Below are positions 1 to 64,000 of a stretch of DNA of 64,000 nt, piece after piece. The DNA is from Noviherbaspirillum sedimenti (GTDB taxonomy: Bacteria; Pseudomonadota; Gammaproteobacteria; Burkholderiales; Burkholderiaceae_D). Under the pieces are notes generated by a model. It saw nothing but the letters and a program-made list of their open reading frames with translations. It did no database searches and had not been told where the DNA came from. Each line of letters starts with the position of its first letter. Within the stretch, counting starts at the first letter, position 1. The stretch lies in assembly GCF_003590835.1 (NCBI RefSeq), contig NZ_QYUQ01000002.1, positions 3,162,001 through 3,226,000 of the forward strand, written 5' to 3'. A program made the translations under genes and the position numbers.

Positions 1-853
1 CTAACAGTTCTTCCATATTTTTTGCATGGAGCTCCGGTTGCTGCCTGACAAAGGTAAGCCAATGTACGCCAATGACGGAATAAACCTTAACCAATGTTAA
101 GTTGACCGGTAAGATCGGTAGGTTTCCTGATGCAAAACCAACCACGAGCAATCGTCCATTGGTAGCCATAGCCCGCGCACATGCACCAAACACATCGCCG
201 CCGACAGTGTCGAAGACAACGTCGGCGCCGCGACCGCCTGTGCGCTCCTTAATCGCTTTTTTTAGATCTTCCTTTGTGTAATTGATTGTCTCGTCGGCCC
301 CCTGAGACTTCGCAAAAGCCGCCTTCTCGTCGCTTGAGCAGACTGCGATTACCCGTGCGCCGATAGCTTTTCCAACCTGGATTGCGCCACTACCGGTCGC
401 ACCCGCGGCCCCGGTAACGACTAAGGTTTCACCAACTTGCATGTCTGCACGCTGTCGCAATGCATGCTGAGCAGTCGCAGTCGACGACATCATCGCCGCG
501 CCAGATTCGTAGGAAATGTTTGGTGGTAATCGTGTTGGCAACCATCCCGGTAATGCAATTTTTTCTGCAAAAGCACCAAAATTCATTGCCAGGCTCATTA
601 CCCGATCCCCCGGCTTAAACCGGGTGACGTTACTTCCGACAGCAACAACATCTCCTGATATTTCAGTCCCCAAGATAAAAGGCAAGGCGGGCTTCGTCTG
701 GTACTTGCCTTCGGCAAGCAGAATATCAGTGAACACCACACCGGCGGCCCGTACCTGTACGAGAACGTCATCAGAGCCTGCATTCGGATCAGGCATCTCT
801 TGATAAGAGAGCGTGTTCACATCTCCGAAATTGTTACAAACAAGGGCTTTCAT
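1..853 (-). CDS. Quinone oxidoreductase-like MDR enzyme (C-terminus outside window)
   Basis: The minus-strand frame opens at ATG 853 (MKALVCNNFGD) and is still open at base 1, so the C-terminus is missing. The 284 visible residues have the order of a zinc-free medium-chain dehydrogenase/reductase: a GroES-like N-terminal half, then a Rossmann half with GAAGATGSGAIQVGK and GGRGADVVFDTVGG. Enzymes of this family use NADPH in the cytosol to reduce quinones, enones or enoyl thioesters. The gene lies downstream of an acyl-CoA synthetase on the same strand, with a 166-bp gap, so a role in the same catabolic cluster is likely. The substrate is unknown; the family call is firm, the specific reaction is not. 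Confidence 0.8.
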   Translation of the reverse strand, partial: MKALVCNNFGDVNTLSYQEMPDPNAGSDDVLVQVRAAGVVFTDILLAEGKYQTKPALPFILGTEISGDVVAVGSNVTRFKPGDRVMSLAMNFGAFAEKIALPGWLPTRLPPNISYESGAAMMSSTATAQHALRQRADMQVGETLVVTGAAGATGSGAIQVGKAIGARVIAVCSSDEKAAFAKSQGADETINYTKEDLKKAIKERTGGRGADVVFDTVGGDVFGACARAMATNGRLLVVGFASGNLPILPVNLTLVKVYSVIGVHWLTFVRQQPELHAKNMEELL

Positions 854-1019
854 CACTATTTCGGGTTTCCTTTTTCGAGGAACAGAACGCTCATCTCGCT
901 CCTCACTTGGCAGCAACTTTCCTCAGCTTCGCGAAATCACATACGAGCGTCGATTATCTTCGCTAAGCACTGATCCGTTTCGCCGATCTAATTCACTTTC
1001 GGCTGTAATCGGTCTTGCA

Positions 1020-2579
1020 TCATGTCGTCGACTTTGGATATGTCGATCCAGCCCAATACTTTTTCTTCAGCTCAAGCTTGTTAAGCTTGCCGGTGGCAGT
1101 CACAGGCAAGCTGTCAAGAAACTCGACTGACTTAGGCTTGGCATAGCTGGCCATGCGCGGCGCACAAAACTCGATCACTTCGCGCTCAGTAAGCTTTTCG
1201 CCCGGTTTGCACACAATGAAGGCCTTGACGACTTCGCCCCATTTGCTGTCCGGTACGCCAATGACCGCAACGTTGGCAATCTTGGGATGGTCGAACAACG
1301 CATTTTCGATTTGGGCCGGATACACGTTTTCCCCACCGGTAATAATCATGTGGCTCTTGCGATCGACAATGTAGATATAGCCATCCTCATCCACTGTCGC
1401 CAGATCCCGCGTGTAATACCATCCATCGCGGATTGCCTCCGCAGTCTCCTTTGGCTTGTTCAGGTAGCCTGCCATCACTTGCCCACTTCTGACGATGACT
1501 TCCCCTACCTCGCCCGGGATGACGTTCGTTCCGTCATCGCGCACAACTCTTACCTCTGAAAGACTGGCCTGCCTCCCGGCCGAGTTCAGCCGCCCTGCAA
1601 CACGGCCCGCTCCCGTTAATGCTTCCCGATGGTCGGCAACACTAAGCACCGATATGAATAAACATTCGGTAGCACCAAGTGCCTGCATGATCTCACAGCG
1701 CGGAAACATCTTGGTCGTTCGCCTCAGAATCTCCTGAGGCATGGGTGCGCCGCCGTAGAGCAGACGACTCATGCTGCTTAAATCGTAATCTTTGCCAAAA
1801 TCAAGCACCATATTGAGCACTGCCGGGACCAAAGTCGTTTTTGAGATGCCATGCTGTTGGACCATTTGGCAGAATTCCAATGGCACGAAATCCCTAACAA
1901 CGACGTTTGTAGCGCAGCGAAACACTGCTCCTAGTGCAATTAGGCCGATAGCATGGAACATCGGCAATGAGCCGAGGTAGCGATCCTCTGGTCCGAACTG
2001 CATCTCGATGGCGGCGCTGTACATACGCATGATCATGTTACGACGCGTCGCCATCGCGCCTTTGGGGTCACCCGTCGTGCCGGTGGTGTAGATGACGGCT
2101 GCCAGGTCATCATCGGCATGCACGGCTTGCGGCTCCGCTGACGATGCACTCGCCAGCAAAGACTCGTAATCCAACAAGCCCTCCACCGCCCCCCCGACTG
2201 CAATGATGGCTTCCAATGCGGGCAAGCGCGTGCTCATCTCCTGGACGGTAGCGGCAAACTCCGTATGGACCAGCAATGCCCGGCATTCCGCATCGGCAAT
2301 GATGGTGCAAATCGCGTCAGGGTTAAGTCGATAGTTAATCGGAACCACCACGATCCCGGTCTTCGCCCCCGCCGCAAAGGCATCAAAGCACTCGGCACAG
2401 TTCTTTAGCACCACTCCGACACGGTCGCCCTTCTTCAGCCCCAGGCCAAGCAAGGCATTTCCCAGCCGATGCTGCCGATCCCCCCACTGCTTCCACGTAA
2501 AACGCCGATCCCCATCAACAAGCACATCTCGTTCCGGATATAGCGTTATTCCTCGATTAAATGCTGCGCGATAGTCCAT
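1020..2579 (-). CDS. Acyl-CoA synthetase (AMP-forming), copy A
   Basis: A 519-residue ANL-superfamily ligase that activates a carboxylic acid to its CoA thioester via an acyl-adenylate. Visible motifs: the P-loop YTTGTTGDPKGAM near residue 165, LYGGAPMPQE near 270, YTRDLATVDEDGYIYIVDR near 400 and the C-terminal lysine motif TGKLNKLELKKKYW near 495. Start ATG 2579 follows a strong GGAGGAGG ribosome site. A second copy lies at 20079..21638. The two are nearly identical over residues 1 to about 180 and 315 to 512 but differ over about 180 to 315, where the acyl pocket forms. An FAD-dependent oxidoreductase lies just upstream on the same strand. Substrate unknown; FadD-like naming would be a guess. 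Confidence 0.93.
   Translation of the reverse strand: MDYRAAFNRGITLYPERDVLVDGDRRFTWKQWGDRQHRLGNALLGLGLKKGDRVGVVLKNCAECFDAFAAGAKTGIVVVPINYRLNPDAICTIIADAECRALLVHTEFAATVQEMSTRLPALEAIIAVGGAVEGLLDYESLLASASSAEPQAVHADDDLAAVIYTTGTTGDPKGAMATRRNMIMRMYSAAIEMQFGPEDRYLGSLPMFHAIGLIALGAVFRCATNVVVRDFVPLEFCQMVQQHGISKTTLVPAVLNMVLDFGKDYDLSSMSRLLYGGAPMPQEILRRTTKMFPRCEIMQALGATECLFISVLSVADHREALTGAGRVAGRLNSAGRQASLSEVRVVRDDGTNVIPGEVGEVIVRSGQVMAGYLNKPKETAEAIRDGWYYTRDLATVDEDGYIYIVDRKSHMIITGGENVYPAQIENALFDHPKIANVAVIGVPDSKWGEVVKAFIVCKPGEKLTEREVIEFCAPRMASYAKPKSVEFLDSLPVTATGKLNKLELKKKYWAGSTYPKSTT
1044..2579 (-). repeat. Mosaic duplicated ligase block, copy A (partner 20097..21638)
   Basis: Bases 1044..1635 match 20097..20688 with only scattered changes, and about 2040..2579 match about 21099..21638. 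The stretch between (1636 to about 2040) is clearly diverged, and copy B is 6 bases longer there. Near-identity stops at the start codon on one side and a few codons before the stop on the other. Confidence 0.9.
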
Positions 2580-2688
2580 TCCGCCTCCTCCATGTCTATT
2601 TGCCGTTGCCGAGCTCGTCGGCTTGAATTTTGGTTGACCGATCGGTTCAAATAATTGTTGTGCTAATCTCGACTCGGATAATCTCCAA

Positions 2689-4239
2689 CTAGCGCCCCCA
2701 AGGTGCGATCAGCGATTTATAGTCTTTTCCGGTAACCTCTCCCACGGTTAGAAGAGCGCCATATCCAACCCCGTCGCTTGCAATACCCCACTGTGCGACC
2801 GTATCACCGGTATGATAGAGATTTTCGACAGTTGGGTGCTTAACTGGCAGGCGACGCTCGCCAAGCTGACCAGGGCAAATCGACATGCCGTACATATCCT
2901 TGGCTCGGGTGAAATAGCCCCATTCGTAAACATCATCCCACTGCGGGTATTGCTTTCTGAAGAAGTCATAAATTAACTGTATCATCTTCTGGATCAACTC
3001 GTCGTTTGTGATTTCCGTCGCGCCAAATGGATTTTTTGGGTATAGTGAAATCCAGGTATTCATCAGACATTTACCATTCTTCGCTCGAGTCGGATCAACC
3101 TCGCTAGTTTGTTCAAACGAGAAAATCGAGCCTTCGCCAATCACATCCAGCTCTTCAGTACCAGGTAGTTGCCTAATACTGAAATCTCCCTTTCGACCGT
3201 CGCCTTTTTCGATCGGCTCCTTGAGACCAATGAATCCCAAGAGTCCCGCCAAAGGAAACTGATTTTCAATTCTCTGCTTGAACTCCATCGGCCAATACGT
3301 TTGAGGAAGAATATTCCCAAGGTAGCGGGGAGGAATGTTATTAATAATGACTGGCGCGTTGATTTCCTGCTCCACGCCACTGTCTTCTTTGAGGCGCACG
3401 CCGACAGCTTTGCGGTCCTTAACGACGATTTCTGTGACACGGCTATTGGTTCGAATCTCGCCACCACTTTCCCGGATCACGTCGGCGAAAATGTTTGCCA
3501 CCATCTTGAATCCGCCGGTAACGACGCCGCCCCCCCCGCCTTTTTGGAAATGCATCCCAGCCATGTTGTTCATATTGTTGACCCGAATAATTTCACCGGC
3601 TGAGACCGTCGTCGGGCAATTCAAGCCGCCAGAGTAGCAGCCCATCAAACCATAATAATCAATGACATTCTTATCGTTCGTTATGGACTCGAGGAAAGCC
3701 TGATAGTCAACGTGATCGTACTGATGCGATTGTTCCTTTGAGATCAACGATGTATATTTTGCAACCCTCTTGCGTTCTTGTTGCGACTCTTTTGGCCAAG
3801 AATTGGCGATGTCGCTGAGTTGCATAAATTTGCCGTCTTGGTGATACAAAAAGCCGACTGTCGGCGAAATCGGGATGCTTTTACCAAGGGCATTGGCAAT
3901 TTGAGCGAAACGATTTCTCGGGCCAAGCGACATTTGATGCCACCCGGTATCGACGATATAGTTCTTGAATAAACCATGCTTTTCCATGATTTCTGGAAAT
4001 GCCGGCTCGGAGTGCACAATCGAAGAATGGCCGCAGGCCGCCAAACTTTTTCGATATTCGCCTTCGGTAATGTCAGGATTGTGCAGATATCCATAAGACA
4101 TGATTTTCCCGCCAATATCGGGATTTTTTTCCAGGACGAGTACTTTTTTCCCCTCCATTTTTGCCAAGATCGCCCCGGAAATCAGACCTCCCAGGCCCGC
4201 CCCGATAATAATTACGTCATAGTTATTTGCTGTTGCCAT
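2689..4239 (-). CDS. FAD-dependent phytoene-dehydrogenase-like oxidoreductase, copy A
   Basis: A 516-residue flavoprotein with an N-terminal dinucleotide fold (DVIIIGAGLGGLISGAILAK, then VLVLEKNPDIGGK) and a C-terminal FAD closing motif (YHTGDTVAQWGIASDGVGYG). This layout is that of the CrtI/retinol-saturase-like amine-oxidase superfamily, which desaturates or saturates hydrophobic substrates. ATG 4239 is chosen over an in-frame TTG at 4242 because AAAGGAG sits 8 bases before it. It lies 109 bp upstream of ligase copy A on the same strand, an arrangement repeated by the second pair. A palindromic operator-like site lies about 90 bp upstream. The substrate may be a CoA ester made by the ligase, but that is inference. 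Confidence 0.85.
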   Translation of the reverse strand: MATANNYDVIIIGAGLGGLISGAILAKMEGKKVLVLEKNPDIGGKIMSYGYLHNPDITEGEYRKSLAACGHSSIVHSEPAFPEIMEKHGLFKNYIVDTGWHQMSLGPRNRFAQIANALGKSIPISPTVGFLYHQDGKFMQLSDIANSWPKESQQERKRVAKYTSLISKEQSHQYDHVDYQAFLESITNDKNVIDYYGLMGCYSGGLNCPTTVSAGEIIRVNNMNNMAGMHFQKGGGGGVVTGGFKMVANIFADVIRESGGEIRTNSRVTEIVVKDRKAVGVRLKEDSGVEQEINAPVIINNIPPRYLGNILPQTYWPMEFKQRIENQFPLAGLLGFIGLKEPIEKGDGRKGDFSIRQLPGTEELDVIGEGSIFSFEQTSEVDPTRAKNGKCLMNTWISLYPKNPFGATEITNDELIQKMIQLIYDFFRKQYPQWDDVYEWGYFTRAKDMYGMSICPGQLGERRLPVKHPTVENLYHTGDTVAQWGIASDGVGYGALLTVGEVTGKDYKSLIAPWGR

Positions 4240-4330
4240 CAATCCAACTCCTTTACCGATATGAACAAGGAAGCGCGAAGATTTCGGGAAAAATCGCCGT
4301 AACCCCGTGATCGAAACGCACCCACATATA

Positions 4331-4356
4331 AAATAGACCGACGCTACGGTCTATTT
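4331..4356. promoter_or_regulatory. Palindromic operator-like site 1 (best copy)
   Basis: Perfect 10-base arms (AAATAGACCG and CGGTCTATTT) separated by ACGCTA, about 90 bp upstream of the FAD oxidoreductase start at 4239. Similar sites lie at 4891, 19896, 23739 and 25421, all with a 6-base spacer beginning AC. The form fits a TetR-type operator, and the TetR gene at 26329 is the obvious candidate. Confidence 0.6.
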
Positions 4357-4890
4357 ATGGTGCCAGTTTAGGTAGATTGAAACAGCATGTCAACTAAGAA
4401 CCTGTTCCACCTGCATTTATTTCTTTGGCATCCGAGACAGAAGCAAGCTCCCCATGACGCGCTTAAGTATCGCTTCAGCGATGCGCGCAATGGATGGCAA
4501 GGTTGAACATCAGGACGAAGCCGACCAGGTGCCCGCCACATCGCGCGCGCCATAGTCGATGGGATCGTGCAATCGCATTCTGCGACGTCACAAGAACCCG
4601 CGACGACAGGCTTTCGCCTCAGGACGATATTGTCCAATTCGCGGATCTCCCGACACCGCACCTCCTGCACAATATACCGATGGGAAGCAGGTGGTGTCGG
4701 GCAAGTAGCGGTGAGACGAGGTGCGCCTCATCATGGAGAACGAGACGCTGGCCGCTCTGGCACCCAGCGCCAAGAACGACCTTTTCCTCGCGTAGCTTGA
4801 ACAAAAGGCGGCGGGGCAAGCCCCCGAAGAAAACCTCGCCGCATTCAGCGCCACCCCGTCGCACTGCTGCATACCAACCGCCGTCATCTT
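4357..4890. other. Stretch without a recognisable intact gene
   Basis: More than 500 bases with short overlapping open frames on both strands, none with a recognisable motif. One plus-strand stretch near 4720..4850 reads like eroded coding sequence (DEVRLIMENETLAALAPSAK, interrupted by a stop soon after). I could not assign it to a family. Confidence 0.4.
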
Positions 4891-4912
4891 ATGGACCGAC
4901 GAGTCGGTTTGT
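4891..4912. promoter_or_regulatory. Operator-like site 2
   Basis: ATGGACCG, spacer ACGAGT, CGGTTTGT: the same plan as the site at 4331 with three changes in the arms. It lies about 107 bp upstream of the PaaY-like gene start at 5019. Confidence 0.45.
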
Positions 4913-5018
4913 TATAAAATAGTTTTCACTCCGGGGTCAGACTATTCCTTATGACCATCCCATGCCGTCGCCCGCCTTGTTTCCGAGCATGCTGGGCGGC
5001 CCACCAGGAAAATCCATG

Positions 5019-5624
5019 CCGTCTTATTCTATTGAGGGCGTTATTCCCGTCGTCGATCCCTCCTCTTACGTTCATCCCACTGCGGTGCTCATTGGCGACG
5101 TGATAATCGGCCCAGACTGTTATGTCGGTCCATGCGCCGTACTGCGCGGCGACTTTGGTCGAATCATCCTGGAACGGGGCGCCAACGTGCAGGACACCTG
5201 CGTCGTGCATGGTTTTCCAGCAAGCAACACTGTAATCGGGGAAAACGGCCACATTGGCCATGGTGCAGTGCTACATGGATGCATCATAGAGCGCGACGCT
5301 CTGGTCGGTATGAACGCGGTGGTAATGGACGAAGCCACCGTCGGCCAGCGCAGCTTCGTCGCCGCGAGCGCCTTTGTTCGTGCCGGCATGGAGATCGCCC
5401 CTGACATGCTGGTGGCGGGAGTCCCGGCGAAGGTCATTCGCGAACTCACAGCGCAGGAAATCGCATGGAAACATGAGGGCACCCTGACCTACCAGGGCTT
5501 GGCGAAACGCAGCCTGACCACGATGCACGAGGTGTCGCCCCTGCCGGCGGTGGAAGAAGGCCGGCGGCGCATCAACGCGTCGGACGCGAAGCCATTGATT
5601 GTTACGAAGCGCAACGGCACCTGA
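5019..5624 (+). CDS. paaY: PaaY-like gamma-carbonic-anhydrase-fold protein
   Basis: A 201-residue left-handed beta-helix (hexapeptide repeat) protein, with repeats running from [20 protein letters not shown] through [28 protein letters not shown] and [13 protein letters not shown]. The three histidine positions of gamma carbonic anhydrases are visible (VVHG, GHIGHG). The C-terminal part ([20 protein letters not shown]) is typical of PaaY and CaiE, which accompany CoA-ester catabolism; PaaY is a thioesterase that clears dead-end CoA esters. Start ATG 5019 follows CCAGGA; an upstream in-frame start at 4962 lacks a ribosome site. It is the only catabolic gene of the island on the plus strand. 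Its GC looks higher than that of its neighbours. Confidence 0.82.
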
Positions 5625-5751
5625 CTTCGTCCGCGGGCCAAAGATGGCAGCCAGACGGAATCACGGGGGATCTAGAATGGGCTCAAGCCCGCCCATCCCG
5701 GGCTTACTATTGTGATTGCCTGTCTATCGATTGCGGCCAAATTCAGCACCC

Positions 5752-5860
5752 TGTTGGCACCGACCGAAAATTGACCCATCTATAGAATGAACCCCTTCCG
5801 GTCCATGTCCAGGGGTTCACTCCACTCCAGCGATGGGTCAATATTTGATCGGCGCCAACA
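5752..5860. mobile_element. 109-bp MITE-like element with 29-bp inverted ends
   Basis: The two 29-base ends (5752..5780 and 5832..5860) are inverted copies with four mismatches. Both begin TGTTGGC and end ATTGACCCATC. Inside is a second inverted pair (TGAACCCCT and AGGGGTTCA). There is no room for a transposase. The ends look like those of IS21-type elements, from memory, so this may be a non-autonomous derivative. Confidence 0.65.
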
Positions 5861-5949
5861 AACATATGGCAGCAACTGCATTGCCGCAATCGGCGCGACG
5901 CATTGATTGCGATAGGCCGGACGAGCGCGATGCGGTTTTACCGACGAAC

Positions 5950-6516
5950 TCAGTCGGGCGCTCGGAATTGGTCGGGAAAGTACTTACGCACAATGTCGCC
6001 GTCAAAACGTAGTGCGTGGCAACCGCCGACCATGTTGAACGGCTTCCCCATCTGGGCCCAAATAGGAAGGAGAAGTTGAAATGCAGCCGTTGCCATCGGC
6101 GGCAACAACTCGTTCAGGTGCGTGCATCCCAGTTCGTCGCGGAACTGGCGCTTAACGAGCTGCGTGAACCCAGGCTTGATCTGCAAACCAATCAGGGACC
6201 GGTACGTCGCGTTGATTTCGCCACATACCGGGTAGGGCCCGTGCAAGGTCCTGGCCTGCGCGTCAATGATACGCATCTCCAGATCGATAGTGATGCATAA
6301 GCGCATCTCGTGCATCGGTTCTCCGGGCGCAATCGTGCCAGTGACGAGCTCGACGGACTCTGTTACCGTATCAATCAGATGGCCCTCGATGTCCCAGGTG
6401 CCATCTGACCGGGCGAAGCCGCTGCACGTAACCCGACGCTGGTGGATAAGACGGCGCTCAACTGATTCAGACGTTTCAGTAATCATGGTGGTTTTCAGTT
6501 CGTTAGGACAAATCAT
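5950..6516 (-). CDS. DUF2889 family protein
   Basis: A 188-residue soluble protein that I place in the DUF2889 family from its pattern: LIHQRRVTCSGFARSDG, then GTWDIEGHLIDTV, GEPMHEMRLCITIDLEMRI and a C-terminal GGCHALRFDGDIVRKYFPDQ. The function is not known. From memory such genes often accompany CoA-dependent degradation clusters, which fits here. Start ATG 6516 has no good ribosome site; ATG 6483 is an alternative. It lies 9 bp downstream of a broken nitronate monooxygenase gene on the same strand, so the two were probably once co-transcribed. Confidence 0.75.
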   Translation of the reverse strand: MICPNELKTTMITETSESVERRLIHQRRVTCSGFARSDGTWDIEGHLIDTVTESVELVTGTIAPGEPMHEMRLCITIDLEMRIIDAQARTLHGPYPVCGEINATYRSLIGLQIKPGFTQLVKRQFRDELGCTHLNELLPPMATAAFQLLLPIWAQMGKPFNMVGGCHALRFDGDIVRKYFPDQFRAPD

Positions 6517-6525
6517 GCCCTGGAT

Positions 6526-6866
6526 CTATTCGACGCAAGTGCCTATCCCGGAAAGCGCAGCCATCAGGACGATTCTCAAAACCGTCACGCCGAAATCAAT
6601 CGCCGCATCGCGACAAACCTCGTAAGGTGGCGGATTGGCGGACGGTTGAATTGTCAGGATGCTGCCGAACGGCCGATCGGTGAACGTGCGCCAGTGCGCG
6701 ATTTCCTTCGCCGAGTGCTCTGGAGCAGGCTGTGTGAGTGCTGGCAGCATACCCATCACGCCCGCATTGGACACGGCCGAGGCAATCTTGTCGCGCCCAC
6801 CCAAATCATGCCGTCTTGGATGATCGTGTCTCGGCAACCCAAGAGTTCAGTGACGCGCATTTTCAT
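6526..6866 (-). pseudogene. Nitronate monooxygenase remnant, frameshifted and truncated
   Basis: From ATG 6866 the minus strand reads MKMRVTELLGCRDTIIQDGM, typical of the N-terminus of nitronate monooxygenase (2-nitropropane dioxygenase family, FMN-dependent). Near 6803 the reading moves to another frame, consistent with loss of one base in the GGGC run, and continues DKIASAVSNAGVMGMLPAL and ERP-like FTDRPFG. The match fades after about 95 residues of the usual 320 or so, and the frame ends at 6526. The FMN-binding and catalytic parts are absent, so it cannot make an active enzyme. Confidence 0.8.
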
Positions 6867-6980
6867 TTAAATTAAAGCTCATCCGTTCATACATAAACCA
6901 ATGCGCCGCCATAGCGGCCGAAAGGCATTCGGATAGCATCACAAATAATAGGCATAACGGGTCATGGGTAGTCCTTTCTA

Positions 6981-8142
6981 GTGTCCTGAGTTTGAAATTC
7001 GTTGAATTATTTTGCCTGTTCGCTGTCCCAGTTTTATTGTTTTCGACAGTGAGGATGATATGGCAGGCAGACCGAAAGCGGCGTTGGTGTTGAGCGCAGA
7101 AGAACAAGAACAATTGCATGCTTGGGCACGCCGACGCAAGACGGCGCAAGCATTGGCTCTGCGTTCGCGCATCGTGCTGGAATGTGCCGACGGAGCGGAG
7201 AACAAGGCGGTCGCCGCCAAACTTGCAGTGACGGGGCAGACGGTATCGAAATGGCGCGGGCGCTTTGTGCAAATGAGATTGGATGGTTTGCTGGACGCCC
7301 CCCGCTCGGGCGCGCCGCGCACGATCGATGATGCGCGCGTCGATGCCGTGATCGCCAAGACGCTGGAAGAGAAACCGTCGAACGCCACGCACTGGAGTAC
7401 GCGCACCATGGCACGCGAAGCTAAGCTGTCGCAAACGGCGGTCAGCCGTATCTGGCGCGCATTTGGCTTGCAACCGCATCGTCAGGAAACCTTCAAGCTA
7501 TCCACCGATCCGCTGTTTGTCGAGAAGACCCGCGACATCGTGGGGCTGTACATCGATCCGCCGGTCAAGGCGATGGTGCTGTGCGTCGATGAGAAGAGCC
7601 AGATTCAGGCGTTGGATCGGACCCAGCCAATCTTGCCGCTGGCTCCTGGCGTTGCAGAACGGCGCACCCATGACTACCAACGTCATGGCACGACGACCTT
7701 GTTTGCCGCGCTCGACATTGCCACGGGCGAAGTCATCGGGCAGTTGCACCGGCGGCATCGCAGCAGTGAATTTCTGAAATTCTTACGCACGATCGAAGCC
7801 TCCGTTCCGAGCGATTTGGACATTCATTTGGTGATGGATAACTATGGTACGCACAAGACACCAACCATCCGCAATTGGTTCGCCCGTCATCCGCGCTTCC
7901 ACGTACATTTCACGCCGACCTCTGCTTCGTGGCTCAACCAGGTCGAGCGCTGGTTCGCCACGCTGACCGAAAAACAAATTCGCCGCGGAACCCATCGTTC
8001 GACCCGTCAATTGGAAGACGCCATTCGCGATTACCTCAAACTCAATAACGCCGCCCCCAAGCCGTTTGTCTGGACCAAGTCCGCTGATGACATCATGGCC
8101 AGTATTGAACGATTTTGTCTGCGAATTTCAAACTCATGACAC
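6981..8142 (+). mobile_element. IS630-family insertion sequence, 1162 bp
   Basis: Ends are inverted repeats with one mismatch in about 24 bases, beginning GTGTCCTGAG on the left and GTGTCATGAG on the right when read inward. TA dinucleotides flank both ends (6979..6980 and 8143..8144), the target duplication expected of IS630. The single transposase gene fills the interior and looks intact. It sits between the nitronate monooxygenase remnant and the fused beta-oxidation gene. Confidence 0.92.
7060..8139 (+). CDS. IS630-family transposase
   Basis: A 359-residue DDE transposase. The N-terminal part has two helix-turn-helix segments ([34 protein letters not shown]), and the catalytic core shows the three acidic positions in [25 protein letters not shown] and [13 protein letters not shown]. 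Start ATG 7060 is preceded by GAGG; an in-frame TTG at 7012 has no ribosome site. The stop codon at 8139 lies inside the right terminal repeat. All core motifs are present, so the element may still be mobile. Confidence 0.93.
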
Positions 8143-8181
8143 TAGAAATGCTTTGCGCTTGTACTCCACGTGACGGTTCGT

Positions 8182-10248
8182 TCACACTTCACGGTTAGAA
8201 GGAAATAGTTGCTGCGCGTCGCCGCGGACAAATCCAGGTCCGCTTAACTCGGCGAGCCAGTCGAACTCCTCTTCCAGCTGATCAACCGCGCGTTCGCTCG
8301 CCCAGAATACTGGGCCGCCCTCCCACTTCGGAAAACCGTAGCCGTTTACCATCGCCACGTCGATATCGCTTGCTCTGTGCGCCACACCCTCCTGGAGAAG
8401 CAGCGCGGCTTCGTTGGTCATCGCCAACAGGGCGCGCTTCGTGATTTCATCGTCGCCAATTTGGCGAGGAACGATACCTTTGGCCGCTCTTGCACTATTG
8501 ATGATTTTTTCCACTAGCAGATCGGGCCGCCTTGCCCCGCCTTCCTGCTCGTACAGGTAGTAGCCGGCACCGCTCTTGCGTCCGAGGCGTCCGGCTTCAC
8601 AGAGCAAGTCTGGAATACAGACATAGCGTGCCATCGGGTCGCGTGTAGCGGCAAGGCTCTGGCGCATCCGCCAAGCGATGTCGAGGCCGGAAAGGTCTCC
8701 TACGGTGAAGGGGCCCATTGCAAAGCCGAACGATTCAAGGGCGGCATCAACTTGCTGGGGAGAGGCCCCCTCTTCCAGCATGAACTCGCATTGGCGTCGA
8801 TATGCTGCATAGATCCGGTTGCCTATGAAGCCAAATGCGTTGGCAGACACTACGGGTTGCTTATGTAGACGTCTTGCGAATTGCAAGCTTGTTGCGATAA
8901 CCTCCGGCGACGTGGCAGCCCCATGTACGATTTCGAGAAGACGCATCACGTGTGCCGGGCTGAAAAAGTGGAGTCCGACGACGTCCTGCGGGCGCGAAGT
9001 CACGGCGGCTATCGCATCAAGGTCTGAATAGGAGGTATTCGACGCTAGAATGGCGCCTTGGCGCGCCACCTCATCCAGAAGACGAAAGACATCCTGCTTT
9101 ATCTGCAAATCCTCGAATACGGCCTCAATCACGAGGTCTGCAACAGCCACCGTCGACCAGTCGAGGCTTCCCCTCAGACGCGCATCGCGCGCTGCGGCTT
9201 CGGCGGCGTGTAGCTTTCCGGCGTCGACGCGGCTGCGATAGTGATTGCGTATGCGGTCAATACCCCTGCTGAGTGCGACGTCGTCACGCTCTAGTACGGC
9301 GACGTCGAAACCGGCATCGAGTGCAGCAATGGCAATTCCTGCCCCCATTGTGCCGGCACCGATCACTGCCACGTTTTTTATCGGACGTGGCATGGCAGTT
9401 TCAAGTGCCGGGTGCTTGGCCGCGTCACGTTGTGCGAAAAACTGGTGGCGTAACGCGCGTGCTTCCCGCGACGTCCGCAGTGATTGAAATGCGCTACGCT
9501 CATCCACCAATGCGAGGTCAATAGGAAGTGTTTTGGCCAAACTGATACAGTTGATTGCCGCATGCACCGCTGGACGGCATTTCCCGGCGCGCAATGCACT
9601 TTCGGCCGCCTTGGTGATCGAGGACTCGTCGCACACAGGCACGGGCATATCCCGCACTCTCGCTTTCCTGCCACGCATTTCCCGTGCCAAAGAAATGGCT
9701 TCTTTACGCAGGCTTGTTGCCGCCACCTTGTCGATGAGGCCGAGAGACAGCGCCTCTTCGCTAGATACTCGCTCACCGCTGCAGACGAGGGAGATCGCCT
9801 TCGGAATGCCAGCCAGACGAGCCAAGCGTTGCGTGCCGCCCGCTCCAGGAATGATGCCGAGTGTTACTTCAGGCAGGCCAACCACAGTGCCTGCAAGCGC
9901 AATTCTTGCATCGCAACCAAGGGCAAGCTCGTATCCGCCGCCCAGTGCTGCACCATGCAATGCTGCCACGACCGGTTTTTCGCAGGATTCAATCGCCGCG
10001 ATGACGGCAGGCAACTGGGGATCTGCAAGCGGTTGTCCGAATTCACGCAAATCGGAACCTGCGACAAACGTATTTCCAGCGCCGATGATGACAATGCCGT
10101 TAACAGCAACATCAAACTTCACTTCTTCGATAGCAGCCAGCAATCCGCTTCGCACTTCGAGCGATCCGGCATTGATCGGAGGATTGTCGATCACTACAAT
10201 GGCAATATCATGCTCCCGTTCAATACGAATACAATTGTTCAACATCAT
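8182..10248 (-). CDS. Fused enoyl-CoA hydratase / 3-hydroxyacyl-CoA dehydrogenase
   Basis: A 688-residue bifunctional beta-oxidation enzyme. Residues 1 to about 190 are a crotonase domain; both catalytic glutamates are present (GGGYELALGCD and LPEVTLGIIPGAGGTQRL). From about 290 a Rossmann fold begins (NVAVIGAGTMGAGIAIAALD), followed by the dehydrogenase C-terminal repeats (GFIGNRIYAAYRRQ; VNGYGFPKWEGGPVFWA). It hydrates an enoyl-CoA and oxidises the 3-hydroxyacyl-CoA with NAD. It is about 30 residues shorter than E. coli FadB/FadJ. The start overlaps the stop of the upstream crotonase gene by 4 bp (ATGA), indicating translational coupling. The substrate is probably an intermediate of the island pathway. 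Confidence 0.92.
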   Translation of the reverse strand: MMLNNCIRIEREHDIAIVVIDNPPINAGSLEVRSGLLAAIEEVKFDVAVNGIVIIGAGNTFVAGSDLREFGQPLADPQLPAVIAAIESCEKPVVAALHGAALGGGYELALGCDARIALAGTVVGLPEVTLGIIPGAGGTQRLARLAGIPKAISLVCSGERVSSEEALSLGLIDKVAATSLRKEAISLAREMRGRKARVRDMPVPVCDESSITKAAESALRAGKCRPAVHAAINCISLAKTLPIDLALVDERSAFQSLRTSREARALRHQFFAQRDAAKHPALETAMPRPIKNVAVIGAGTMGAGIAIAALDAGFDVAVLERDDVALSRGIDRIRNHYRSRVDAGKLHAAEAAARDARLRGSLDWSTVAVADLVIEAVFEDLQIKQDVFRLLDEVARQGAILASNTSYSDLDAIAAVTSRPQDVVGLHFFSPAHVMRLLEIVHGAATSPEVIATSLQFARRLHKQPVVSANAFGFIGNRIYAAYRRQCEFMLEEGASPQQVDAALESFGFAMGPFTVGDLSGLDIAWRMRQSLAATRDPMARYVCIPDLLCEAGRLGRKSGAGYYLYEQEGGARRPDLLVEKIINSARAAKGIVPRQIGDDEITKRALLAMTNEAALLLQEGVAHRASDIDVAMVNGYGFPKWEGGPVFWASERAVDQLEEEFDWLAELSGPGFVRGDAQQLFPSNREV

Positions 10249-11048
10249 GCTTTCCCCTTCGACTTACCTATGCTCTGTTCCAAAAAAGCCATGACCGATT
10301 CGCGGTGTTCATTGCTCGTGTAGCAGATCCCTTGAGCCTGGCTTTCCTGTGCAAAAATTTGCTCGGCGGATAACTCAAAGCTTTGATTAACAATTGTTTT
10401 GCTCAGCGCAAGCGCTGTCCGCGATCCCTTGCTCAGTTCAATTGCCCATGCGCGGGCATCAGCCAACAGCGTTTCCGGCGAGCTGAGACGATCTGCGATC
10501 CCGATACTCAACGCCTCAGCTGCATCGACCTTTCGGCCGCTGAAAATCAATTCCTTCGTTTTGGATAGACCAACGCGGCGTGGCAGCAGATACATCCCCC
10601 CCCCATCCGGGACTAGTCCACGGGCGACGTACGACCATGTAAAGTTGGCTTCACTGCTAGCAATGACGAAGTCGCACGCCAGGGAGGTATCCGCTCCAAG
10701 ACCGGCCGCCACACCATTCACTGCCGCAATCGTAGGTTTTGGCATGGTGTGGAGTAGCGACTGGGTATAATGAACGTGCTGCTGACGACGCCAGCCATTA
10801 AAGCCTACCTCGCCCGCTGGCACGTTCAAGCGCCTCTCCATGCTAGCGATGTCGCCCCCTGCACAGAATCCTCTACCGTTACCGGTAAGGATTAGTGCAC
10901 GGATTTCGGGATCAGCCGACACTTGCTCTAATGCGGAAATGAACTGAGTACGCATGTCGTCGTTCATCGCGTTATGCTTTTCTGGACGGTTCAGGAAGAT
11001 AGTAGCTATACCCGACTCGATTTCTAATTGGATCAGTTCACTACACAT
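10245..11048 (-). CDS. Crotonase-family enoyl-CoA hydratase/isomerase, PaaG-like
   Basis: A 267-residue crotonase. The oxyanion-hole segments are visible (GNGRGFCAGGDIASMERR; NGVAAGLGADTSLACDFVIA). The two glutamates of true hydratases are not at their usual places: the first position reads GADTSLACD and the second falls in YVARGLVPDGGGMYLLPR. This pattern matches isomerases such as PaaG, with LVPDGGG in place of the hydratase signature. It therefore more likely shifts a double bond or acts on a ring than hydrates. It is translationally coupled to the downstream fused enzyme. The ribosome site AAGGGGG precedes ATG 11048. Confidence 0.88.
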   Translation of the reverse strand: MCSELIQLEIESGIATIFLNRPEKHNAMNDDMRTQFISALEQVSADPEIRALILTGNGRGFCAGGDIASMERRLNVPAGEVGFNGWRRQQHVHYTQSLLHTMPKPTIAAVNGVAAGLGADTSLACDFVIASSEANFTWSYVARGLVPDGGGMYLLPRRVGLSKTKELIFSGRKVDAAEALSIGIADRLSSPETLLADARAWAIELSKGSRTALALSKTIVNQSFELSAEQIFAQESQAQGICYTSNEHRESVMAFLEQSIGKSKGKA

Positions 11049-11111
11049 TTGGTGACCCCCTTAAATTTTCAATAGGTGTAATTGGGCGTGCACAGCCGGG
11101 GAAAAATACGC

Positions 11112-12788
11112 CTACATGTTCGGATAATTCGGCCCGCCGCCGCCTTCCGGCGTGACCCACACGATATTCTGGCTCGGGTCCTTGATGTCGCAGGTCTTGC
11201 AGTGCACGCAGTTCTGCGCATTGATCTGCAGGCGATCCTGGCCGGCATCGGTCTTGACGAATTCATATACGCCGGCCGGGCAGTAGCGCTGCTCCGGCCC
11301 CGCATACTTGGACAGGTTCACGCCCACCGGAATCGCATCGTTCCTGAGCGTCAGGTGGATCGGCTGCTCTTCCGCATGGTTGGCGTTCGAAATGAACACT
11401 GACGACAGCCTATCAAACGTCAGCTTGCCGTCCGGCTTGGGATAGGCGATCGGCGTGCATTCGGCGGCCGGTTTCAGGCACTCGTGGTCGGCGTAGTTGC
11501 GGTGCAGGGTCCACGGCGCCTTGCCGCGGAAAACCATCTGGTCGATGCCGGTCATGATGGAACCCAGGACCAGGCCCTTGGACAGCCATGGTTTGACGTT
11601 GCGCGCCACGTGCAATTCTTCATGCAGCCACGAGCGCGCGAATGCCACCGGGTAGGAGCTTAGTTCGTCGTGCTGGCGCTGCTCGCCCAGCGCGGCAAAG
11701 GCAGCCTCGGCGGCCAGCATGCCGGTCTTGATGGCGGCGTGGCTGCCCTTGATGCGGCTCATGTTGAGAAAGCCCGCGTCGCAGCCGATCAGGGCGCCGC
11801 CCGGGAAGACCAGCTTGGGCAGCGACTGCAGGCCGCCGGCGGTAATCGCCCGGGCGCCATAAGAGAGGCGCTTGCCGCCTTCGAAGAAGGAGCGGATGGC
11901 CGGATGGGTTTTGTAGCGCTGGAATTCCTCGTACGGCGACAGATAGGGATTGGCGTACGACAGGCCAATCACATAGCCGACCACGACCTGGTTGTTTTCC
12001 AGGTGGTACAGGAAGGACCCGCCATAGGTATCGTTCTTGAGCGGCCAGCCAGTGCTGTGGATCACCAGCCCCGGCTTGTGCAGCTTCGGATCGATTTCCC
12101 ACAATTCCTTGATGCCGATGCTGTAGGACTGCGGATCCTTGCCCTGGTTCAGGTCATAGCGCGACATCAGCTGCTTGCCCAGATGCCCGCGCGCACCTTC
12201 GGCAAACAGCGTGTACTTGGCATGCAATTCCATGCCCAGCTGGAAGGCATCGGTGGGATTGCCTTCGCGGTCCACGCCCATGTTCCCTGTCGCCACACCT
12301 TTGACCGAGCCATCGTCGTTGTAGAGGATTTCGGCGGCAGGAAAGCCGGGGAAGATTTCCACGCCCAGGCTTTCTGCCTGCTGGCCCAGCCAACGCACGA
12401 CGTTGCCCAACGAAACGACATAGTTGCCGTGGTTTTCAAAGCAGGCCGGCACCATGAAGCCGGGCGTCCGGTAAGCCCTGGTTTCGGTCAGGAAGAGGAT
12501 GCGGTCTTCCGTGACTTCGGTATGCAGCGGCGCGCCCAGCGCTTTCCAGTCCGGCAGCAGCTCGGTGAGCGCGCGCGGATCCATGATCGCCCCCGACAGG
12601 ATGTGGGCGCCGAGTTCGCCGCCTTTTTCGAGGACGCAGACGGCGATGTCATTGCCCTTTTCCGCCGCCAGCTGTTTGAGTTTGATGGCCGCAGACAGGC
12701 CGGCAGGTCCTCCGCCGACGATGACAACGTCGTATTCCATTGCTTCGCGCGGGCCGTATTCTTGTTCCCGGCCTTCTTCAAATTGCAT
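11112..12788 (-). CDS. Electron-transfer flavoprotein:ubiquinone oxidoreductase
   Basis: A 558-residue membrane-associated flavoprotein that passes electrons from ETF, and so from acyl-CoA dehydrogenases, to ubiquinone. Visible parts: FAD fold DVVIVGGGPAGLSAAIKLKQ, GGALIGCDAGFLNMSRIKG, and a C-terminal iron-sulfur segment with four cysteines (YCPAGVYEF; NCVHCKTCDIKDP). ATG 12788 is preferred because GGTGGA lies 6 bases before it; ATG 12794 and a longer frame from 12848 are possible. No etfA, etfB or acyl-CoA dehydrogenase lies in the window, so partners must be elsewhere. Its GC looks clearly higher than that of genes on either side, hinting at a separate origin. Confidence 0.93.
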   Translation of the reverse strand: MQFEEGREQEYGPREAMEYDVVIVGGGPAGLSAAIKLKQLAAEKGNDIAVCVLEKGGELGAHILSGAIMDPRALTELLPDWKALGAPLHTEVTEDRILFLTETRAYRTPGFMVPACFENHGNYVVSLGNVVRWLGQQAESLGVEIFPGFPAAEILYNDDGSVKGVATGNMGVDREGNPTDAFQLGMELHAKYTLFAEGARGHLGKQLMSRYDLNQGKDPQSYSIGIKELWEIDPKLHKPGLVIHSTGWPLKNDTYGGSFLYHLENNQVVVGYVIGLSYANPYLSPYEEFQRYKTHPAIRSFFEGGKRLSYGARAITAGGLQSLPKLVFPGGALIGCDAGFLNMSRIKGSHAAIKTGMLAAEAAFAALGEQRQHDELSSYPVAFARSWLHEELHVARNVKPWLSKGLVLGSIMTGIDQMVFRGKAPWTLHRNYADHECLKPAAECTPIAYPKPDGKLTFDRLSSVFISNANHAEEQPIHLTLRNDAIPVGVNLSKYAGPEQRYCPAGVYEFVKTDAGQDRLQINAQNCVHCKTCDIKDPSQNIVWVTPEGGGGPNYPNM

Positions 12789-13084
12789 ATTCATTCCACC
12801 ACATGTCCATTTGTATTCAATTGCACAGATTGCACATATAGCGCACATTTCGATCGATCATTATCGTTTGAGTGAGCTTGCTAGTGCGCGTCAGCGTCGA
12901 CGTTATCGGTAACTACGTTCTATAAAGCGTTCTGGGGCGACGCGAATTCCACGTACATTCTCTCGAACCTGATATTTTCTGCCGCGAGTTATTTCAAGCA
13001 ACACGACTGGGACTAACCGAATTCTGAATAACTTTCTTTCGAGTTGTAGTACGTCATTTCGAAAAGACCATAGCGGCGACAGAT

Positions 13085-15529
13085 CTAGCTCACATTTGCC
13101 CTCCACTCTTCAGGAACAGCCGACTGCGGCGTAGTCTCATTCGAGATTGCCGTCTTCTCATTCAAGAGAAAATATGACAGCGCCGGAATCAATACTAATG
13201 CGCCAACCATATTCCATAGAAACATGAAAGTTAACAAAATTCCCATGTCCGCTTGAAATTTAATCGGAGACCACGCCCATGTGATGACCCCGGCAGCGAG
13301 CGTGAACCCAACCAGGGCAACCACTTTTCCGGTAAATCCGATGGCCTGCTGATACGCGACTGCGAGTGGCATCCCAGCCCGCTGATTGTCCATCTGAATG
13401 CTAAGCAAATAGAGTGAATAGTCGACACCAATACCAACTCCCAAGGCAATCACGGGTAATGTAGCCACTTTCACGCCGATACCCAACACTGCCATTAGCG
13501 CCTCGCACAATATGGATGTGACAACGAGTGGAATTACTGCGACTACGACCGCACGCCAGCTGCGAAATGTAATGAAACACAGAAGCACGACTGCAGCATA
13601 GACGTAGAACAACATGGTACGACTAGCTCGCTCGACAACGATATTGGTAACCGCTTCAATTCCGGCTGGCCCGGCGGCAAGCAGGAAGCGAAGGTCCTTG
13701 TCATTATGCTCTGCGGCGAAGCGCTCTACCGTCGATAGCACATTGCGCAGTGTTTCCGCCTTGTGGTCAGCGAGATAGGCAAACACCGGAATTGTTGAGC
13801 AGTCCTTATCCACCATCTCTGGGTTGTCGCTCAATGTCCAGTGCACGGCACCACCCGTCAGCATTTTGTTGCGAGACACACTGAGCCACTTTGGATTACC
13901 CTCTTGAAGACCACTGACGACTTTGATGACGTTGTCCGACAAAGCAACCGTGCCCGTAACACCGGGAACCTCGCGAAGAGCCCAAGTAAGATTTTCTGTT
14001 TCTTTCAGCACTTGGAAATCTGCACATCTCTCCGGAGACGTCTTCACGATCACTACGAACTGATCATTCGATATCTTGTAATGGCCATTGATGTAATTAG
14101 TATCACGGTTGTAGCGAGAGTCGGGCCGTAGCTCCGGAGCGCCAGGGTCAAGGTCTCCGACTTTAAGGTTCAGACTTAGGGCATAGCCAACAATGGTAAG
14201 TAGCAGCGCAACTGCAATGGCTCCAATTGCCCAGCGTCGCGTCGTAAATCGGTCCAGAAGCGTCCATACCACCCCGAATCCACTCCCTCCAAGCTCTTTG
14301 CGTTCATTATTGAGGCTACGCCGCGCGGCACCTGGGCTGATTCCGATATAGGAAAGCGAGACTGGCAGCAGCAACAAATTTGTAAGCACTAATATTGCGA
14401 CACCGATGCTGGCAATCAGCGCCAGATCGCGAATGACAGGGATGTCAATAAACATTAGAACTGCGAATCCCGCAGCATCGGCAATCAAGGCTGTCAAGCC
14501 AGCGACAAATAGACGGCGAAAGGTAAAACGCGCCGCCACATAGCGCGGGATACCGCGACCGACATCCTGCATGATCCCGTTCATTTTTTGTGCGCCATGA
14601 CTGACACCGATAGCAAAAACCAAAAATGGCACCAACGCTGAATACGGGTCCAGCTCAAATCCGAGCAGTTGAATCAGGCCGAGCAGCCATAACACGGCAA
14701 TAAGCGAGCAAGCCAGAACGACTACTGTGCTACGCAGGCATCGAGTGTAGCCAAGTATTATGGTGACGGTAACCAGAATGGCAATTCCGAAGTAGGTAAG
14801 CATTTGCTGGATCCCTGCGATTAGATCTCCAACCAGCTTCGCAAAGCCAACAATATGAATACGTACTTTCGCGGCGGGCCCACCCGGTTCAAACTCGTTC
14901 CTGATCTTGGTCTCGAGACGTTCCCCTAGCGCACCATAATCGAGACGTTGGCCATTCACATTTTCGAGTAGAGGAACAACGATCATAATGGACTTGTAAT
15001 CATTCCCAACCAGATTTCCGACTAGTCCCGCCGTACGAATGTTGCGCTTCAGTTCCTCAATTGATTGCGCCGTTCCGTCAAAATTATCCGGCATCACTGA
15101 GCCGCCTCGAAACCCTTCCTCAGTTGCTTCTGTCCACCGAACGCTCGACATCCAAATCGACTTTACCCACGCGCGGTCTACGCCCGGCGTAAGAAATAAT
15201 TCGTCGTTAACGCGTTTCGTTATTTCCAAAAAATTAGGATCAAAAATATCGCCTTGAGTGTTTTCCACCACAATGCGCAAAACATTGCCTAAGCCTCCAA
15301 GCTTGTCGCGGCTCTCGAAATAATTCTGGATATAGGGATGATCCTGTGGAATCATTCGGTCAAAGCTGGCGTTCGCAGTAAGCTTGGAAGCGAAAAATCC
15401 TAACGCTATCGTCAAAAGAATGCAGATGGCGACGAAGCTGGATCGATTATTGAAGACAAGCCGCTCGAGAATATTACCTGACTTTTTGTCGAATTCTTGG
15501 GCACTTGTTGGTGGGATCCGGTCTGTCAT
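13085..15529 (-). CDS. MMPL/RND-family transporter
   Basis: An 814-residue inner-membrane protein with the RND plan: a first membrane helix near residue 30, a periplasmic loop of about 200 residues, a helix bundle (about 235 to 400), a second helix near 440, a second loop, and a final bundle (about 635 to 790). MMPL/RND proteins move lipids, sterol-like compounds or other hydrophobic molecules using the proton gradient. Its start overlaps the stop of the YCF48-like gene by 4 bp, and it is last of a four-gene run with DUF1302 and DUF1329. Known co-occurrence of these families suggests one trans-envelope system. Direction of transport and substrate are not evident. Confidence 0.88.
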   Translation of the reverse strand: MTDRIPPTSAQEFDKKSGNILERLVFNNRSSFVAICILLTIALGFFASKLTANASFDRMIPQDHPYIQNYFESRDKLGGLGNVLRIVVENTQGDIFDPNFLEITKRVNDELFLTPGVDRAWVKSIWMSSVRWTEATEEGFRGGSVMPDNFDGTAQSIEELKRNIRTAGLVGNLVGNDYKSIMIVVPLLENVNGQRLDYGALGERLETKIRNEFEPGGPAAKVRIHIVGFAKLVGDLIAGIQQMLTYFGIAILVTVTIILGYTRCLRSTVVVLACSLIAVLWLLGLIQLLGFELDPYSALVPFLVFAIGVSHGAQKMNGIMQDVGRGIPRYVAARFTFRRLFVAGLTALIADAAGFAVLMFIDIPVIRDLALIASIGVAILVLTNLLLLPVSLSYIGISPGAARRSLNNERKELGGSGFGVVWTLLDRFTTRRWAIGAIAVALLLTIVGYALSLNLKVGDLDPGAPELRPDSRYNRDTNYINGHYKISNDQFVVIVKTSPERCADFQVLKETENLTWALREVPGVTGTVALSDNVIKVVSGLQEGNPKWLSVSRNKMLTGGAVHWTLSDNPEMVDKDCSTIPVFAYLADHKAETLRNVLSTVERFAAEHNDKDLRFLLAAGPAGIEAVTNIVVERASRTMLFYVYAAVVLLCFITFRSWRAVVVAVIPLVVTSILCEALMAVLGIGVKVATLPVIALGVGIGVDYSLYLLSIQMDNQRAGMPLAVAYQQAIGFTGKVVALVGFTLAAGVITWAWSPIKFQADMGILLTFMFLWNMVGALVLIPALSYFLLNEKTAISNETTPQSAVPEEWRANVS

Positions 15530-16605
15530 CGAACTACCTTCAAATATTTATGCTTGATTGAGACTACGGCGGGTCCATTGCTGCCAACTAACGCAGCTTT
15601 CTCATCCGACATGCGTACTACTCCGAAGTAAGAAGGCATTGGTGTGGCAATCGTCACCTCCGAAAATAGTTCTCCGCGGTCGCCGCTTATCAGTAGCTTG
15701 CCATCTTGGGTTGATATTAGGAGGATGTCGGCTAAGAGGCTCGCGCCAGTAATCGATGCTAAGGCCCCGACAGAAAGTTTTGTCCACGACTGTCCATGAT
15801 CACTGCTGCGAAAGGCATTTCCGCGCATGCCGAAAACAATTAATACTTTATCATCCCCAACGGCACCGAAGTAGCTGCCGGAATATGGTGAATCCATTTC
15901 CACAAAACGTTCACTCGCCCGATCCCACCGCCGCAGCAATCCTTGTTCGCCGACGAGGAATAACACTCCGTCGCTGACCGCCAACGCATACAAATGAAAT
16001 CCTTTGGGATTTCCTGTGCGGTCAATTATTGGCGCCCAGCTCTTGCCACCATCCTTGGTGTGAAAGGCGAGGTTGAATGCTCCTACGGCAAATCCCTCGT
16101 TGTCATCTACGAACAAGATATCGAAGAATGGCTTGTCAGCACCTTCATCACCCATCCGCAGAATATCTGCTATACCATCAATTTTTTTGGTGCTTGCTTT
16201 CAAGTTTCCGTAGTGGCGACGAATGATCTCAGCGGCTTGATTGCCATCGAATTGCTTTTTCCAGCTTAGGCCACCGTCGGTCGTGTTTAGGATAATGCCG
16301 TCGTGGCCCACAGCCCAGCCGGTCTTCGAATTGAGGAAACGGACGTTGACGAGGTCGGAGCTCACAGGAGCCTGCACCTGCTGCCAGCTTTGGCCGGCGT
16401 CACGCGAAATGAGAATGTGCCCTCGAGGCCCAACTGCAACCAAATTCGATCCGGCTTGTGCAACAGCAAGGAGGCGGCCGCGTTGTGCCAGCGGTGTCAA
16501 AGTGGACACGCGTTCCAACGGATCCTTAAAGTCAGCCGCTGCCGATGCAACAAAGCCCACGAATAGAACGCATCCCAGCGCGGTTTTAATACCTGAAACC
16601 TTCAT
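15526..16605 (-). CDS. YCF48-like beta-propeller protein, exported
   Basis: A 359-residue protein with an N-terminal signal peptide (TALGCVLFVGFVASAAA) followed by repeated propeller blades carrying the BNR-like pattern: ILISRDAGQSWQQV, GIILNTTDGGLSWKK, LAFHTKDGGKSWAP, AFRSSDHGQSWTK. YCF48/HCF136-like proteins act as assembly or scaffold factors in photosystem II; in non-photosynthetic bacteria this family accompanies MMPL transporters with an unknown periplasmic role. ATG 16605 is chosen over GTG 16617 because GGAGAG precedes it closely. It is coupled to the MMPL gene by a 4-bp overlap. Confidence 0.85.
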   Translation of the reverse strand: MKVSGIKTALGCVLFVGFVASAAADFKDPLERVSTLTPLAQRGRLLAVAQAGSNLVAVGPRGHILISRDAGQSWQQVQAPVSSDLVNVRFLNSKTGWAVGHDGIILNTTDGGLSWKKQFDGNQAAEIIRRHYGNLKASTKKIDGIADILRMGDEGADKPFFDILFVDDNEGFAVGAFNLAFHTKDGGKSWAPIIDRTGNPKGFHLYALAVSDGVLFLVGEQGLLRRWDRASERFVEMDSPYSGSYFGAVGDDKVLIVFGMRGNAFRSSDHGQSWTKLSVGALASITGASLLADILLISTQDGKLLISGDRGELFSEVTIATPMPSYFGVVRMSDEKAALVGSNGPAVVSIKHKYLKVVR

Positions 16606-16681
16606 TCTGCTCTCCACCTTGAATGCTCAAGACTCAGGAAGCACCTGCCAATACTGCGCAGGTGTCCCTATGCAATACTCG

Positions 16682-18049
16682 TTACGGTTTTAGAATATGC
16701 GTCGTCATTGATTCCGGCGTCAATGAACTCGGGGCAAGTGCTGGATAGTGTACGTGTCCACCTTCTGGCGACATCCAGATGTAGATCCCCGTGACCAAAT
16801 CAAGAATATACTGATCAGTGATTCCTGGAGCTTGAAGATCGTAGGCAGGAACACCCGGGTTAATGTTTACCCGGTAAAGGCTGCCTGACTTATCATAGTT
16901 TTCTTCAATACCAGCGGCGAAAGTATCTTCATCCAGGAAGAAATCACGCTTCTGATATACATGCCGCTTCCCTTCTTTCAAGGTGGCCTGCACATGCCAA
17001 ACGCGGTGCATTTCCCAACGCACGCATTCGGACTTAAGGTGGTTCGGCAGTAGCTTTGCGTCCCCTTTGCATGCGTTGCTATTGTCAGAATTCGTCAGCT
17101 TGTATGCATTGTAGGGGATAAGGACTTCTTTCTTACCGACCAACTTCCAGTTGTAGCGATCACGCTTGCCGGAAAAGATTTGCTCTTCATCATAAACCAT
17201 CGCTCCGCCCACTGTACTCACCGGTGCATCCCCTGCCAAATCCGGCGCCAAGCGGACGCGACGCGTTGATGGTTGATAAGACCATGCCCGACGTTCGCTA
17301 TCGGCAACCCTGTCGTAATACTGAGTGGTTTGACCATTCAGACGCGCTGGGCTGTAATACTCCAATCGGACCAATCCGAAAGTGTCTGGCGGATTTTTAC
17401 GTGTGTCATACAGACCCAGTTCGCGGTACAGATTGGATCGCTGCGTGACAACGATTTCACCCGATGGCTTAACATAGTAAGTTGAGAAATTTTTGCTCAC
17501 AAAGGACAAACCACGATAGCGGGCGGCGTGGTTCCACATTACTTCAAGACCAGATTTAGGGATCGGAAACGGCAGGCCGAATCCGCACCCTTTTGAGGTG
17601 TCTAGCCCGTCGCCGTCCGCGATGAGGGCGCATCTCTCTGCATTCTTTACTGTATTTTCAAGAACCGTGGACGGGTAAGTGGCCGACCGATGCGTAGGAT
17701 ATACGTCAACATAAAAAGTCGGGTATTTCCGAATCAGTGCAAGCGTTCCCGGGGTGAGTTTGTCATTGTGCTGTTCAGCATTTTTTGCATCGATGCGGTA
17801 CAGAGGCTTATCTTTATCAAAAGGATCGGGCCTTACTCCCGGGTTGCTCTTAACGAACCCCGGTGGCATCTCGATAATGCCCCCCGTGTATGCAGGGATC
17901 GTCCCAGACGCATTTGCCGCCTTCTCGGCGCCCCAAGGCGTCAAGGTGGTACCGAGCTTTTTCATCTCATCAGGCGAAACAGCAGCCCGTGCCGTGCCAG
18001 TTACGGAAATACAAGCGACCAGGCCAATCAACGCGATGTTCAAATTCAT
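16682..18049 (-). CDS. DUF1329 exported protein
   Basis: A 455-residue protein with a clean signal peptide (IALIGLVACISVTGTARA). The body carries patterns I associate with DUF1329 (TPWGAEKAANASGTIPAYTGG; GVRPDPFDKDKPLYRI; WSYQPSTRRVRLAPDL). From memory this family is related in fold to LolA/LolB, lipid-binding periplasmic proteins; that would suit a shuttle between the MMPL protein in the inner membrane and the DUF1302 protein in the outer membrane. The AAGGAG ribosome site precedes ATG 18049. The gene lies 32 bp downstream of DUF1302 and 76 bp upstream of the YCF48-like gene. Function unproven. Confidence 0.87.
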   Translation of the reverse strand: MNLNIALIGLVACISVTGTARAAVSPDEMKKLGTTLTPWGAEKAANASGTIPAYTGGIIEMPPGFVKSNPGVRPDPFDKDKPLYRIDAKNAEQHNDKLTPGTLALIRKYPTFYVDVYPTHRSATYPSTVLENTVKNAERCALIADGDGLDTSKGCGFGLPFPIPKSGLEVMWNHAARYRGLSFVSKNFSTYYVKPSGEIVVTQRSNLYRELGLYDTRKNPPDTFGLVRLEYYSPARLNGQTTQYYDRVADSERRAWSYQPSTRRVRLAPDLAGDAPVSTVGGAMVYDEEQIFSGKRDRYNWKLVGKKEVLIPYNAYKLTNSDNSNACKGDAKLLPNHLKSECVRWEMHRVWHVQATLKEGKRHVYQKRDFFLDEDTFAAGIEENYDKSGSLYRVNINPGVPAYDLQAPGITDQYILDLVTGIYIWMSPEGGHVHYPALAPSSLTPESMTTHILKP

Positions 18050-18081
18050 TTTCTATCTCCTTGGTGTGTTTCGTTATTGAT

Positions 18082-19698
18082 TTAGAACGATCCCTTGTAG
18101 GTCAGCACGACCCAGCCACGATCCTGACGTTGAGTGCCATTCGTCACACGGGTGACGCCAGATGCCGTCGGTTCATAGGTAGCTCGGTAATCATTGTAAG
18201 AAATTGAGAAGTCATGCCGCTGGTTATAGGTGAAAGTAGCTCCCAAACTATAACTCCCCCCATTTTTGGTGCCATTGTTTGCCACGGCCGAATTGCCTTT
18301 CAAGCCGAGGCTATAGCTTGCCAGACCACTGACATCCCAACCCGGCCACACTGACAACCACTGGGGTGTAAAGCGGACCATAGCCTGCAGTGCATCCTTT
18401 GTGACGCAACCAGTACCTGCGCCTTGATCACCTGCCGGTCTTTGGCTGCACCCGAGAAAATAATTTTGGCCGGTCGTTACCTTATCCCAGCGGCTGTACC
18501 CCAGTTCGCCAATTAGGGTTGCACTGTTCCAAATCGCATTTGGCGCCATTGCAACCACTGCATTTGCCAGCAAGTGCCACGTATTGCCGCGCGCCCCCTC
18601 CTGGTTACCATCCGTAATGGAACTTACCAACGGCTGGTTCTTGCGATAGCTGACCTCGCTTCCGAAGCTTATCCCGCCGAGATTCTTGGAAAGACTCATA
18701 CCGATAAGTTGGATGTTCTTCGGGTACACGGGGTTGTAGATCCTACTGGGAATATTTAAGCTAACGCTCGGATTTTTTTCAGTAAAATCGCGGTAATAAA
18801 CCCCGACAGTTCCGTCTAACCACGAGGGACGCCACCGCGCGGCTAGGCCCCAGTCGCCCCTTCCTGATGGTTCTATATTTCCTCCGTTCCTAAGAAAGAG
18901 TCCGGGCGCAGGCGACACCCGGTCTGGGCCGTTCAACAGAAAATCGGTGCCAGCAAGATAGGTTCCCCCTTCTGGTGACCGTGAGGGGCGCCATTCGAAA
19001 TAATATTGAGCTGAAAGGCTGAGCTCTGGTGTTGCCTGGAGGTTCGCGGAAATCTGTCCGATAGGCATCGCCAATTCCTTGGCGTCGATACCCGGGTTCG
19101 TTACAGCCTTAAGCCCATCCGTCGGCGCTTGACTGTGCGAGATGCTATTGACCGTCAAAAATACAGCCTCCCCCCACAACACCGAATGGCGACCTATCTT
19201 AACGTCGCCTGGCATGCCGCCAAGCTCGAAGTTACTGAACACATAGGCGTCGAGAAGTTCGCCCGAGAGACCTTTGTGGTAGCGCTTTGTAAAGTTTGAA
19301 AATTGATTATTGAAATAGCTTCCACGCGATGCGAGGGTGGGACCGGTTCTAACATCATCATGGAATGCAGCGTCAGCCCATGCCGCACCGCTAATTCGAA
19401 ACCCCAATTGCTTTCGATAGCTGAAATCAAACTCGCTTAGCAAGTCGAGCCGATTAGTGACCATGTCTCCGCGATTGAATGAGTTTGTCCCTTCATCATT
19501 GCTGGGACTCCTAGCGAGAACCGGATCGCGATTCTCAACTCTCCATCCGGCATTGTAGCGAACGGTATTTCCCCACTGCATACTGATATCCGGATTTTCG
19601 CTAGGAATGTCTATTGCATAAGCATGCGCAGCGACGAATGAAAATACGGCAGCCATACATGCCTCCGCATACTTCTTACGTCCTATATTGATTGTCAT
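18082..19698 (-). CDS. DUF1302 outer-membrane beta-barrel-like protein
   Basis: A 538-residue exported protein with a signal peptide (ACMAAVFSFVAAHAYA) followed by a body rich in alternating aromatic and polar residues. It ends in an aromatic-terminal strand (RGWVVLTYKGSF), as expected of an outer-membrane barrel. Internal segments (NTVRYNAGWRVENRDP; GRHSVLWGEAVFLTVNSISH) match what I recall of DUF1302. ATG 19698 follows GGAGGAAG; the longer frame from 19755 has no such site. It is first of the DUF1302-DUF1329-YCF48-MMPL run. A putative operator lies about 200 bp upstream. Probable role: passage of a hydrophobic compound across the outer membrane. Confidence 0.87.
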   Translation of the reverse strand: MTINIGRKKYAEACMAAVFSFVAAHAYAIDIPSENPDISMQWGNTVRYNAGWRVENRDPVLARSPSNDEGTNSFNRGDMVTNRLDLLSEFDFSYRKQLGFRISGAAWADAAFHDDVRTGPTLASRGSYFNNQFSNFTKRYHKGLSGELLDAYVFSNFELGGMPGDVKIGRHSVLWGEAVFLTVNSISHSQAPTDGLKAVTNPGIDAKELAMPIGQISANLQATPELSLSAQYYFEWRPSRSPEGGTYLAGTDFLLNGPDRVSPAPGLFLRNGGNIEPSGRGDWGLAARWRPSWLDGTVGVYYRDFTEKNPSVSLNIPSRIYNPVYPKNIQLIGMSLSKNLGGISFGSEVSYRKNQPLVSSITDGNQEGARGNTWHLLANAVVAMAPNAIWNSATLIGELGYSRWDKVTTGQNYFLGCSQRPAGDQGAGTGCVTKDALQAMVRFTPQWLSVWPGWDVSGLASYSLGLKGNSAVANNGTKNGGSYSLGATFTYNQRHDFSISYNDYRATYEPTASGVTRVTNGTQRQDRGWVVLTYKGSF

Positions 19699-20078
19699 TG
19701 TCTTCCTCCAGTTATTTTCATGAATAATCCTATCCCCAAATCTGACAGACCGCACAACAATTCTGCCTCCTTAACGTAGACGGTCATTTACCACTTGCTT
19801 GAGACACTTCTTGCCGAGAACAATCATCGCCTTCGCTGATGTATGTGCGCGATCAAATGAAGTGCGCATCCGGCGCTTCGGCACTCACTTACAAGACCGT
19901 CCGACAGGTCGGTCTAACAACTGGGTCAAATGTAATCCCCCTCCATCCGATCTGTCAACAAGTAAATTGAACACAGGCGACTTGCCTTAGCGACGACTTT
20001 GGCACAGGAGCTTTTTATGTTGCTGGAGCGGCTGCTACGTTCAATCATCGACTCGATTGTCGTGTGCGTCTTCCCGTA
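19699..20078. other. Intergenic promoter region with no gene
   Basis: About 380 bases between the DUF1302 gene and ligase copy B. No frame here has a recognisable product. It holds operator-like site 5 at 19896..19917 and must contain the DUF1302 promoter. Confidence 0.55.
19896..19917. promoter_or_regulatory. Operator-like site 5
   Basis: ACCGTCCG, spacer ACAGGT, CGGTCTAA: the right arm matches the consensus at 7 of 8 bases, the left at 5 or 6. A second AAGACCG just to the left could make an overlapping site with a 10-base spacer. Confidence 0.4.
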
Positions 20079-21638
20079 CTAACCGATCATTTTTGCCGAT
20101 CCAGCCCAATACTTTTTCTTCAGCTCAAGCTTGTTAAGCTTGCCGGTGGCAGTCACAGGCAAGCTGTCAAGAAACTCGACTGACTTAGGCTTGGCATAGC
20201 TGGCCATGCGCGGCGCACAAAACTCGATCACTTCGCGCTCAGTAAGCTTTTCGCCCGGCTTGCACACAATGAAGGCCTTGACGACTTCGCCCCATTTGCT
20301 GTCCGGTACGCCAATGACCGCAACGTTGGCAATCTTGGGATGGTCGAACAACGCATTTTCGATTTGGGCCGGATACACGTTTTCCCCACCGGTAATAATC
20401 ATGTGGCTCTTGCGATCGACAATGTAGATATAGCCATCCTCATCCACTGTCGCCAGATCCCGCGTGTAATACCATCCATCGCGGATTGCCTCCGCAGTCT
20501 CCTTTGGCTTGTTCAGGTAGCCTGCCATCACTTGCCCACTTCTGGCGATGACTTCCCCTACCTCGCCTGGGATGACGTTCGTTCCGTCATCGCGCACAAC
20601 TCTTACCTCTGAAAGACTGGCCTGCCTCCCGGCCGAGTTCAGCCGCCCTGCAACACGGCCCGCTCCCGTTAATGCTTCCCGATGGTCGCCGGGGCTCAGA
20701 AAGACAATCGTGAAGCATTCAGACGCACCAAACGCCTGAATCATGTCGCAGTGTGGGAGCACCTTGATTGTCCGCCTCAGAACCTCCTGCGGCATAGGAG
20801 AGGCGCCGTAGAGCAGACGACTCAGACTGCTCAAGTCGTACTCATTCACCTTGTCAAAATTGAGCACAACATTGAGAACCGCAGGCGCCAAAAAGGCTTT
20901 GGTGACTTTTTCCTGCTGGACCGTACGGCAGAATTCGAGCGGAATGAAGTCCTTCAAGATAATATTTGTCGCACATCGGAATAGTGCGCCTAATGCGATG
21001 ATTCCCGCGACGTGAAATATTGGTAAAGAATTCAGGTAGCGATCCTCAGGTCCGAACTGCATCTCGATCGCGATGCAGCACATCCGCATGATCATGCTAC
21101 GACGCGTCGCCATCGCGCCTTTGGGGTCACCCGTCGTGCCGGTGGTGTAGATAACGACTGCCAGGTCATCATCGGCATGCACGGCTTGCGGCTCCGCTGA
21201 CGATGCACTCGCCAGCAAAGACTCGTAATCCAACAGGCCATCCACCGCCCCCCCGACTGCAATGACGGCTTCCAATGCGGGCAAGCGCGCGCTCATCTCC
21301 TGGACGGTAGCAGCAAACTCCGTATGGACCAGCAATGCCCGGCATTCCGCATCGGCAATGATGGTGCAAATCGCGTCAGGGTTAAGTCGATAGTTGATCG
21401 GAACCACCACGATCCCGGTCTTCGCCCCCGCCGCAAAGGCATCAAAGCACTCGGCACAGTTCTTTAGCACCACTCCGACACGGTCGCCCTTCTTCAGCCC
21501 CAGGCCAAGCAAGGCATTTCCCAGCCGATGCTGCCGTTCCCCCCACTGCTTCCACGTAAAACGCCGATCCCCATCAACAAGCACATCTCGTTCCGGATAT
21601 AGCGTTATTCCTCGATTAAATGCTGCGCGATAGTCCAT
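20079..21638 (-). CDS. Acyl-CoA synthetase (AMP-forming), copy B
   Basis: A 519-residue ANL ligase, paralogue of the gene at 1020..2579. The adenylate-forming motifs are the same (YTTGTTGDPKGAM; TGKLNKLELKKKYW), while residues about 180 to 317 differ, including LPIFHVAGIIALGALFRCAT in place of LPMFHAIGLIALGAVFRCAT and a 2-residue insertion (FDKVNEYDLSS). The last residues also differ (AKMIG against TYPKSTT). Catalysis should be the same, with a changed acyl pocket. AGAGGTGAT precedes ATG 21638. An FAD oxidoreductase lies 552 bp upstream on the same strand, echoing copy A. No operator-like site was seen directly in front. Confidence 0.93.
   Translation of the reverse strand: MDYRAAFNRGITLYPERDVLVDGDRRFTWKQWGERQHRLGNALLGLGLKKGDRVGVVLKNCAECFDAFAAGAKTGIVVVPINYRLNPDAICTIIADAECRALLVHTEFAATVQEMSARLPALEAVIAVGGAVDGLLDYESLLASASSAEPQAVHADDDLAVVIYTTGTTGDPKGAMATRRSMIMRMCCIAIEMQFGPEDRYLNSLPIFHVAGIIALGALFRCATNIILKDFIPLEFCRTVQQEKVTKAFLAPAVLNVVLNFDKVNEYDLSSLSRLLYGASPMPQEVLRRTIKVLPHCDMIQAFGASECFTIVFLSPGDHREALTGAGRVAGRLNSAGRQASLSEVRVVRDDGTNVIPGEVGEVIARSGQVMAGYLNKPKETAEAIRDGWYYTRDLATVDEDGYIYIVDRKSHMIITGGENVYPAQIENALFDHPKIANVAVIGVPDSKWGEVVKAFIVCKPGEKLTEREVIEFCAPRMASYAKPKSVEFLDSLPVTATGKLNKLELKKKYWAGSAKMIG
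20097..21638 (-). repeat. Mosaic duplicated ligase block, copy B (partner 1044..2579)
   Basis: Direct repeat of the block at 1044..2579, about 19 kb away in the same orientation. Near-identical at both ends, diverged between 20689 and about 21099. Recombination between the copies could delete or amplify everything between them. Confidence 0.9.
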
Positions 21639-22190
21639 ATCACCTCTTGTTATTTCGGCATGAACTCAATGTTCTTTGCATGACATACACGCACTGTCTT
21701 TGCCGCTAAACAGGACAAATCACTTCGCTATCAGGCCGCCTCCAGCAGTGTCTACGACTGCTGTTATCACCTCTCACAGAAAATGAGATGAACAGCACCC
21801 AGACGGCAGCAATATTGCGCGCCAATCCCGTCTGTGCGCTCCGCCACCTTTTGCTAACCAACCCTACTGTTTCACAAGCGCCAGCATCGCCCATCCCGCT
21901 ATTACGCCATGCGACGCTACCCGCTGCGCTCATGGCTACATATCAGGCATAGAAGGCAAATGGCTGTTTCAAGCAAAAGCTACTGCACGACGATAGCACT
22001 GCGATAAAAATATCTCATGATCGTCTCGTCTAGCCTCTACAGCGATTCAACGGGCGGCATGAGCGCGTCTTCCTAATATTAAACATCGAGCATTTCGCAA
22101 TTTGTCTGAGTACTATCTGGCCGATTTTTAAATTCGTGTGAGTCGCATCTGCTGCCCCTGTTCATGCCGGCTTTTTGTCATTCATCGAAT
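21639..22190. other. 552-bp stretch without a gene
   Basis: No frame on either strand has a recognisable product, and no transposase remnant was seen. By contrast the equivalent gap in the first ligase/oxidoreductase pair is only 109 bp, so sequence may have been inserted here or lost there. Confidence 0.5.
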
Positions 22191-23717
22191 TTAAATTTCT
22201 CTTTGATGGGGCGGCAATATTTCGTGCATATAATTCTTTCCGGTGATTTCATTTGTACAAAGGAGCGCTCCATAGGCAACACCGTCCATAAACTTGCCAT
22301 AATTTCTTACCGACTCACCGACAAAGAACAGTCCTTCAATGTCGTCACTTTTCGGCGCGAGCTGGCCGTCCCACGCCTGCGCTGGGGTAGGCGCCACTGA
22401 AGTAACGAAATCGAAGGCGGGGAACAATGCCCACTCCAATGAGTCCTTGAATCCCGGGTGGCTCTTGTCCATGAAGTCGAGGATGCTGTCGCACAGTAGC
22501 TGTAGTTTTCCGGTTCTCTTTAATTCACGCAATTCTGAAGTCGGCAATCCCACCCAGCACTCGATGATTTCTTTGCCTTTCGGTGCTTTACCTTCAATGA
22601 ACAATGAGTGCGCCTCATATCCGAACATAATTCCGTCTGGGAAGGCCGGATCGTCAATTGCGATCTTTGTCATTAACATGCCGGGAATATCAATTACTGA
22701 TTTTTTTAACCCAAAGATTGGCGTCACCGCACCGCTCGACTCAAAGCTAGCAACCTTTTCAATAAACTCTTTCGACAAATACGCGTTTGGAATTAGCTCG
22801 CGCTTGACCGCAAGTTTAATTGGCACGTTACAGACGATAGTGGGTGCGGTAAATTCCTCGAAGCCACCTTCCTTCCTTACACGGACACCTGTTGCTGTAC
22901 CAAAGTCGACCGTAATGTTTTCGACATGTTGGCCCAGGCGAACTTCCCCCCCCTGGGCAGTAATGATACTTTCTAGATTATGGGCAATCTGCATAAATCC
23001 TTTTCCGCCCATTTGTCCAAGCGTACCATCCGCAAAATGCAGCCCGCCAAGCATCGGCATCCGTGTCACCAGAATAAACTCGCCTGCGGAGAGTTGCTTT
23101 GCCGAGTTCATGCCGACTGTAAATGCACCCAAGATGTCAAAGAACTCAAGCACTTTAGGATTCTGGGTCTTCGGTGCGATATACTCCGCGAGTGATATAC
23201 GGTGGTTTTTTCGAATTTCATCCACCGGCATCTTTACCATTTCACTAATAATCGCGCGCATTTCCCTATAGTCGTCCCCATCCATCCAAGGCAGCTGCCC
23301 GCGCGTCATCGAATGCAGTTTACCGTCACTCCAGAACCCGCATGCCTTCAGTGGAACGATCTCGACGGGTACTCCGAGCGCTTCAAGAATGTGGCAGACC
23401 CTAGAACTTGTACCGTTGACTATGTCGTGCATTCCGAGTTCGAATTTGTAACCGGCCAGAAGGCCATCATCGATAATTTTTGGAAGGCTGGGAACGCTCG
23501 TAACAAGCCACCCGGTTGAAGCACCCAGAGGGCCGAGATAGTCCTCTTTAGTCTTGATATCATCGCCGATGAAGTGATGCATCCTTCCACCGATACCACT
23601 CTCCTTCTCCAAGACCAGTACCTTCTTTCCTTCCATCTTCGCAAGCAAGGCGGCAACGCAAAGCCCCCCGAGACCAGCACCTACAACGATTACATCGTAC
23701 GCATTTTGAGTATTCAT
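22191..23717 (-). CDS. FAD-dependent phytoene-dehydrogenase-like oxidoreductase, copy B
   Basis: A 508-residue flavoprotein of the same superfamily as 2689..4239: dinucleotide fold DVIVVGAGLGGLCVAALLAK, then VLVLEKESGIGGR, and a C-terminal FAD motif (GLFFVGESVRNYGKFMDGVAYG). Both paralogues share LAKMEGKKVLVLEK and a glycine-rich stretch before the substrate domain, but overall similarity is far lower than between the two ligases. The pairs therefore diverged long before the ligase ends were made alike. AAGGGAATTGG precedes ATG 23717, and an operator-like site lies 22 bp upstream of the start. Reaction unknown; desaturation or saturation of a hydrophobic substrate is likely. Confidence 0.85.
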   Translation of the reverse strand: MNTQNAYDVIVVGAGLGGLCVAALLAKMEGKKVLVLEKESGIGGRMHHFIGDDIKTKEDYLGPLGASTGWLVTSVPSLPKIIDDGLLAGYKFELGMHDIVNGTSSRVCHILEALGVPVEIVPLKACGFWSDGKLHSMTRGQLPWMDGDDYREMRAIISEMVKMPVDEIRKNHRISLAEYIAPKTQNPKVLEFFDILGAFTVGMNSAKQLSAGEFILVTRMPMLGGLHFADGTLGQMGGKGFMQIAHNLESIITAQGGEVRLGQHVENITVDFGTATGVRVRKEGGFEEFTAPTIVCNVPIKLAVKRELIPNAYLSKEFIEKVASFESSGAVTPIFGLKKSVIDIPGMLMTKIAIDDPAFPDGIMFGYEAHSLFIEGKAPKGKEIIECWVGLPTSELRELKRTGKLQLLCDSILDFMDKSHPGFKDSLEWALFPAFDFVTSVAPTPAQAWDGQLAPKSDDIEGLFFVGESVRNYGKFMDGVAYGALLCTNEITGKNYMHEILPPHQREI

Positions 23718-23738
23718 ATTTCCAATTCCCTTTCATTT

Positions 23739-23760
23739 ATATGCCGACCCGACGGTCTTT
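23739..23760. promoter_or_regulatory. Operator-like site 3
   Basis: ATATGCCG, spacer ACCCGA, CGGTCTTT, just upstream of FAD oxidoreductase copy B. The right arm is close to the consensus, the left weaker. Position next to the start would suit a repressor. Confidence 0.45.
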
Positions 23761-23849
23761 TAAAGAAGCCTACTGCAATTCGGAGGGCGTGTCAACAGGA
23801 CTAACTCCTGATACGACTCGAAAACCTGGAGGGGCTTACCTCCCTTCCA

Positions 23850-24285
23850 CCATCATCGTGCTGCCTTCCTGGGTATTACACAGACAAAGACCGCGAAGCC
23901 GAGCCATATTGGTGCCGTCTTATCCGGAGCGAACGAGCTCAAGGGTATCGACTGGGAATGGCTTGTCCTGGATGGAGCAATGGCCAAAGCGCCTCTGGGA
24001 AGTGAAATGGACTGGCCCAAAACCCTCCAACCTGGAGGAAAGGCGGCGTCAAACACAGTCTGCTCACTAAAGAAGCGCACAGTGATCCATTGGCTATAGA
24101 GATAGAAATTGGGCCCGTCAATCGACACGACATAAAGCTGGTAGTACAGACAGTAGCCAAGAACATGCTGGCGTGGCCGGCTAAAGAACAGCGACGGCGA
24201 CTGCGCATGGATCTAGGACACGGCTATAAAAAACTGCGAGAAAAGCAGCGGAGAACGGCGCTGGGAGTCGAGCGAACCCATAGCT
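23850..24285 (+). pseudogene. IS5-type transposase remnant, frameshifted
   Basis: Plus-strand frames together read like the catalytic half of an IS5-type transposase: GIDWEWLVLDGAMAKAPLG (first catalytic aspartate region), a frame change near 24010, then KGGVKHSLLT, NRHDIKLVVQTVAK and LGHGYKK. The frame moves and the beginning is missing, so no protein is made. I could not define terminal repeats. It marks an old insertion between the oxidoreductase and the amidohydrolase genes. Confidence 0.7.
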
Positions 24286-24402
24286 GAATCAATCGATCTC
24301 GACGATTATTGGATTGACGGGAAAAACAGGCTGAGCTTACCTCGCTATGTCGCGGTTTGCATGCGGCTCATTACGTGACAATCCGCCCTATCAAAATAGA
24401 TT

Positions 24403-25212
24403 CTAAGCAGAGAAGAACAATTTGCGGGCATTTTCCGCAACAAATTTGGCCAACGTTTCCTCGTCGCGAATTTCCAACCCGGCGATCTCCTTCATACATC
24501 GCTCAAAGGTGAGCACTGGATAGTCACTTGCCCACATAATCCGGTCGGCGCCACGGGTATTGAGATAGCGAATGATAGCCGCAGGAATATGCTTGGGCGC
24601 AAATGCCGATGTCATGTAAAAAAGATTGGGCCACTTAAGCATCAACTTAACGCAAAGATCTGTCCATGGTTCGCCACCATGGGCCATGATTATTTTCAAC
24701 TCAGGGAAGAAGTGGCAGACCTCGTCCAAGGCGAAGGGATCTTGGCACTTGCTCGGGACTCGCGGCCCTGGGAACCCCACATTCACACTGACCGGAACCC
24801 CTAGCTCAGCGCACTTCGAATAGATCGGAAAATATATTGCATCATCGTAGGGCTTTTGAGTCATGAGCGCCATCATGCGGATCAAACGATAACCGTCATT
24901 TCGAACAAGACTATCGACAAGTCGCACCGCATCCATACCTTGACGAGGATCGATAATATGAGAGGCGGCAAACCGTTCTGGAAACCGGTTCACTGCATCT
25001 TTTACCCACGACAACGTATCCCCGGTGCCATACCCGGAAACGAGAACCGCCTTTTCAATACCAGCAGCATCCATTTCATCGCAGAGTTGAGAGAGCGTGG
25101 TGCCCCTGGCCCATCGCTCGGCGAGTCCAGGAAATAAGTAGTTGGCATCACCTTCCGGGGCACCGAGATTAGTATTTACCCAGCAATCAATTGCCTTAAA
25201 CTTTAATGTCAT
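24403..25212 (-). CDS. Amidohydrolase-fold (amidohydrolase_2) protein
   Basis: A 269-residue protein with the TIM-barrel amidohydrolase pattern: SHIIDPRQGMDAVRLVDSLV, IMAHGGEPWTDLCVKLMLKW and a C-terminal IMWASDYPVLTFERC containing the conserved aspartate. The usual HxH metal pair near the N-terminus is absent; the sequence there is IDCWVNTNLG. Relatives of this family hydrolyse or decarboxylate ring-derived acids; with the missing histidines the metal site may differ or be lost. GTGAGG lies before ATG 25212. A good operator-like site lies about 210 bp upstream. Likely a step in the island pathway. Confidence 0.82.
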   Translation of the reverse strand: MTLKFKAIDCWVNTNLGAPEGDANYLFPGLAERWARGTTLSQLCDEMDAAGIEKAVLVSGYGTGDTLSWVKDAVNRFPERFAASHIIDPRQGMDAVRLVDSLVRNDGYRLIRMMALMTQKPYDDAIYFPIYSKCAELGVPVSVNVGFPGPRVPSKCQDPFALDEVCHFFPELKIIMAHGGEPWTDLCVKLMLKWPNLFYMTSAFAPKHIPAAIIRYLNTRGADRIMWASDYPVLTFERCMKEIAGLEIRDEETLAKFVAENARKLFFSA

Positions 25213-25592
25213 TTTGAAACCTCACTAGTCATGACCGACGAACGCGCTGTGGCACCACAGAAGATTGAATTAGCTCTCATAGATAATGCTGAAATAAAAG
25301 TGCGACGTGATCGATGACAAGATGTGCGCCGCCGTTGAAATGAACAGAATTCGCCGTTTTCAATTCCCAACCCAGCTTATAACCAACCACAATTAAACGT
25401 GTAACTTCGCATACCGTTTGATAGTCCGACTCAACGGTCTATTAAACATAGATTAACAGTGGAAATCCTTGCTTGTCAACGCCAACTCTCGGTTATTTTG
25501 GACTCTGCAACGGGAAGCTGGATAAGAGCATCTAACAAAATCGAATAATTGCGGTCAAATCAGCTTTCCAGTATGTTCTGTGAAGAGACGAC
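25213..25592. other. Intergenic promoter region
   Basis: About 380 AT-richer bases between the amidohydrolase gene and the transposase remnant. It contains operator-like site 4 (25421..25442). No gene seen. Confidence 0.5.
25421..25442. promoter_or_regulatory. Operator-like site 4
   Basis: ATAGTCCG, spacer ACTCAA, CGGTCTAT: one mismatch between the arms. After the site at 4331 it is the best match to the shared consensus. Confidence 0.55.
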
Positions 25593-26133
25593 ATGGCACG
25601 CGAAGCGGTTGAAAATGAACTATGGGAAATCGTTCGTCTCTTGCTTCCGCCACCATCTGCGCACAAGACGCCAGCCGGCCGCAAGCGCCTGGACGAGCGG
25701 CGCCCGCGCGATTGGCAACAGGCCGGTGTTTGGGACCGGCTGCACGCATCCTGCTGGCGACACTACGCCATGCCGGCCACATCGACTTCTAGTGGATGAT
25801 CGCCGACAGTTCGTCGGTGTGGGCCATGTATGGGGGGCGAACCGGGCCCTAGCCGACTGATCGGCGCAAGGCAGGCAGCCAACGCCATCTTGCTGTCAAC
25901 GCCCACGGCTCGCCGCTCAATGTGATCCTGACCACCGGCACGATTCGACCCAGCTGATGCCGTTGCTCGGTAGCGTCCCGCCGATCGCCGGGCGACGCGG
26001 ACGACCGCTCGCCAAAGCGAAGTGCGTGCAGGCCGATCGTTGCTATGACTTTGAGGCCTATCGACGGATCTTGCGACAGCGTCGCATCAAATCGAAGCGT
26101 GGCGCCATTACTAGAATGAAGGTCGCCCCATAG
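25593..26133 (+). pseudogene. Second IS5-type transposase remnant, frameshifted
   Basis: The frame from ATG 25593 begins MAREAVENELWEIVRLLLPP and reaches RDWQQAGVWDRLHA, a typical IS5-type N-terminal part, but an internal segment before RDWQQAG is missing. After a frame change the catalytic part can be followed in pieces (WMIADSSSVWAMYGG; NRHDSTQLMPLL; RGRPLAKAK; CYDFEAYRRILRQRRIK). Several frameshifts and a deletion make it non-functional. It is different in sequence from the remnant at 23850..24285. Confidence 0.78.
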
Positions 26134-26328
26134 CGCCTTGAACTGGCAGACTCCGTACGAATTCGTACGCCAGGCAAGGGCCGGAGAGAAACGAATACAT
26201 TCAAAACAGTCGGATTTTTCTACGTTAGCACCAATTCCGGCGCAGGCTCATATTATTGCCCGATAGCGCTATGGCGTATAATGACAAGAAAAATTTACAA
26301 ATAAAAAATCAATTGGGAGCTGTCAATT

Positions 26329-26919
26329 ATGACTCGCACGCGTGCTGAAGACTATGATGTTAAGACTCAGATGATTCTTGATAAAGCTGCGCAGTTATTC
26401 GCTCAAGTTGGCTACCCTGCTGCGAGAATGATAGATATTGCAAAGGAGTGCGGTGTCTCCAAATCTATGCTGTACCACTATTTTCCGGCTAAAGACGATA
26501 TTCTCTTGGCGATGCTTTCTGAGCATGCGGACGGAATGATCAGTGCGGTCGAAGAGATATTGGGGGCCAAAGGAAAGGCGGAAGCACGGTTTGGAATGTT
26601 TATCAATTCCTACCTTCACAAGTCGGCACATGCCCGTAGAAGACATCTTGTGGCGGTCAATGATACGAAGTTCTTGCCGAAAAAAATGCAAAAAATTCTC
26701 GTAGATCGAGAACGAAAGTTATTGTCGCTACTTGCACGGCTCATGAATGAGTTAAATCCAAATCTTGACGTCGACCTTTATAAGCCATATGCGCTGCTCC
26801 TTATCGGTATGCTGAATTGGATTGAAACGTGGTACAAGCCAGGCGGCAAGATAACAGACGCGGAGCTTTGCGAGAGAGTATCCAGGCTGTATTTGCGCGG
26901 CTTTCTCGCTGAACGGTAG
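26329..26919 (+). CDS. TetR-family transcriptional regulator
   Basis: A 196-residue regulator. The N-terminal helix-turn-helix spans about residues 14 to 60 (ILDKAAQLFAQVGYPAARMI; ECGVSKSMLYHYFPAKDDIL), and the remaining helices form a ligand-binding and dimer domain. TetR proteins usually repress until a small ligand, often a pathway CoA ester, binds. It is the only TetR gene in the cluster and points away from the catabolic genes. Five similar inverted repeats in the island are candidate targets. No clear copy lies directly in front of its own start. GGGAG lies 14 bases before ATG 26329. Codon use is AT-rich compared with the chromosome. Confidence 0.9.
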   Translation: MTRTRAEDYDVKTQMILDKAAQLFAQVGYPAARMIDIAKECGVSKSMLYHYFPAKDDILLAMLSEHADGMISAVEEILGAKGKAEARFGMFINSYLHKSAHARRRHLVAVNDTKFLPKKMQKILVDRERKLLSLLARLMNELNPNLDVDLYKPYALLLIGMLNWIETWYKPGGKITDAELCERVSRLYLRGFLAER

Positions 26920-26984
26920 ATCAATCGACGATCCTCGTCGAGGCGTGATATCTACGACTAATTAAAATTTGAACGACTCTGAAA

Positions 26985-27600
26985 AAGAGTCGTTCAACGC
27001 TAAAGTATGCCAACGCGCTTGCCTGGGCCCGCCTCATCTTGGAAGACGAATCACCCCTGTCTGGCACAGGTGGCCATCGTGCTCCGTCACTGCTCTTCCC
27101 GATGGAAGCGGTCTTCGAAGCGTTTGTTGCCAAGCACTTGTCGAAGCAACTGATACAGCCGTTGCTATTGAAAACTCAAGGCCGGCCCCATCGCCTGGTC
27201 CGGCACCGTGAGCAAAACTGGTTCCGACTAAAGCCCGATCTGGTGGTACGTGAGCCCACTCAGGACCTGATCGTATTGGACAACAAATGGAAGCTGCTTG
27301 ACGGTCTGAAGGCCAACGGCACCGAAAAATATGGCTTGTCTCAAAGCGATTTTTACCAGTTACAGGCCTACGGTCAAAGCCACCTTGATGGCCAAGGGGA
27401 AGTCGTGCTTATCTACCCACCCAAGGACCGAATCCTTTGATTGTCTGTTGCCAGTGTTCGAGTTTTCAAAGACCAGCGGATTGAGCCTCTGGGTATTGCC
27501 GTTCTGCCTGAAGTCCCGGTCGTTAATTGTTCCAGGGGACGCTCCGTTTTCCGCCGCTTTCAAGCCGGGAAGTACGGCAGTGCCTAAATTGGTCATGGCA
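26985..27600 (+). pseudogene. mcrC: mcrC remnant (5-methylcytosine restriction subunit)
   Basis: The plus strand reads in pieces LAWARLILEDESPLSG, SLLFPMEAVFEAFVAKHL, FRLKPDLVVREP, LDNKWKLLDG, GLSQSDFYQLQAYGQ, GQGEVVLIYPP, then after a frame change near 27440 LPVFEFSKTSGLSLWVLPFC. These are the C-terminal nuclease-fold segments of McrC, the nuclease partner of McrB, with the D and K residues of the PD-(D/E)xK site visible (KPDLVV; DNKWK). The N-terminal half and mcrB are absent, and the frame is broken, so this is a decayed restriction system. Confidence 0.78.
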
Positions 27601-27682
27601 TGAGAATTATGCGCATGGAAATCCGCTAAGTAGTGAGATTTCCCTTTTTTCTCCCGAGGGTAGGGAGACGGATACCTCCCAA

Positions 27683-27712
27683 CGTGTTGATGATCACAGC
27701 AAATTGACCCAC
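27683..27712. other. Possible single IS21-like terminus
   Basis: TGTTGATGATCACAGC followed by AATTGACCCACC resembles an IS21-type end, from memory. No matching inverted end or istA/istB was found. It lies in a gene-poor stretch of about 280 bases between the mcrC remnant and the next gene. Confidence 0.3.
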
Positions 27713-27882
27713 CAATAACACTTTCGCGTGCCCCATCCTAATTCGTGGCTGACCCGCAAAGCCGCTGCGTCTCTTGCCCGCCAAGTAGGGTCAATCGAGG
27801 GCGAGAATATTTGCAGAAATTGGCTCAATTTCAATCGATCGGCAACAGTCGCCCCCACATACTGCTTCAACCTGAGCAATCA

Positions 27883-28287
27883 TCACGCCTGCAAACATGC
27901 AGGCAAGGGCCACTCGATAATTTCAGCTGCCCGGCGTATTATCCAACGGGCTTCCGTTGGACTTACCCAATCCGCAGCTTCCAGCCGATGAAGGTATTGC
28001 TCCACAATATCCTCCTCTGGCATATTTTTTCGTTTGCCATTCTTGGTCCTGATGCAGCTTTCCGCGAATTGATGACCCAGATCTTCGCAAACCTGCCATC
28101 GTTCGTAGATTTCTGGCGGCGTACACCCGGCCTCATAGAATTTGCCCTTGTACTTCGTGGCCAGAAATTTGACCTGCGCGCCCGGCACTGCCCCTGAGCG
28201 TTCCGGCCGCGGAAAATCCTTCGGGATTCGTGAAAAATCTACTTCGTCGCTGCCTGACGCCGAAGCGTTGTCGTGTTTTGCTGTCAT
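27883..28287 (-). CDS. Hypothetical protein of the integration module
   Basis: A 134-residue soluble, basic-and-acidic mixed protein with no motif I recognise. The N-terminal part is probably disordered (SASGSDEVDF), followed by a predicted alpha-helical body (PPEIYERWQVCEDLGHQFAE; EEDIVEQYLHRLEAADWVSP). AAAGGAAACCGAC precedes ATG 28287. It starts 49 bp after the HD-like gene and so is probably last of a xis-int-HD-like-unknown operon. Its constant place in the operon suggests a role in excision, maintenance or transfer, but nothing in the sequence says which. Confidence 0.65.
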   Translation of the reverse strand: MTAKHDNASASGSDEVDFSRIPKDFPRPERSGAVPGAQVKFLATKYKGKFYEAGCTPPEIYERWQVCEDLGHQFAESCIRTKNGKRKNMPEEDIVEQYLHRLEAADWVSPTEARWIIRRAAEIIEWPLPACLQA

Positions 28288-28336
28288 GTCGGTTTCCTTT
28301 TATCATTTATTTGAATTGGTAGCCAAGGCAATTGGC

Positions 28337-29203
28337 TTAGCCCCGCAATGCATCATCGATCCTTGCCAATACGGTCTTCTGCTTCAAATCCGAGTGGAGA
28401 CTCGGATAGCGATTGCAGAAACCCGTCGTGATTATTTCTTCCAATGCCACATGCAAGCTGCACTTTGCCGAACCGAGAGCAAAGCCAATCAAACGCCTTG
28501 ATTTCGGATGAGGCACGAATCCAATCGTTTTCCGCAAGCTTTCCGACATCAGGTTGCCATCTCGAATCCGACCCAGGTCATACAGAAATGCTGCCGTGAG
28601 CACCATATCGGCCTCCTCCTGAGTCTGGAATCCCATCCCGATTGCCTGTTTTGCCGCCTCCACGGTTCGCACCAGCAAGCCGCAGGGGTAGGTATAGCGC
28701 TCGCTGCCGGCAAAGCGGGTCAGGAAGGGCAAGAAAATCGTAGCATCCGAAAAGACATTTTCAAGCACCTGACGCAGTTCAGGCGCCTGGACGAACTGGA
28801 CCAGATGCCGCAGTTCATCAAGTTTGCCGGGCAAGGCACAGATCGAGCGTGGCAACAGATCCAGATATGAACACATCACTGCTGCAGTGGTGCGCAGCTT
28901 CATCACTTCGGCTGTTAGCTTCCCGTTCGATACCGTGGTCACCACGTCGACGTGCAGAAGCTGCCAGTCATGGAATAAATGGATATCCACGTCAGGACGT
29001 GAAATGCGCGCATTGATGGTGCCCTCGGCATTGTGGAGCGTGCACAGAATCGCTCCGCTTGCATCACGCCGGAAGTTGGTGCCCCGGCACCAGACCTGCT
29101 CCATATACCCGGTAGGGAACGGCAGGCTCAGCGGAAAACTGGGAACACTGAGATCAGCCTGGGTTTCGAATTGGGCGAGTTGTTTCGATTGTGTCTTCAT
29201 CAT
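28337..29203 (-). CDS. HD/TraI_2-like protein with degenerate active site
   Basis: A 288-residue protein. From about residue 170 it resembles the HD-type fold seen in YhaM nucleases and in TraI_2 domains of conjugative relaxases: RYTYPCGLLVRTVEAAKQAI (normally HH and GGLLxHT) and LTAAFLYDLGRIRDG (normally LLHDxGK). The metal-binding histidines are replaced, while the aspartate remains, so catalysis is doubtful. The N-terminal 130 residues have no recognised motif, though an OB-like fold is possible. AAAGGATAG precedes ATG 29203. It follows the integrase by 39 bp on the same strand and is probably co-transcribed. Confidence 0.6.
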   Translation of the reverse strand: MMKTQSKQLAQFETQADLSVPSFPLSLPFPTGYMEQVWCRGTNFRRDASGAILCTLHNAEGTINARISRPDVDIHLFHDWQLLHVDVVTTVSNGKLTAEVMKLRTTAAVMCSYLDLLPRSICALPGKLDELRHLVQFVQAPELRQVLENVFSDATIFLPFLTRFAGSERYTYPCGLLVRTVEAAKQAIGMGFQTQEEADMVLTAAFLYDLGRIRDGNLMSESLRKTIGFVPHPKSRRLIGFALGSAKCSLHVALEEIITTGFCNRYPSLHSDLKQKTVLARIDDALRG

Positions 29204-29242
29204 CTATCCTTTGTTATCTTATTCACAGGGTGTCTTGCTGAC

Positions 29243-30523
29243 CTATGCGCTGGCCTGGTTACGTGTCTTGGGTATCGTTTTTTTCTTTGCTGGCCCCGGC
29301 ACTTCCAGCACCGATTTCGTTGCGATCGGGTGTATGGAGCTGGCCAGCAGGCGCTCGAAGGCGCTGCCGTCCTGACGGGTCAGGTTCGGCACATACCGGG
29401 AATAGACACGGAACAGCATTTCCGTCGTTGTGTGGCCCAGCTGGCGTGCAATCCATTCCGGGTTCTCGCCAGCACCAAGCCACAGCGTGGCGGCCGTGTG
29501 CCGCGTCTGGTAAGGCCGGCGCTTGGTAAGACCGAGATGACGCAGCAACGGATACCACACCCGGTTGGTGACGTTCTTGTTGTCCAGCGGCAGCCCTTCC
29601 CGGTTGCAGAAGACATAGACTGACCGCTTTCCCGTATTCTGGTATTGGCGCTGCATAGCCTGGAACACTGGCTCTGACATGACGATGTCACGGCGGGAAC
29701 CATCCGTCTTGGTCTGGTCGTCCTCGCCCATGACGATGGTTTCCCGCACCATGATGCAGCGGCGCGCGAAGTCGACGTATTTCCACTTCAAGCCATCGAT
29801 CTCGCCTGTCCGCATCCCCGTGAAGAAGCGCACGATGTAGTAATCCGTGAAGTCCGGGCGCACGGTCGCGAGAATCCGGTTCACTTCGTCGAGCGTGAAC
29901 GGGTCGATATCCGTGCGGGCCACCTTCAGGCTTTTAATGTTCTGATAAGGCGTGCTAAAGTTAAAGCGGTCGGCCGCTTCATTCAAAATCATCCGCAGGG
30001 GCGTCAGAATATGATTGATCCTGGTGGTTGAGAGACCTTCCTTGTTTTTGCGTCCCGGAACTTTGGCGAGTGAGGAACGTAGTTTGAGGATGTCTGCCTT
30101 GGTGATTTGGTCGACCGCCCTATCCCCGAATGCCGGGATCAGATGCTTGTCGATGGTGCTGCGCACGGTTTTGCGCTGACTGCGGCGCCAACGGACTTCA
30201 TTCTCTCCGAACCATTCATCGGCGAAGTCCTTGAACGTTATGCCAGCGGAATTTGATGTGGCTGGAGACGCAATTGGCGCGGCCTTGGATGCGTTTAATG
30301 CCGCAGTCTCAAACTTCAAGGCCTGCTTACTTCCCGGAAAGTAAGTTTGGTAGTTGAAAGTCCCCAAAGTGATTTCAGCTTCGATCCGTTTTAAAAGCAG
30401 TTCCACTTTTTTACGGTTTTCGCTTGTATCCTCCAGCGCCGTCTGTTCACGACAGCGCGCCCCTTTGTAGCCGAAATCCAGTTGTAAGCGCCCGGTTTCC
30501 GGACGCACCCTCACCTTACCCAT
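29243..30523 (-). CDS. int: Tyrosine recombinase (integrase)
   Basis: A 426-residue site-specific recombinase. It has an N-terminal arm-binding-like part (GKVRVRPETGRLQLDFGYKG), a SAM-like core-binding domain (about 145 to 220) and a catalytic domain with the family residues: R in VRFFTGMRTGEIDGLKW, the H-x-x-R in YQTRHTAATLWL, and a late histidine and tyrosine in QLGHTTTEMLFRVYSRYVP. ATG 30523 is preferred because GGGAG lies 8 bases before it; the long frame from 30658 would cover the xis gene. Start overlaps the xis stop by 8 bp. It lies beside tRNA-Arg, whose 3' end is probably the attachment site. Confidence 0.93.
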   Translation of the reverse strand: MGKVRVRPETGRLQLDFGYKGARCREQTALEDTSENRKKVELLLKRIEAEITLGTFNYQTYFPGSKQALKFETAALNASKAAPIASPATSNSAGITFKDFADEWFGENEVRWRRSQRKTVRSTIDKHLIPAFGDRAVDQITKADILKLRSSLAKVPGRKNKEGLSTTRINHILTPLRMILNEAADRFNFSTPYQNIKSLKVARTDIDPFTLDEVNRILATVRPDFTDYYIVRFFTGMRTGEIDGLKWKYVDFARRCIMVRETIVMGEDDQTKTDGSRRDIVMSEPVFQAMQRQYQNTGKRSVYVFCNREGLPLDNKNVTNRVWYPLLRHLGLTKRRPYQTRHTAATLWLGAGENPEWIARQLGHTTTEMLFRVYSRYVPNLTRQDGSAFERLLASSIHPIATKSVLEVPGPAKKKTIPKTRNQASA

Positions 30524-30752
30524 GGCATACGCTCCCATTCGCCATCGGGATAGTGAGGGAGTTGGCCATAGATGATTTACCAATATCGCGCTCGACCGCT
30601 TCCCATACAAACAGGATCTTCCTTCCACCGAACGGCCGGATGTAATGGATACCCTCAAGCAAAACGCTATCCTTCAAGCGCTCGCGAATGGTTCGAGCGT
30701 CGTATTTGATGCGCGCCGATAGTTCTTCCGTTGTAAGGTATGTGCCTTGCAT
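30516..30752 (-). CDS. Excisionase-like small DNA-binding protein
   Basis: A 78-residue protein (MQGTYLTTEELSARIKYDAR) with a MerR/Xis-type winged helix: TTEELSARIKYDARTIRERLKD is the recognition part and IRPFGGRKILFVWEAVERDI the wing. Such proteins direct integrases toward excision. ATG 30752 follows AGGAGA; an in-frame ATG at 30770 does not have a site and would overlap an operator. It is translationally coupled to the integrase. Its promoter region is shared with the divergent XRE-type regulator and contains palindromes. Confidence 0.75.
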   Translation of the reverse strand: MQGTYLTTEELSARIKYDARTIRERLKDSVLLEGIHYIRPFGGRKILFVWEAVERDIGKSSMANSLTIPMANGSVCHG

Positions 30753-30764
30753 GCTAGTCTCTCC

Positions 30765-30876
30765 TATCAAGTGATAACCAAAATAATCAATCGATACGCT
30801 AATTTATCGTTCGATGATTAATATTAGCATCTAAAGATAACTTTGCAAGTCATTTGATAGTTTTTATTATCAAATG
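30765..30876. promoter_or_regulatory. Divergent xis/regulator promoter with two palindromes
   Basis: Two inverted repeats share a TATCA half: TATCA-AG-TGATA at 30765..30776, just upstream of the xis start, and arms CATTTGATA (30851..30859) and TATCAAATG (30868..30876), 8 bases apart, before the regulator. The region between is very AT-rich. They look like operators for the adjacent regulator controlling both directions. Confidence 0.55.
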
Positions 30877-30900
30877 AAACGTCATTACAACAGGCAAGCG

Positions 30901-31146
30901 ATGATCAGGTTCAAGCTCGGTGAGCAAATAGAGAAGAAACAGTTTCAGGAAGGGCGCCGGATTACCATTCAGGAAGTGGCAACGGCGACGGGAGTCAATC
31001 GCATGACGCTTTCCAAGATTCTGAACCAGCGGGGTTACAGTACCGGTACGGAAATTGTCGACAAGCTATGTGAATATTTCAATTGCCGTGTCGAAGAGTT
31101 GCTCGAATACACGCAGCCCGATAGTTTGGAATCAGGCAAGGATTGA
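30901..31146 (+). CDS. XRE/Cro-type helix-turn-helix regulator
   Basis: An 81-residue protein that is essentially one Cro/C1-type helix-turn-helix domain: ITIQEVATATGVNRMTLSKI carries the two helices, and LCEYFNCRVEELLEY the family's closing helices. ATG 30901 is chosen because it has a weak CAGG before it, while an upstream ATG at 30874 has none and lies inside a palindrome. It is divergent from xis-int and is probably the element's own repressor, controlling excision. The gene ends 183 bp before the tRNA. Confidence 0.82.
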   Translation: MIRFKLGEQIEKKQFQEGRRITIQEVATATGVNRMTLSKILNQRGYSTGTEIVDKLCEYFNCRVEELLEYTQPDSLESGKD

Positions 31147-31255
31147 GTGCATCGAACCGATGACTTCATCGGAAGTGGAAGTGGGATGTGATGCTGTGAC
31201 GTTGGTGACCGAGGGTCATTTTTCGACGGAAGACAAATCAGACGATTTTGGAACC

Positions 31256-31284
31256 GTCACAGATCCGTCACAGACTTGTCACAG
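31256..31284. repeat. Three GTCACAG repeats, 11-bp period
   Basis: GTCACAG occurs at 31256, 31267 and 31278 in the same orientation, about one helical turn apart, between the island regulator and the tRNA 3' end. This is the position of integrase arm sites or excisionase sites in tRNA-integrating elements. Confidence 0.6.
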
Positions 31285-31329
31285 CGCGATGTAAGTTAGC
31301 AAACACTATCGCGAAGACCCCTGTAAAAC

Positions 31330-31405
31330 TGGTGCGGCTGGCTGGAATCGAACCAGCGACCCTTGGCTTCGGAGGCCAATACTCTATCCACTGAGCTACA
31401 GCCGC
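31330..31405 (-). tRNA. tRNA-Arg (anticodon CCG)
   Basis: The 76-base minus-strand sequence folds as a complete cloverleaf. The acceptor stem is GCGGCTG with CAGCCGC, discriminator A and encoded CCA. The anticodon stem is TTGGC with GCCAA, loop CTCCGAA giving anticodon CCG. The T arm is GCTGG TTCGATT CCAGC. Its 3' end faces the integrase, and it separates the low-GC island from the GC-rich chromosome, so it is the likely integration site, with the gene restored after insertion. Confidence 0.97.
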
Positions 31406-31604
31406 GTAGGAGGATTACAGAAGAGTCCCGAAGGATACCGTTTTTCTGGCGTGTCGTCCATGCAAACCGCAGCCAATCCGTTCCAAATCGACAGCATTGC
31501 GTCTATAATCAAAGGTTTGGCGACCTATTGCGCAATGGAATCCCAGTCGGGCTTCGGAATTGTGCGCACCGGCCTACCGGTTTAAAAAATGTCTTGAGGG
31601 AATA

Positions 31605-32456
31605 ATGAGCGACGCACATAACGAACACGAATCCTTGATTAAAACACCCAAGCAGTTGATCGCTGTAATTGCCGCAGCCTTTATCGTGCCGATCCTGATC
31701 ATCGTGCTGCTGACGAAATTCGTCGCCGGCGACAAGGGTGGCCAGTCCGGCCTTTCCGATGAACAAATCGCCGAAGCCACCGCCACGCGCATCCGCCCGG
31801 TCGGCGACGAAGGCTTCACCCTGAAGGATGTCAATGCGCCACGCCAGCTGCAAGCCGGCGATGGCGTCTACAAGGCCGCGTGCGCCACCTGCCACGATGG
31901 CGGCCTGGCAGGCGCACCGAAGATGGGCGACGCCGGTGCCTGGTCAGCCCGCATCGCGCAGGGCTATGACAAGCTGGTCGGCAATGCCATCAATGGTATT
32001 CGCGGCATGCCGGCCAAGGGCGGCAACCCGGATCTGGACGATGTCGAAGTCGCACGCGCAGTGGTCTTCATGGCCAACAAGGCTGGCGCCAGCTTCAAGG
32101 AGCCGGAAGTGAAAGCCGCACCAGCCACCGCCGCAGCGCCGGCTGCCGAAACTGCTGCACCTGCGGCACCCGCAGCAATCGCAGCGCCCGCTGCAGCCGC
32201 TCCCGTCGCCGTCTCCGCCGACATCGGCAAGAAAATCTATGACACCGCCTGCATGGCTTGCCACGCTGCCGGCGTGGCTGGCGCGCCGAAGTTAGGCGAC
32301 AAGGCTGCCTGGGCACCGCGCCTGAAGAAGGGCACCGATACCCTGCACGCCAGCGCCATCAAGGGCTTGGGCGCCATGCCCGCGAAAGGCGGCTCGTCGG
32401 CCTCCGATGCAGAAATCATGGCTGCGGTCGATTACATGGCCGCCGCCGTAAAATAA
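31605..32456 (+). CDS. Membrane-anchored dihaem c-type cytochrome (cytochrome c5-like)
   Basis: A 283-residue protein with one N-terminal membrane helix (LIAVIAAAFIVPILIIVLL) and two cytochrome c domains facing the periplasm. Haem sites are CATCH near residue 93 and CMACH near 220; each has a downstream methionine in RGMPAKGG or GAMPAKGG. An alanine/proline-rich linker (about 170 to 205) joins the domains. It should carry electrons between periplasmic or membrane partners, probably near a terminal oxidase. GAGGGAATA precedes ATG 31605; the upstream frame start at 31560 has no ribosome site. A terminator follows directly. It is the first chromosomal gene beyond the island. Confidence 0.92.
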   Translation: MSDAHNEHESLIKTPKQLIAVIAAAFIVPILIIVLLTKFVAGDKGGQSGLSDEQIAEATATRIRPVGDEGFTLKDVNAPRQLQAGDGVYKAACATCHDGGLAGAPKMGDAGAWSARIAQGYDKLVGNAINGIRGMPAKGGNPDLDDVEVARAVVFMANKAGASFKEPEVKAAPATAAAPAAETAAPAAPAAIAAPAAAAPVAVSADIGKKIYDTACMACHAAGVAGAPKLGDKAAWAPRLKKGTDTLHASAIKGLGAMPAKGGSSASDAEIMAAVDYMAAAVK

Positions 32457-32475
32457 GCAAATTCCTTGCAGCAAG

Positions 32476-32501
32476 AAGCCGACCCGAGGGTCGGCTTTTT
32501 T
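32476..32501 (+). terminator. Rho-independent terminator of the cytochrome gene
   Basis: Stem AGCCGACCC with GGGTCGGCT, two-base loop GA, followed by a run of T. Confidence 0.9.
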
Positions 32502-32568
32502 ATAGGCCAGACTTGCACAAACTTACGCGAATGTGTGCAAATTTGCGCGAATTTGCGCGAATTTACGA

Positions 32569-32961
32569 TTAATTGCGTTTGCCGATGCGGCGCGCCTTGG
32601 TTGCTGTGGCGCGCTTGACGGCAAAAGCGGCCAATGCACCCAGCGCGGCGACCGTCAGCAGCTTGCGCACCGTCGGCCCGGAGGGCTTGATCCGCCCAAG
32701 GAAGGAGAGACCGCGCATGGCCAGGGGCGCCGCCAGCGGCAGCAATGCCGCCATACCGCCGGCCCCCGCGCCACCGCCTTTTTTACTCCGCAACAAGGCC
32801 AGCCCGGCCAGCGCCAGACCGCCCGCGCCCTTGACCAGCGCGCCGGCATGCAAACCGGCGGAGACCGCCTGGCCGGCTTGTGCCATGCGCTGCCGGTGCA
32901 GTGCGGCTTGCGCCACCAGAGCCTGCTTGCGGTCGGTCGGATTCATGGAGGGCTCGTTCAT
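32569..32961 (-). CDS. YqjK-like small protein
   Basis: A 130-residue basic protein (MNEPSMNPTDRKQALVAQ), third of a run with YqjD- and YqjE-like genes. It has a long helical start, a glycine/alanine-rich middle (VKGAGGLALAGLALL) that may insert in the membrane, and a basic tail (KRATATKARRIGKRN). The order DUF883, YqjE, this gene matches yqjD-yqjE-yqjK of E. coli. Its start overlaps the yqjE stop by 4 bp. An upstream extension of the frame is only the shadow of yqjE and was dropped. ATG 32946 is an alternative start. Function unknown. Confidence 0.7.
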   Translation of the reverse strand: MNEPSMNPTDRKQALVAQAALHRQRMAQAGQAVSAGLHAGALVKGAGGLALAGLALLRSKKGGGAGAGGMAALLPLAAPLAMRGLSFLGRIKPSGPTVRKLLTVAALGALAAFAVKRATATKARRIGKRN

Positions 32962-33350
32962 TGCAGGGCGTCGCGGTCGTTGCGCAATTCCGCCATGGTC
33001 AACGGCAGCGACAAGCGGCCTTCGCGGATCAGGGCACGCGCATAAAAGGCGATCAGCACGGTCGCACAGGTATGGACCAGGGCGACGATGGCAAGGATTT
33101 TCCAGCCCAGGCTTTCCCAGGCCAGCATTACCACCAAGCCGGTCCAGCAAGCCAAGGCGAAAAATGTGGTGATGACGCCCGCCGCGAAAAACACCGCCAG
33201 CTTCAGCAGTGCCGCCCGCACGTCGGCCAGTTCCAGTGCCGCCAGCTCGACACGGCACAGCACCAGGCCAAGCAGGTTGCGCGCCATGGTGGCCACGCCG
33301 CCCAGCAGGCCGGGCCGCGCCGACTCTTCGTTGGTAGTTTCGAAAGGCAT
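32958..33350 (-). CDS. yqjE: YqjE-like inner-membrane protein (holin-X family)
   Basis: A 130-residue protein with two membrane helices (LLKLAVFFAAGVITTFFALA; ILAIVALVHTCATVLIAFYA) after an amphipathic N-terminal helix. Pfam-type naming calls this a phage holin superfamily, but here it is a chromosomal gene next to the DUF883 gene, as in E. coli yqjDE. It is therefore not evidence of a prophage. It is probably associated with the YqjD-like protein in the inner membrane under stress or stationary phase. Coupled to the downstream gene by a 4-bp overlap. Confidence 0.82.
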   Translation of the reverse strand: MPFETTNEESARPGLLGGVATMARNLLGLVLCRVELAALELADVRAALLKLAVFFAAGVITTFFALACWTGLVVMLAWESLGWKILAIVALVHTCATVLIAFYARALIREGRLSLPLTMAELRNDRDALQ

Positions 33351-33362
33351 GCAGCGGCCGGC

Positions 33363-33665
33363 TTACTTGCGGCCGATCAGCATGCCGAGCAGCACGCCGA
33401 CACCGGCGGAAATGGCGACGGCTTTCCAAGGGTTTTCCTTGACGAAGTCATCCGTGGTGCTGGCGAGTTCCTTGCCGGTTTCAACGGCGACCGTCTGCAA
33501 TTCCTGGGCGCGCTGCGCCGCGCTGTCGAGCAATTCCTGGCCCTTGGAGCGCAATTCGTCGGCGCGTTCACCGGTGGCCACGCTGGCTTCACGGAACAGT
33601 TGCTGTGCGTCACGCACCAGGGTTTTCATGTCGTTGCGCACGGTTTTATAACTGGAAGCGGTCAT
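33363..33665 (-). CDS. yqjD: DUF883 (YqjD/ElaB-like) ribosome-associated membrane protein
   Basis: A 100-residue protein: a long charged helix (residues 1 to 75) followed by a C-terminal glycine-rich membrane anchor (WKAVAISAGVGVLLGMLIGR). E. coli YqjD and ElaB have this layout, bind ribosomes and tether them to the inner membrane in stationary phase. ATG 33665 follows GGAGA; a longer upstream frame has no support. It is first of the yqjD-yqjE-yqjK-like operon. Confidence 0.88.
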   Translation of the reverse strand: MTASSYKTVRNDMKTLVRDAQQLFREASVATGERADELRSKGQELLDSAAQRAQELQTVAVETGKELASTTDDFVKENPWKAVAISAGVGVLLGMLIGRK

Positions 33666-33822
33666 GGGGATTCTCCGTAGTGAAATGAAATTGTCGGTCT
33701 TATCATACCCAGCGATGCAATTGCGGGCAAGCCGGCAGGCATAATTCCTCACTGAAAATTGGACGGACATCAGGCAATAGCGCTTGCGCGCCTTCCCGCA
33801 CCGCATCGCAGTGAGCAGTCAC

Positions 33823-34614
33823 TCAGGCTTCGCGCTTGAAAACGGGCGGTTGCTGGTCATGCAACTGGTACCACAGCAAGCCTAGCCATTCATGCAAGGC
33901 ATAGTAGCTCAAGTCCAGTGCCTGGATGTTAGGCAACCAGCTATTGAACGAGGTGGACTTGTGACTGGCAAACACGGTCGGCGCGGCCAGTACCGTCATG
34001 CCGTGTTGCTCGAAGGCACGGCGCGCACGCGGCATGTGCAAGGCGTCGGTGACCAGCACGATTTTCCGCACACCGGCCGCGCGCAGGATGCGGGCCGAGA
34101 ATTGCGCGTTTTGCGCCGTGTTGTCGGAGGCATCCTCGACCCAGCGCACCGGCACACCCAGTTCGTCGCGCAATACCCTGGCCATCAGCACCGCCTCTCC
34201 TTCGGCGGTACCGTCAGGCGAGCCGCCGCTGACCAGCAGCGGCAGGCCGCTGGCGCGCTGCACATAGGCGCCATAGCGCAGGCGGCCGAGCGTGGTCAGC
34301 TTCGGCACGTCGACGCCGCCATATTCGGGCGCCTGCGCCAACCGCCCACCGCCCAGGACCACGATTGCCTCGGCCTCCAGTCCGCGGGCCGACCGCAGCG
34401 GCGGATTCTGGCTTTCCAGCGGACGCGCCAGCTCACGGGCAACGATGCCAGTACTCAAAGCAGTCAGCAAAAGCAGCGCCAGCGCGCTCAGGGCAAGTCC
34501 GGACCGTGGCCGCTTGCGCGCCACCAGGAGGCCGATAGCGGCCAGCAGGATCAGATTAAAAGGTGGCAACAGTACAGTGCCGACGACGGTATTGAATATC
34601 CAGCTAGCACTCAT
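33823..34614 (-). CDS. YdcF/ElyC-type DUF218 membrane protein
   Basis: A 263-residue protein with two N-terminal membrane helices (about 4 to 28 and 38 to 55), then a DUF218 domain: AEAIVVLGGGRL, LPLLVSGGSPDG, SDNTAQNAQFSARIL and VLVTDALHMPRARRAF. The pattern is that of ElyC (YcbC) and YdcF; ElyC affects lipid II/undecaprenyl-phosphate metabolism in envelope biogenesis. The domain faces the periplasm. GGAAAG precedes ATG 34614. The next gene upstream is 92 bp away on the same strand. Exact reaction unknown. Confidence 0.87.
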   Translation of the reverse strand: MSASWIFNTVVGTVLLPPFNLILLAAIGLLVARKRPRSGLALSALALLLLTALSTGIVARELARPLESQNPPLRSARGLEAEAIVVLGGGRLAQAPEYGGVDVPKLTTLGRLRYGAYVQRASGLPLLVSGGSPDGTAEGEAVLMARVLRDELGVPVRWVEDASDNTAQNAQFSARILRAAGVRKIVLVTDALHMPRARRAFEQHGMTVLAAPTVFASHKSTSFNSWLPNIQALDLSYYALHEWLGLLWYQLHDQQPPVFKREA

Positions 34615-34706
34615 GGAATCTTTCCAGGTTCGGGTAGGCGCACTTTGCAAGCAAGTGCGCCCCGACGTCAAGCAAGACGTGCCAGCGTGTACGCTTATTG
34701 ATCCAC

Positions 34707-35165
34707 TTATTGATCCATTTGCTGCTGCGCCGTGCTGCGCAGCTGGAAGCGGCCATCGTTATTGAACAGCCAGGTCTCCGACAGTTCAAGGCGGCCGCGC
34801 TGCAACAGATGGGATGCCGGCCGCGGGAATGGCGCGCTGTTGCGCAACGTGGCCAGGGCGGTCGCTTCGGTGGTGCGGTCACGGTTGGATCGCATGATTT
34901 CCGAACGCAACAGCTTGCCGTCGCTATCCACGACATATTTCAGCACCACCACCGACCGCAGCAAGGCTTGCGGCCGGCCGGGATACATCCGCTCGCCATT
35001 GACGGCGGCGATATGGTTGGCAAGGGCGACCTTGTAGGCGTGCACACTGGCGGCTTCGGCGGTCACTGCACGCCCCGGACCGCCAATAGCCGAAGGGCCG
35101 GGAATATCACTGGCGCAGCCGGCGAAGATAGCGGCGGCGCAGAGCAGGCTGAGTCTTGTTTTCAT
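34707..35165 (-). CDS. Lipoprotein with TonB-C-terminal-like domain
   Basis: A 152-residue exported lipoprotein. The signal ends in a lipobox (AAIFAGC, cysteine at about 17). Residues about 65 to 150 look like a TonB C-terminal fold (VVVLKYVVDSDGKLLRSEIM; ATALATLRNSAPFPRP; WLFNNDGRFQLRS). Such stand-alone domains occur without the usual membrane anchor, and their role is unclear. The stop codon lies in a 12-base direct repeat (CTTATTGATCCA twice). It may form an operon with the YdcF-like gene. Confidence 0.72.
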   Translation of the reverse strand: MKTRLSLLCAAAIFAGCASDIPGPSAIGGPGRAVTAEAASVHAYKVALANHIAAVNGERMYPGRPQALLRSVVVLKYVVDSDGKLLRSEIMRSNRDRTTEATALATLRNSAPFPRPASHLLQRGRLELSETWLFNNDGRFQLRSTAQQQMDQ

Positions 35166-35225
35166 AGGCAGCTGACCTTGTTCCCGGCTGATGCCGCGCG
35201 GGTCGGCCGCGCGGCTTTATGTTAA

Positions 35226-35546
35226 ATGGATGTCAATGCAAAACATGCGCCACGTCGGCGCCTGTGGCTGGGGCAAAGCCTGCTGAATATAGTTCCTTTT
35301 GGAAACATTCGCAGTCTTGCCCGGTATGCCCAACCACCATTTAATCACAGTTTATTGCATAAAAAATATCCAGTCCATGGCAAGCCCCGGTTGATGCCCC
35401 ACTCGGCGATCCGTTCGCATCTCCTGTCCGGGAACATGCAAAAGATGGTCGGCGCCAAATTCATCGGCAGCAAAGTGCGCGAGCAATTCCGCGAAATGCG
35501 CGCGGAAATTATGAAGCGCAAAAATGGCGAAGCGCGCAGGCTGTAA
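35226..35546 (+). CDS. Small hypothetical protein (doubtful start)
   Basis: An open frame of 106 codons with no clear homologue. Only the last part (MQKMVGAKFIGSKVREQFREM and the basic tail) looks protein-like. A shorter version from ATG 35394 is possible. The region is lower in GC than its neighbours, typical of promoters or short genes. Weakly supported. Confidence 0.3.
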   Translation: MDVNAKHAPRRRLWLGQSLLNIVPFGNIRSLARYAQPPFNHSLLHKKYPVHGKPRLMPHSAIRSHLLSGNMQKMVGAKFIGSKVREQFREMRAEIMKRKNGEARRL

Positions 35547-35591
35547 GAACGGCAGCGATGGCCGCTTGCCGCCAGCCTCTCCGAGCGCGAT

Positions 35592-36554
35592 CTAATCGAA
35601 ACGTCCCTGTCGCCTGAATTGTTCGGTGGCCGCCACCAGCGCGCGGGCGATGCCCGGCTCCATGCCGGCGTGGCCGGCGTCGGCGATCATGTGGAATTGC
35701 GCTTCCGGCCAGGCCTGGTGCAGGCGGTAAGCCGACAGCGGCGGGCACACCACATCGTAGCGTCCCTGCACGATCACCGCCGGCAAATGGCGCAGGCGCC
35801 CGGCATTGCGCACCAGTTGATCGTCGCTGAAAAAGCCGGCATTGAGAAAGTAATGCGCTTCCAGCCGGCCGACGCCGATGCTGGTGGTATCGGTGGCGAA
35901 GGCATCGACAGCGTCCGGCTGCGGCAGCAGATGCAGGCAGCTGCCCTCATACCGGCCCCAAGCGCGCGCGGCCTGCAGGCAAGCTTCTTCATCGGTGCCG
36001 AACAGGCGGCGGGCAAATGCCTGCAACAAGTCGCCGCGCTCCTCCTGCGGGATCTGCCGCACGAATTCTTCATGCACTTCCGGAAAAAACCAGCGGATGC
36101 CATGCATGAACCAGTCGATCTCGGCCGGCGTGCACAGAAAAATGCCGCGCAGGACGAAGCCGATGCAACATTGTGGATGCGCCTGGCCATACGCCAGCGC
36201 CAGCGTCGAGCCCCACGAACCGCCGAACACCAGCCAGCGCTCGATGCCAAGCATGGTGCGCAGGCGTTCGATATCGGCGACCAGCAGTGGCGTGGTGTTG
36301 TCGCGGTATTCGCCCAGCGGCGTCGCGCGGCCGGCGCCGCGCTGGTCGAACAAGACGATGCGGTAATGCGCCGGATCGAAATAGCGGCGGTGATTGGGCG
36401 ACAGGCCGGCGCCGGGTCCGCCATGCAGGAACAGCACCGGCTGGCCTTGCGGGTTGCCGCACTCTTCCCAGTAAATCGTGTGGCGGGCATCGACCGGCAG
36501 CATGCCGCTGCGGTAAGGCTCGATGGGCGGAAACAGCGGCAGTTCTTCGTTCAT
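35592..36554 (-). CDS. pip: Prolyl aminopeptidase (proline iminopeptidase)
   Basis: A 320-residue alpha/beta-hydrolase (S33 family) that removes N-terminal proline from peptides in the cytosol. Visible: the oxyanion segment LFLHGGPGAGLS, DQRGAGRATPLG, the nucleophile elbow GGSWGSTLALAYGQAHP, the acid in VQGRYDVVCPP and the histidine in ADAGHAGMEPG. These include the proline-iminopeptidase-specific GGSWGSTL and DQRGxGRS-like motifs. ATG 36554 is used rather than an in-frame TTG at 36560. It stands alone on the minus strand between short genes. Confidence 0.95.
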   Translation of the reverse strand: MNEELPLFPPIEPYRSGMLPVDARHTIYWEECGNPQGQPVLFLHGGPGAGLSPNHRRYFDPAHYRIVLFDQRGAGRATPLGEYRDNTTPLLVADIERLRTMLGIERWLVFGGSWGSTLALAYGQAHPQCCIGFVLRGIFLCTPAEIDWFMHGIRWFFPEVHEEFVRQIPQEERGDLLQAFARRLFGTDEEACLQAARAWGRYEGSCLHLLPQPDAVDAFATDTTSIGVGRLEAHYFLNAGFFSDDQLVRNAGRLRHLPAVIVQGRYDVVCPPLSAYRLHQAWPEAQFHMIADAGHAGMEPGIARALVAATEQFRRQGRFD

Positions 36555-36673
36555 GTGCAACTTGCAGGGTCGACGTTGAAATCACCATGATACGCCGGTC
36601 GAAGCAGGCAGGTAAGGCGAACTCGGCACCTGCGGGGAGGTCAGAACAGGTCTGAGCAAATGGAGGACAGTCC

Positions 36674-36880
36674 ATGATGAAGACCCGCTATCCGATAGTC
36701 GGTCAGCGGCGGCATCGTGCGCAACGATCCGGCCGTGCCTGTACCGATGACGACGATGAAGAACTCGACGAGGTCGAATCGCTGCCGCGTGATGCCGAGC
36801 ACGATGAAGACGAAATTGATCCCGATCCCGATCGCCATCCGGCGCCGTCGGAACATGCGCAGGAACGGCACTCGTCGTGA
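36674..36880 (+). CDS. Small highly acidic hypothetical protein
   Basis: A 68-residue protein with a very acidic middle (TDDDDEELDEVESLPRDAEH) and a short basic start. A strong ribosome site (GGAGGACAG) precedes ATG 36674, which is the main support. The opposite frame starts with GTG and has no site. No family recognised; low complexity limits inference. Confidence 0.45.
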   Translation: MMKTRYPIVGQRRHRAQRSGRACTDDDDEELDEVESLPRDAEHDEDEIDPDPDRHPAPSEHAQERHSS

Positions 36881-36921
36881 GGTGATGATGTAACCGTCAG
36901 GATGGCGCCAGCGGGCGCCTG

Positions 36922-37503
36922 CTAGCGGCCCGCCTCGGCAGACGGCTCATTACTTCCCGCGCTCGGCGGACGAGATTTGCTGGCGTGCTGCTTGCCCCGG
37001 GCTCGCGCGGGCATCTTGGGCAATGTCACTTGCGGCGCGATCCTGCGGGCGCCCGCCGGCACCATCACCACGGCCGATCCACCGCTGGATGCACCTGGCG
37101 ACTCTGACCTGAGAACAGGGGGTGCCGAGGCGGGCGGTGTGATTTCCACAGGTGGCGGTTGTGGCAGTTGTGAGGAGGGCACCGGCGCAACGGCTTGGGC
37201 TGGCGGTGCAACGGCCGGGGGTGGCAGTGTGGCGGCTGGCGGTGTGGCGGACATGGGCGGAGTTGGCGCGGGTGCGCCGCTGGCCGGGTTTGCCCCGCCC
37301 GGCAAAGCGCCGCCGCCAGATCGCTGCGCCATGCCAGGCGCGGATGCGGCAGGCATCGGCTCCTGGCTTGCCTGTGCCAGTATGATCGGCGCGCGCGTGG
37401 ATGCGGACATTGGCGCGAGCGTGTCCGCATCGGCTGACTGCGCAAGATGATGAGCAGAGAAAAGCATCACTGTGCAGCTCAACAGTCTGGAGCATGTATG
37501 CAT
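36922..37503 (-). CDS. Exported proline/alanine-rich low-complexity protein
   Basis: A 193-residue protein with a plausible signal peptide (LLSCTVMLFSAHHLAQSADA) and a body dominated by Pro, Ala, Gly and Ser (PPAATLPPPAVAPPAQAVA; PSSQLPQPPPVEITPP), ending in a basic tail. Such regions span the periplasm in TonB-like or cell-wall-linked proteins, but no folded domain is visible. AAGGGAATCC precedes ATG 37503; the longer frame from 37614 lacks support. Role unknown. Confidence 0.65.
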   Translation of the reverse strand: MHTCSRLLSCTVMLFSAHHLAQSADADTLAPMSASTRAPIILAQASQEPMPAASAPGMAQRSGGGALPGGANPASGAPAPTPPMSATPPAATLPPPAVAPPAQAVAPVPSSQLPQPPPVEITPPASAPPVLRSESPGASSGGSAVVMVPAGARRIAPQVTLPKMPARARGKQHASKSRPPSAGSNEPSAEAGR

Positions 37504-37709
37504 CGGATTCCCTTTGCCGACGCCAACCGGATCGACTTTTGGCAGAATTGCCTGACGCATCAAGGCATCAGGCAGCGCATGCTCAATCGACAGGGAAATC
37601 CGGGGGGAGTTCAACCCTTGCGTTCGGGCAAGCCGGGCACGGGTGCGTGGAAGGTAGCAGGAGCGTGCGTATCTGCGTCGCGGGTCGCCGGATAATGCGA
37701 CGGATAAAG

Positions 37710-37919
37710 TTAATAATGCGGCGGTATTTCGTCGACAGGGTCACGCGGCTCGTCGGCGCCTTGCCGAACTTCCTGCATACGGCGCACCAGCGCCATGCAC
37801 AGGGCTTCCAGTTCGTCGATTTTCTTTTGTTGCCGGTAAATGGTCTGGTTCAGCGTATCGACCAGGTCTTCCTGGCGCGCCAGCTTGATTTCAATCTCGA
37901 CCAGGCGGTTTTCTATCAT
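37710..37919 (-). CDS. slyX: SlyX family protein
   Basis: A 69-residue, almost entirely coiled-coil protein: IENRLVEIEIKLARQEDLVD and TLNQTIYRQQKKIDELEALC, then a proline-containing tail ending PPHY, both SlyX hallmarks. The function of SlyX is unknown; it is a cytosolic small protein. ATG 37919 is chosen as the start of the SlyX pattern. GGAG lies 11 bases before it, a little far. Confidence 0.88.
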   Translation of the reverse strand: MIENRLVEIEIKLARQEDLVDTLNQTIYRQQKKIDELEALCMALVRRMQEVRQGADEPRDPVDEIPPHY

Positions 37920-37999
37920 TGTCTGCGATGCTCCATGTGGCATGCCGCATGCCGGCACATCCGCCAGTATAAAGCCTCGGGCTTGCCGATGCCGCCGGT

Positions 38000-38623
38000 T
38001 CAGGCGCCCGGCAAGGCCACCGGCAGCGCTTCCTCGAGCTGGATGGTGCGCCCGCCGCCCTCCCCTTGTGCCTGGCGCATGGCCTGTTCGGCGCGCTTGA
38101 TCATCGATTCGGCGCTGTCGCCAAAGGCATTGGTGGTGATGCCGCCGGAGAAAGTCAGCGCCAGGCCCGGCGCGGTCTCGCCCCAGTCGCAATCGGCAAT
38201 CGCCTTGCGCAAGCGCCCCATGGCGATCATGCCCTGGTCGAGCCAGGTGGCCGGCAAGACGATGCCGAAGGATTCCCCGCCCAGCCGACCGAAACGGTCG
38301 ACGGTGCGCAACAAGTTGACGGCGGTATCCGCCATTTTTTTCAGCACCGCATCGCCCGCCAGGTGACCGTACTGACCGCTAACCTGCGCGAAGCGGTCGA
38401 GTTCGAGTACCGCAAAGCAAAAAGGATGGCCCGTGCGCTGTGCCCGCTGCAGCTCGGCCACCAGGGTTTCAAGCAGGCTGCGCCGGTTGAGTGCGCCCGT
38501 CATCGAATCATGCCGGCCGAGTTCTTCCATGCGGGCGCGCAGTTGCGCGACTTCCGTTTCTTTCTCCGCCAGTTGGGCACGCAACTGTTCACAATTGCCG
38601 CAGGAATGATTTGCGCCTGTCAT
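38000..38623 (-). CDS. GGDEF-domain protein with altered signature (GGESF)
   Basis: A 207-residue cytosolic protein: a short cysteine pair and coiled coil (NCEQLRAQLAEKETEVAQLR), then a GGDEF domain from about 40 (HDSMTGALNRRSLLETLVAE). The signature loop reads RLGGESFGIVLPA, so the GGDEF/GGEEF glutamate at the fourth place is serine. The metal-binding aspartate segment is VLELDRF. Loss of the conserved acid suggests weak or no diguanylate cyclase activity; it may bind GTP or act as a partner. GGAG precedes ATG 38623. Lies 80 bp upstream of slyX. Confidence 0.85.
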   Translation of the reverse strand: MTGANHSCGNCEQLRAQLAEKETEVAQLRARMEELGRHDSMTGALNRRSLLETLVAELQRAQRTGHPFCFAVLELDRFAQVSGQYGHLAGDAVLKKMADTAVNLLRTVDRFGRLGGESFGIVLPATWLDQGMIAMGRLRKAIADCDWGETAPGLALTFSGGITTNAFGDSAESMIKRAEQAMRQAQGEGGGRTIQLEEALPVALPGA

Positions 38624-38770
38624 GAAAAACTCCTGGATGCATCGATAAAGGGACACGGCAACGATAGCATATTTGTATTAAGGCAAGGAAATATTGACGG
38701 CTTCGGCAACCGGCTGCCGGGAATCCGGCTAGACTAGACACTTCTTTGTTGCACTCCAGCCGGATTTTTC

Positions 38771-39028
38771 ATGCGATCGACCAAAGCCAGCGCCGCCGTT
38801 ACCCGGCTCAATACGCGCGATCCCGAGCACCGCTATTCGATGGGGATGACGGCAAGCGGCTTTTTTTACCTGCTGCGCGTCGGTGCGGATGGTGCCGCGG
38901 AACGGATCAGCGAGGAGCTGACCCAGGAAGAATTCGTCGTCTGGGTTAACCGCATCGGCCCCCAAAAGCAGGTCAAAGTCAGCCGCAACGATGCGGCGTT
39001 CGAACTGCAGCTACATAAGCGTAAATGA
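38771..39028 (+). CDS. Small hypothetical protein
   Basis: An 85-residue protein (MRSTKASAAVTRLNTRDPEH) that reads as one compact domain: SGFFYLLRVGADGAAERISE, EELTQEEFVVWVNRIG, QVKVSRNDAAFELQL. Codon use is GC-rich and like that of neighbouring chromosomal genes, which supports a real gene. No family recognised. It stands alone. Confidence 0.6.
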   Translation: MRSTKASAAVTRLNTRDPEHRYSMGMTASGFFYLLRVGADGAAERISEELTQEEFVVWVNRIGPQKQVKVSRNDAAFELQLHKRK

Positions 39029-39111
39029 GCGTAAATGAGCCGTCCCGATTAAACAACGGGCTGACGCAGTCCTCTGTGCACACGCCAACCTGTCGGGCTT
39101 GGTAGCGCAAT

Positions 39112-39714
39112 TCAGGCCGAGGGCTTTGGCGGCTCCTGGCGCAATTTCTTGTCCAGATTGAGCATGAACTGCTCGCGCATGCGCATTTGCGTGTTCTTCA
39201 TGTATTCGGCAAAGGTTTCTTCGATTTGCGGCATCGCTTCCAGGAAAGCCTGGCCCGCCTTGGTAGCGTCAAAGCGCTTCATGAGGGCTTTTTCCTTTGG
39301 GGTAAATACCAGTTGCGACGCCTCGCCGGCGGTGAGCATCTGCACCTGCGTCTTTACCAGCTTCTTGCCGACCGGCCCCTCCCAGAACGCCGCGATCTGC
39401 TTGCAGGTCGCCTCGTCGAACTGGCTGGCGAAATAGCGCTTTAATTGCTTGGCGGTATATTGCTTTTCCAGATAGGGTTCCATCGTGGCCGACATCAATG
39501 GGGCGTTTTCCGGATCTTTTTCCAGACTGTTCTTCAACAATTGCCTGGTCGGGAGAATGAACCGCTCGGGCAAGGCCATGGCATAAATCACGCGCTCGGC
39601 GGCGGCCAGGTGGGTTGTCGCGTATTCCTTTGCCGGGTTGGCGTCTTGCGCCTGAGCCCAGGCCTGGCCGGCGGCCAGCAGAAAAAACAGGGAACAAAGT
39701 CTGAGCAGTTTCAT
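39112..39714 (-). CDS. DUF2059 exported protein
   Basis: A 200-residue protein with a signal peptide (LLRLCSLFFLLAAGQAWA) and the helical DUF2059 region near residues 80 to 165 (LEKQYTAKQLKRYFASQFDE; KQIAAFWEGPVGKKLVKTQV; TPKEKALMKRFDATKAGQAF). The pattern of repeated short helices with GK-type turns is that of DUF2059. Function unknown; periplasmic. ATG 39714 is chosen, with ATG 39726 possible. Confidence 0.85.
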   Translation of the reverse strand: MKLLRLCSLFFLLAAGQAWAQAQDANPAKEYATTHLAAAERVIYAMALPERFILPTRQLLKNSLEKDPENAPLMSATMEPYLEKQYTAKQLKRYFASQFDEATCKQIAAFWEGPVGKKLVKTQVQMLTAGEASQLVFTPKEKALMKRFDATKAGQAFLEAMPQIEETFAEYMKNTQMRMREQFMLNLDKKLRQEPPKPSA

Positions 39715-39783
39715 GGATATCCGCATTCAATAAGGTGGAAACTTTACCGCATAGGCGAAGCATATCCTAAAGCCGTCACAAAA

Positions 39784-39820
39784 TAAAAAATCCCCAGGGC
39801 ATCCGGGAATGCCTTGGGGA
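39784..39820 (-). terminator. Terminator of the lipase gene
   Basis: On the minus strand a stem of CCCCAAGGCAT with ATGCCCTGGGG (one mismatch) and loop TCCCGG is followed by a T run. Confidence 0.85.
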
Positions 39821-39886
39821 AAACGGGAAATGTCGCGATGGAACCGGAGAAACCTGGTGCCGCAGCAACGACCTGTTGCGTACGGA

Positions 39887-40591
39887 TCAATTCATGATCA
39901 GGTCGGCTTGCTTGCTGCTGGTGTAGGCTTGCAGGCCGAGATGGCCCAGCGCATAGTCGTAGCTGGCGTTTTGCATGTCGATGTTGCTGGTATGCGAGCC
40001 GTACACCAGGCAGCTGCCAATACAGACCAGTTCATCCATCCAGCTCTTGATTGAATACATCTTGGTGCCGTAACGCTTGTTGCGCACGGATTTGATCAGC
40101 GGGCTGTTGATCGACAGGCCGGCCGAGCCGCAGGTGGCGGACCAGACGTTGTATGGATAGACGCCGCAGGAATTCAAGCCGTGCTGGGCACCGGCCACGC
40201 CAATGAAGCTATTGACCTTGGCGGAATACCCCAGCTCATTGATTGCCTTCATCGCCAGGGTCACGCCCATGGAATGGCCGATGACATCGATCTTGCCGGT
40301 GCAGGAAGCCGCCAGCGCCGATTGCAGGGCGGATTTGACGACGCCGGTATTGGTGCTGTCATGGCTGTTGCTGCCGGCATTGGTTTTCGAACCCCAGCTT
40401 GGACGGTACAGCTGGGAATCGACATAGCCGCGACTCTTCAGGGTGCTGACGGTGCTATTCCAGCTCGATGGGTAAGCCATATTGCCATGCACCAGCACGA
40501 CATTGTCGAGGCAGGCGGCCTGGGCGGAAAAGGCGGTGACCGTCAGGGCGACGGCGGCGAGTAAACGGGAAAGCGAAAAAACTGATTTCAT
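39887..40591 (-). CDS. Secreted triacylglycerol lipase/esterase
   Basis: A 234-residue alpha/beta-hydrolase with a signal peptide (FSLSRLLAAVALTVTAFSAQA). The N-terminal oxyanion segment is DNVVLVHGNMAYPSSW, the nucleophile elbow VIGHSMGVTLAMKA, and a histidine lies in YALGHLGLQ. The many cysteines (ACLDN, SCTGK, NSCGV, ATCGS, VCIGSC) suggest disulfides and an extracellular location, as in class 2 bacterial lipases/LipA-like esterases. It is followed by a strong terminator and stands alone. The substrate chain length is not evident. Confidence 0.88.
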   Translation of the reverse strand: MKSVFSLSRLLAAVALTVTAFSAQAACLDNVVLVHGNMAYPSSWNSTVSTLKSRGYVDSQLYRPSWGSKTNAGSNSHDSTNTGVVKSALQSALAASCTGKIDVIGHSMGVTLAMKAINELGYSAKVNSFIGVAGAQHGLNSCGVYPYNVWSATCGSAGLSINSPLIKSVRNKRYGTKMYSIKSWMDELVCIGSCLVYGSHTSNIDMQNASYDYALGHLGLQAYTSSKQADLIMN

Positions 40592-40755
40592 GATGTCTCC
40601 TAAGTGCTTGTTATTTTTTAGGGGGGCGCCGTTTTTTTCTGATTGCCGTCCCGCTCAAGGCGGCACTGACATCGTCGGCATGGAAGCAATGTAATGGCAA
40701 GCAGGGTCGGATGCCACTATCCGTTCGGGGAGGGGATAGCGCGGGCGGCGCCAAA

Positions 40756-40784
40756 GGCAGATTGCTGCGTCGCAGCAATCTGCC
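40756..40784 (-). terminator. Perfect hairpin directly after the esterase stop
   Basis: Arms GGCAGATTGCTGC and GCAGCAATCTGCC, 13 bp, three-base loop. It begins next to the stop codon. Only a short T stretch follows, so termination is likely but not certain. Confidence 0.7.
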
Positions 40785-41702
40785 TCAGGGTAGTAGCATG
40801 CTCGCCAGCTGTGGGTCGAGCATGCGCAGAAATTCGTCGACCTGGCGCGTATAGTCGGCTTTCCGGCCCAATAGCAGGTTGATGTCCCGATGCGACATAT
40901 CCAGCGCCAGCACCTGCGCGCGGCCCCCCAGGGATTCCGCCTTGGCGGCGAAATGCCGCGCTTGCGGGCAGGCGTCCTTGCGCCTGGCCGAACAGACCGC
41001 CAACATGGGTTGGATGGCGCCGTCGAGCTGGCGGTAAGGTGAGGCCGCGGCCCATTCCTGCGGATCTGCGCCGAAGGCCTGGTCGTACAGGCGCGGATGC
41101 CGCGCACGCATGATTTTTTCGATGTCGTACGCCGCGCTGTCGAGCGCGATGGTGCCCAGCACCGGTGCGGCGCCGGCGTTGCGCAACAGGCTCGGGGTGG
41201 ATGCCAGCAGCGCCACCAGGTGGGCGCCGGCCGAATGTCCCATGAGGACGAACTTGCCGCGCGCACCGCCCCAGGACGCTGCCTGGGCTTGCGCTGTAGC
41301 CAGCGCGCGCGCCACATCCCTTGCCTGTTCCAGCGGCGGCGCATCGGACAGCATGCGGTAGTTGGCCGAAATCAGGATCACGCCCTGCGGCACCCAGTGC
41401 GCCACTTTGTTGTCCACGGCGGCGGCCATCGCCTTGTCGCCGCGCCGCCAGCCGCCGCCATGCACCATGAACAGGACCGGGGCATCTTGCGCTTGCGGCG
41501 GCAGATAAAGGTCGAAGCGCTGTTGCGGATCGCTGCCGTAGGCAATGTTCCGGCGCACTGTGACGCCGGCCGGCAGGACGCCGGCAGAGGCGCTCTGCCA
41601 GGCCAACAGGATGACCAGCAGCAGCGGCAGGCAGCAACGCCACCAGCCTGCATATGAATGAATTGCGGCTTGCGACGCCGCGCGCTGATGTAACCGGTCC
41701 AT
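40785..41702 (-). CDS. Exported alpha/beta-hydrolase (carboxylesterase-like)
   Basis: A 305-residue esterase of the BD-FAE/HSL-like group. After a basic start there is a hydrophobic segment (CCLPLLLVILLAWQSASA) acting as signal or anchor. The oxyanion motif is HGGGW (residues about 103 to 107), the nucleophile elbow GHSAGAHLVALLA, the acid probably in the region after AVCSARRKD and the histidine in DMSHRDIN. GGGGAC precedes ATG 41702; a longer frame to 41846 is unsupported. Natural substrate unknown; short acyl esters are likely. Confidence 0.88.
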   Translation of the reverse strand: MDRLHQRAASQAAIHSYAGWWRCCLPLLLVILLAWQSASAGVLPAGVTVRRNIAYGSDPQQRFDLYLPPQAQDAPVLFMVHGGGWRRGDKAMAAAVDNKVAHWVPQGVILISANYRMLSDAPPLEQARDVARALATAQAQAASWGGARGKFVLMGHSAGAHLVALLASTPSLLRNAGAAPVLGTIALDSAAYDIEKIMRARHPRLYDQAFGADPQEWAAASPYRQLDGAIQPMLAVCSARRKDACPQARHFAAKAESLGGRAQVLALDMSHRDINLLLGRKADYTRQVDEFLRMLDPQLASMLLP

Positions 41703-41917
41703 CAAGTCCCCTTTGTTGCCATGTTGAAAAAACCCGTCGTGATGCAGGGATTTTCTATCACGCAACCGTTTGTTAAATACATTGACAGTGAATAAGATGT
41801 GAAATTCATCAGCGTTCATGACAGGAACAAGGTGTAACAACGACACCTTGGAATTTTTTAATTTACAGCAATATTACTTTTGGTATATAAATTGCATTAA
41901 ATAGATCAAGGACTGAC

Positions 41918-43009
41918 ATGTCAGACCAGGCGAAGACAGCGATTGGCGGTGACACACTGCGCCTGCGCTATGAAACGATCGAGGCGCGTCGACGGACTCT
42001 GCTCGTCTATCTCGGCAACGGCGTCGCCAGCGTCTTCCTGTTCGGCTTCGGCATCGCCAACCTGTTGGAAGACCGCTACACGCTGGCCTGGTTTTCCCTG
42101 ATCCATGGCTGCATCACCCTCGGCAACATCCTGCTGTTGCGCGTCACCCGCAATCCCGACTGGGCGAGTTACGGCTTCGCGTATGGCTTGCTGGCGCTGT
42201 TCGTTTTTCTGACTATCACCGGCGGCGTCGATCACACCGGGCCGCTGTGGGGGTATCCGATGGTCGCCGTGGCGCTGTCGATCCTGCGCGCGCGGCTCGG
42301 CCTGGCAATCATCGTGGCAATGTTGTGCATTGCTCTCCTGCTGTTCCTGGCACCACCGTCCTTCATCGAGGTCGCGCCCTACTCGACCGCTTTCAAGGTC
42401 CGCTACACCGCCACCTTTCTGGCACTGATTCTGTTTACCTGGCTGCACGAGTTCGCGCGCGCCAGGAGCCAGGCGGAACTGATCCGCGTCAGCGCGCAAA
42501 TCGACCGGCTCTCGCAGACCGACGTCCTCACCGACCTGCCCAACCGCCGCTACATGCTTGAGCGGCTGGAGGCGGAAAACAGCCGCTATCGGCGGCACCA
42601 GCGCCCGTACGCGATCCTGTATGGGGATGTCGATGATTTCAAACAGATCAATGACCGCTATGGCCACCAGGCCGGCGACGAAGCCTTGTGCGCCATCGCC
42701 CAGGCCTTGCGCGCCAATCTGCGCCAGCATGATGTGGTATGCCGCTGGGGCGGCGAGGAATTTCTGGTGCTATTGCCGGAAACCGGCGCCGACATTGCCC
42801 TGGAAGTGGCCGAGAAGCTGCGCGCGGCGATTGCCGCCGTCGACTTTCGCCCGGCCGATGGCGCGCACCGCCTGACCATGAGCTTCGGCCTGCACACAGT
42901 TCTTTGCCAGGACAGCGTCGACCACTTTATCCAGCAAGCCGACCGCAAGCTCTATCACGCCAAGCAGACCGGCAAGAATCGCGCGGTGGCCGAACTGGCA
43001 ACGGCCTGA
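41918..43009 (+). CDS. Membrane-bound diguanylate cyclase
   Basis: A 363-residue protein with an N-terminal block of about six membrane helices (residues 28 to 185, such as GVASVFLFGFGIANLLEDR and ALLALFVFLTITGG) and a C-terminal GGDEF domain from about 205 (QTDVLTDLPNRRYMLERLEA). The signature RWGGEEFLVLLPET is intact, as is the metal aspartate in LYGDVDDFKQIND, so it should make cyclic di-GMP. No inhibitory RxxD motif five residues before GGEEF was seen. AAGGACTGAC precedes the ATG. The sensory ligand of the membrane part is unknown. Confidence 0.92.
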   Translation: MSDQAKTAIGGDTLRLRYETIEARRRTLLVYLGNGVASVFLFGFGIANLLEDRYTLAWFSLIHGCITLGNILLLRVTRNPDWASYGFAYGLLALFVFLTITGGVDHTGPLWGYPMVAVALSILRARLGLAIIVAMLCIALLLFLAPPSFIEVAPYSTAFKVRYTATFLALILFTWLHEFARARSQAELIRVSAQIDRLSQTDVLTDLPNRRYMLERLEAENSRYRRHQRPYAILYGDVDDFKQINDRYGHQAGDEALCAIAQALRANLRQHDVVCRWGGEEFLVLLPETGADIALEVAEKLRAAIAAVDFRPADGAHRLTMSFGLHTVLCQDSVDHFIQQADRKLYHAKQTGKNRAVAELATA

Positions 43010-43011
43010 TT

Positions 43012-43203
43012 TCAGCCCTGCCGCTTCGGATAGCCTTCGCGGGTAATCCTGATCCACACTGCATCCTTTTCCGCTGCGGACATGGTGACCCAGTGCGAGA
43101 CTTCCGTCGCGGTGCGTCCGCAACCACGGCAGACATCGTCGAACAGGGTGGAACACACCGCCACGCAGGGCGTATCCGGGCGATTTTTAGGCGGCGGCGC
43201 CAT
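43012..43203 (-). CDS. DUF1289 small cysteine-rich protein
   Basis: A 63-residue protein with the DUF1289 pattern: TPCVAVCSTLFDDVCRGCGR (four cysteines, probably binding zinc or a cluster) then EVSHWVTMSAAEKDAVWIRI. The family is small and uncharacterised; some neighbours are Fe-S proteins. CAGGAAG precedes ATG 43203. Its end lies 3 bp from the end of the convergent diguanylate cyclase gene. Confidence 0.88.
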   Translation of the reverse strand: MAPPPKNRPDTPCVAVCSTLFDDVCRGCGRTATEVSHWVTMSAAEKDAVWIRITREGYPKRQG

Positions 43204-43225
43204 TACTTCCTGATACTGGCATGGC

Positions 43226-43702
43226 TCAGTCGTGTTTGTTCTTGTGCTTGTTGCCATGCCCATGTTCGCGCGCGTGCTCATCGTGACGGTCGTGACGGTC
43301 GTGACGGTCGTGACGGTCGTGATGATCGTGACGGTCATCGCCGCGATAGTCGCGATGCTCATGCCGGTCGCCGCGGCGGTGATCGCCGCCGTATTCCGCC
43401 GTCTTGACGAAATACACCGGCCGGTTACAGGCATTATAGCGGTGGCAATGCTTGCCCCATTTTTTTGCGTGGCCGGGCGGCACATTCATGTAGATCGGCT
43501 GCATCGGCCGCGCCGGCTGCATGATGACCATCGGCTGCGCATACACCAGCGCAGGCCGCGCGTTGCCGACATTTACCTGCCCATACACGCCGGGTGCAAC
43601 TTGCCCGCCGACGCTGACGCCGAAATTCACATCCGAAGCATGGGCAACCGTGCCGGCCAGCGCCAGCATCAGGATGACTGCAGGTTTGATCATTTTTTGC
43701 AT
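43226..43702 (-). CDS. Exported protein with His/Asp-rich repeat tail
   Basis: A 158-residue protein with a signal peptide (PAVILMLALAGTVAHA), a short body of about 80 residues containing PGVYGQVNVGNARPALVYAQ, and a tail (about 105 to 158) composed of histidine, aspartate and arginine, with HDR repeated four or more times in a row. Such tails bind Ni, Zn, Cu or Co. It may be a metal buffer in the periplasm, which is an inference from composition only. The tail DNA is a tandem repeat, so its length may vary between strains. Confidence 0.8.
   Translation of the reverse strand: MQKMIKPAVILMLALAGTVAHASDVNFGVSVGGQVAPGVYGQVNVGNARPALVYAQPMVIMQPARPMQPIYMNVPPGHAKKWGKHCHRYNACNRPVYFVKTAEYGGDHRRGDRHEHRDYRGDDRHDHHDRHDRHDRHDRHDEHAREHGHGNKHKNKHD
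43281..43333. repeat. 9-bp tandem repeat (GTGACGGTC) in the His-rich tail
   Basis: GTGACGGTC occurs in five or so adjoining copies, with degenerate copies beyond. Each copy encodes three residues (on the minus strand, HDR units). Confidence 0.85.
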
Positions 43703-43878
43703 GCTTGCTCACCTGTCATTATGTTAATCATGGCCGTACTTGGCTAAGTCGGACCCGCTATCGGGGCAAACCGCCCGCCTGCGCATCGCGCAGGGCTGAC
43801 GGCTTTCTTCAAGTAAATTATCTACGGTCTGATGGCGAAAAGCACGGAAAGTTTCATTCAGTTACTTCTAGGGCGCGC

Positions 43879-44292
43879 CTATCGCCCCAAACCCTTGAGC
43901 AAGTTCAATCCCTGTTCCAGCATGCCGCCGCCTTCGGGCAGCTGGCCGTCGGGCGTCAGCCGGTCTATCAGCTGCGGCAGCATGGTTGCCAGGCTGCCGG
44001 AAGCCTCGGCCGTGGACAAGCCCAGCTTCTGGGCGATCGCCTGCACCTGCTCGCTGCCCAGCACGGACTGGATTTGGTCCGCGGAAATCGGCAAGTTGCT
44101 GCCGGTGCCAATCCAGGAAGCCACCGTATCGCCCAGACCATGCTCCTGGAACGTCTGGATCAGGCCCTGCAAGCCACCCTGGCTGTTCAGCAGGGACATC
44201 CCCGCTTCCAGCAAGCCGCCCTGGCTGTCGCCATTGCCGGCACCCGGGATCATGCCACCCAACTGGCCGGCGATCGAATCGAATAGACCCAT
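43879..44292 (-). CDS. YidB-like DUF937 protein
   Basis: A 137-residue cytosolic protein with the YidB pattern: MGLFDSIAGQLGG, a Gly/Gln-rich linker (NGDSQGGLLEAGMSLLN), then helices QEHGLGDTVASWIGTGSNLP, DQIQSVLGSEQVQAIAQKLG and SGSLATMLPQLIDRLTPDGQ. DUF937 proteins are abundant and of unknown function. AAGGGAG lies before ATG 44292. The gap of about 200 bp upstream holds no gene. Confidence 0.88.
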   Translation of the reverse strand: MGLFDSIAGQLGGMIPGAGNGDSQGGLLEAGMSLLNSQGGLQGLIQTFQEHGLGDTVASWIGTGSNLPISADQIQSVLGSEQVQAIAQKLGLSTAEASGSLATMLPQLIDRLTPDGQLPEGGGMLEQGLNLLKGLGR

Positions 44293-44498
44293 GATTTGCT
44301 CCCTTATAAAATGCACAACGCGACGCCGGCAATCGCTGACAGCATCGCGAACCGCAAGGCAGCGGGCAGGCTGCCCGCTTATGCCGTCATCGATTATAGC
44401 CATATGCCGGACCGGCAACACCTTACGCGGGCGACGGTTGCGCTGACCTTGCATGACGGGGAAGAAAAAATGGCAGAGCATGCGCCACGATGTTTTCC

Positions 44499-45392
44499 CT
44501 ACTGGTTCCAGGTTGCCGGCCCGTAGATTTCATCATAGTCAGCCGCCGCCACAGGCTCCACGCCGACCGCCTTGAGAAAGTAAAGCTTCCCCGCATCCTT
44601 GTCGGCAGCGCCGTGGACATACCAGGCGGCCTGCCTGCGCTCGGGGAACTTGCGGTAATACTTGGCCCGTTCGATCAATAACCAGCGCAGGAACACTTCG
44701 TTCTCGGCCAGCGCCAGTCCGAAGATCAGCAGCGGCTTGTGAAACACGACCTGCAGCCAGGTCACTGCGCCCGGCCAGGCCTGCATATCGCCACCAGCAG
44801 ACAGCCGTGCCGGCCCTTTGTGCAGCCAGGCCCGGGCGCGCTCGACGGCGCCCATGTAATGGGTCAGGCCAAGACGGATGCTTTGCCGGTAGCATTGCAT
44901 GCCGTTGATGTGCCACACTGCGAATTCGCGGCAGGGATCGACGCCGGCCCGCGTGCCGTAATAGCGCTCCCAGGGATAAAAAGCCGTGAACTTGTCGTTG
45001 GGTATGCGCTGGAGCCGGCAGCCAATGGCATCCCCCAGGGTGCTTTCAAAATTGGTGGTCAGCACCGGGATCTCATGCTGCTGCGCCCAGCGCACGATCC
45101 GTTCGTGCTGCGCCTGGGGGCGCCAGCCGGCCATCAGCTCGCAGAACTGCGTTTGCAGGCTGGCCTCGCCGGCGCCACGGGAACACGCCAACTCGAGCAC
45201 GTCGTAGAACTCCGTCATGGATATGCCGTCCGGCAGTTTCTTGTGCACGGGATCCAGGTATTTTTGCGCCAGCTCGGTCAGCAGCGCATCCCAGGAATTG
45301 TCGTTGGCCCTGGCGCCGTAGCGATTGATGCCATTGCCAATCAACAGGGCCAGGTCGGCGCGGTGGCGTGTCAGGAGAGCCTTGAGTTTCAT
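44499..45392 (-). CDS. SIR2-like domain protein
   Basis: A 297-residue protein with a Rossmann-type SIR2 fold: LALLIGNGINRYG in the nucleotide-binding turn, VLTTNFESTLGDAI (the TTN motif), the histidine in FAVWHINGM, and a closing strand LLIFGLALAENEVFLRWLL. SIR2-like proteins cleave NAD; isolated ones in bacteria are often NAD-depleting defence effectors, while others are deacylases. No zinc-binding cysteine pairs typical of deacylases were seen. It stands alone, without a Thoeris or Argonaute partner nearby. Codon use is GC-rich like its neighbours. ATG 45392 has only a weak ribosome site. Confidence 0.75.
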   Translation of the reverse strand: MKLKALLTRHRADLALLIGNGINRYGARANDNSWDALLTELAQKYLDPVHKKLPDGISMTEFYDVLELACSRGAGEASLQTQFCELMAGWRPQAQHERIVRWAQQHEIPVLTTNFESTLGDAIGCRLQRIPNDKFTAFYPWERYYGTRAGVDPCREFAVWHINGMQCYRQSIRLGLTHYMGAVERARAWLHKGPARLSAGGDMQAWPGAVTWLQVVFHKPLLIFGLALAENEVFLRWLLIERAKYYRKFPERRQAAWYVHGAADKDAGKLYFLKAVGVEPVAAADYDEIYGPATWNQ

Positions 45393-45584
45393 CGCGCCAA
45401 CATTACCCAGCAATTGATCGAATTGCAATACGAGTTGCAATAAAATAATTACTTCCAAATACCTATCAGGCTCTCTCTTGAGAATCGCCTCAACATGCCT
45501 ACATTACGTGCGCGCTTTGTGAGCTTTGCAGCTCTGCCGGGTCCAGCAATCCGCCTGCCCGCCGTCAGACGTCGATGCAAAAGG

Positions 45585-47633
45585 CTACGCCACCTTCGGC
45601 TTCTGTAACAGCGCCTTCAGATTCGCCAGCCGGTTCTGCGGCGTGATCACTTCCTCTTCCGTCGGCACCGCATCGCCCTCGTCCAGCTTCATCTCCTTGA
45701 TGAAACGCGAGGCATCGCAATTGACCGTTTCACGTGCGCGCTTCCTTTTCTTGCACCAGCTGATATGCAGGGTGCGTTGCGCCCGCGTGATCCCGACGTA
45801 CATCAGGCGCCGCTCTTCCTCGATGCGCGCGCCCAGCGTTTCGATCGGCGCATCCGGGTCACCCTTGTGCGGCAGGATGCCTTCTTCCACGCCGACCAGG
45901 AACACGTGCGGATATTCCAGTCCCTTGGAAGCGTGCAGGGTCGACATGCGCACCGCATCCGGTTCCTCGTCGCGGCCTTCGAGCATGCTCATCAGCGCCA
46001 CCATCTGCGTCAGCTCCAGCAGGCTTTTTTCTTCACCGGTGCCATCCCTGCCGCCCTTGCCTTTTTCCTTCAGCCAGTTGGTGAAGTCGAGCACGTTCTG
46101 CCACTTGCTTTGCGCCGCGCGGTCGTCGAAGGCGTCATACAGGTAGCCTTCGTAATTGATCTCCTTCATCATGTCGTCCAGCAGCTCGGCGGCGTTTTCA
46201 CCGCGCTTTGACGCCCGCGCTTCCAGCTGGTTGATGAAGTTGCAGAATTCACGCAAAGGGTGCAGTTGACGATCGGCCAGCTTGGCTTCGATGCCACCCT
46301 TGAACACGGCCTCGAACAGCGAGCATTGCCACTGGCCTGCGAAGGAGCCCAGTGCTTCCAGCGTCGACTGGCCAACGCCGCGCTTGGGCGTGGTGACGGC
46401 GCGGATGAAGGCCGGGTCGTCGTCGCCATTGGCGACCAGGCGCAGATAGCTGATGATGTCCTTGATCTCGGCGCGGTCGAAAAAGCTCTGGCCGCCGGAG
46501 ATCGTGTAAGGAATGCGTTCCTTGCGCAGCGCCTGTTCAATGATGCGCGCCTGATGGTTGCCGCGGTAGAGAATGGCGTAGTCGGAAAACTTGGCGCGCC
46601 GTTCGAACTTGTGCGCCGACAGCATGATCGCCACCTGCTCGGCTTCCTGGTCGTCGTCCTGCATGGCCATCACCTTGATCGGATCGCCCAGGCCATGTTC
46701 GGACCACAGCGATTTCTCGAACAATTTCGGGTTGTTGCCGATGACCGCATTGGCTGCCTGCAGGATGCGGGTAGTGGAACGGTAATTCTGTTCCAGCTTG
46801 ATCACCCTGAGGTCGGGGAAATCGACTTGCAGGGTTTTCAGGTTTTCGATGGTGGCGCCGCGCCAGGCGTAGATCGCCTGGTCGTCGTCGCCCACCGCGG
46901 TAAACAGGGGCTTCTTGCCGACGCCGGTCACCAGCAGCTTGACTAATTCATACTGGCAGGTATTGGTATCCTGATACTCATCCACCAGCAGGTAACGCAA
47001 TTTCCGTTGCCAGCGGTCGCGCACCGCTTCATTGGTCCTGAACAGTTCCACCGGCAGGCGGATCAGGTCGTCGAAATCCACCGCCTGGTAGGCCGCCAGC
47101 GTGCCGACATAGCTGCGATAAATGCGTCCGGCCTGGGCTTCTTCTTCGGTGACGGCATTCTTGATGGCGTCGTCGGGGCTCACCAGGCCATTTTTCCACA
47201 ATGACATGGCGGTCTGGATGCGCCGCACTTCCTGCTTGTCGGTGGTGATCGCCAGGTCCTGCACCAGCGAAAAACAGTCGTCGCTGTCCATGATGGAGAA
47301 GCGGTCCTTCAGTCCCAGCTCCCTGGATTCGCGGCGCAGGATATTCACGCCCAGCGAGTGGAACGTGGACACCGTCAGTTGCTTGGCATGGCGCGGCTCC
47401 TTCAACTGCTTGGCCAGGCGCTCCTGCATCTCGGTGGCGGCCTTGTTGGTAAAGGTCAGCGCAGCGATGTTGCGGGGGTCATAACCGCGGTCCTCGATCA
47501 GGTGCGTGATCTTTTGCGTAATCACGCGCGTCTTGCCGGAACCGGCGCCAGCCAGCACCAGGCAAGGGCCGTCAAGATACTTGACCGCTTCGCTTTGCGG
47601 AGCATTCAAGCCGAAAGAAGGGGGATTGGACAT
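45585..47633 (-). CDS. rep: ATP-dependent DNA helicase Rep
   Basis: A 682-residue superfamily-1 helicase that unwinds 3' to 5', supporting replication forks. Motifs in order: NAPQSEAVKYLDGPCLVLAG with AGSGKT (Walker A), ALTFTNKAATEM, DEYQDTN (Walker B), VGDDDQAIYAWRGA, LEQNYRS, STLHASKGLEYPHVFL and RRLMYVGITRAQ. The length and motif details fit Rep rather than UvrD. ATG 47633 is chosen; the longer frame from 47789 has no support. It stands alone on the minus strand. Confidence 0.95.
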   Translation of the reverse strand: MSNPPSFGLNAPQSEAVKYLDGPCLVLAGAGSGKTRVITQKITHLIEDRGYDPRNIAALTFTNKAATEMQERLAKQLKEPRHAKQLTVSTFHSLGVNILRRESRELGLKDRFSIMDSDDCFSLVQDLAITTDKQEVRRIQTAMSLWKNGLVSPDDAIKNAVTEEEAQAGRIYRSYVGTLAAYQAVDFDDLIRLPVELFRTNEAVRDRWQRKLRYLLVDEYQDTNTCQYELVKLLVTGVGKKPLFTAVGDDDQAIYAWRGATIENLKTLQVDFPDLRVIKLEQNYRSTTRILQAANAVIGNNPKLFEKSLWSEHGLGDPIKVMAMQDDDQEAEQVAIMLSAHKFERRAKFSDYAILYRGNHQARIIEQALRKERIPYTISGGQSFFDRAEIKDIISYLRLVANGDDDPAFIRAVTTPKRGVGQSTLEALGSFAGQWQCSLFEAVFKGGIEAKLADRQLHPLREFCNFINQLEARASKRGENAAELLDDMMKEINYEGYLYDAFDDRAAQSKWQNVLDFTNWLKEKGKGGRDGTGEEKSLLELTQMVALMSMLEGRDEEPDAVRMSTLHASKGLEYPHVFLVGVEEGILPHKGDPDAPIETLGARIEEERRLMYVGITRAQRTLHISWCKKRKRARETVNCDASRFIKEMKLDEGDAVPTEEEVITPQNRLANLKALLQKPKVA

Positions 47634-47742
47634 GCGACAAACCGGAAGAAAGAGCAGCGCATCATTGTAGCAGTGCGCCGCCGCCGATTTGCCCGCATGA
47701 AAAATAAATGCCGCAGCCGGGCAGAAAACCGGCGAAGACTGG

Positions 47743-48189
47743 CTATTTGTGGCGCTTGAGCGGGACGGAAGCAGAAGCGGTGTTGTCAATACGCAAGGCT
47801 GCAGCCCGCACCAGGCGCAGCTGCACCGGCTCTTCCTGGCGCAGGTTCAGATTGGCACGGACCCAGCGCTTGTGCTGTTCCTTCCAGTCGCGCAAAACGG
47901 TGGCCGGGTAATGCGCCCCTTTGTTGCGACTGGTGATCTCGGCGCATTTGGTGCACAGGAAAATCGCGTTATCGATCGCCTTGCGCTGATTGCCATTCAT
48001 GCCGGCATCATGGCGCGGACCGCCATCGGCGCCGCAGACCGCCACCGCGCGGCCGCGGTAAGCCACCTTGCTGACGTCGTCTCCCGCCAGGGTGAGGGTC
48101 AGGCAGCGGCAATCGGGGTTGGCGCAAATATACGCGGCGCGCTGTGCCAGTGCGGATTTGACGGATTTGGAAAAGTCGATTGCTGTCAT
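47743..48189 (-). CDS. HNH-nuclease-like zinc-binding protein
   Basis: A 148-residue protein. Cysteine pairs CANPDCRCL (near residue 23) and CTKCAEI (near 79) form a probable zinc site as in HNH endonucleases, with DNAIFLCTKC, typical of the HNH C-terminal turn. The catalytic histidine would be in GPRHDAG. The C-terminal part is basic. GAGGGGCG precedes ATG 48189. It may cut DNA, but no partner genes (restriction or terminase) are near. Family assignment is moderate. Confidence 0.6.
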   Translation of the reverse strand: MTAIDFSKSVKSALAQRAAYICANPDCRCLTLTLAGDDVSKVAYRGRAVAVCGADGGPRHDAGMNGNQRKAIDNAIFLCTKCAEITSRNKGAHYPATVLRDWKEQHKRWVRANLNLRQEEPVQLRLVRAAALRIDNTASASVPLKRHK

Positions 48190-48434
48190 GTTACGCCCCT
48201 CGATTGTGTCCGTGCCTGCCATCAGGCGCAAGCCTTTGCGATATTCCGGCGCTTCCCATCCATGCCTTGATTGTGTGCAGAACGTCCTGGGCCGTTGCTG
48301 ACTAGAATTCGGGAAATAGCCTGTTGCAGATGGTAGCGCCGCACTGCGATGGTGCGCATCCCATAAATATGGGAGAAAACCCGAAATATCCGACTTTTTT
48401 ATTTGCAATTTCGAAAAGCCTGACAAACACAGAT

Positions 48435-50360
48435 ATGGTCCGACCCATGGAAAAGCCTGCGGTAGACGGCAGCCACGACGAGGTGCCCGCACAGGAATTG
48501 CTGCTGGCGCTGGGCCATGCCCTGCTTCTGGGCGCCGCCTGGGAAACCGTCTTCAACGACCCGCGCTGGGCCTGGCGCGCGCTGTATATCGCCTATACCC
48601 ATGACAAGCTGGGCACGCCGGACCAGGTCGAGGGGGTATTTTTCGGGCAGGACGAAGCCGAAGCGCTGGTGCAGCGGGTCGCGTCCGACTATGCCAGCAG
48701 CCAGCCCTGGCAGCGGCCGTTCTACAAATTCAAGGTGGCAGACTGGCCGCTCGGCACGCTGGCGATCCGCGACGCGCGCGACAGTTTCCATCGCAGCGTG
48801 ATTCGCCATGTGGTGATATTGATCAAGCAGGCGCTGCAGCGCCACGGCCGGCTGCCGCGCGGCGTGGCCACCGTCGCCATCGGCCCGGTTGGCGCGATTG
48901 GGGGCACGGCCGCACCGGCCCTGCCGGCCTATGTCGACGTGCGCGGACGGCGCATCGTGCTGTGGGAAGACTGCGGCAGCAACGCCGGCGCCGAGGAATC
49001 CATTGTTTTCACCACCTGCGGCAAAACTCCCTTATGTGGCCTGATGAATGGCAGCGGCGAGATCCTGGTGCCGCCGGCCTTCGAGAAAGTGGCGCCGCTG
49101 CGCCACGGCCTGGCGGTCGCGACACGGCATGGCAAGGTCGGTTACATCGACGCCGGCGGCAACGTGGTGGTGCCCTTCCTGTATGAAGATGCGGTCGACT
49201 GCTGCCAGGAGCTGCTGCTGGTCAGGAGCGATGGCCTGTGGGGCGCGCTCGACCGCGACGGCCAGGAAGTGATTGCGCCGCGCTTCACTGCACTGACGCA
49301 CGACGTCGGCAACGAGGCCTTGCGCGCCATCCTCGACGGCCAACATGGCTACCTGTCGCTATCCGGCGAACTGCTGGCCGGCTATTGCGAGCGGCCACTG
49401 CTACTGGCTGAGCACGCATTCGCCGGCGAACGCGCGGTTTTCATTGCCCGTGAAGCGAGCACGGATGCCGGCGCCGCCCCGCTGCGGCAGGTGCTGGTCG
49501 ATGCACTGGGAAGGCAATGCGGCTTGCAGGACTTCGCGGCAATCGCCTACGGCGCGCACGATGCCGGCCTGCTGCGCGCCAGCGCGCAGGATGGCCAGGG
49601 GCTGCGCCATGGCTATGTCGGCTTGCATGGCGAAACCCTGATCGATTTCCGCTTTGCCGCCGCCGAATGCTTTTCCGAAGGGCTGGCCGCGGTCGCCGAC
49701 GTCGCTGCGCCGTCATGCTACGGCTACATCGACCGCCGCGGTCACTGGATGATCGCGCCGCGCTTCGACGCCGCCGGCGAATTCCACCATGGCCTGGCAG
49801 TGGCAAGCGCGCCGCCGCCAGCGCCAGGCTGGCGCTGGCGCGCACGGGCGCTCATGGAGCGCCTGCACGCCTTAAGTCGGGGCAAGCGGCCGGCCAGCCG
49901 CCCGCTTGCGCAATCTGCGGCCGGGCACCGCTACGGCTACATCGATCGCCGCGGCAACTGGGCAATCGCACAACGCTATCTTGAAGCAAAACCCTTCAGC
50001 GAAGGACTCGCGCCGGTGCGCACAGAACGTGGCTGGCGCTATATCGATACCTGCGGCATTGCGGTCACGCCCGACCATTACCAGGAAGCCGGCCCCTTCA
50101 AGCGGGGCGTGGCGCGCATCGGGCGCCGCTTCGACGGCCCCTTGCGCTACGGCCTGGTGGATAGCGGCGGGCGCGAAATCATCCCGCCGCGCTTCGAGCG
50201 CCTCTCCTACCCGCAGCGCGGCATGGTCACGGCGCGCGACGAATTCGGCCTGTGGGGCTGCTTCACCCTGTACGGCAATATCGTCGCGCCTTTCATCTAC
50301 CGCGAAGCGCATGACCTGCAGGTAGCGCTGGCTGCGCGCGGCGCCACCCAGGTCACCTAG
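48435..50360 (+). CDS. WG-repeat protein
   Basis: A 641-residue protein without signal peptide. From about residue 190 it carries at least eight WG-type repeats of about 40 to 50 residues, such as GKVGYIDAGGNVVVPFLYED, GLWGALDRDGQEVIAPRF, YGYIDRRGHWMIAPRFDAAG, YGYIDRRGNWAIAQRY and GLVDSGGREIIPPRFE. These make an extended beta structure used in binding. The N-terminal 170 residues have no recognised motif (WRALYIAYTHDKLGTPDQVE). Start is uncertain: ATG 48435, 48447 or 48324, none with a good ribosome site. It converges on the CAP gene with an 8-bp overlap. Confidence 0.85.
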   Translation: MVRPMEKPAVDGSHDEVPAQELLLALGHALLLGAAWETVFNDPRWAWRALYIAYTHDKLGTPDQVEGVFFGQDEAEALVQRVASDYASSQPWQRPFYKFKVADWPLGTLAIRDARDSFHRSVIRHVVILIKQALQRHGRLPRGVATVAIGPVGAIGGTAAPALPAYVDVRGRRIVLWEDCGSNAGAEESIVFTTCGKTPLCGLMNGSGEILVPPAFEKVAPLRHGLAVATRHGKVGYIDAGGNVVVPFLYEDAVDCCQELLLVRSDGLWGALDRDGQEVIAPRFTALTHDVGNEALRAILDGQHGYLSLSGELLAGYCERPLLLAEHAFAGERAVFIAREASTDAGAAPLRQVLVDALGRQCGLQDFAAIAYGAHDAGLLRASAQDGQGLRHGYVGLHGETLIDFRFAAAECFSEGLAAVADVAAPSCYGYIDRRGHWMIAPRFDAAGEFHHGLAVASAPPPAPGWRWRARALMERLHALSRGKRPASRPLAQSAAGHRYGYIDRRGNWAIAQRYLEAKPFSEGLAPVRTERGWRYIDTCGIAVTPDHYQEAGPFKRGVARIGRRFDGPLRYGLVDSGGREIIPPRFERLSYPQRGMVTARDEFGLWGCFTLYGNIVAPFIYREAHDLQVALAARGATQVT

Positions 50361-51144
50361 GCTGGGCCAGGTTCATGGTCCAGTAATTGCGGTAGCTGGA
50401 AGCGTCATTCTTCACGCATGCCACGCCGACCTCGGTGAAGTTCTTGCTCATCAGGTTGGCGCAATGACCGGGACTGTTGACCCAGGCCGTCATGACCTGC
50501 GCCACGCTGGTCTGGCCGGCGGCGATGTTTTCGCCGGCGGCGCGCCAGCCATAGCCGGCATTGGTGATGCGCTGGCTGAAGCTGCGGCCATCCTGGCTGG
50601 TGTGCGAGAAATAGTTTTTCGCGGCCATATCCGCCGAATGGCCGGCGGCGGCATTGAACAACTTGTCGTTCCACTTTACCGGCGGCGCTGCCGCGTAGGA
50701 CAGCGATCCGCAGGCGCGGGCGGTAGCGCGGATCTGGTTGATACGGTCGAGCAGCTCTTGCTGGAAATTGGCCAGGCCACAGGTTTGCGCCGCCGGCAGC
50801 GCCGCGCCTGCCCCCAGCGTGGTGGTGGTGGTGCCAGCCACGGTGGTGGTGGTCGCCGCAGTGGTGGTGGTCGCCCTTGCAGTGGTCGTCGTCGCCCTTG
50901 CAGTGCTTGTCGTTACCTTCGCGGTGGTGGTGGTCGCCGCCAGGGTCGTGGTGGTGGCCAGCCGGGTGGTTGTCGTGGTCGGCCTGGTCGTCGTGGTGGC
51001 GGCGGCCGTCGTGGTGGTGCGATTCGAGTAGCTGCTGAAATAGCTGGCGAAATCGGCCCAGCTGAAGCTGGCGGCGGTGGCTTGGCTGGCGCCGGTGGCA
51101 CACAAGGCGCCCATCAGGGCGAGGGCACAGGTATTACGTTTCAA
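50353..51144 (-). CDS. Secreted CAP-domain protein with Thr-rich linker (TTG start)
   Basis: A 263-residue protein with signal peptide (RNTCALALMGALCATGASQATA), a threonine-rich low-complexity linker (about 45 to 115, runs of TTTT separated by short variable pieces) and a C-terminal CAP/SCP domain: LLDRINQIRATARACG, FNAAAGHSADMAAKNYFSHT, GENIAAGQT and MTAWVNSPGHCANLMS. CAP histidines and acid are present. CAP proteins are extracellular, of mostly unknown function. The start is probably TTG 51144, because GGGAG lies 8 bases before it and the signal peptide begins there. Linker DNA is repetitive. Confidence 0.85.
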   Translation of the reverse strand: MKRNTCALALMGALCATGASQATAASFSWADFASYFSSYSNRTTTTAAATTTTRPTTTTTRLATTTTLAATTTTAKVTTSTARATTTTARATTTTAATTTTVAGTTTTTLGAGAALPAAQTCGLANFQQELLDRINQIRATARACGSLSYAAAPPVKWNDKLFNAAAGHSADMAAKNYFSHTSQDGRSFSQRITNAGYGWRAAGENIAAGQTSVAQVMTAWVNSPGHCANLMSKNFTEVGVACVKNDASSYRNYWTMNLAQPR

Positions 51145-51381
51145 GATTGGTCTCCCTGAACAAATATGAATAGTGTTATTGCCTGTATGGCATGCATGGG
51201 CCTTTGCCATCAGAAACAATGTCGAAAGACGCCGGACCCATGACACTGACATTGCCAAGGATGAACAAGTTCCGAAAGGCAATCGTTTTTATGCCGCTGC
51301 CACCCCGCTGCCGATTGCATTACACTTGTGCCATCTACTTGTTCTATCCGCCTTTTCTATCCGTTCCTCCGAGCGCATTCC

Positions 51382-51864
51382 ATGAATTTCCACCACCTGA
51401 TTGAAATCAACGATCCGCGCAACCCCCTGGCCGAATTTTTGACGCGGGAACAGCTTTGGCGCGGCCTGGTCTTGCGTGCCGAAGCGCCGACCCTGTTCAT
51501 GCCGCATCTGGACCAATGCACTATCCTCGAACGGACGGCCAGCGGCTTCTCGCGCGAATTGCGTTATGGCAGCCTCGTCATCCGCGACCAGGTCAGTTTC
51601 AGCCCGCAGCACGAAGTCTTGTATGAAGTGCCGGCCCAAGGCGAGATTGCCGCCGCGCGCCTGACGATGCGTATCGAAGAGCCGCAGCCGGAAGCGTTTT
51701 TCGTCCGCTTCGACTATGAGGAAGGTACGCCGGAGGTCAGCGGCACGATGGATGAGTTCTACAATGAATTCCGCCGCTCGGCTTATCACGAAGCCGATCT
51801 GGACACCATCGCCACCATCCGCGCGCTGGCACAGGAAGGCCGGCTCGATCGCTTGCCAAGCTGA
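51382..51864 (+). CDS. DUF1857 (SRPBCC fold) protein
   Basis: A 160-residue protein that fits the AtaL-like/DUF1857 group of the SRPBCC (START-like) fold: LIEINDPRNPLAEFLTREQL, WRGLVLRAEAPTLFMPHLDQ, then SFSPQHEVLYEVPAQGEI and a C-terminal helix (ADLDTIATIRALAQEG). Such proteins hold a hydrophobic ligand in a deep cavity. Ligand unknown. ATG 51382 has no strong ribosome site, but the family pattern begins there. Confidence 0.82.
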   Translation: MNFHHLIEINDPRNPLAEFLTREQLWRGLVLRAEAPTLFMPHLDQCTILERTASGFSRELRYGSLVIRDQVSFSPQHEVLYEVPAQGEIAAARLTMRIEEPQPEAFFVRFDYEEGTPEVSGTMDEFYNEFRRSAYHEADLDTIATIRALAQEGRLDRLPS

Positions 51865-51944
51865 GCGGACGTCTGCCTGCCGAACTAATTGCGCCGCGGC
51901 GACTCTTATTGAACAAGCATCGCTTGTTATTCGAGGAGCTTGCC

Positions 51945-52502
51945 ATGAGCACTATCATTGCCGGTCGCTTCGACCAGCAAGCCGGGGTGGAAGAAGCACG
52001 CGCGGAACTCCTGCGCGCCGGATTTTCCGAGGAGCAAGTCACCAGCTTCTACGTCAACCCGCCGGGGCAGCATGACCTCACCCCCGTGGGCGGCGATGAA
52101 ATCGAATCGCCTGGCGCCGAGCACAGCCGGCATGGTCTGGCCCAGGGCGGCGTGGCTGGCGGCGTCGTCGGCGCAGCGCTTGGTACTGCAGGCATTCCAG
52201 TGCTTGGCCCGGTCGGTCCCCTGGTCGGCGCCATGGTAGGTGCACATATCGGCGACCTCGCCGGTTCGCTGTCCGAAATGGACGATGACGGCGGCAGCGG
52301 CAACACCGCCGGTTTGCCGTATCGCCGTTCCGGCATGCTGCTGGCGATCCTGGCCGACGACCCGGACGCGGAAGACCGCGCCATCCGCCTGCTGCGTGCG
52401 CTTCATGCCCAGGATATCGAACGCGCGCAAGGCACCATTGCCAACGGCGACTGGGAAGATTTCAATCCGCTGCAACCACCCAGCCTGGTGGACATGCACT
52501 AG
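51945..52502 (+). CDS. Glycine-zipper stress-type protein
   Basis: A 185-residue protein. The first 45 residues form a small alpha-beta part (GRFDQQAGVEEARAELLRAG; FSEEQVTSFYVN) as in general stress protein 17M-like families. A glycine-rich membrane-like segment follows (GVAGGVVGAALGTAGIPVLG), and then a second similar alpha-beta part (GMLLAILADDPDAEDRAIRL). GAGGAGC precedes ATG 51945. Possibly a stress-related membrane-inserted protein; function unknown. It ends 9 bp from the convergent priA stop. Confidence 0.7.
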   Translation: MSTIIAGRFDQQAGVEEARAELLRAGFSEEQVTSFYVNPPGQHDLTPVGGDEIESPGAEHSRHGLAQGGVAGGVVGAALGTAGIPVLGPVGPLVGAMVGAHIGDLAGSLSEMDDDGGSGNTAGLPYRRSGMLLAILADDPDAEDRAIRLLRALHAQDIERAQGTIANGDWEDFNPLQPPSLVDMH

Positions 52503-52511
52503 CTATCGTTT

Positions 52512-54656
52512 CTAGATATCGACCGGATCGACTTCCAGCGACCATTTGACGCGCGGCTTGATCTCCCGCAGCAACGGTAGCCAGGCGTTCAAAAAGGCTT
52601 GCAATGCCGGGCGCGAACCCGACTCGATGAGCAGTTGTCCGCGCTCGACATTGGCCACCCGCGTCATCGCCATCGGAATCGGATCGTGGATAGTAATGGC
52701 CTGATGTTCCAAGATCTGGCTGGACGCATGCAGGAATTCCAGCGCCATCGGCAACTCGCGCGCCTCGGCCCGCAGCAAGGCCTGGTAGATAAAGGGCGGC
52801 AAGGCTGCCTGGCCCCGTTCTTCCAGCTGGCCCAGCGCAAAGCGCTCGTAATCGTGCGCCATCAGCGCGCCATACAGCGGATGCTGCGGATAGCGGGTCT
52901 GGATCCACACCTCGCTCGGACTGCCCGCTGCCTTTTGCGCCTGTCGCCCGGCGCGCCCGGCCACCTGCATCAATTGCGCAAACAGCCGCTCGGCGGCGCG
53001 GTAATCCTGCGAGAACAACGCCGTATCCGGATTCAGCACGCCCACCAGCGTCAGGTTCTGGAAGTCGTGGCCCTTGGCCACCATCTGCGTGCCGACCAGG
53101 ATATCCACCTCGCCCTGGTGCACCGCGCCGAAAGCCGCCTGGGCGCTGCCCTTCAGGCGCGTCGAATCGGCATCGATGCGCAGGATGCGGGCAGTCGGGA
53201 ACATCTGCTGCAAGCCCTCTTCCACCCGCTGCGTGCCGCGCCCAAGCGGCTGCACATCGACATTGCCGCAAGTCGGGCAATGGCGTGGAATGCGCATCTC
53301 GCAACTGCAGTGGTGACAGCGCAAACGCCGGTCCAGCTTGTGCAGCACCATGAAAGCGCTGCAATGCGGGCAATTGCTGACCCAGCCGCACGACTCGCAG
53401 GAGATCACCGGGGCATAGCCGCGCCGGTTCAAAAACAACAGGGATTGCTCACCGCGCTCCAGGCGCAGCTTCAATGCTTTCACCAGGGTTGACGTCAGTC
53501 CGTCGGTTGGCTTGTCGCGCTCCATGTCGATCAGGCGCACACGCGGCAGCACCGCATCCGGCACCGCGCGCTCGCGCAATTCCAGCTTTTGATAACGGCC
53601 CGACTGCACATGCTGCCAGGATTCCAGCGAGGGCGTGGCCGAGCCCAGCACCACCGGAATAGCGAGCTGATGCGCGCGCCACACCGCCAGGTCGCGTGCC
53701 GAATAGCGCAAGCCTTCCTGCTGCTTGTAGGAGGGGTCGTGTTCCTCGTCGACCACGATCATTTTCAGGTGCGGCAGCGATGCCAGGATCGCCAGGCGCG
53801 TGCCCAGCACGATCTGCGCGCGGCCATGGTGCGCCGCCAGCCAGTGCGCCAGCCGCTCGCCCTCGGCCAGGCCGCTGTGCAGCAGCGCAATCGACAGATG
53901 TGGAAAGCGTGCCTGCACATTCGCCAGCCATTGCGGCGTCAGGTTAATTTCAGGCACCAGGATCAGCACCTGTGCGTGTGGAATCTCCGGCGGCTCCGGC
54001 GGCTGCGCGCGCGCCAGAATGCGCGCCGCCGCCTGCAGATACACTTCGGTCTTGCCGCTGCCGGTCACGCCAAACAGCAGGAATGGCGCAAAGCCTGCGG
54101 CGCCGGCGATCGCCGCGACCGCCTGCTCCTGCGCCGGATTCAGGGGCGGTGCGAGCGGGACTGCCGGCGCCCCCTCTAACGCATTCGGCGCGGACGTCGC
54201 CGGTGCATCCTCGACGGTTGCCACCGTCTGCGCCTTGCTTGCCCTGGCGGCCCGCAACGGCACGCTTGCCGGGTCAGCCTTGTGCAGTTTTTTCAGGGCC
54301 TTGTCCAGCGCCGTGGTCTTGGTGGTACGCAGGTTTTTCGGCAAGCCCGGCACCGCCACCTCGCCCAACGGCCGGTGATAATAGTCAGCGGCAAACTGGC
54401 ACAAGTCGAGCCAGGCACGCGACAGTGGTGGTATCTGCACGTGCACGGCCAGTGCATCCTTGAGTTTTTCGGGCGGTACCTCGCTATGCCCGGCCACGGC
54501 GACAATGACGCCGACCACTTCCCGCCGCCCAAACGGCACGATGGCCAATTGCCCTGCTTGCGGCAGGCATGCCTCGCCGTCCGCAAATTGCCAACGGTAA
54601 TCGAAACAGCTGTCAAGCGGGGTATCCAACGCGACTTTGAGGATGCAGGGTTCCAC
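52512..54656 (-). CDS. priA: Primosomal replication protein N' (PriA helicase)
   Basis: A 714-residue helicase that restarts stalled forks. Visible: N-terminal DNA-binding part (about 1 to 130), Walker A GVTGSGKTEVYLQ, DEEH box (VVDEEHDPSYKQQEG), and the eight-cysteine zinc insert (CESCGWVSNCPHC; CHHC; CPTCGN). C-terminal motifs are VGTQMVAKGHDF and QVAGRAGR. A low-complexity linker (about 130 to 180) separates the domains. The gene is GC-rich. The DnaA-box-rich gap upstream (54657..55336) is shared with hemE. Confidence 0.95.
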   Translation of the reverse strand: MEPCILKVALDTPLDSCFDYRWQFADGEACLPQAGQLAIVPFGRREVVGVIVAVAGHSEVPPEKLKDALAVHVQIPPLSRAWLDLCQFAADYYHRPLGEVAVPGLPKNLRTTKTTALDKALKKLHKADPASVPLRAARASKAQTVATVEDAPATSAPNALEGAPAVPLAPPLNPAQEQAVAAIAGAAGFAPFLLFGVTGSGKTEVYLQAAARILARAQPPEPPEIPHAQVLILVPEINLTPQWLANVQARFPHLSIALLHSGLAEGERLAHWLAAHHGRAQIVLGTRLAILASLPHLKMIVVDEEHDPSYKQQEGLRYSARDLAVWRAHQLAIPVVLGSATPSLESWQHVQSGRYQKLELRERAVPDAVLPRVRLIDMERDKPTDGLTSTLVKALKLRLERGEQSLLFLNRRGYAPVISCESCGWVSNCPHCSAFMVLHKLDRRLRCHHCSCEMRIPRHCPTCGNVDVQPLGRGTQRVEEGLQQMFPTARILRIDADSTRLKGSAQAAFGAVHQGEVDILVGTQMVAKGHDFQNLTLVGVLNPDTALFSQDYRAAERLFAQLMQVAGRAGRQAQKAAGSPSEVWIQTRYPQHPLYGALMAHDYERFALGQLEERGQAALPPFIYQALLRAEARELPMALEFLHASSQILEHQAITIHDPIPMAMTRVANVERGQLLIESGSRPALQAFLNAWLPLLREIKPRVKWSLEVDPVDI

Positions 54657-55336
54657 GCAGTTAATGTAACTCTTTAATAACGAAGCTAAGCATTGGTTTC
54701 ATAAGCATTTTTTCAACTATCCACAGCTTCTGTGGATAACTTTGTGGACAAGGCCCACTTGACAGTCGCAAGCACCAGTATTTATGCGGGTTTCAATAAA
54801 CTGCTCATTCGACGGGCAAAAAAATTTGCCTTTAAAATCAAACACTTAAATTCCATGCTTTGACGCAGGAAATTATTTTCAGCAAAAAATTTATATTGCT
54901 TTGCAACACTGGCTGTATGTGAATAAGTTGAACGGTCCGTAGTTTTTTGGCGAATGTGGAGAACAAAAAATGTTCCAATCGTCAAGCGATTCCGGTGGGT
55001 CATAGGCTGGCCCCAAGCTCAGGTAATACTTTAACTGATAGCCTAAGTCCTGATTCCATAAGGGTTTTTCCATCTATCCACATTATCTGTGGATAACTTT
55101 GTGGACAAGGTGCACTTGACAGGCTGCAACCCCACTATTTACGGGGGTTTTATGCAATTTCCCCCTGCGTCCACAGAAATGCAACTCCCTTACAAATCAA
55201 TGACTTATGAAAATTGCTTTGAGAAAAATCATTTTTCAAAATAAATTTTTTTGCATAAGGAAATTTGCCCACATTCTGTGAATAACTGCGCGCCCTGCCC
55301 CAAATAAGTACTTCTCTGCATCATTTTGGAATGACT
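54657..55336. other. AT-rich, DnaA-box-rich gap with duplicated unit (origin-like)
   Basis: 680 bases, much lower in GC than both flanking genes. A unit containing CTATCCACA, TGTGGATAAC and TGTGGACAAGG occurs twice (54717..54755 and 55074..55111), with partly similar sequence extending about 40 bases on. TGTGGATAA is a perfect DnaA box (TTATCCACA reversed) at 54731 and 55088; near-matches TGTGAATAA lie at 54918 and 55277. Short frames on the minus strand show no recognisable product. This could be the chromosome origin, a DnaA-binding regulator region or a titration site. Confidence 0.6.
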
Positions 55337-56425
55337 TCAGCCCTGTTGACGCAAAGCCCGACTTTGCGCATGCACCGCCTCGACCAGCACGGCCACCGAT
55401 TCCGGCGGCGTGAATTGCGAAATGCCATGGCCGAGGTTGAACACATGGCCATTTCCTGGTGCACCAAAGGATTGCAGAAGCTTGCCGACTTCGGCTTCGA
55501 TCTGCGCGGGATTGGCAAACAGCACGTTGGGGTCGAGGTTGCCCTGCAATGCCACCTGCTGCCCCACGCGCGCACGCGCCTGACCCAGGTTGACGGTCCA
55601 GTCCAGGCCAACGGCGTCGGCGCCGATGGCGGCAATCTGCTCCAGCCACAGGCCACCGCCCTTGGTAAACACGATGCTCGGGATACGCACGCCGTTGTGC
55701 TCGCGCTTGACGCCAGCCACCACTTCGCGCAGGTAAGCCAGCGAAAACGCCTGGTAAGCGCCGTCGGCCAGCGCGCCGCCCCAGGTATCGAACACCATGA
55801 CTGCCTGCGCGCCCGCCTCGATCTGCGCATTCAGGTAAGCCGCAACGGCCTGCGCATTGGTCTTGAGGATATGGTGCAGCAGGTCCGGGCGCTGGTACAG
55901 CATGGTCTTGATGGTGCGGAAATCGGCCGAGCCGCCGCCCTCGACCATGTAGCACGCCAGCGTCCAGGGGCTGCCGGAAAAACCGATCAGCGGCACGCGG
56001 CCGTTCAATTCCGTGCGGATCTGCGTGACGGCGTCGAACACGTATTGCAGGCTGCCCGGTTCCGGCACGCGCAGCGCCTTCACTGCCGCCTCGTCGCGCA
56101 GCGGCCGTTCGAATTTCGGTCCTTCGCCGTCGGCGAAATACAGGCCCAGGCCCATCGCATCGGGCACGGTCAGGATATCGGAAAACAGAATGGCCGCATC
56201 CAGCGCAAAGCGCTCCAGCGGCTGCAGCGTCACTTCAGTGGCGTAGTCGGGATTTTTTGCCAGGCCCAGAAAGGAGCCGGCGCGCTTGCGCGTGGCATTG
56301 TATTCCGGCAGATAACGTCCGGCCTGGCGCATCAGCCACAGCGGCGTGTATTCGGTCGGCTGGCGCAGCAGGGCGCGCAGGAAGGTGTCGTTCTTGAGGG
56401 GAGCGAAGGAACTGGACATGGGCAT
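55337..56425 (-). CDS. hemE: Uroporphyrinogen decarboxylase
   Basis: A 362-residue enzyme converting uroporphyrinogen III to coproporphyrinogen III in haem synthesis, cytosolic. The diagnostic N-terminal motif [19 protein letters not shown] is at residues about 27 to 45, with the catalytic aspartate in [43 protein letters not shown] and GNLDPNVLF follow. Full length. ATG 56419 is an alternative start with a slightly better AGAAG site. Confidence 0.96.
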
Positions 56426-56672
56426 CTTCTGGCGGAATTGGGTAACCCGCTATTATCGCCCAAGAGGGGGAGTTGCAGAGGAAATGGCGGCCACGTGACG
56501 GCAATTGCACGAGCGAGGAATGGCGTGCCGGGGAGCTGCAATGGAAATTATTGCCAAACAGATAAAGTTTTCATACACTGGCGGTAACTCGACATTGCGT
56601 GACTGTCTGTATTTCCCGGTTGTTCGGGTCTGACTGGACTAATACCGATCCCGAGAGCCATCACATTCCAGT

Positions 56673-58100
56673 ATGAGCGAACCAACGCCAGTACCACGTC
56701 GAACTTTTCTGTTTCTTGCGCTCGCAGGCATCGGTTTTCTTTCGATCGGAACGGTCGGTCCAGTTAGCGCAGTTGAACTGCTGGTACCCAATGTAACAGG
56801 GTTGTACTCCGTTATTGTCGCGCGAATTATCCAGCCTTCCAGCACCAGGAAAGTGTCAGAGTCCGTGCGCAGCTGGCCAGGTAGCGTGGCCATCGGCGGG
56901 GGACGTTACAGTATGGGAGGCCAGACTGGCATTTCGGGTGGCTTGCACCTCGATATGCGGGCAATGAACGGTTTGATTTGGTTCAAACCTGAAGCACGCT
57001 GCATCAGGGTGCAAGCAGGGATGCGTTGGCGCGGCCTGCAAGACATTATCGATCCGCACAATCTCTCGGTACAAACAATGCAAAGTTACGCCAATTTTAC
57101 CGTTGGCGGGTCAGTATCAGTAAATGCGCATGGGCGTTATGTTGGCAACGGCCCGATCTGCAATTCAATCAGGGCACTTCAAGTAGTATTGGCGGACGGG
57201 TCAATCATCGAAGCCAATGCTGACCAGAACAAGGACTTGTTCCGGGCGGCTATCGGTGGATATGGGGCAGTAGGCGTTGTTACTGAAGTTGAACTGGATC
57301 TTGCGGAAAATGTTCGCATGGAGCGGGTTGTACAGCGCGTCCCGCTTGCGCAGTATCCCGACTTCTTCAAGAAAAATATTGAATCTGATCGCGCCAGTGT
57401 GATGCACAATGCCGACCTCATACCGCCATTATTTGATACCCCTCTGTCCGTCACCTGGAGGACAACAGCCAAGCCGCTAACGGAAACCACAAGGTTGGTC
57501 CCAACTGGGCAGCTTTACAGTACCGAGCAAAACATGATTTGGGCACTGACCGAATTACCGCACGCAGAAAAATTACAGGACAGCGTGATACGCCCAATGC
57601 TTTTAAACAAGCCTGTTGTGAAGTGGCGTAATCATGAAGCCAGCCTGGATGCTGCTGAGCTAGAGCCCCGGACGCGAAGCATATCGACATACGTTCTTCA
57701 GGAATACTTCATCCCGCTGCGTAATTTCGTTGCGTTTTCAAGGGCGATGACAAAGGTTTTGCAACGACGCAATGTTGAAGCACTGAACGTATCAATCAGG
57801 CACTCGCCTGCGGATGAGGTATCGATGTTGCCATGGGCGAAAGAAGCGGTTTTTTCCTTTGTTTTGTACTATAAACAGCGGACCTATCGCAAAGCACGGG
57901 AGGCGGTCGGTGACTGGACGCGTGAACTGATTGGCCTGGCATTGGAAAACGAAGGCAGATATTACCTTCCCTATCAGTTGCACGCGACAAAGCAACAATT
58001 CAATCGTGCTTATCCAGAGGCCGAGCAACTTCATAGATTAAAAAACGCCGTAGATCCGAAGAACAAATTTTCGAACGAGCTGTGGAGCAAGTATTTATGA
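56673..58100 (+). CDS. FAD-binding oxidoreductase with Tat-like signal
   Basis: A 475-residue protein. The start PVPRRTFLFLALAGIGFLSI has a twin-arginine signal followed by a hydrophobic stretch, so it is probably exported folded. The PCMH FAD domain spans about 60 to 230: SVAIGGGRYSMGGQTGIS, GMRWRGLQDIIDP, NFTVGGSVSVNAHGRYVGNG and GGYGAVGVVTEVELDL. The glycine-rich NAHG segment is typical of D-arabinono-lactone/sugar-acid oxidase relatives. A C-terminal domain ends with NAVDPKNKFSNELWSKYL. Substrate unknown. GC looks lower than the neighbours. It overlaps the LysE-type gene by 4 bp. Confidence 0.85.
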   Translation: MSEPTPVPRRTFLFLALAGIGFLSIGTVGPVSAVELLVPNVTGLYSVIVARIIQPSSTRKVSESVRSWPGSVAIGGGRYSMGGQTGISGGLHLDMRAMNGLIWFKPEARCIRVQAGMRWRGLQDIIDPHNLSVQTMQSYANFTVGGSVSVNAHGRYVGNGPICNSIRALQVVLADGSIIEANADQNKDLFRAAIGGYGAVGVVTEVELDLAENVRMERVVQRVPLAQYPDFFKKNIESDRASVMHNADLIPPLFDTPLSVTWRTTAKPLTETTRLVPTGQLYSTEQNMIWALTELPHAEKLQDSVIRPMLLNKPVVKWRNHEASLDAAELEPRTRSISTYVLQEYFIPLRNFVAFSRAMTKVLQRRNVEALNVSIRHSPADEVSMLPWAKEAVFSFVLYYKQRTYRKAREAVGDWTRELIGLALENEGRYYLPYQLHATKQQFNRAYPEAEQLHRLKNAVDPKNKFSNELWSKYL

Positions 58101-58732
58101 TCGGCATGCCCGCCTTCGAAACCAGCACAGCATTTTTCAGCCTGTCCCTGCTCCTCGGTTTCAGCCCCGGGCCCGACAACCTGTTCGTCCTCATGCAATC
58201 GGCAACGCACGGGCGCAAGGCCGGATTCTGCGTGGTGCTGGGTCTGTGCTGCGGCTTGCTGGTCCATACCGCTGCCGTCGCGCTCGGCCTGGCCGCAGTA
58301 TTCGCCGCCTCCCCTGCCGCCTTCACTGTACTCAAGTTCGCCGGCGCGGCCTACCTGGCGTATCTGGCCTGGCAGGCCTGGCACGCTCCTGCCAACGCAA
58401 AGCTGGCACAACAGGCGCCGCCGATGAACCCCTGGCGCATGCTGGCGCGCGGCTTCATCATGAACCTCACAAACCCGAAGGTGATCTTTTTTTTCCTGGC
58501 ATTCCTGCCGCAGTTCGTCGCCTCCGGGCGGGGTGCGGTCGTGCTGCAGCTGTGCTGGTTTGGCTTCCTCTTCATCCTGGCGACCCTGGTTTCCTTTGGT
58601 CTCATTACCTGCTTCGCCGCGTTTCTGGGCGCACGGCTCAGAAGCTCGCCAAGGATGCAGCGTCGTCTGCACCGCTTGACCGCCATAGTATTTGCCGGCC
58701 TGGCACTCCGGCTGGTGCTGGCGAAAGCCTAG
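58097..58732 (+). CDS. LysE/RhtB-family amino acid exporter
   Basis: A 211-residue inner-membrane protein with about six helices and the LysE family signature near the N-terminus: SLLLGFSPGPDNLFVLMQSA, with GRKAGFCVVLGLCCG just after. Also FKAP-like LKFAGAAYLAYLAWQAW and GFIMNLTNPKVIFFFLAFLP, all conserved in RhtB-like exporters. It exports an amino acid or similar compound. It starts inside the stop of the FAD oxidoreductase gene (ATGA), so the two are translated together. Its GC is again chromosome-like. Confidence 0.92.
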   Translation: MIGMPAFETSTAFFSLSLLLGFSPGPDNLFVLMQSATHGRKAGFCVVLGLCCGLLVHTAAVALGLAAVFAASPAAFTVLKFAGAAYLAYLAWQAWHAPANAKLAQQAPPMNPWRMLARGFIMNLTNPKVIFFFLAFLPQFVASGRGAVVLQLCWFGFLFILATLVSFGLITCFAAFLGARLRSSPRMQRRLHRLTAIVFAGLALRLVLAKA

Positions 58733-58837
58733 TATTTCAAAGGCAACAGATTTCCCCGGTCGTAGGCGGAATGAAGATTACAATTCTTCAAAATTTTGGT
58801 ATAAGAACAAGGATTATCAAAAAGCCAAACCACTCTC

Positions 58838-59464
58838 ATGCGCAATCTGTACGATATTCTGGGGCTGAGCAGCAGCGCCACCGCTTTGCAGATCGAACAA
58901 GCTTACCTGGTGCGTACGCATGGCTTGAAGGATCAGCAAAGGCTCTTGTCCGAAGCGGAAGGCCTGGAGCTGCGGGCGGTGGAAGAAGCCTATGCCTTGC
59001 TGTCTTCGCCAGCACGGCGCGAGCGCTATGATCAGAAGCTGAAGGCGGCCAACCAGCCGATCCGCTACGAAGTGGTGGAGCCGCGCCGGATTCCGTGGCT
59101 CGGCATTGCCTTGGTGGCCATGCTGGTATTGGGCGCAGTATTCTATTACCAGAATCAACAAAGCAAGGCGCGCATCGAACAACTCCGTCTTGAGGAAGCC
59201 CGTACCAGGGCCGAGGCCGAGCAAGCCGAGCAATTGGCGATCGCCGAGAGCAAGCGCCTGGAACGGGAAAAACTGGAGCGTGAGGAGAGGCTTGCAAGGC
59301 AAGCACAGATACGCGAGGAGTATGCGGCGAGGGCAAGCGCCCGCCAGCAAACCGCCGCCATGGAACGGGCATTGAATCGGCCGATCGAGGGAAGCAACCG
59401 CCGTCCGAATGTCGTCGTAATCCCGAACGAGCCGGCGCGGCCGGCATACGCGCCCCAGCGTTAA
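58838..59464 (+). CDS. J-domain-like membrane protein without HPD
   Basis: A 208-residue protein. Residues 1 to about 70 resemble a J domain (NLYDILGLSSSATALQIEQA; EEAYALLSSPARRERYDQKL), but the HPD tripeptide that stimulates DnaK is absent: the loop reads RTHGLKDQQ. Next are a membrane helix (PWLGIALVAMLVLGAVFYYQ), a long charged coiled coil (about 115 to 175) and a basic tail. It could be a scaffold rather than a Hsp70 co-chaperone. It stands alone between the LysE-type gene and glpD. Confidence 0.78.
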   Translation: MRNLYDILGLSSSATALQIEQAYLVRTHGLKDQQRLLSEAEGLELRAVEEAYALLSSPARRERYDQKLKAANQPIRYEVVEPRRIPWLGIALVAMLVLGAVFYYQNQQSKARIEQLRLEEARTRAEAEQAEQLAIAESKRLEREKLEREERLARQAQIREEYAARASARQQTAAMERALNRPIEGSNRRPNVVVIPNEPARPAYAPQR

Positions 59465-59526
59465 GCGATTGCGAAGGCGGCGCTGGACGGTGCTTGCAGC
59501 AAGGATAAGTGGCGATAGAGAGGAGC

Positions 59527-61101
59527 ATGATGTCCATTCCCGGGCCAGGCACTTTCGATATTGACTGCGACCTCCTGATCATCGGCGGCGGCATCAACGG
59601 CGCCGGCATCGCCCGCGATGCCGCCGGGCGCGGCCTGTCAGTTCTGCTGTGCGAACAGGACGACCTGGCCGGCCATACCTCGTCAGCCTCGACCAAGCTC
59701 ATTCACGGCGGCTTGCGCTACCTGGAACATTTCGAATTCGGCCTGGTGCGCAAGGCCTTGCGCGAGCGTGAAATCCTGCTGCGCGCTGCGCCCCACCTGA
59801 TCCGGCCATTGCGCTTTGTGCTGCCGCATGATCGCCACCAGCGCCCGGCCTGGATGATCCGTGCCGGCCTGTTCCTCTATGACCATCTGACCCGACGCGA
59901 ACTGCTGCCCGGCTCAGGCCACATTGCGCTGCGTCGTCATCCGGCCGGCGCCCCCCTGAAAGCCGAATTTACCGACGGCTTCGAGTATTCCGATGGCTGG
60001 GTGGACGATGCACGGCTGGTGGTGGCGAACGCCATCGATGCTGCCGAGCGCGGCGCCACCATCCTGACCCGCACCCGCTGCGCTGCCGCGCTGCAGCGCG
60101 GCGGCTGCTGGCATGCCAGTCTCGTGCGTGCCGATGGCTCATCCATTGCGGTGCGCGCGCGCTGCCTGGTGAATGCCGCCGGGCCCTGGGCGGCGCATTT
60201 TCAGCACGCAGTGTTCCCGGCCCGCCCCGAACCGGCGCTGCGGCTGGTCAAGGGCAGCCACATCGTGGTGCGCAAGCTGTTCGAGCACCCGTTCGCCTAT
60301 ATCTTCCAGCATCCGGACCGGCGCATTGTCTTCGCGATTCCGTACGAGTCGGATTTCACTCTGATCGGTACCACCGACATCGACTTCCAGGGCGACCCGG
60401 CTGCAGTCGCCATCGAGCGCCAGGAAATCGCTTATCTCTGCGAGCTGTGCAACCATTATTTTGCGCAGGCGATCTCGCCTGCCGACGTCGTCTGGACTTA
60501 TTCCGGTGTGCGCCCCCTGCTCGATGAGGGTGCTGCGGCGGCGGCCACGCTCACGCGCGATTACCATTTCGAGCTGGAGAATGACGGCGCCCCCATGCTG
60601 TCGGTTTTCGGCGGCAAGATCACCACGTACCGCAAGCTCGCCGAAGAAGCCATCGACCGCCTCGCGCCACTGCTGCAGCCGGCACGCGGCGCCTGGACCG
60701 AACATGCCTGCCTGCCCGGCGCCGATTTCCAGGGACCGACGCCATCGGCTGCCGCTGCGGCCGGCTTCGGTCAATTCGTGCGACAGCAGCAGCAAGGCTT
60801 TTCCTGGCTGCCACCAAGGCTGGTAGCGCGGTATGCGCACGCCTATGGCACCCGCATCGGCCAGTTGCTCGGCGGCTGCAGCGCCCTTCCCGACATGGGC
60901 GAAGAGATTCTTCCAGATCTTTTCGAGATCGAGGCACGATACTGGATAGAGCGGGAGTGGGCACTTACCGCAGAAGACATGCTATGGCGCCGTTCCAAGC
61001 TCGGCCTGCATGTGCCGGCGGACGGTGCCGCCATCCTGGCCGCCTGGATCACCGGGCGCCAGCAATGCGTGGGCGACATGCGCGGCAGGTGCGAAGGCTG
61101 A
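59527..61101 (+). CDS. glpD: Glycerol-3-phosphate dehydrogenase (aerobic)
   Basis: A 524-residue membrane-associated flavoprotein that oxidises glycerol-3-phosphate to dihydroxyacetone phosphate and reduces ubiquinone. FAD motif DLLIIGGGINGAGIARDAAG, then SSASTKLIHGGLRYLEHFEF, NAAGPWAAHF, IGTTDIDFQGDP and TYSGVRPLLDEGA. The C-terminal domain has AEDMLWRRSKLGL. Start at ATG 59527 or 59530, both close behind AGAGGAG; a GTG at 59509 is unlikely. No glpK or glpF lies next to it. A shared terminator follows. Confidence 0.95.
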   Translation: MMSIPGPGTFDIDCDLLIIGGGINGAGIARDAAGRGLSVLLCEQDDLAGHTSSASTKLIHGGLRYLEHFEFGLVRKALREREILLRAAPHLIRPLRFVLPHDRHQRPAWMIRAGLFLYDHLTRRELLPGSGHIALRRHPAGAPLKAEFTDGFEYSDGWVDDARLVVANAIDAAERGATILTRTRCAAALQRGGCWHASLVRADGSSIAVRARCLVNAAGPWAAHFQHAVFPARPEPALRLVKGSHIVVRKLFEHPFAYIFQHPDRRIVFAIPYESDFTLIGTTDIDFQGDPAAVAIERQEIAYLCELCNHYFAQAISPADVVWTYSGVRPLLDEGAAAAATLTRDYHFELENDGAPMLSVFGGKITTYRKLAEEAIDRLAPLLQPARGAWTEHACLPGADFQGPTPSAAAAAGFGQFVRQQQQGFSWLPPRLVARYAHAYGTRIGQLLGGCSALPDMGEEILPDLFEIEARYWIEREWALTAEDMLWRRSKLGLHVPADGAAILAAWITGRQQCVGDMRGRCEG

Positions 61102-61103
61102 AA

Positions 61104-61127
61104 AAAAGCCCGCCGAAGCGGGCTTTT
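61104..61127. terminator. Bidirectional terminator between glpD and atpC
   Basis: Stem AAAGCCCGC with GCGGGCTTT, loop CGAA, A run before and T run after; serves glpD on the plus strand and the atp operon on the minus strand. Confidence 0.92.
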
Positions 61128-61145
61128 CTTTGAAGCGTGTTGCGC

Positions 61146-61568
61146 CTAGCGTTTCTGACGCAGCTTCTGAATTGCTGCCAGCTGCGCAATAGCTTGCGCC
61201 AGTTCGGCTTGCGCCTGGGCGTAGTCAATCTTCGAATCCTTGTTGACCAGCGCTTCCTCAGCCATTTTCTTGGCTTCAGCTGCCTTCGCTTCATCGAGGT
61301 CGGCGCCGCGGATCGCGGTATCGGCCAGGACTGTTACCGTGTTCGGCTGCACTTCGAGGATGCCGCCGGCGACGAAGACCAGTTCTTCCTTCTCCTGACC
61401 GCCAACCTTGATGCGTACCGCACCCGGCTTGATGCGGGTGATCAGCGGGGTGTGCATCGGATAGATGCCCAGCTCGCCTGCTTCACCCGGCAACGCGACG
61501 AATTCGGCTTCGCCCGCGAAGATCAGCTCTTCGGCGGAAACCACGTCAACGTGAATAGTGTTTGCCAT
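61146..61568 (-). CDS. atpC: ATP synthase F1 epsilon subunit
   Basis: A 140-residue subunit of the central stalk. The N-terminal beta sandwich is clear: [50 protein letters not shown] and [20 protein letters not shown]. The C-terminal helices follow ([20 protein letters not shown]) and are able to inhibit ATP hydrolysis in relatives. Last gene of the atp operon, 86 bp downstream of atpD. Confidence 0.97.
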
Positions 61569-61654
61569 ATTGGAACCTTATATCGTTCGTCGGACCGAAG
61601 GAGGCGCATCAGGCAAGCCGGTTACCCGGCGCCGTCTGACCGCCCCCTGGCGAA

Positions 61655-63076
<1,422 letters not shown>

Positions 63077-63097
63077 TTAGATTCGTTCTAATCAGTT

Positions 63098-63145
63098 GGG
63101 GACAGAGTAACTCGCCGCGCTTCGGCGCCTCGTAAACTCTGTCCC
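63098..63145. repeat. 48-bp imperfect hairpin between atpG and atpD
   Basis: Outer arms GGGACAGAGT and ACTCTGTCCC are perfect. The interior continues partly paired (CTCG and GCCGCGC around a TTCG loop with GCGCC and CGTAA). It lies in the middle of the operon and looks like a REP-type extragenic palindrome. Could stabilise mRNA or tune atpD relative to atpG. Confidence 0.7.
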
Positions 63146-63161
63146 GCAAAGGGTTACGCTT

Positions 63162-64000
63162 TTAAACCGCTGCCGCACCAGCGACGATTTCGGACAACTC
63201 GGTAGTAATCGCGGCCTGGCGGGTCTTGTTGTAGACCAGCTTCAGTTCCTTGATCACGTTACCGGCATTGTCGGAAGCCGACTTCATCGCCACCATGCGC
63301 GCCGATTGCTCGGACGCCATGTTCTCGGCGAGGGCCTGGTAAATCAGCGCTTCGACGTAGCGCACCAGCAGTTCATCGATGACGGTTTGCGGATCCGGCT
63401 CGTAGATGTAATCCCACGAATGGGATCCCTTGTCGGCCTTCATTTGCTCCGATGACAGCGGCAGCAACTGCTCCAGCATCGGTTCCTGCTTCATCGTCGT
63501 GATGAACTTGGTGTAGCACACGTAGACGGCGTCCAGCTGGCCTTCCTGGTATGCGTCCAGCAGCACCTTGACCGGTCCGATCAGCTTTTCCAGGTGCGGG
63601 GTATCGCCCAGTTGCACTGCGTGCGACACCACCTTGGCACCGATACGGTTCAGGAAGCCGAAGCCCTTGTTACCGATGGCAACCGCTTCGACCTTGACGC
63701 CTTCGCCTTCCGCTTCGCGGATCTTGTTGGTCGTCAGGCGCAGCACGTTGGTGTTCATGCCACCGCACAGGCCCTTGTCAGTGGTAACCACGATCAAGCC
63801 GATCTTCTTGGCGCCTTCCTGTTTCACCAGGAAGGGATGCGTGTATTCCGGATTAGCCTGCGACAAGTTAGCAGCGATATTACGAACCTTCTCACTGTAG
63901 GGACGGGCGGCCCGCATCCGGTCTTGCGCCTTGCGCATTTTGGATGCGGCGACCATTTCCATCGCCTTGGTGATCTTCTTCGTATTCTCTACGCTCTTGA
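63162..64000 (-). CDS. atpG: ATP synthase F1 gamma subunit (N-terminus outside window)
   Basis: The minus-strand frame runs from the right edge to the stop at 63162, so the first 10 or so residues are missing. The visible start, [20 protein letters not shown], is the typical N-terminal helix of gamma, the rotor shaft. [18 protein letters not shown] and the C-terminal helix [19 protein letters not shown] follow, ending [12 protein letters not shown]. Upstream genes atpA and atpH should lie just beyond the window. Confidence 0.97.

Follow-up and report, generated by a model that had tools for sequence, protein, structure and literature searches.

A cluster of catabolic and envelope genes in Noviherbaspirillum sedimenti carries ten inverted-repeat sites across about 51 kb. 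Five of them lie inside the window, by which we mean the whole analysed stretch of 64,000 nucleotides starting at contig position 3162001, and five lie to the left of it. Each of the ten is located upstream of a catabolic or envelope operon (Table 1). From strand and gene order, the genes from the ETF-quinone oxidoreductase to the FadJ-like protein possibly continue the operon of the AmeABCD-like cassette. For FAD copy A no plasmid relatives were found, and FAD copy B gave no match in five congeners at E 1e-20. IS elements and a remnant are also present in the cluster. The frame-broken sequence between the 25421 operator and the TetR1 gene, with stops in its translations, is presumably the remnant of an IS5-type transposase.

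Table 1. Predicted features of the cluster. Positions are those of the window unless marked as contig positions. Operator identity is scored on the 16 fixed bases of the plan ATAGACCG-N6-CGGTCTAT; scores are from the foreign-site matrix.
Feature	Position	Strand	Details
Acyl-CoA ligase A	1020..2579	-	PF00501
FAD copy A, phytoene-desaturase-like	2689..4242	-	PF01593
Operator of FAD copy A and acyl-CoA ligase	4333..4354		ATAGACCGACGCTACGGTCTAT; 16/16; score 28.2, highest in 144 kb
Sigma70-like promoter of FAD copy A	4365..4393	-	TTGACA 4393-4388, 17 bases, TAAACT 4370-4365
Operator of PaaY-like gene	4891..4912		ATGGACCGACGAGTCGGTTTGT; 13/16; score 23.1
PaaY/CaiE-like hexapeptide protein	5016..5624	+	TIGR02287, 308.9 bits (cut-off 319.6 not reached); start inferred, ORF opens at 4962
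ETF-quinone oxidoreductase, enoyl-CoA hydratase, FadJ-like protein	8182..12848	-
AmeABCD-like cassette	13085..19755	-	four genes
HAE3 RND transporter	13085-15529	-	cassette gene; TIGR00921, 159.7 bits (below cut-off 351.9)
YCF48/BNR	15526-16617	-	cassette gene
DUF1329	16682-18049	-	cassette gene
DUF1302	18082-19755	-	cassette gene
Operator of DUF1302	19896..19917		12/16, lowest identity in window; score 17.0
DUF1302 promoter	19929..19958	-	TTGACA 19958-19953, 18 bases, TACATT 19934-19929
Acyl-CoA ligase B	20079-21638	-	grouped with FAD copy B, 20079..23717
FAD copy B	22191-23717	-	30% identical to copy A
Operator of FAD copy B	23739..23760		13/16; score 19.5
FAD copy B promoter	23767..23795	-	TTGACA 23795-23790, 17 bases, TAGGCT 23772-23767
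Amidohydrolase	24403..25212	-	PF04909
Operator of amidohydrolase	25421..25442		ATAGTCCGACTCAACGGTCTAT; 15/16; score 24.5
Amidohydrolase promoter	25450..25479	-	TTGACA 25479-25474, 18 bases, TAATCT 25455-25450
Frame-broken sequence	25594..26100	+	limits approximate
TetR1, candidate repressor	26329..26919	+	PF00440 6.3e-17, PF17932 1.7e-16
Five left operators	contig 3136441, 3140282, 3151693, 3152042, 3160947
TetR2, second TetR_C_24 protein	contig 3140495-3141121		left of window

The original prediction had described five repeats of a common plan, the first of them at 4331. All five exist, the first beginning two bases later, at 4333, and the set on the island grew from five to ten. As had been stated, AC follows CCG on the plus strand at all five window sites; since four of the window target genes are on the minus strand and one is on the plus strand, AC can point either way with respect to transcription. 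The suggestion that the true site is slightly asymmetric could not be upheld, as the family consensus derived from foreign loci is the palindrome CCGAC-NN-GTCGG with flanks ATAGA/TCTAT, and position 10 is C and position 13 is G in 105 of 115 foreign matches.

The inverted repeats are genuine, and chance does not explain them. When up to three mismatches to ATAGACCG-N6-CGGTCTAT were permitted, the only matches in the window were four of the five sites (0.14 expected), and none of 100 shuffles reached this count. Across the genome, all three places with at most one mismatch and 6 of the 14 with at most three are inside the cluster. As the reversed control gave 18 places at the latter threshold, weaker matches count by their place and not by their number. 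The same applies to the palindrome. All seven places with at most two mismatches and 10 of 17 with at most three fall within 51 of 5,038 kb (binomial 2e-16), while the reversed pattern has 91 places at three mismatches, so that counts alone are no proof and location is. An equal density of sites outside the island, which would have spoken against the prediction, was not seen in the genome pattern search.

A matrix scan of the sites, also proposed originally, covered 144 kb, and the rest of the genome was scanned by pattern. With a matrix built from foreign sites, exactly the ten cluster sites rank top (15.1 to 28.2, next 8.0), in a test that is not wholly independent because the 35 matrix sites had been selected via a matrix of the five window sites. 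On its inner 20 bases, site 3160947 scores 11.0, which is within the range of seven scattered genome places (8.4 to 14.8). A simulated genome gave 4 matches of at least 15 per 5 Mb, so that the chromosome could carry a few weak sites.

The foreign sites were taken from 45 loci with relatives of TetR1, among them loci titled Variovorax, Hydrogenophaga, Bradyrhizobium, Rhodopseudomonas and Myxococcales. In 35 of these a site (score at least 14, within 260 bases) is located 41 to 172 bases upstream of the TetR start. The ten loci without such a site (L044, L052, L054, L068, L071, L078, L080, L081, L082, L083) were all kept in the 45. In L052 the TetR gene is at the contig start, in L068 the site is just beyond the 260-base limit, in L078 the best upstream site scores 13.7, and L083 is a weak match (33% over 60 residues) and probably no ortholog. 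A palindrome search without prior pattern in 43 upstream regions (L052 and L076 left out) found CCGAC-N2-GTCGG in 13 of them, joint first with AATTC-GAATT, while the best count in three control draws was 3. Together, the 45 loci contain 116 matches of at least 14 (115 unrounded) versus 2 in one Markov simulation. The operator was found in all 15 searched genomes with TetR relatives, which were drawn from loci among the 45 (50 places at up to one mismatch, reversed control 8), and in one of 99 other genomes of relatives. In one genome (G101) the operators are spread over two contigs, and in another (G102) operators and the TetR2 relative are on different contigs. The earlier asymmetric pattern TAGWCCGACNNNWCGGTCTA, with up to one mismatch, occurred in 4 of 100 genomes including our own, which is below its reversed control.

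Six of the ten sites have an exact TTGACA 35 to 41 bases and a -10 box 12 to 17 bases before the operator; at FAD copy A, ten bases separate promoter and operator. This nearly constant spacing fits repression at the start point. A TTGACA promoter is absent at 3140282, 3152042, 3160947 and the PaaY-like gene, where the operator is about 104 bases upstream of the likely start. The geometry is no trait of the whole family, as it was found at only 2 of 115 foreign sites.

TetR1 had been taken for the only TetR gene. This holds for the window, where a search with TetR1 found no other TetR-like gene, but not for the contig, as TetR2 is encoded to the left. A first scan of genome contigs with the single TetR1 protein had given no match. 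Both proteins consist of an N-terminal TetR_N helix-turn-helix and a TetR-type C-terminal domain. They share an identical recognition helix (SKSMLYHYF), and TetR2 belongs to a separate clade in a tree of 25 hand-chosen proteins of the 45 main ones, 8 second TetR proteins, 4 PaaR-like proteins, TetR1 and TetR2. Judged by strand and gene order, TetR2 closes the gene run that starts behind the operator at 3151693. In the bacterial family, a relative of it was detected in one of 391 other genomes at E 1e-38, and this has one internal stop. The 260 bases upstream of TetR1 contain no such palindrome, unlike those of its relatives in the 35 loci.

That the repeats are chance palindromes or structural repeats such as terminators or IS ends has practically negligible probability. 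IS elements do occur in the cluster, but the shuffles never reached the observed count, the sites precede operons, six of them directly behind promoters, and both the foreign-site matrix, which singles out the ten, and the genome palindrome search contradict it. Hardly more credible is an unrelated DNA-binding protein that owns the sites, with coincidental TetR proximity: loci of Burkholderiales, Rhodopseudomonas, Erythrobacter and Myxococcota conserve the site next to their TetR relatives, and it is nearly absent from the other relatives' genomes. For these TetR proteins, the comparative evidence argues strongly for a palindromic operator near their own or target promoters, and this repressor family very probably docks on the mirrored sequence.

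As to the share of the two proteins, it seems unlikely that TetR1 alone controls all sites while TetR2 has another target. TetR1 is the only such gene of the window and the operator adjoins its relatives in most foreign loci, but the identical helix and the position of TetR2 behind the 3151693 operator argue against this, as do the clade mates of TetR2 in L080 and L081. There, operators precede a carboxylase gene, and no other TetR of this kind was found at E 1e-25 in the two genomes, both metagenome-assembled and possibly incomplete. We equally doubt that TetR2 serves the five left sites and TetR1 the five right ones, distinguished by subtle sequence or DNA context. Eight left genes do match TetR2-clade neighbourhoods (50 to 79% identity), where a transposase is the only right-half gene listed. 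However, the left thiolase and FadJ match TetR1-type neighbourhoods (66 to 79%; L039, L040, L043, L046, L048, L057), so that left and right do not separate cleanly into two modules. By eye, nothing consistently sets the left sites apart from the right ones, and the best left site is one base apart from that at 25421; the helices, again, are the same. We infer that TetR1 and TetR2 probably both use these sites, and it is likely that the cluster is switched as one unit by two repressors, rather than by the single regulator first proposed.

We have high confidence in the explanation as a whole, in which the repeats would be operators of a distinct TetR subfamily whose ligand domain is TetR_C_24. 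A dimer would sit on ATAGWCCGWC-NN-GWCGGWCTAT, at a position that overlaps the transcription start or directly follows it, and would block the operon. An accumulating CoA-thioester of the pathway would occupy the C-terminal domain, the repressor would leave, and the ten operons of the cluster (51 kb), within their predicted limits, would all be turned on together. Co-induced functions would be acyl-CoA ligation, FAD-dependent oxidation, beta-oxidation, electron transfer, an acyl-CoA-carboxylase/HMG-CoA-lyase-type branch and the DUF1302/DUF1329/HAE3 envelope cassette. The earlier proposal that envelope and catabolic genes are joined in one TetR-type regulon is supported. It is conceivable, though somewhat less than probable, that catabolic genes of mixed ancestry (some like the neighbours of TetR1-type repressors elsewhere, others like those of TetR2-type ones) were fused into one regulon because both repressors already shared the operator. 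On that view, modules with a common operator can be combined with no need to rewire them, and two repressors could gate the ten operons as an either-ligand or a both-ligands switch.

The operator is concentrated in one functional gene cluster, as in a local multi-operon TetR regulon, which is of an ordinary kind. In the open-access literature searched, we found neither this operator and the two-repressor arrangement nor a description of the regulator. A precise operator for a TetR subfamily gives a starting point for the sequence-based prediction of entire degradation regulons, and the cluster is a clear case in which to study operator sharing between paralogous repressors. One DUF1302/DUF1329/HAE3 cassette is indicated as co-regulated with the catabolism of the cluster. 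The genome has ten other HAE3 homologs, each more than 20 kb from any site-pattern place found, so that membership in the regulon does not follow from the cassette by itself.

TetR sequence relatives with structures are 4w1u (named KstR2) and 3vpr, which we take to be PaaR of Thermus thermophilus. KstR2 senses CoA-thioesters. PaaR is also described as sensing CoA-thioesters in PMC4424350, and the T. thermophilus PaaR site given in PMC6651687, AACnAACGTTnGTT, differs from the cluster sites. TetR1 and TetR2 do not group with PaaR-like proteins: the four proteins so labelled by us, with paa-like neighbours shown for L028 only, form their own clade (100/98). L028, a PaaR-like protein with TetR_C_24 domain from the same genus as the window, has aldehyde dehydrogenase and reductase genes as neighbours; upstream of it is the palindrome TTGACCGACCGGTCGGTCTTA, in which the CCGACNNGTCGG core recurs. 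It is 33% identical to TetR1, and its site is without the ATAGA/TCTAT flanks. No paaABCDE-type domains were found among the scanned proteins.

AtuR of Pseudomonas aeruginosa is, according to PMC9973270, a TetR repressor of the acyclic terpene cluster, which, as here, is a terpene/branched-acyl cluster with a biotin-dependent carboxylase. Its 13-base operator AGCAAGCGCTTGG is by eye unlike the cluster sites, and AtuR-type control was rejected on these letters. A geranyl-CoA carboxylase appears less likely for the cluster, to judge from sequence comparison: the top chains for its carboxyltransferase are 9tps (labelled propionyl-CoA carboxylase beta, 603 bits) and 4q0g (AccD1, 600 bits), methylcrotonyl-CoA carboxylase (3u9r) reaches 565 bits versus 405 for geranyl-CoA carboxylase (5ikl), and the beta chain of the latter ranks ninth, after chains labelled methylcrotonyl- or propionyl-CoA carboxylase and one unspecific label.

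The available portion of the account of AmeABCD in Castellaniella defragrans (PMC6394551) mentions no TetR operator; the cassette described there, a tetrapartite HAE3 transporter associated with monoterpene export, matches ours in its four domains and their order (DUF1302, DUF1329, COG4447/BNR-type, HAE3 RND). PaaR of Burkholderia cenocepacia, as presented in PMC2770484, is a TetR repressor of phenylacetate genes and resembles the system proposed here in that one inverted repeat recurs in the core promoters of several scattered catabolic operons.

The five inverted repeats predicted originally could all be located in the window, although the first of them starts at 4333 and not at 4331. They match the plan ATAGACCG-N6-CGGTCTAT at 16, 13, 12, 13, and 15 of 16 positions, respectively. 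With up to three mismatches allowed, four of the five are the sole matches in the window (0.14 expected), a number reached in none of 100 shuffles. The sites are thus genuine but the list was short. When the flanks of the window (bases 3162001 to 3226000 of a contig of 5.0 Mb) were searched, 60 kb on the left and 20 kb on the right, and a pattern search was run over the whole genome, ten sites were found between 3136441 and 3187442. All seven genome places that match TAGWCCGWCNNGWCGGWCTA with up to two mismatches fall into this 51-kb stretch, so that such sites are not equally dense outside it; with up to three mismatches, 10 of 17 places do so (binomial 2e-16). As the pattern was shaped in part by the cluster sites themselves, and as 91 places match the reversed control pattern with up to three mismatches, it is the location and not the count of places that carries the argument.

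Candidate operator sites and other features in and around the cluster (short coordinates: window; 7-digit: contig)
Feature	Position	Region	Genes behind site, or description	Promoter
Site	3136441	left	two acyl-CoA dehydrogenase genes, hydratase	TTGACA and -10
Site	3140282	left	thiolase, FadJ	-10-like TATAAT by eye only; none by scripted search
Site	3151693	left	carboxyltransferase, biotin carboxylase, HMG-CoA-lyase type, hydratase, AMP ligase, acyl-CoA dehydrogenase, hydratase, SDR, TetR2	TTGACA and -10
Site	3152042	left	ETF beta, ETF alpha, CoA transferase	-10-like CATAAT by eye only; none by scripted search
Site	3160947	left	two acyl-CoA dehydrogenase genes (nearest models pimC and pimD, scores below cut-offs)	weaker, placed differently (scripted search)
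Site	4333	window	FAD A, ligase A	TTGACA and -10
Site	4891	window	PaaY-like gene	weaker, placed differently (scripted search)
Site	19896	window	DUF1302-DUF1329-BNR-HAE3 cassette, ETF-QO, hydratase, FadJ	TTGACA and -10
Site	23739	window	FAD B, ligase B	TTGACA and -10
Site	25421	window	amidohydrolase	TTGACA and -10
TetR1	26329-26919 (+)	window	candidate repressor	
TetR2	3140495-3141121	left	second TetR, 40% identical to TetR1	
FAD A	2689-4242	window	phytoene-desaturase-like	
DUF2889 gene	5950-6516	window	no operator	
DDE transposase gene	7012-8139	window	inside cluster	
IS66 transposase gene	L023 13770-15338	left flank	inside cluster	
Palindrome	26154-26169	window	perfect, CGTACGAATTCGTACG	
McrBC ORF	27039-27440	window	matches family profile positions 197-318 of 318 only	
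Integrase	29243-30658	window	phage-type	
tRNA-Arg	31330-31405	window		

A search with a profile of TetR1 relatives yielded 45 loci from named genome records. A matrix of the five original sites only gave 116 matches scoring 14 or more in them, compared to 2 in a single Markov simulation, and 35 of the 45 have a site upstream of the TetR start, at a distance of 41 to 172 bases. Conversely, with a matrix from these 35 foreign sites, the top ten matches in 144 kb are exactly the ten cluster sites (28.2 down to 15.1; next 8.0). Because the 35 sites had been chosen with the five-site matrix, a prior-free palindrome search was run on 43 upstream regions. CCGAC-N2-GTCGG was the joint top palindrome (13 of 43), the best in each of three control draws reaching 3; the tie with AATTC-GAATT (also 13 of 43) probably reflects relatedness. 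Scored on the inner 20 bases with the 35-site matrix, nine cluster sites reach 15.3 to 24.1 and seven scattered genome places 8.4 to 14.8. The tenth site, 3160947, has 11.0 (15.1 over 22 bases), which is within the scattered range, and is thus supported by position as much as by sequence. In 15 genomes, out of 16 chosen from the 45 loci, the pattern at up to one mismatch occurs without exception (50 places in total, 8 for the reversed control) and is confined to a single contig in 14 of them. Of 99 genomes related to the one studied here, a single one has it, at one place.

A shared AC in the spacer had been taken to indicate a slightly asymmetric site. This was not supported: in 105 of 115 foreign matches, position 10 is C and position 13 is G, so that the AC is one half of the palindromic core CCGAC-NN-GTCGG. 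G13 is missing from three of the strongest cluster sites (4333, 3136441, 25421), which we tentatively read as tolerated drift, not designed asymmetry.

At six of the ten sites, read toward the target gene, the operator is preceded by a perfect TTGACA at 35 to 41 bases and by a -10 box at 12 to 17 bases. This spacing places the operator about the start point, the classic position for a repressor. A repressor sitting there would block transcription at these six sites, and a CoA thioester may free it, as judged from the pathway and from the known TetR proteins PaaR and KstR2. The TTGACA geometry was found at only 2 of 115 foreign sites, where promoters may be of another kind.

TetR1 had been considered the only TetR gene. 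The TetR1 search indeed found no other in the window, but TetR2 is encoded to the left of it. Both have the recognition helix SKSMLYHYF. In a tree built from 39 proteins, a clade (100/99) unites TetR2 with its relatives from loci L080, L081, and L082, TetR1 joins the Variovorax-Hydrogenophaga type, and a group of four PaaR-like rows is separate (100/98). Eight of the left genes have relatives (50 to 79% identity) in the TetR2-clade loci. In L080 and L081, operators are found both ahead of the carboxylase gene and directly after the TetR2 relative, and L082 has a single match (15.3); none of the three carries one in the 260 bases ahead of its TetR gene. In two of the three genomes, both metagenome-assembled, no further TetR of this type was found at E 1e-25. 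The TetR2 clade thus probably recognizes this operator by itself. The operators are spread over two contigs in one of the three TetR2-clade genomes (G101) and lie on a contig other than that of the TetR2 relative in another (G102). A clean two-module picture is contradicted by the left-half thiolase and FadJ, which are similar to genes of TetR1-type neighbourhoods (66 to 79%, six loci), so that the two gene sets are interleaved. A second TetR with the helix SKSH(L/I/V)YHYF occurs in L044, L045, L049, L054, L058, L061, and L063, in most cases with an operator copy directly upstream, and it may be common for two repressors to share one operator. In summary, as far as can be judged from sequence, the regulon is real, larger than first predicted, and has a palindromic operator; it is probably under two related candidate repressors.

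TetR1 has no operator within 260 bases upstream. A frame-broken, transposase-like stretch separates it from the 25421 operator, which may formerly have been shared with TetR1. According to PMC3511530, TetR genes that lie at most 200 bases from a divergently oriented neighbour are usually its repressors, exceptions being found over longer distances; the gap to the amidohydrolase gene is 1,116 bases, so that this rule is not applicable. The palindrome upstream of TetR1 is unrelated to the operator. The McrBC ORF is perhaps a remnant. The integrase, which is near tRNA-Arg, marks a possible right edge of an integrated island. The DDE transposase gene, which we take to be IS630-like, is directly upstream of the DUF2889 gene.

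Operons were defined as gene runs behind each site, judged by strand and spacing. The carboxylase (best-matching solved relatives labelled propionyl- and methylcrotonyl-CoA carboxylase), the HMG-CoA-lyase-type enzyme, and the AmeABCD-like cassette point tentatively to a substrate of the methyl-branched or terpenoid kind. Ten more homologs of the HAE3 transporter are found on contig C2, all outside the cluster (nine with 56-68% identity, one with 29%), a striking expansion; among five congeners there is a match in one only (28%). For FAD A, 27 relatives have 71-82% identity among the 120 matches listed, the named ones all from actinobacteria (e.g. Gordonia, Rhodococcus, Pseudonocardia, Streptomyces), whereas FAD B is only 30% identical, and transfer of FAD A between phyla is thus likely.

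No description of the operator or the TetR subfamily was found in the largely open-access literature searched. The TetR-operator regulon belongs to an already known kind of system. In Burkholderia cenocepacia, PaaR represses several paa operons via a 15-base inverted repeat (PMC2770484), and the four domains of AmeABCD from Castellaniella defragrans, as described in PMC6394551, equal those of the window cassette.
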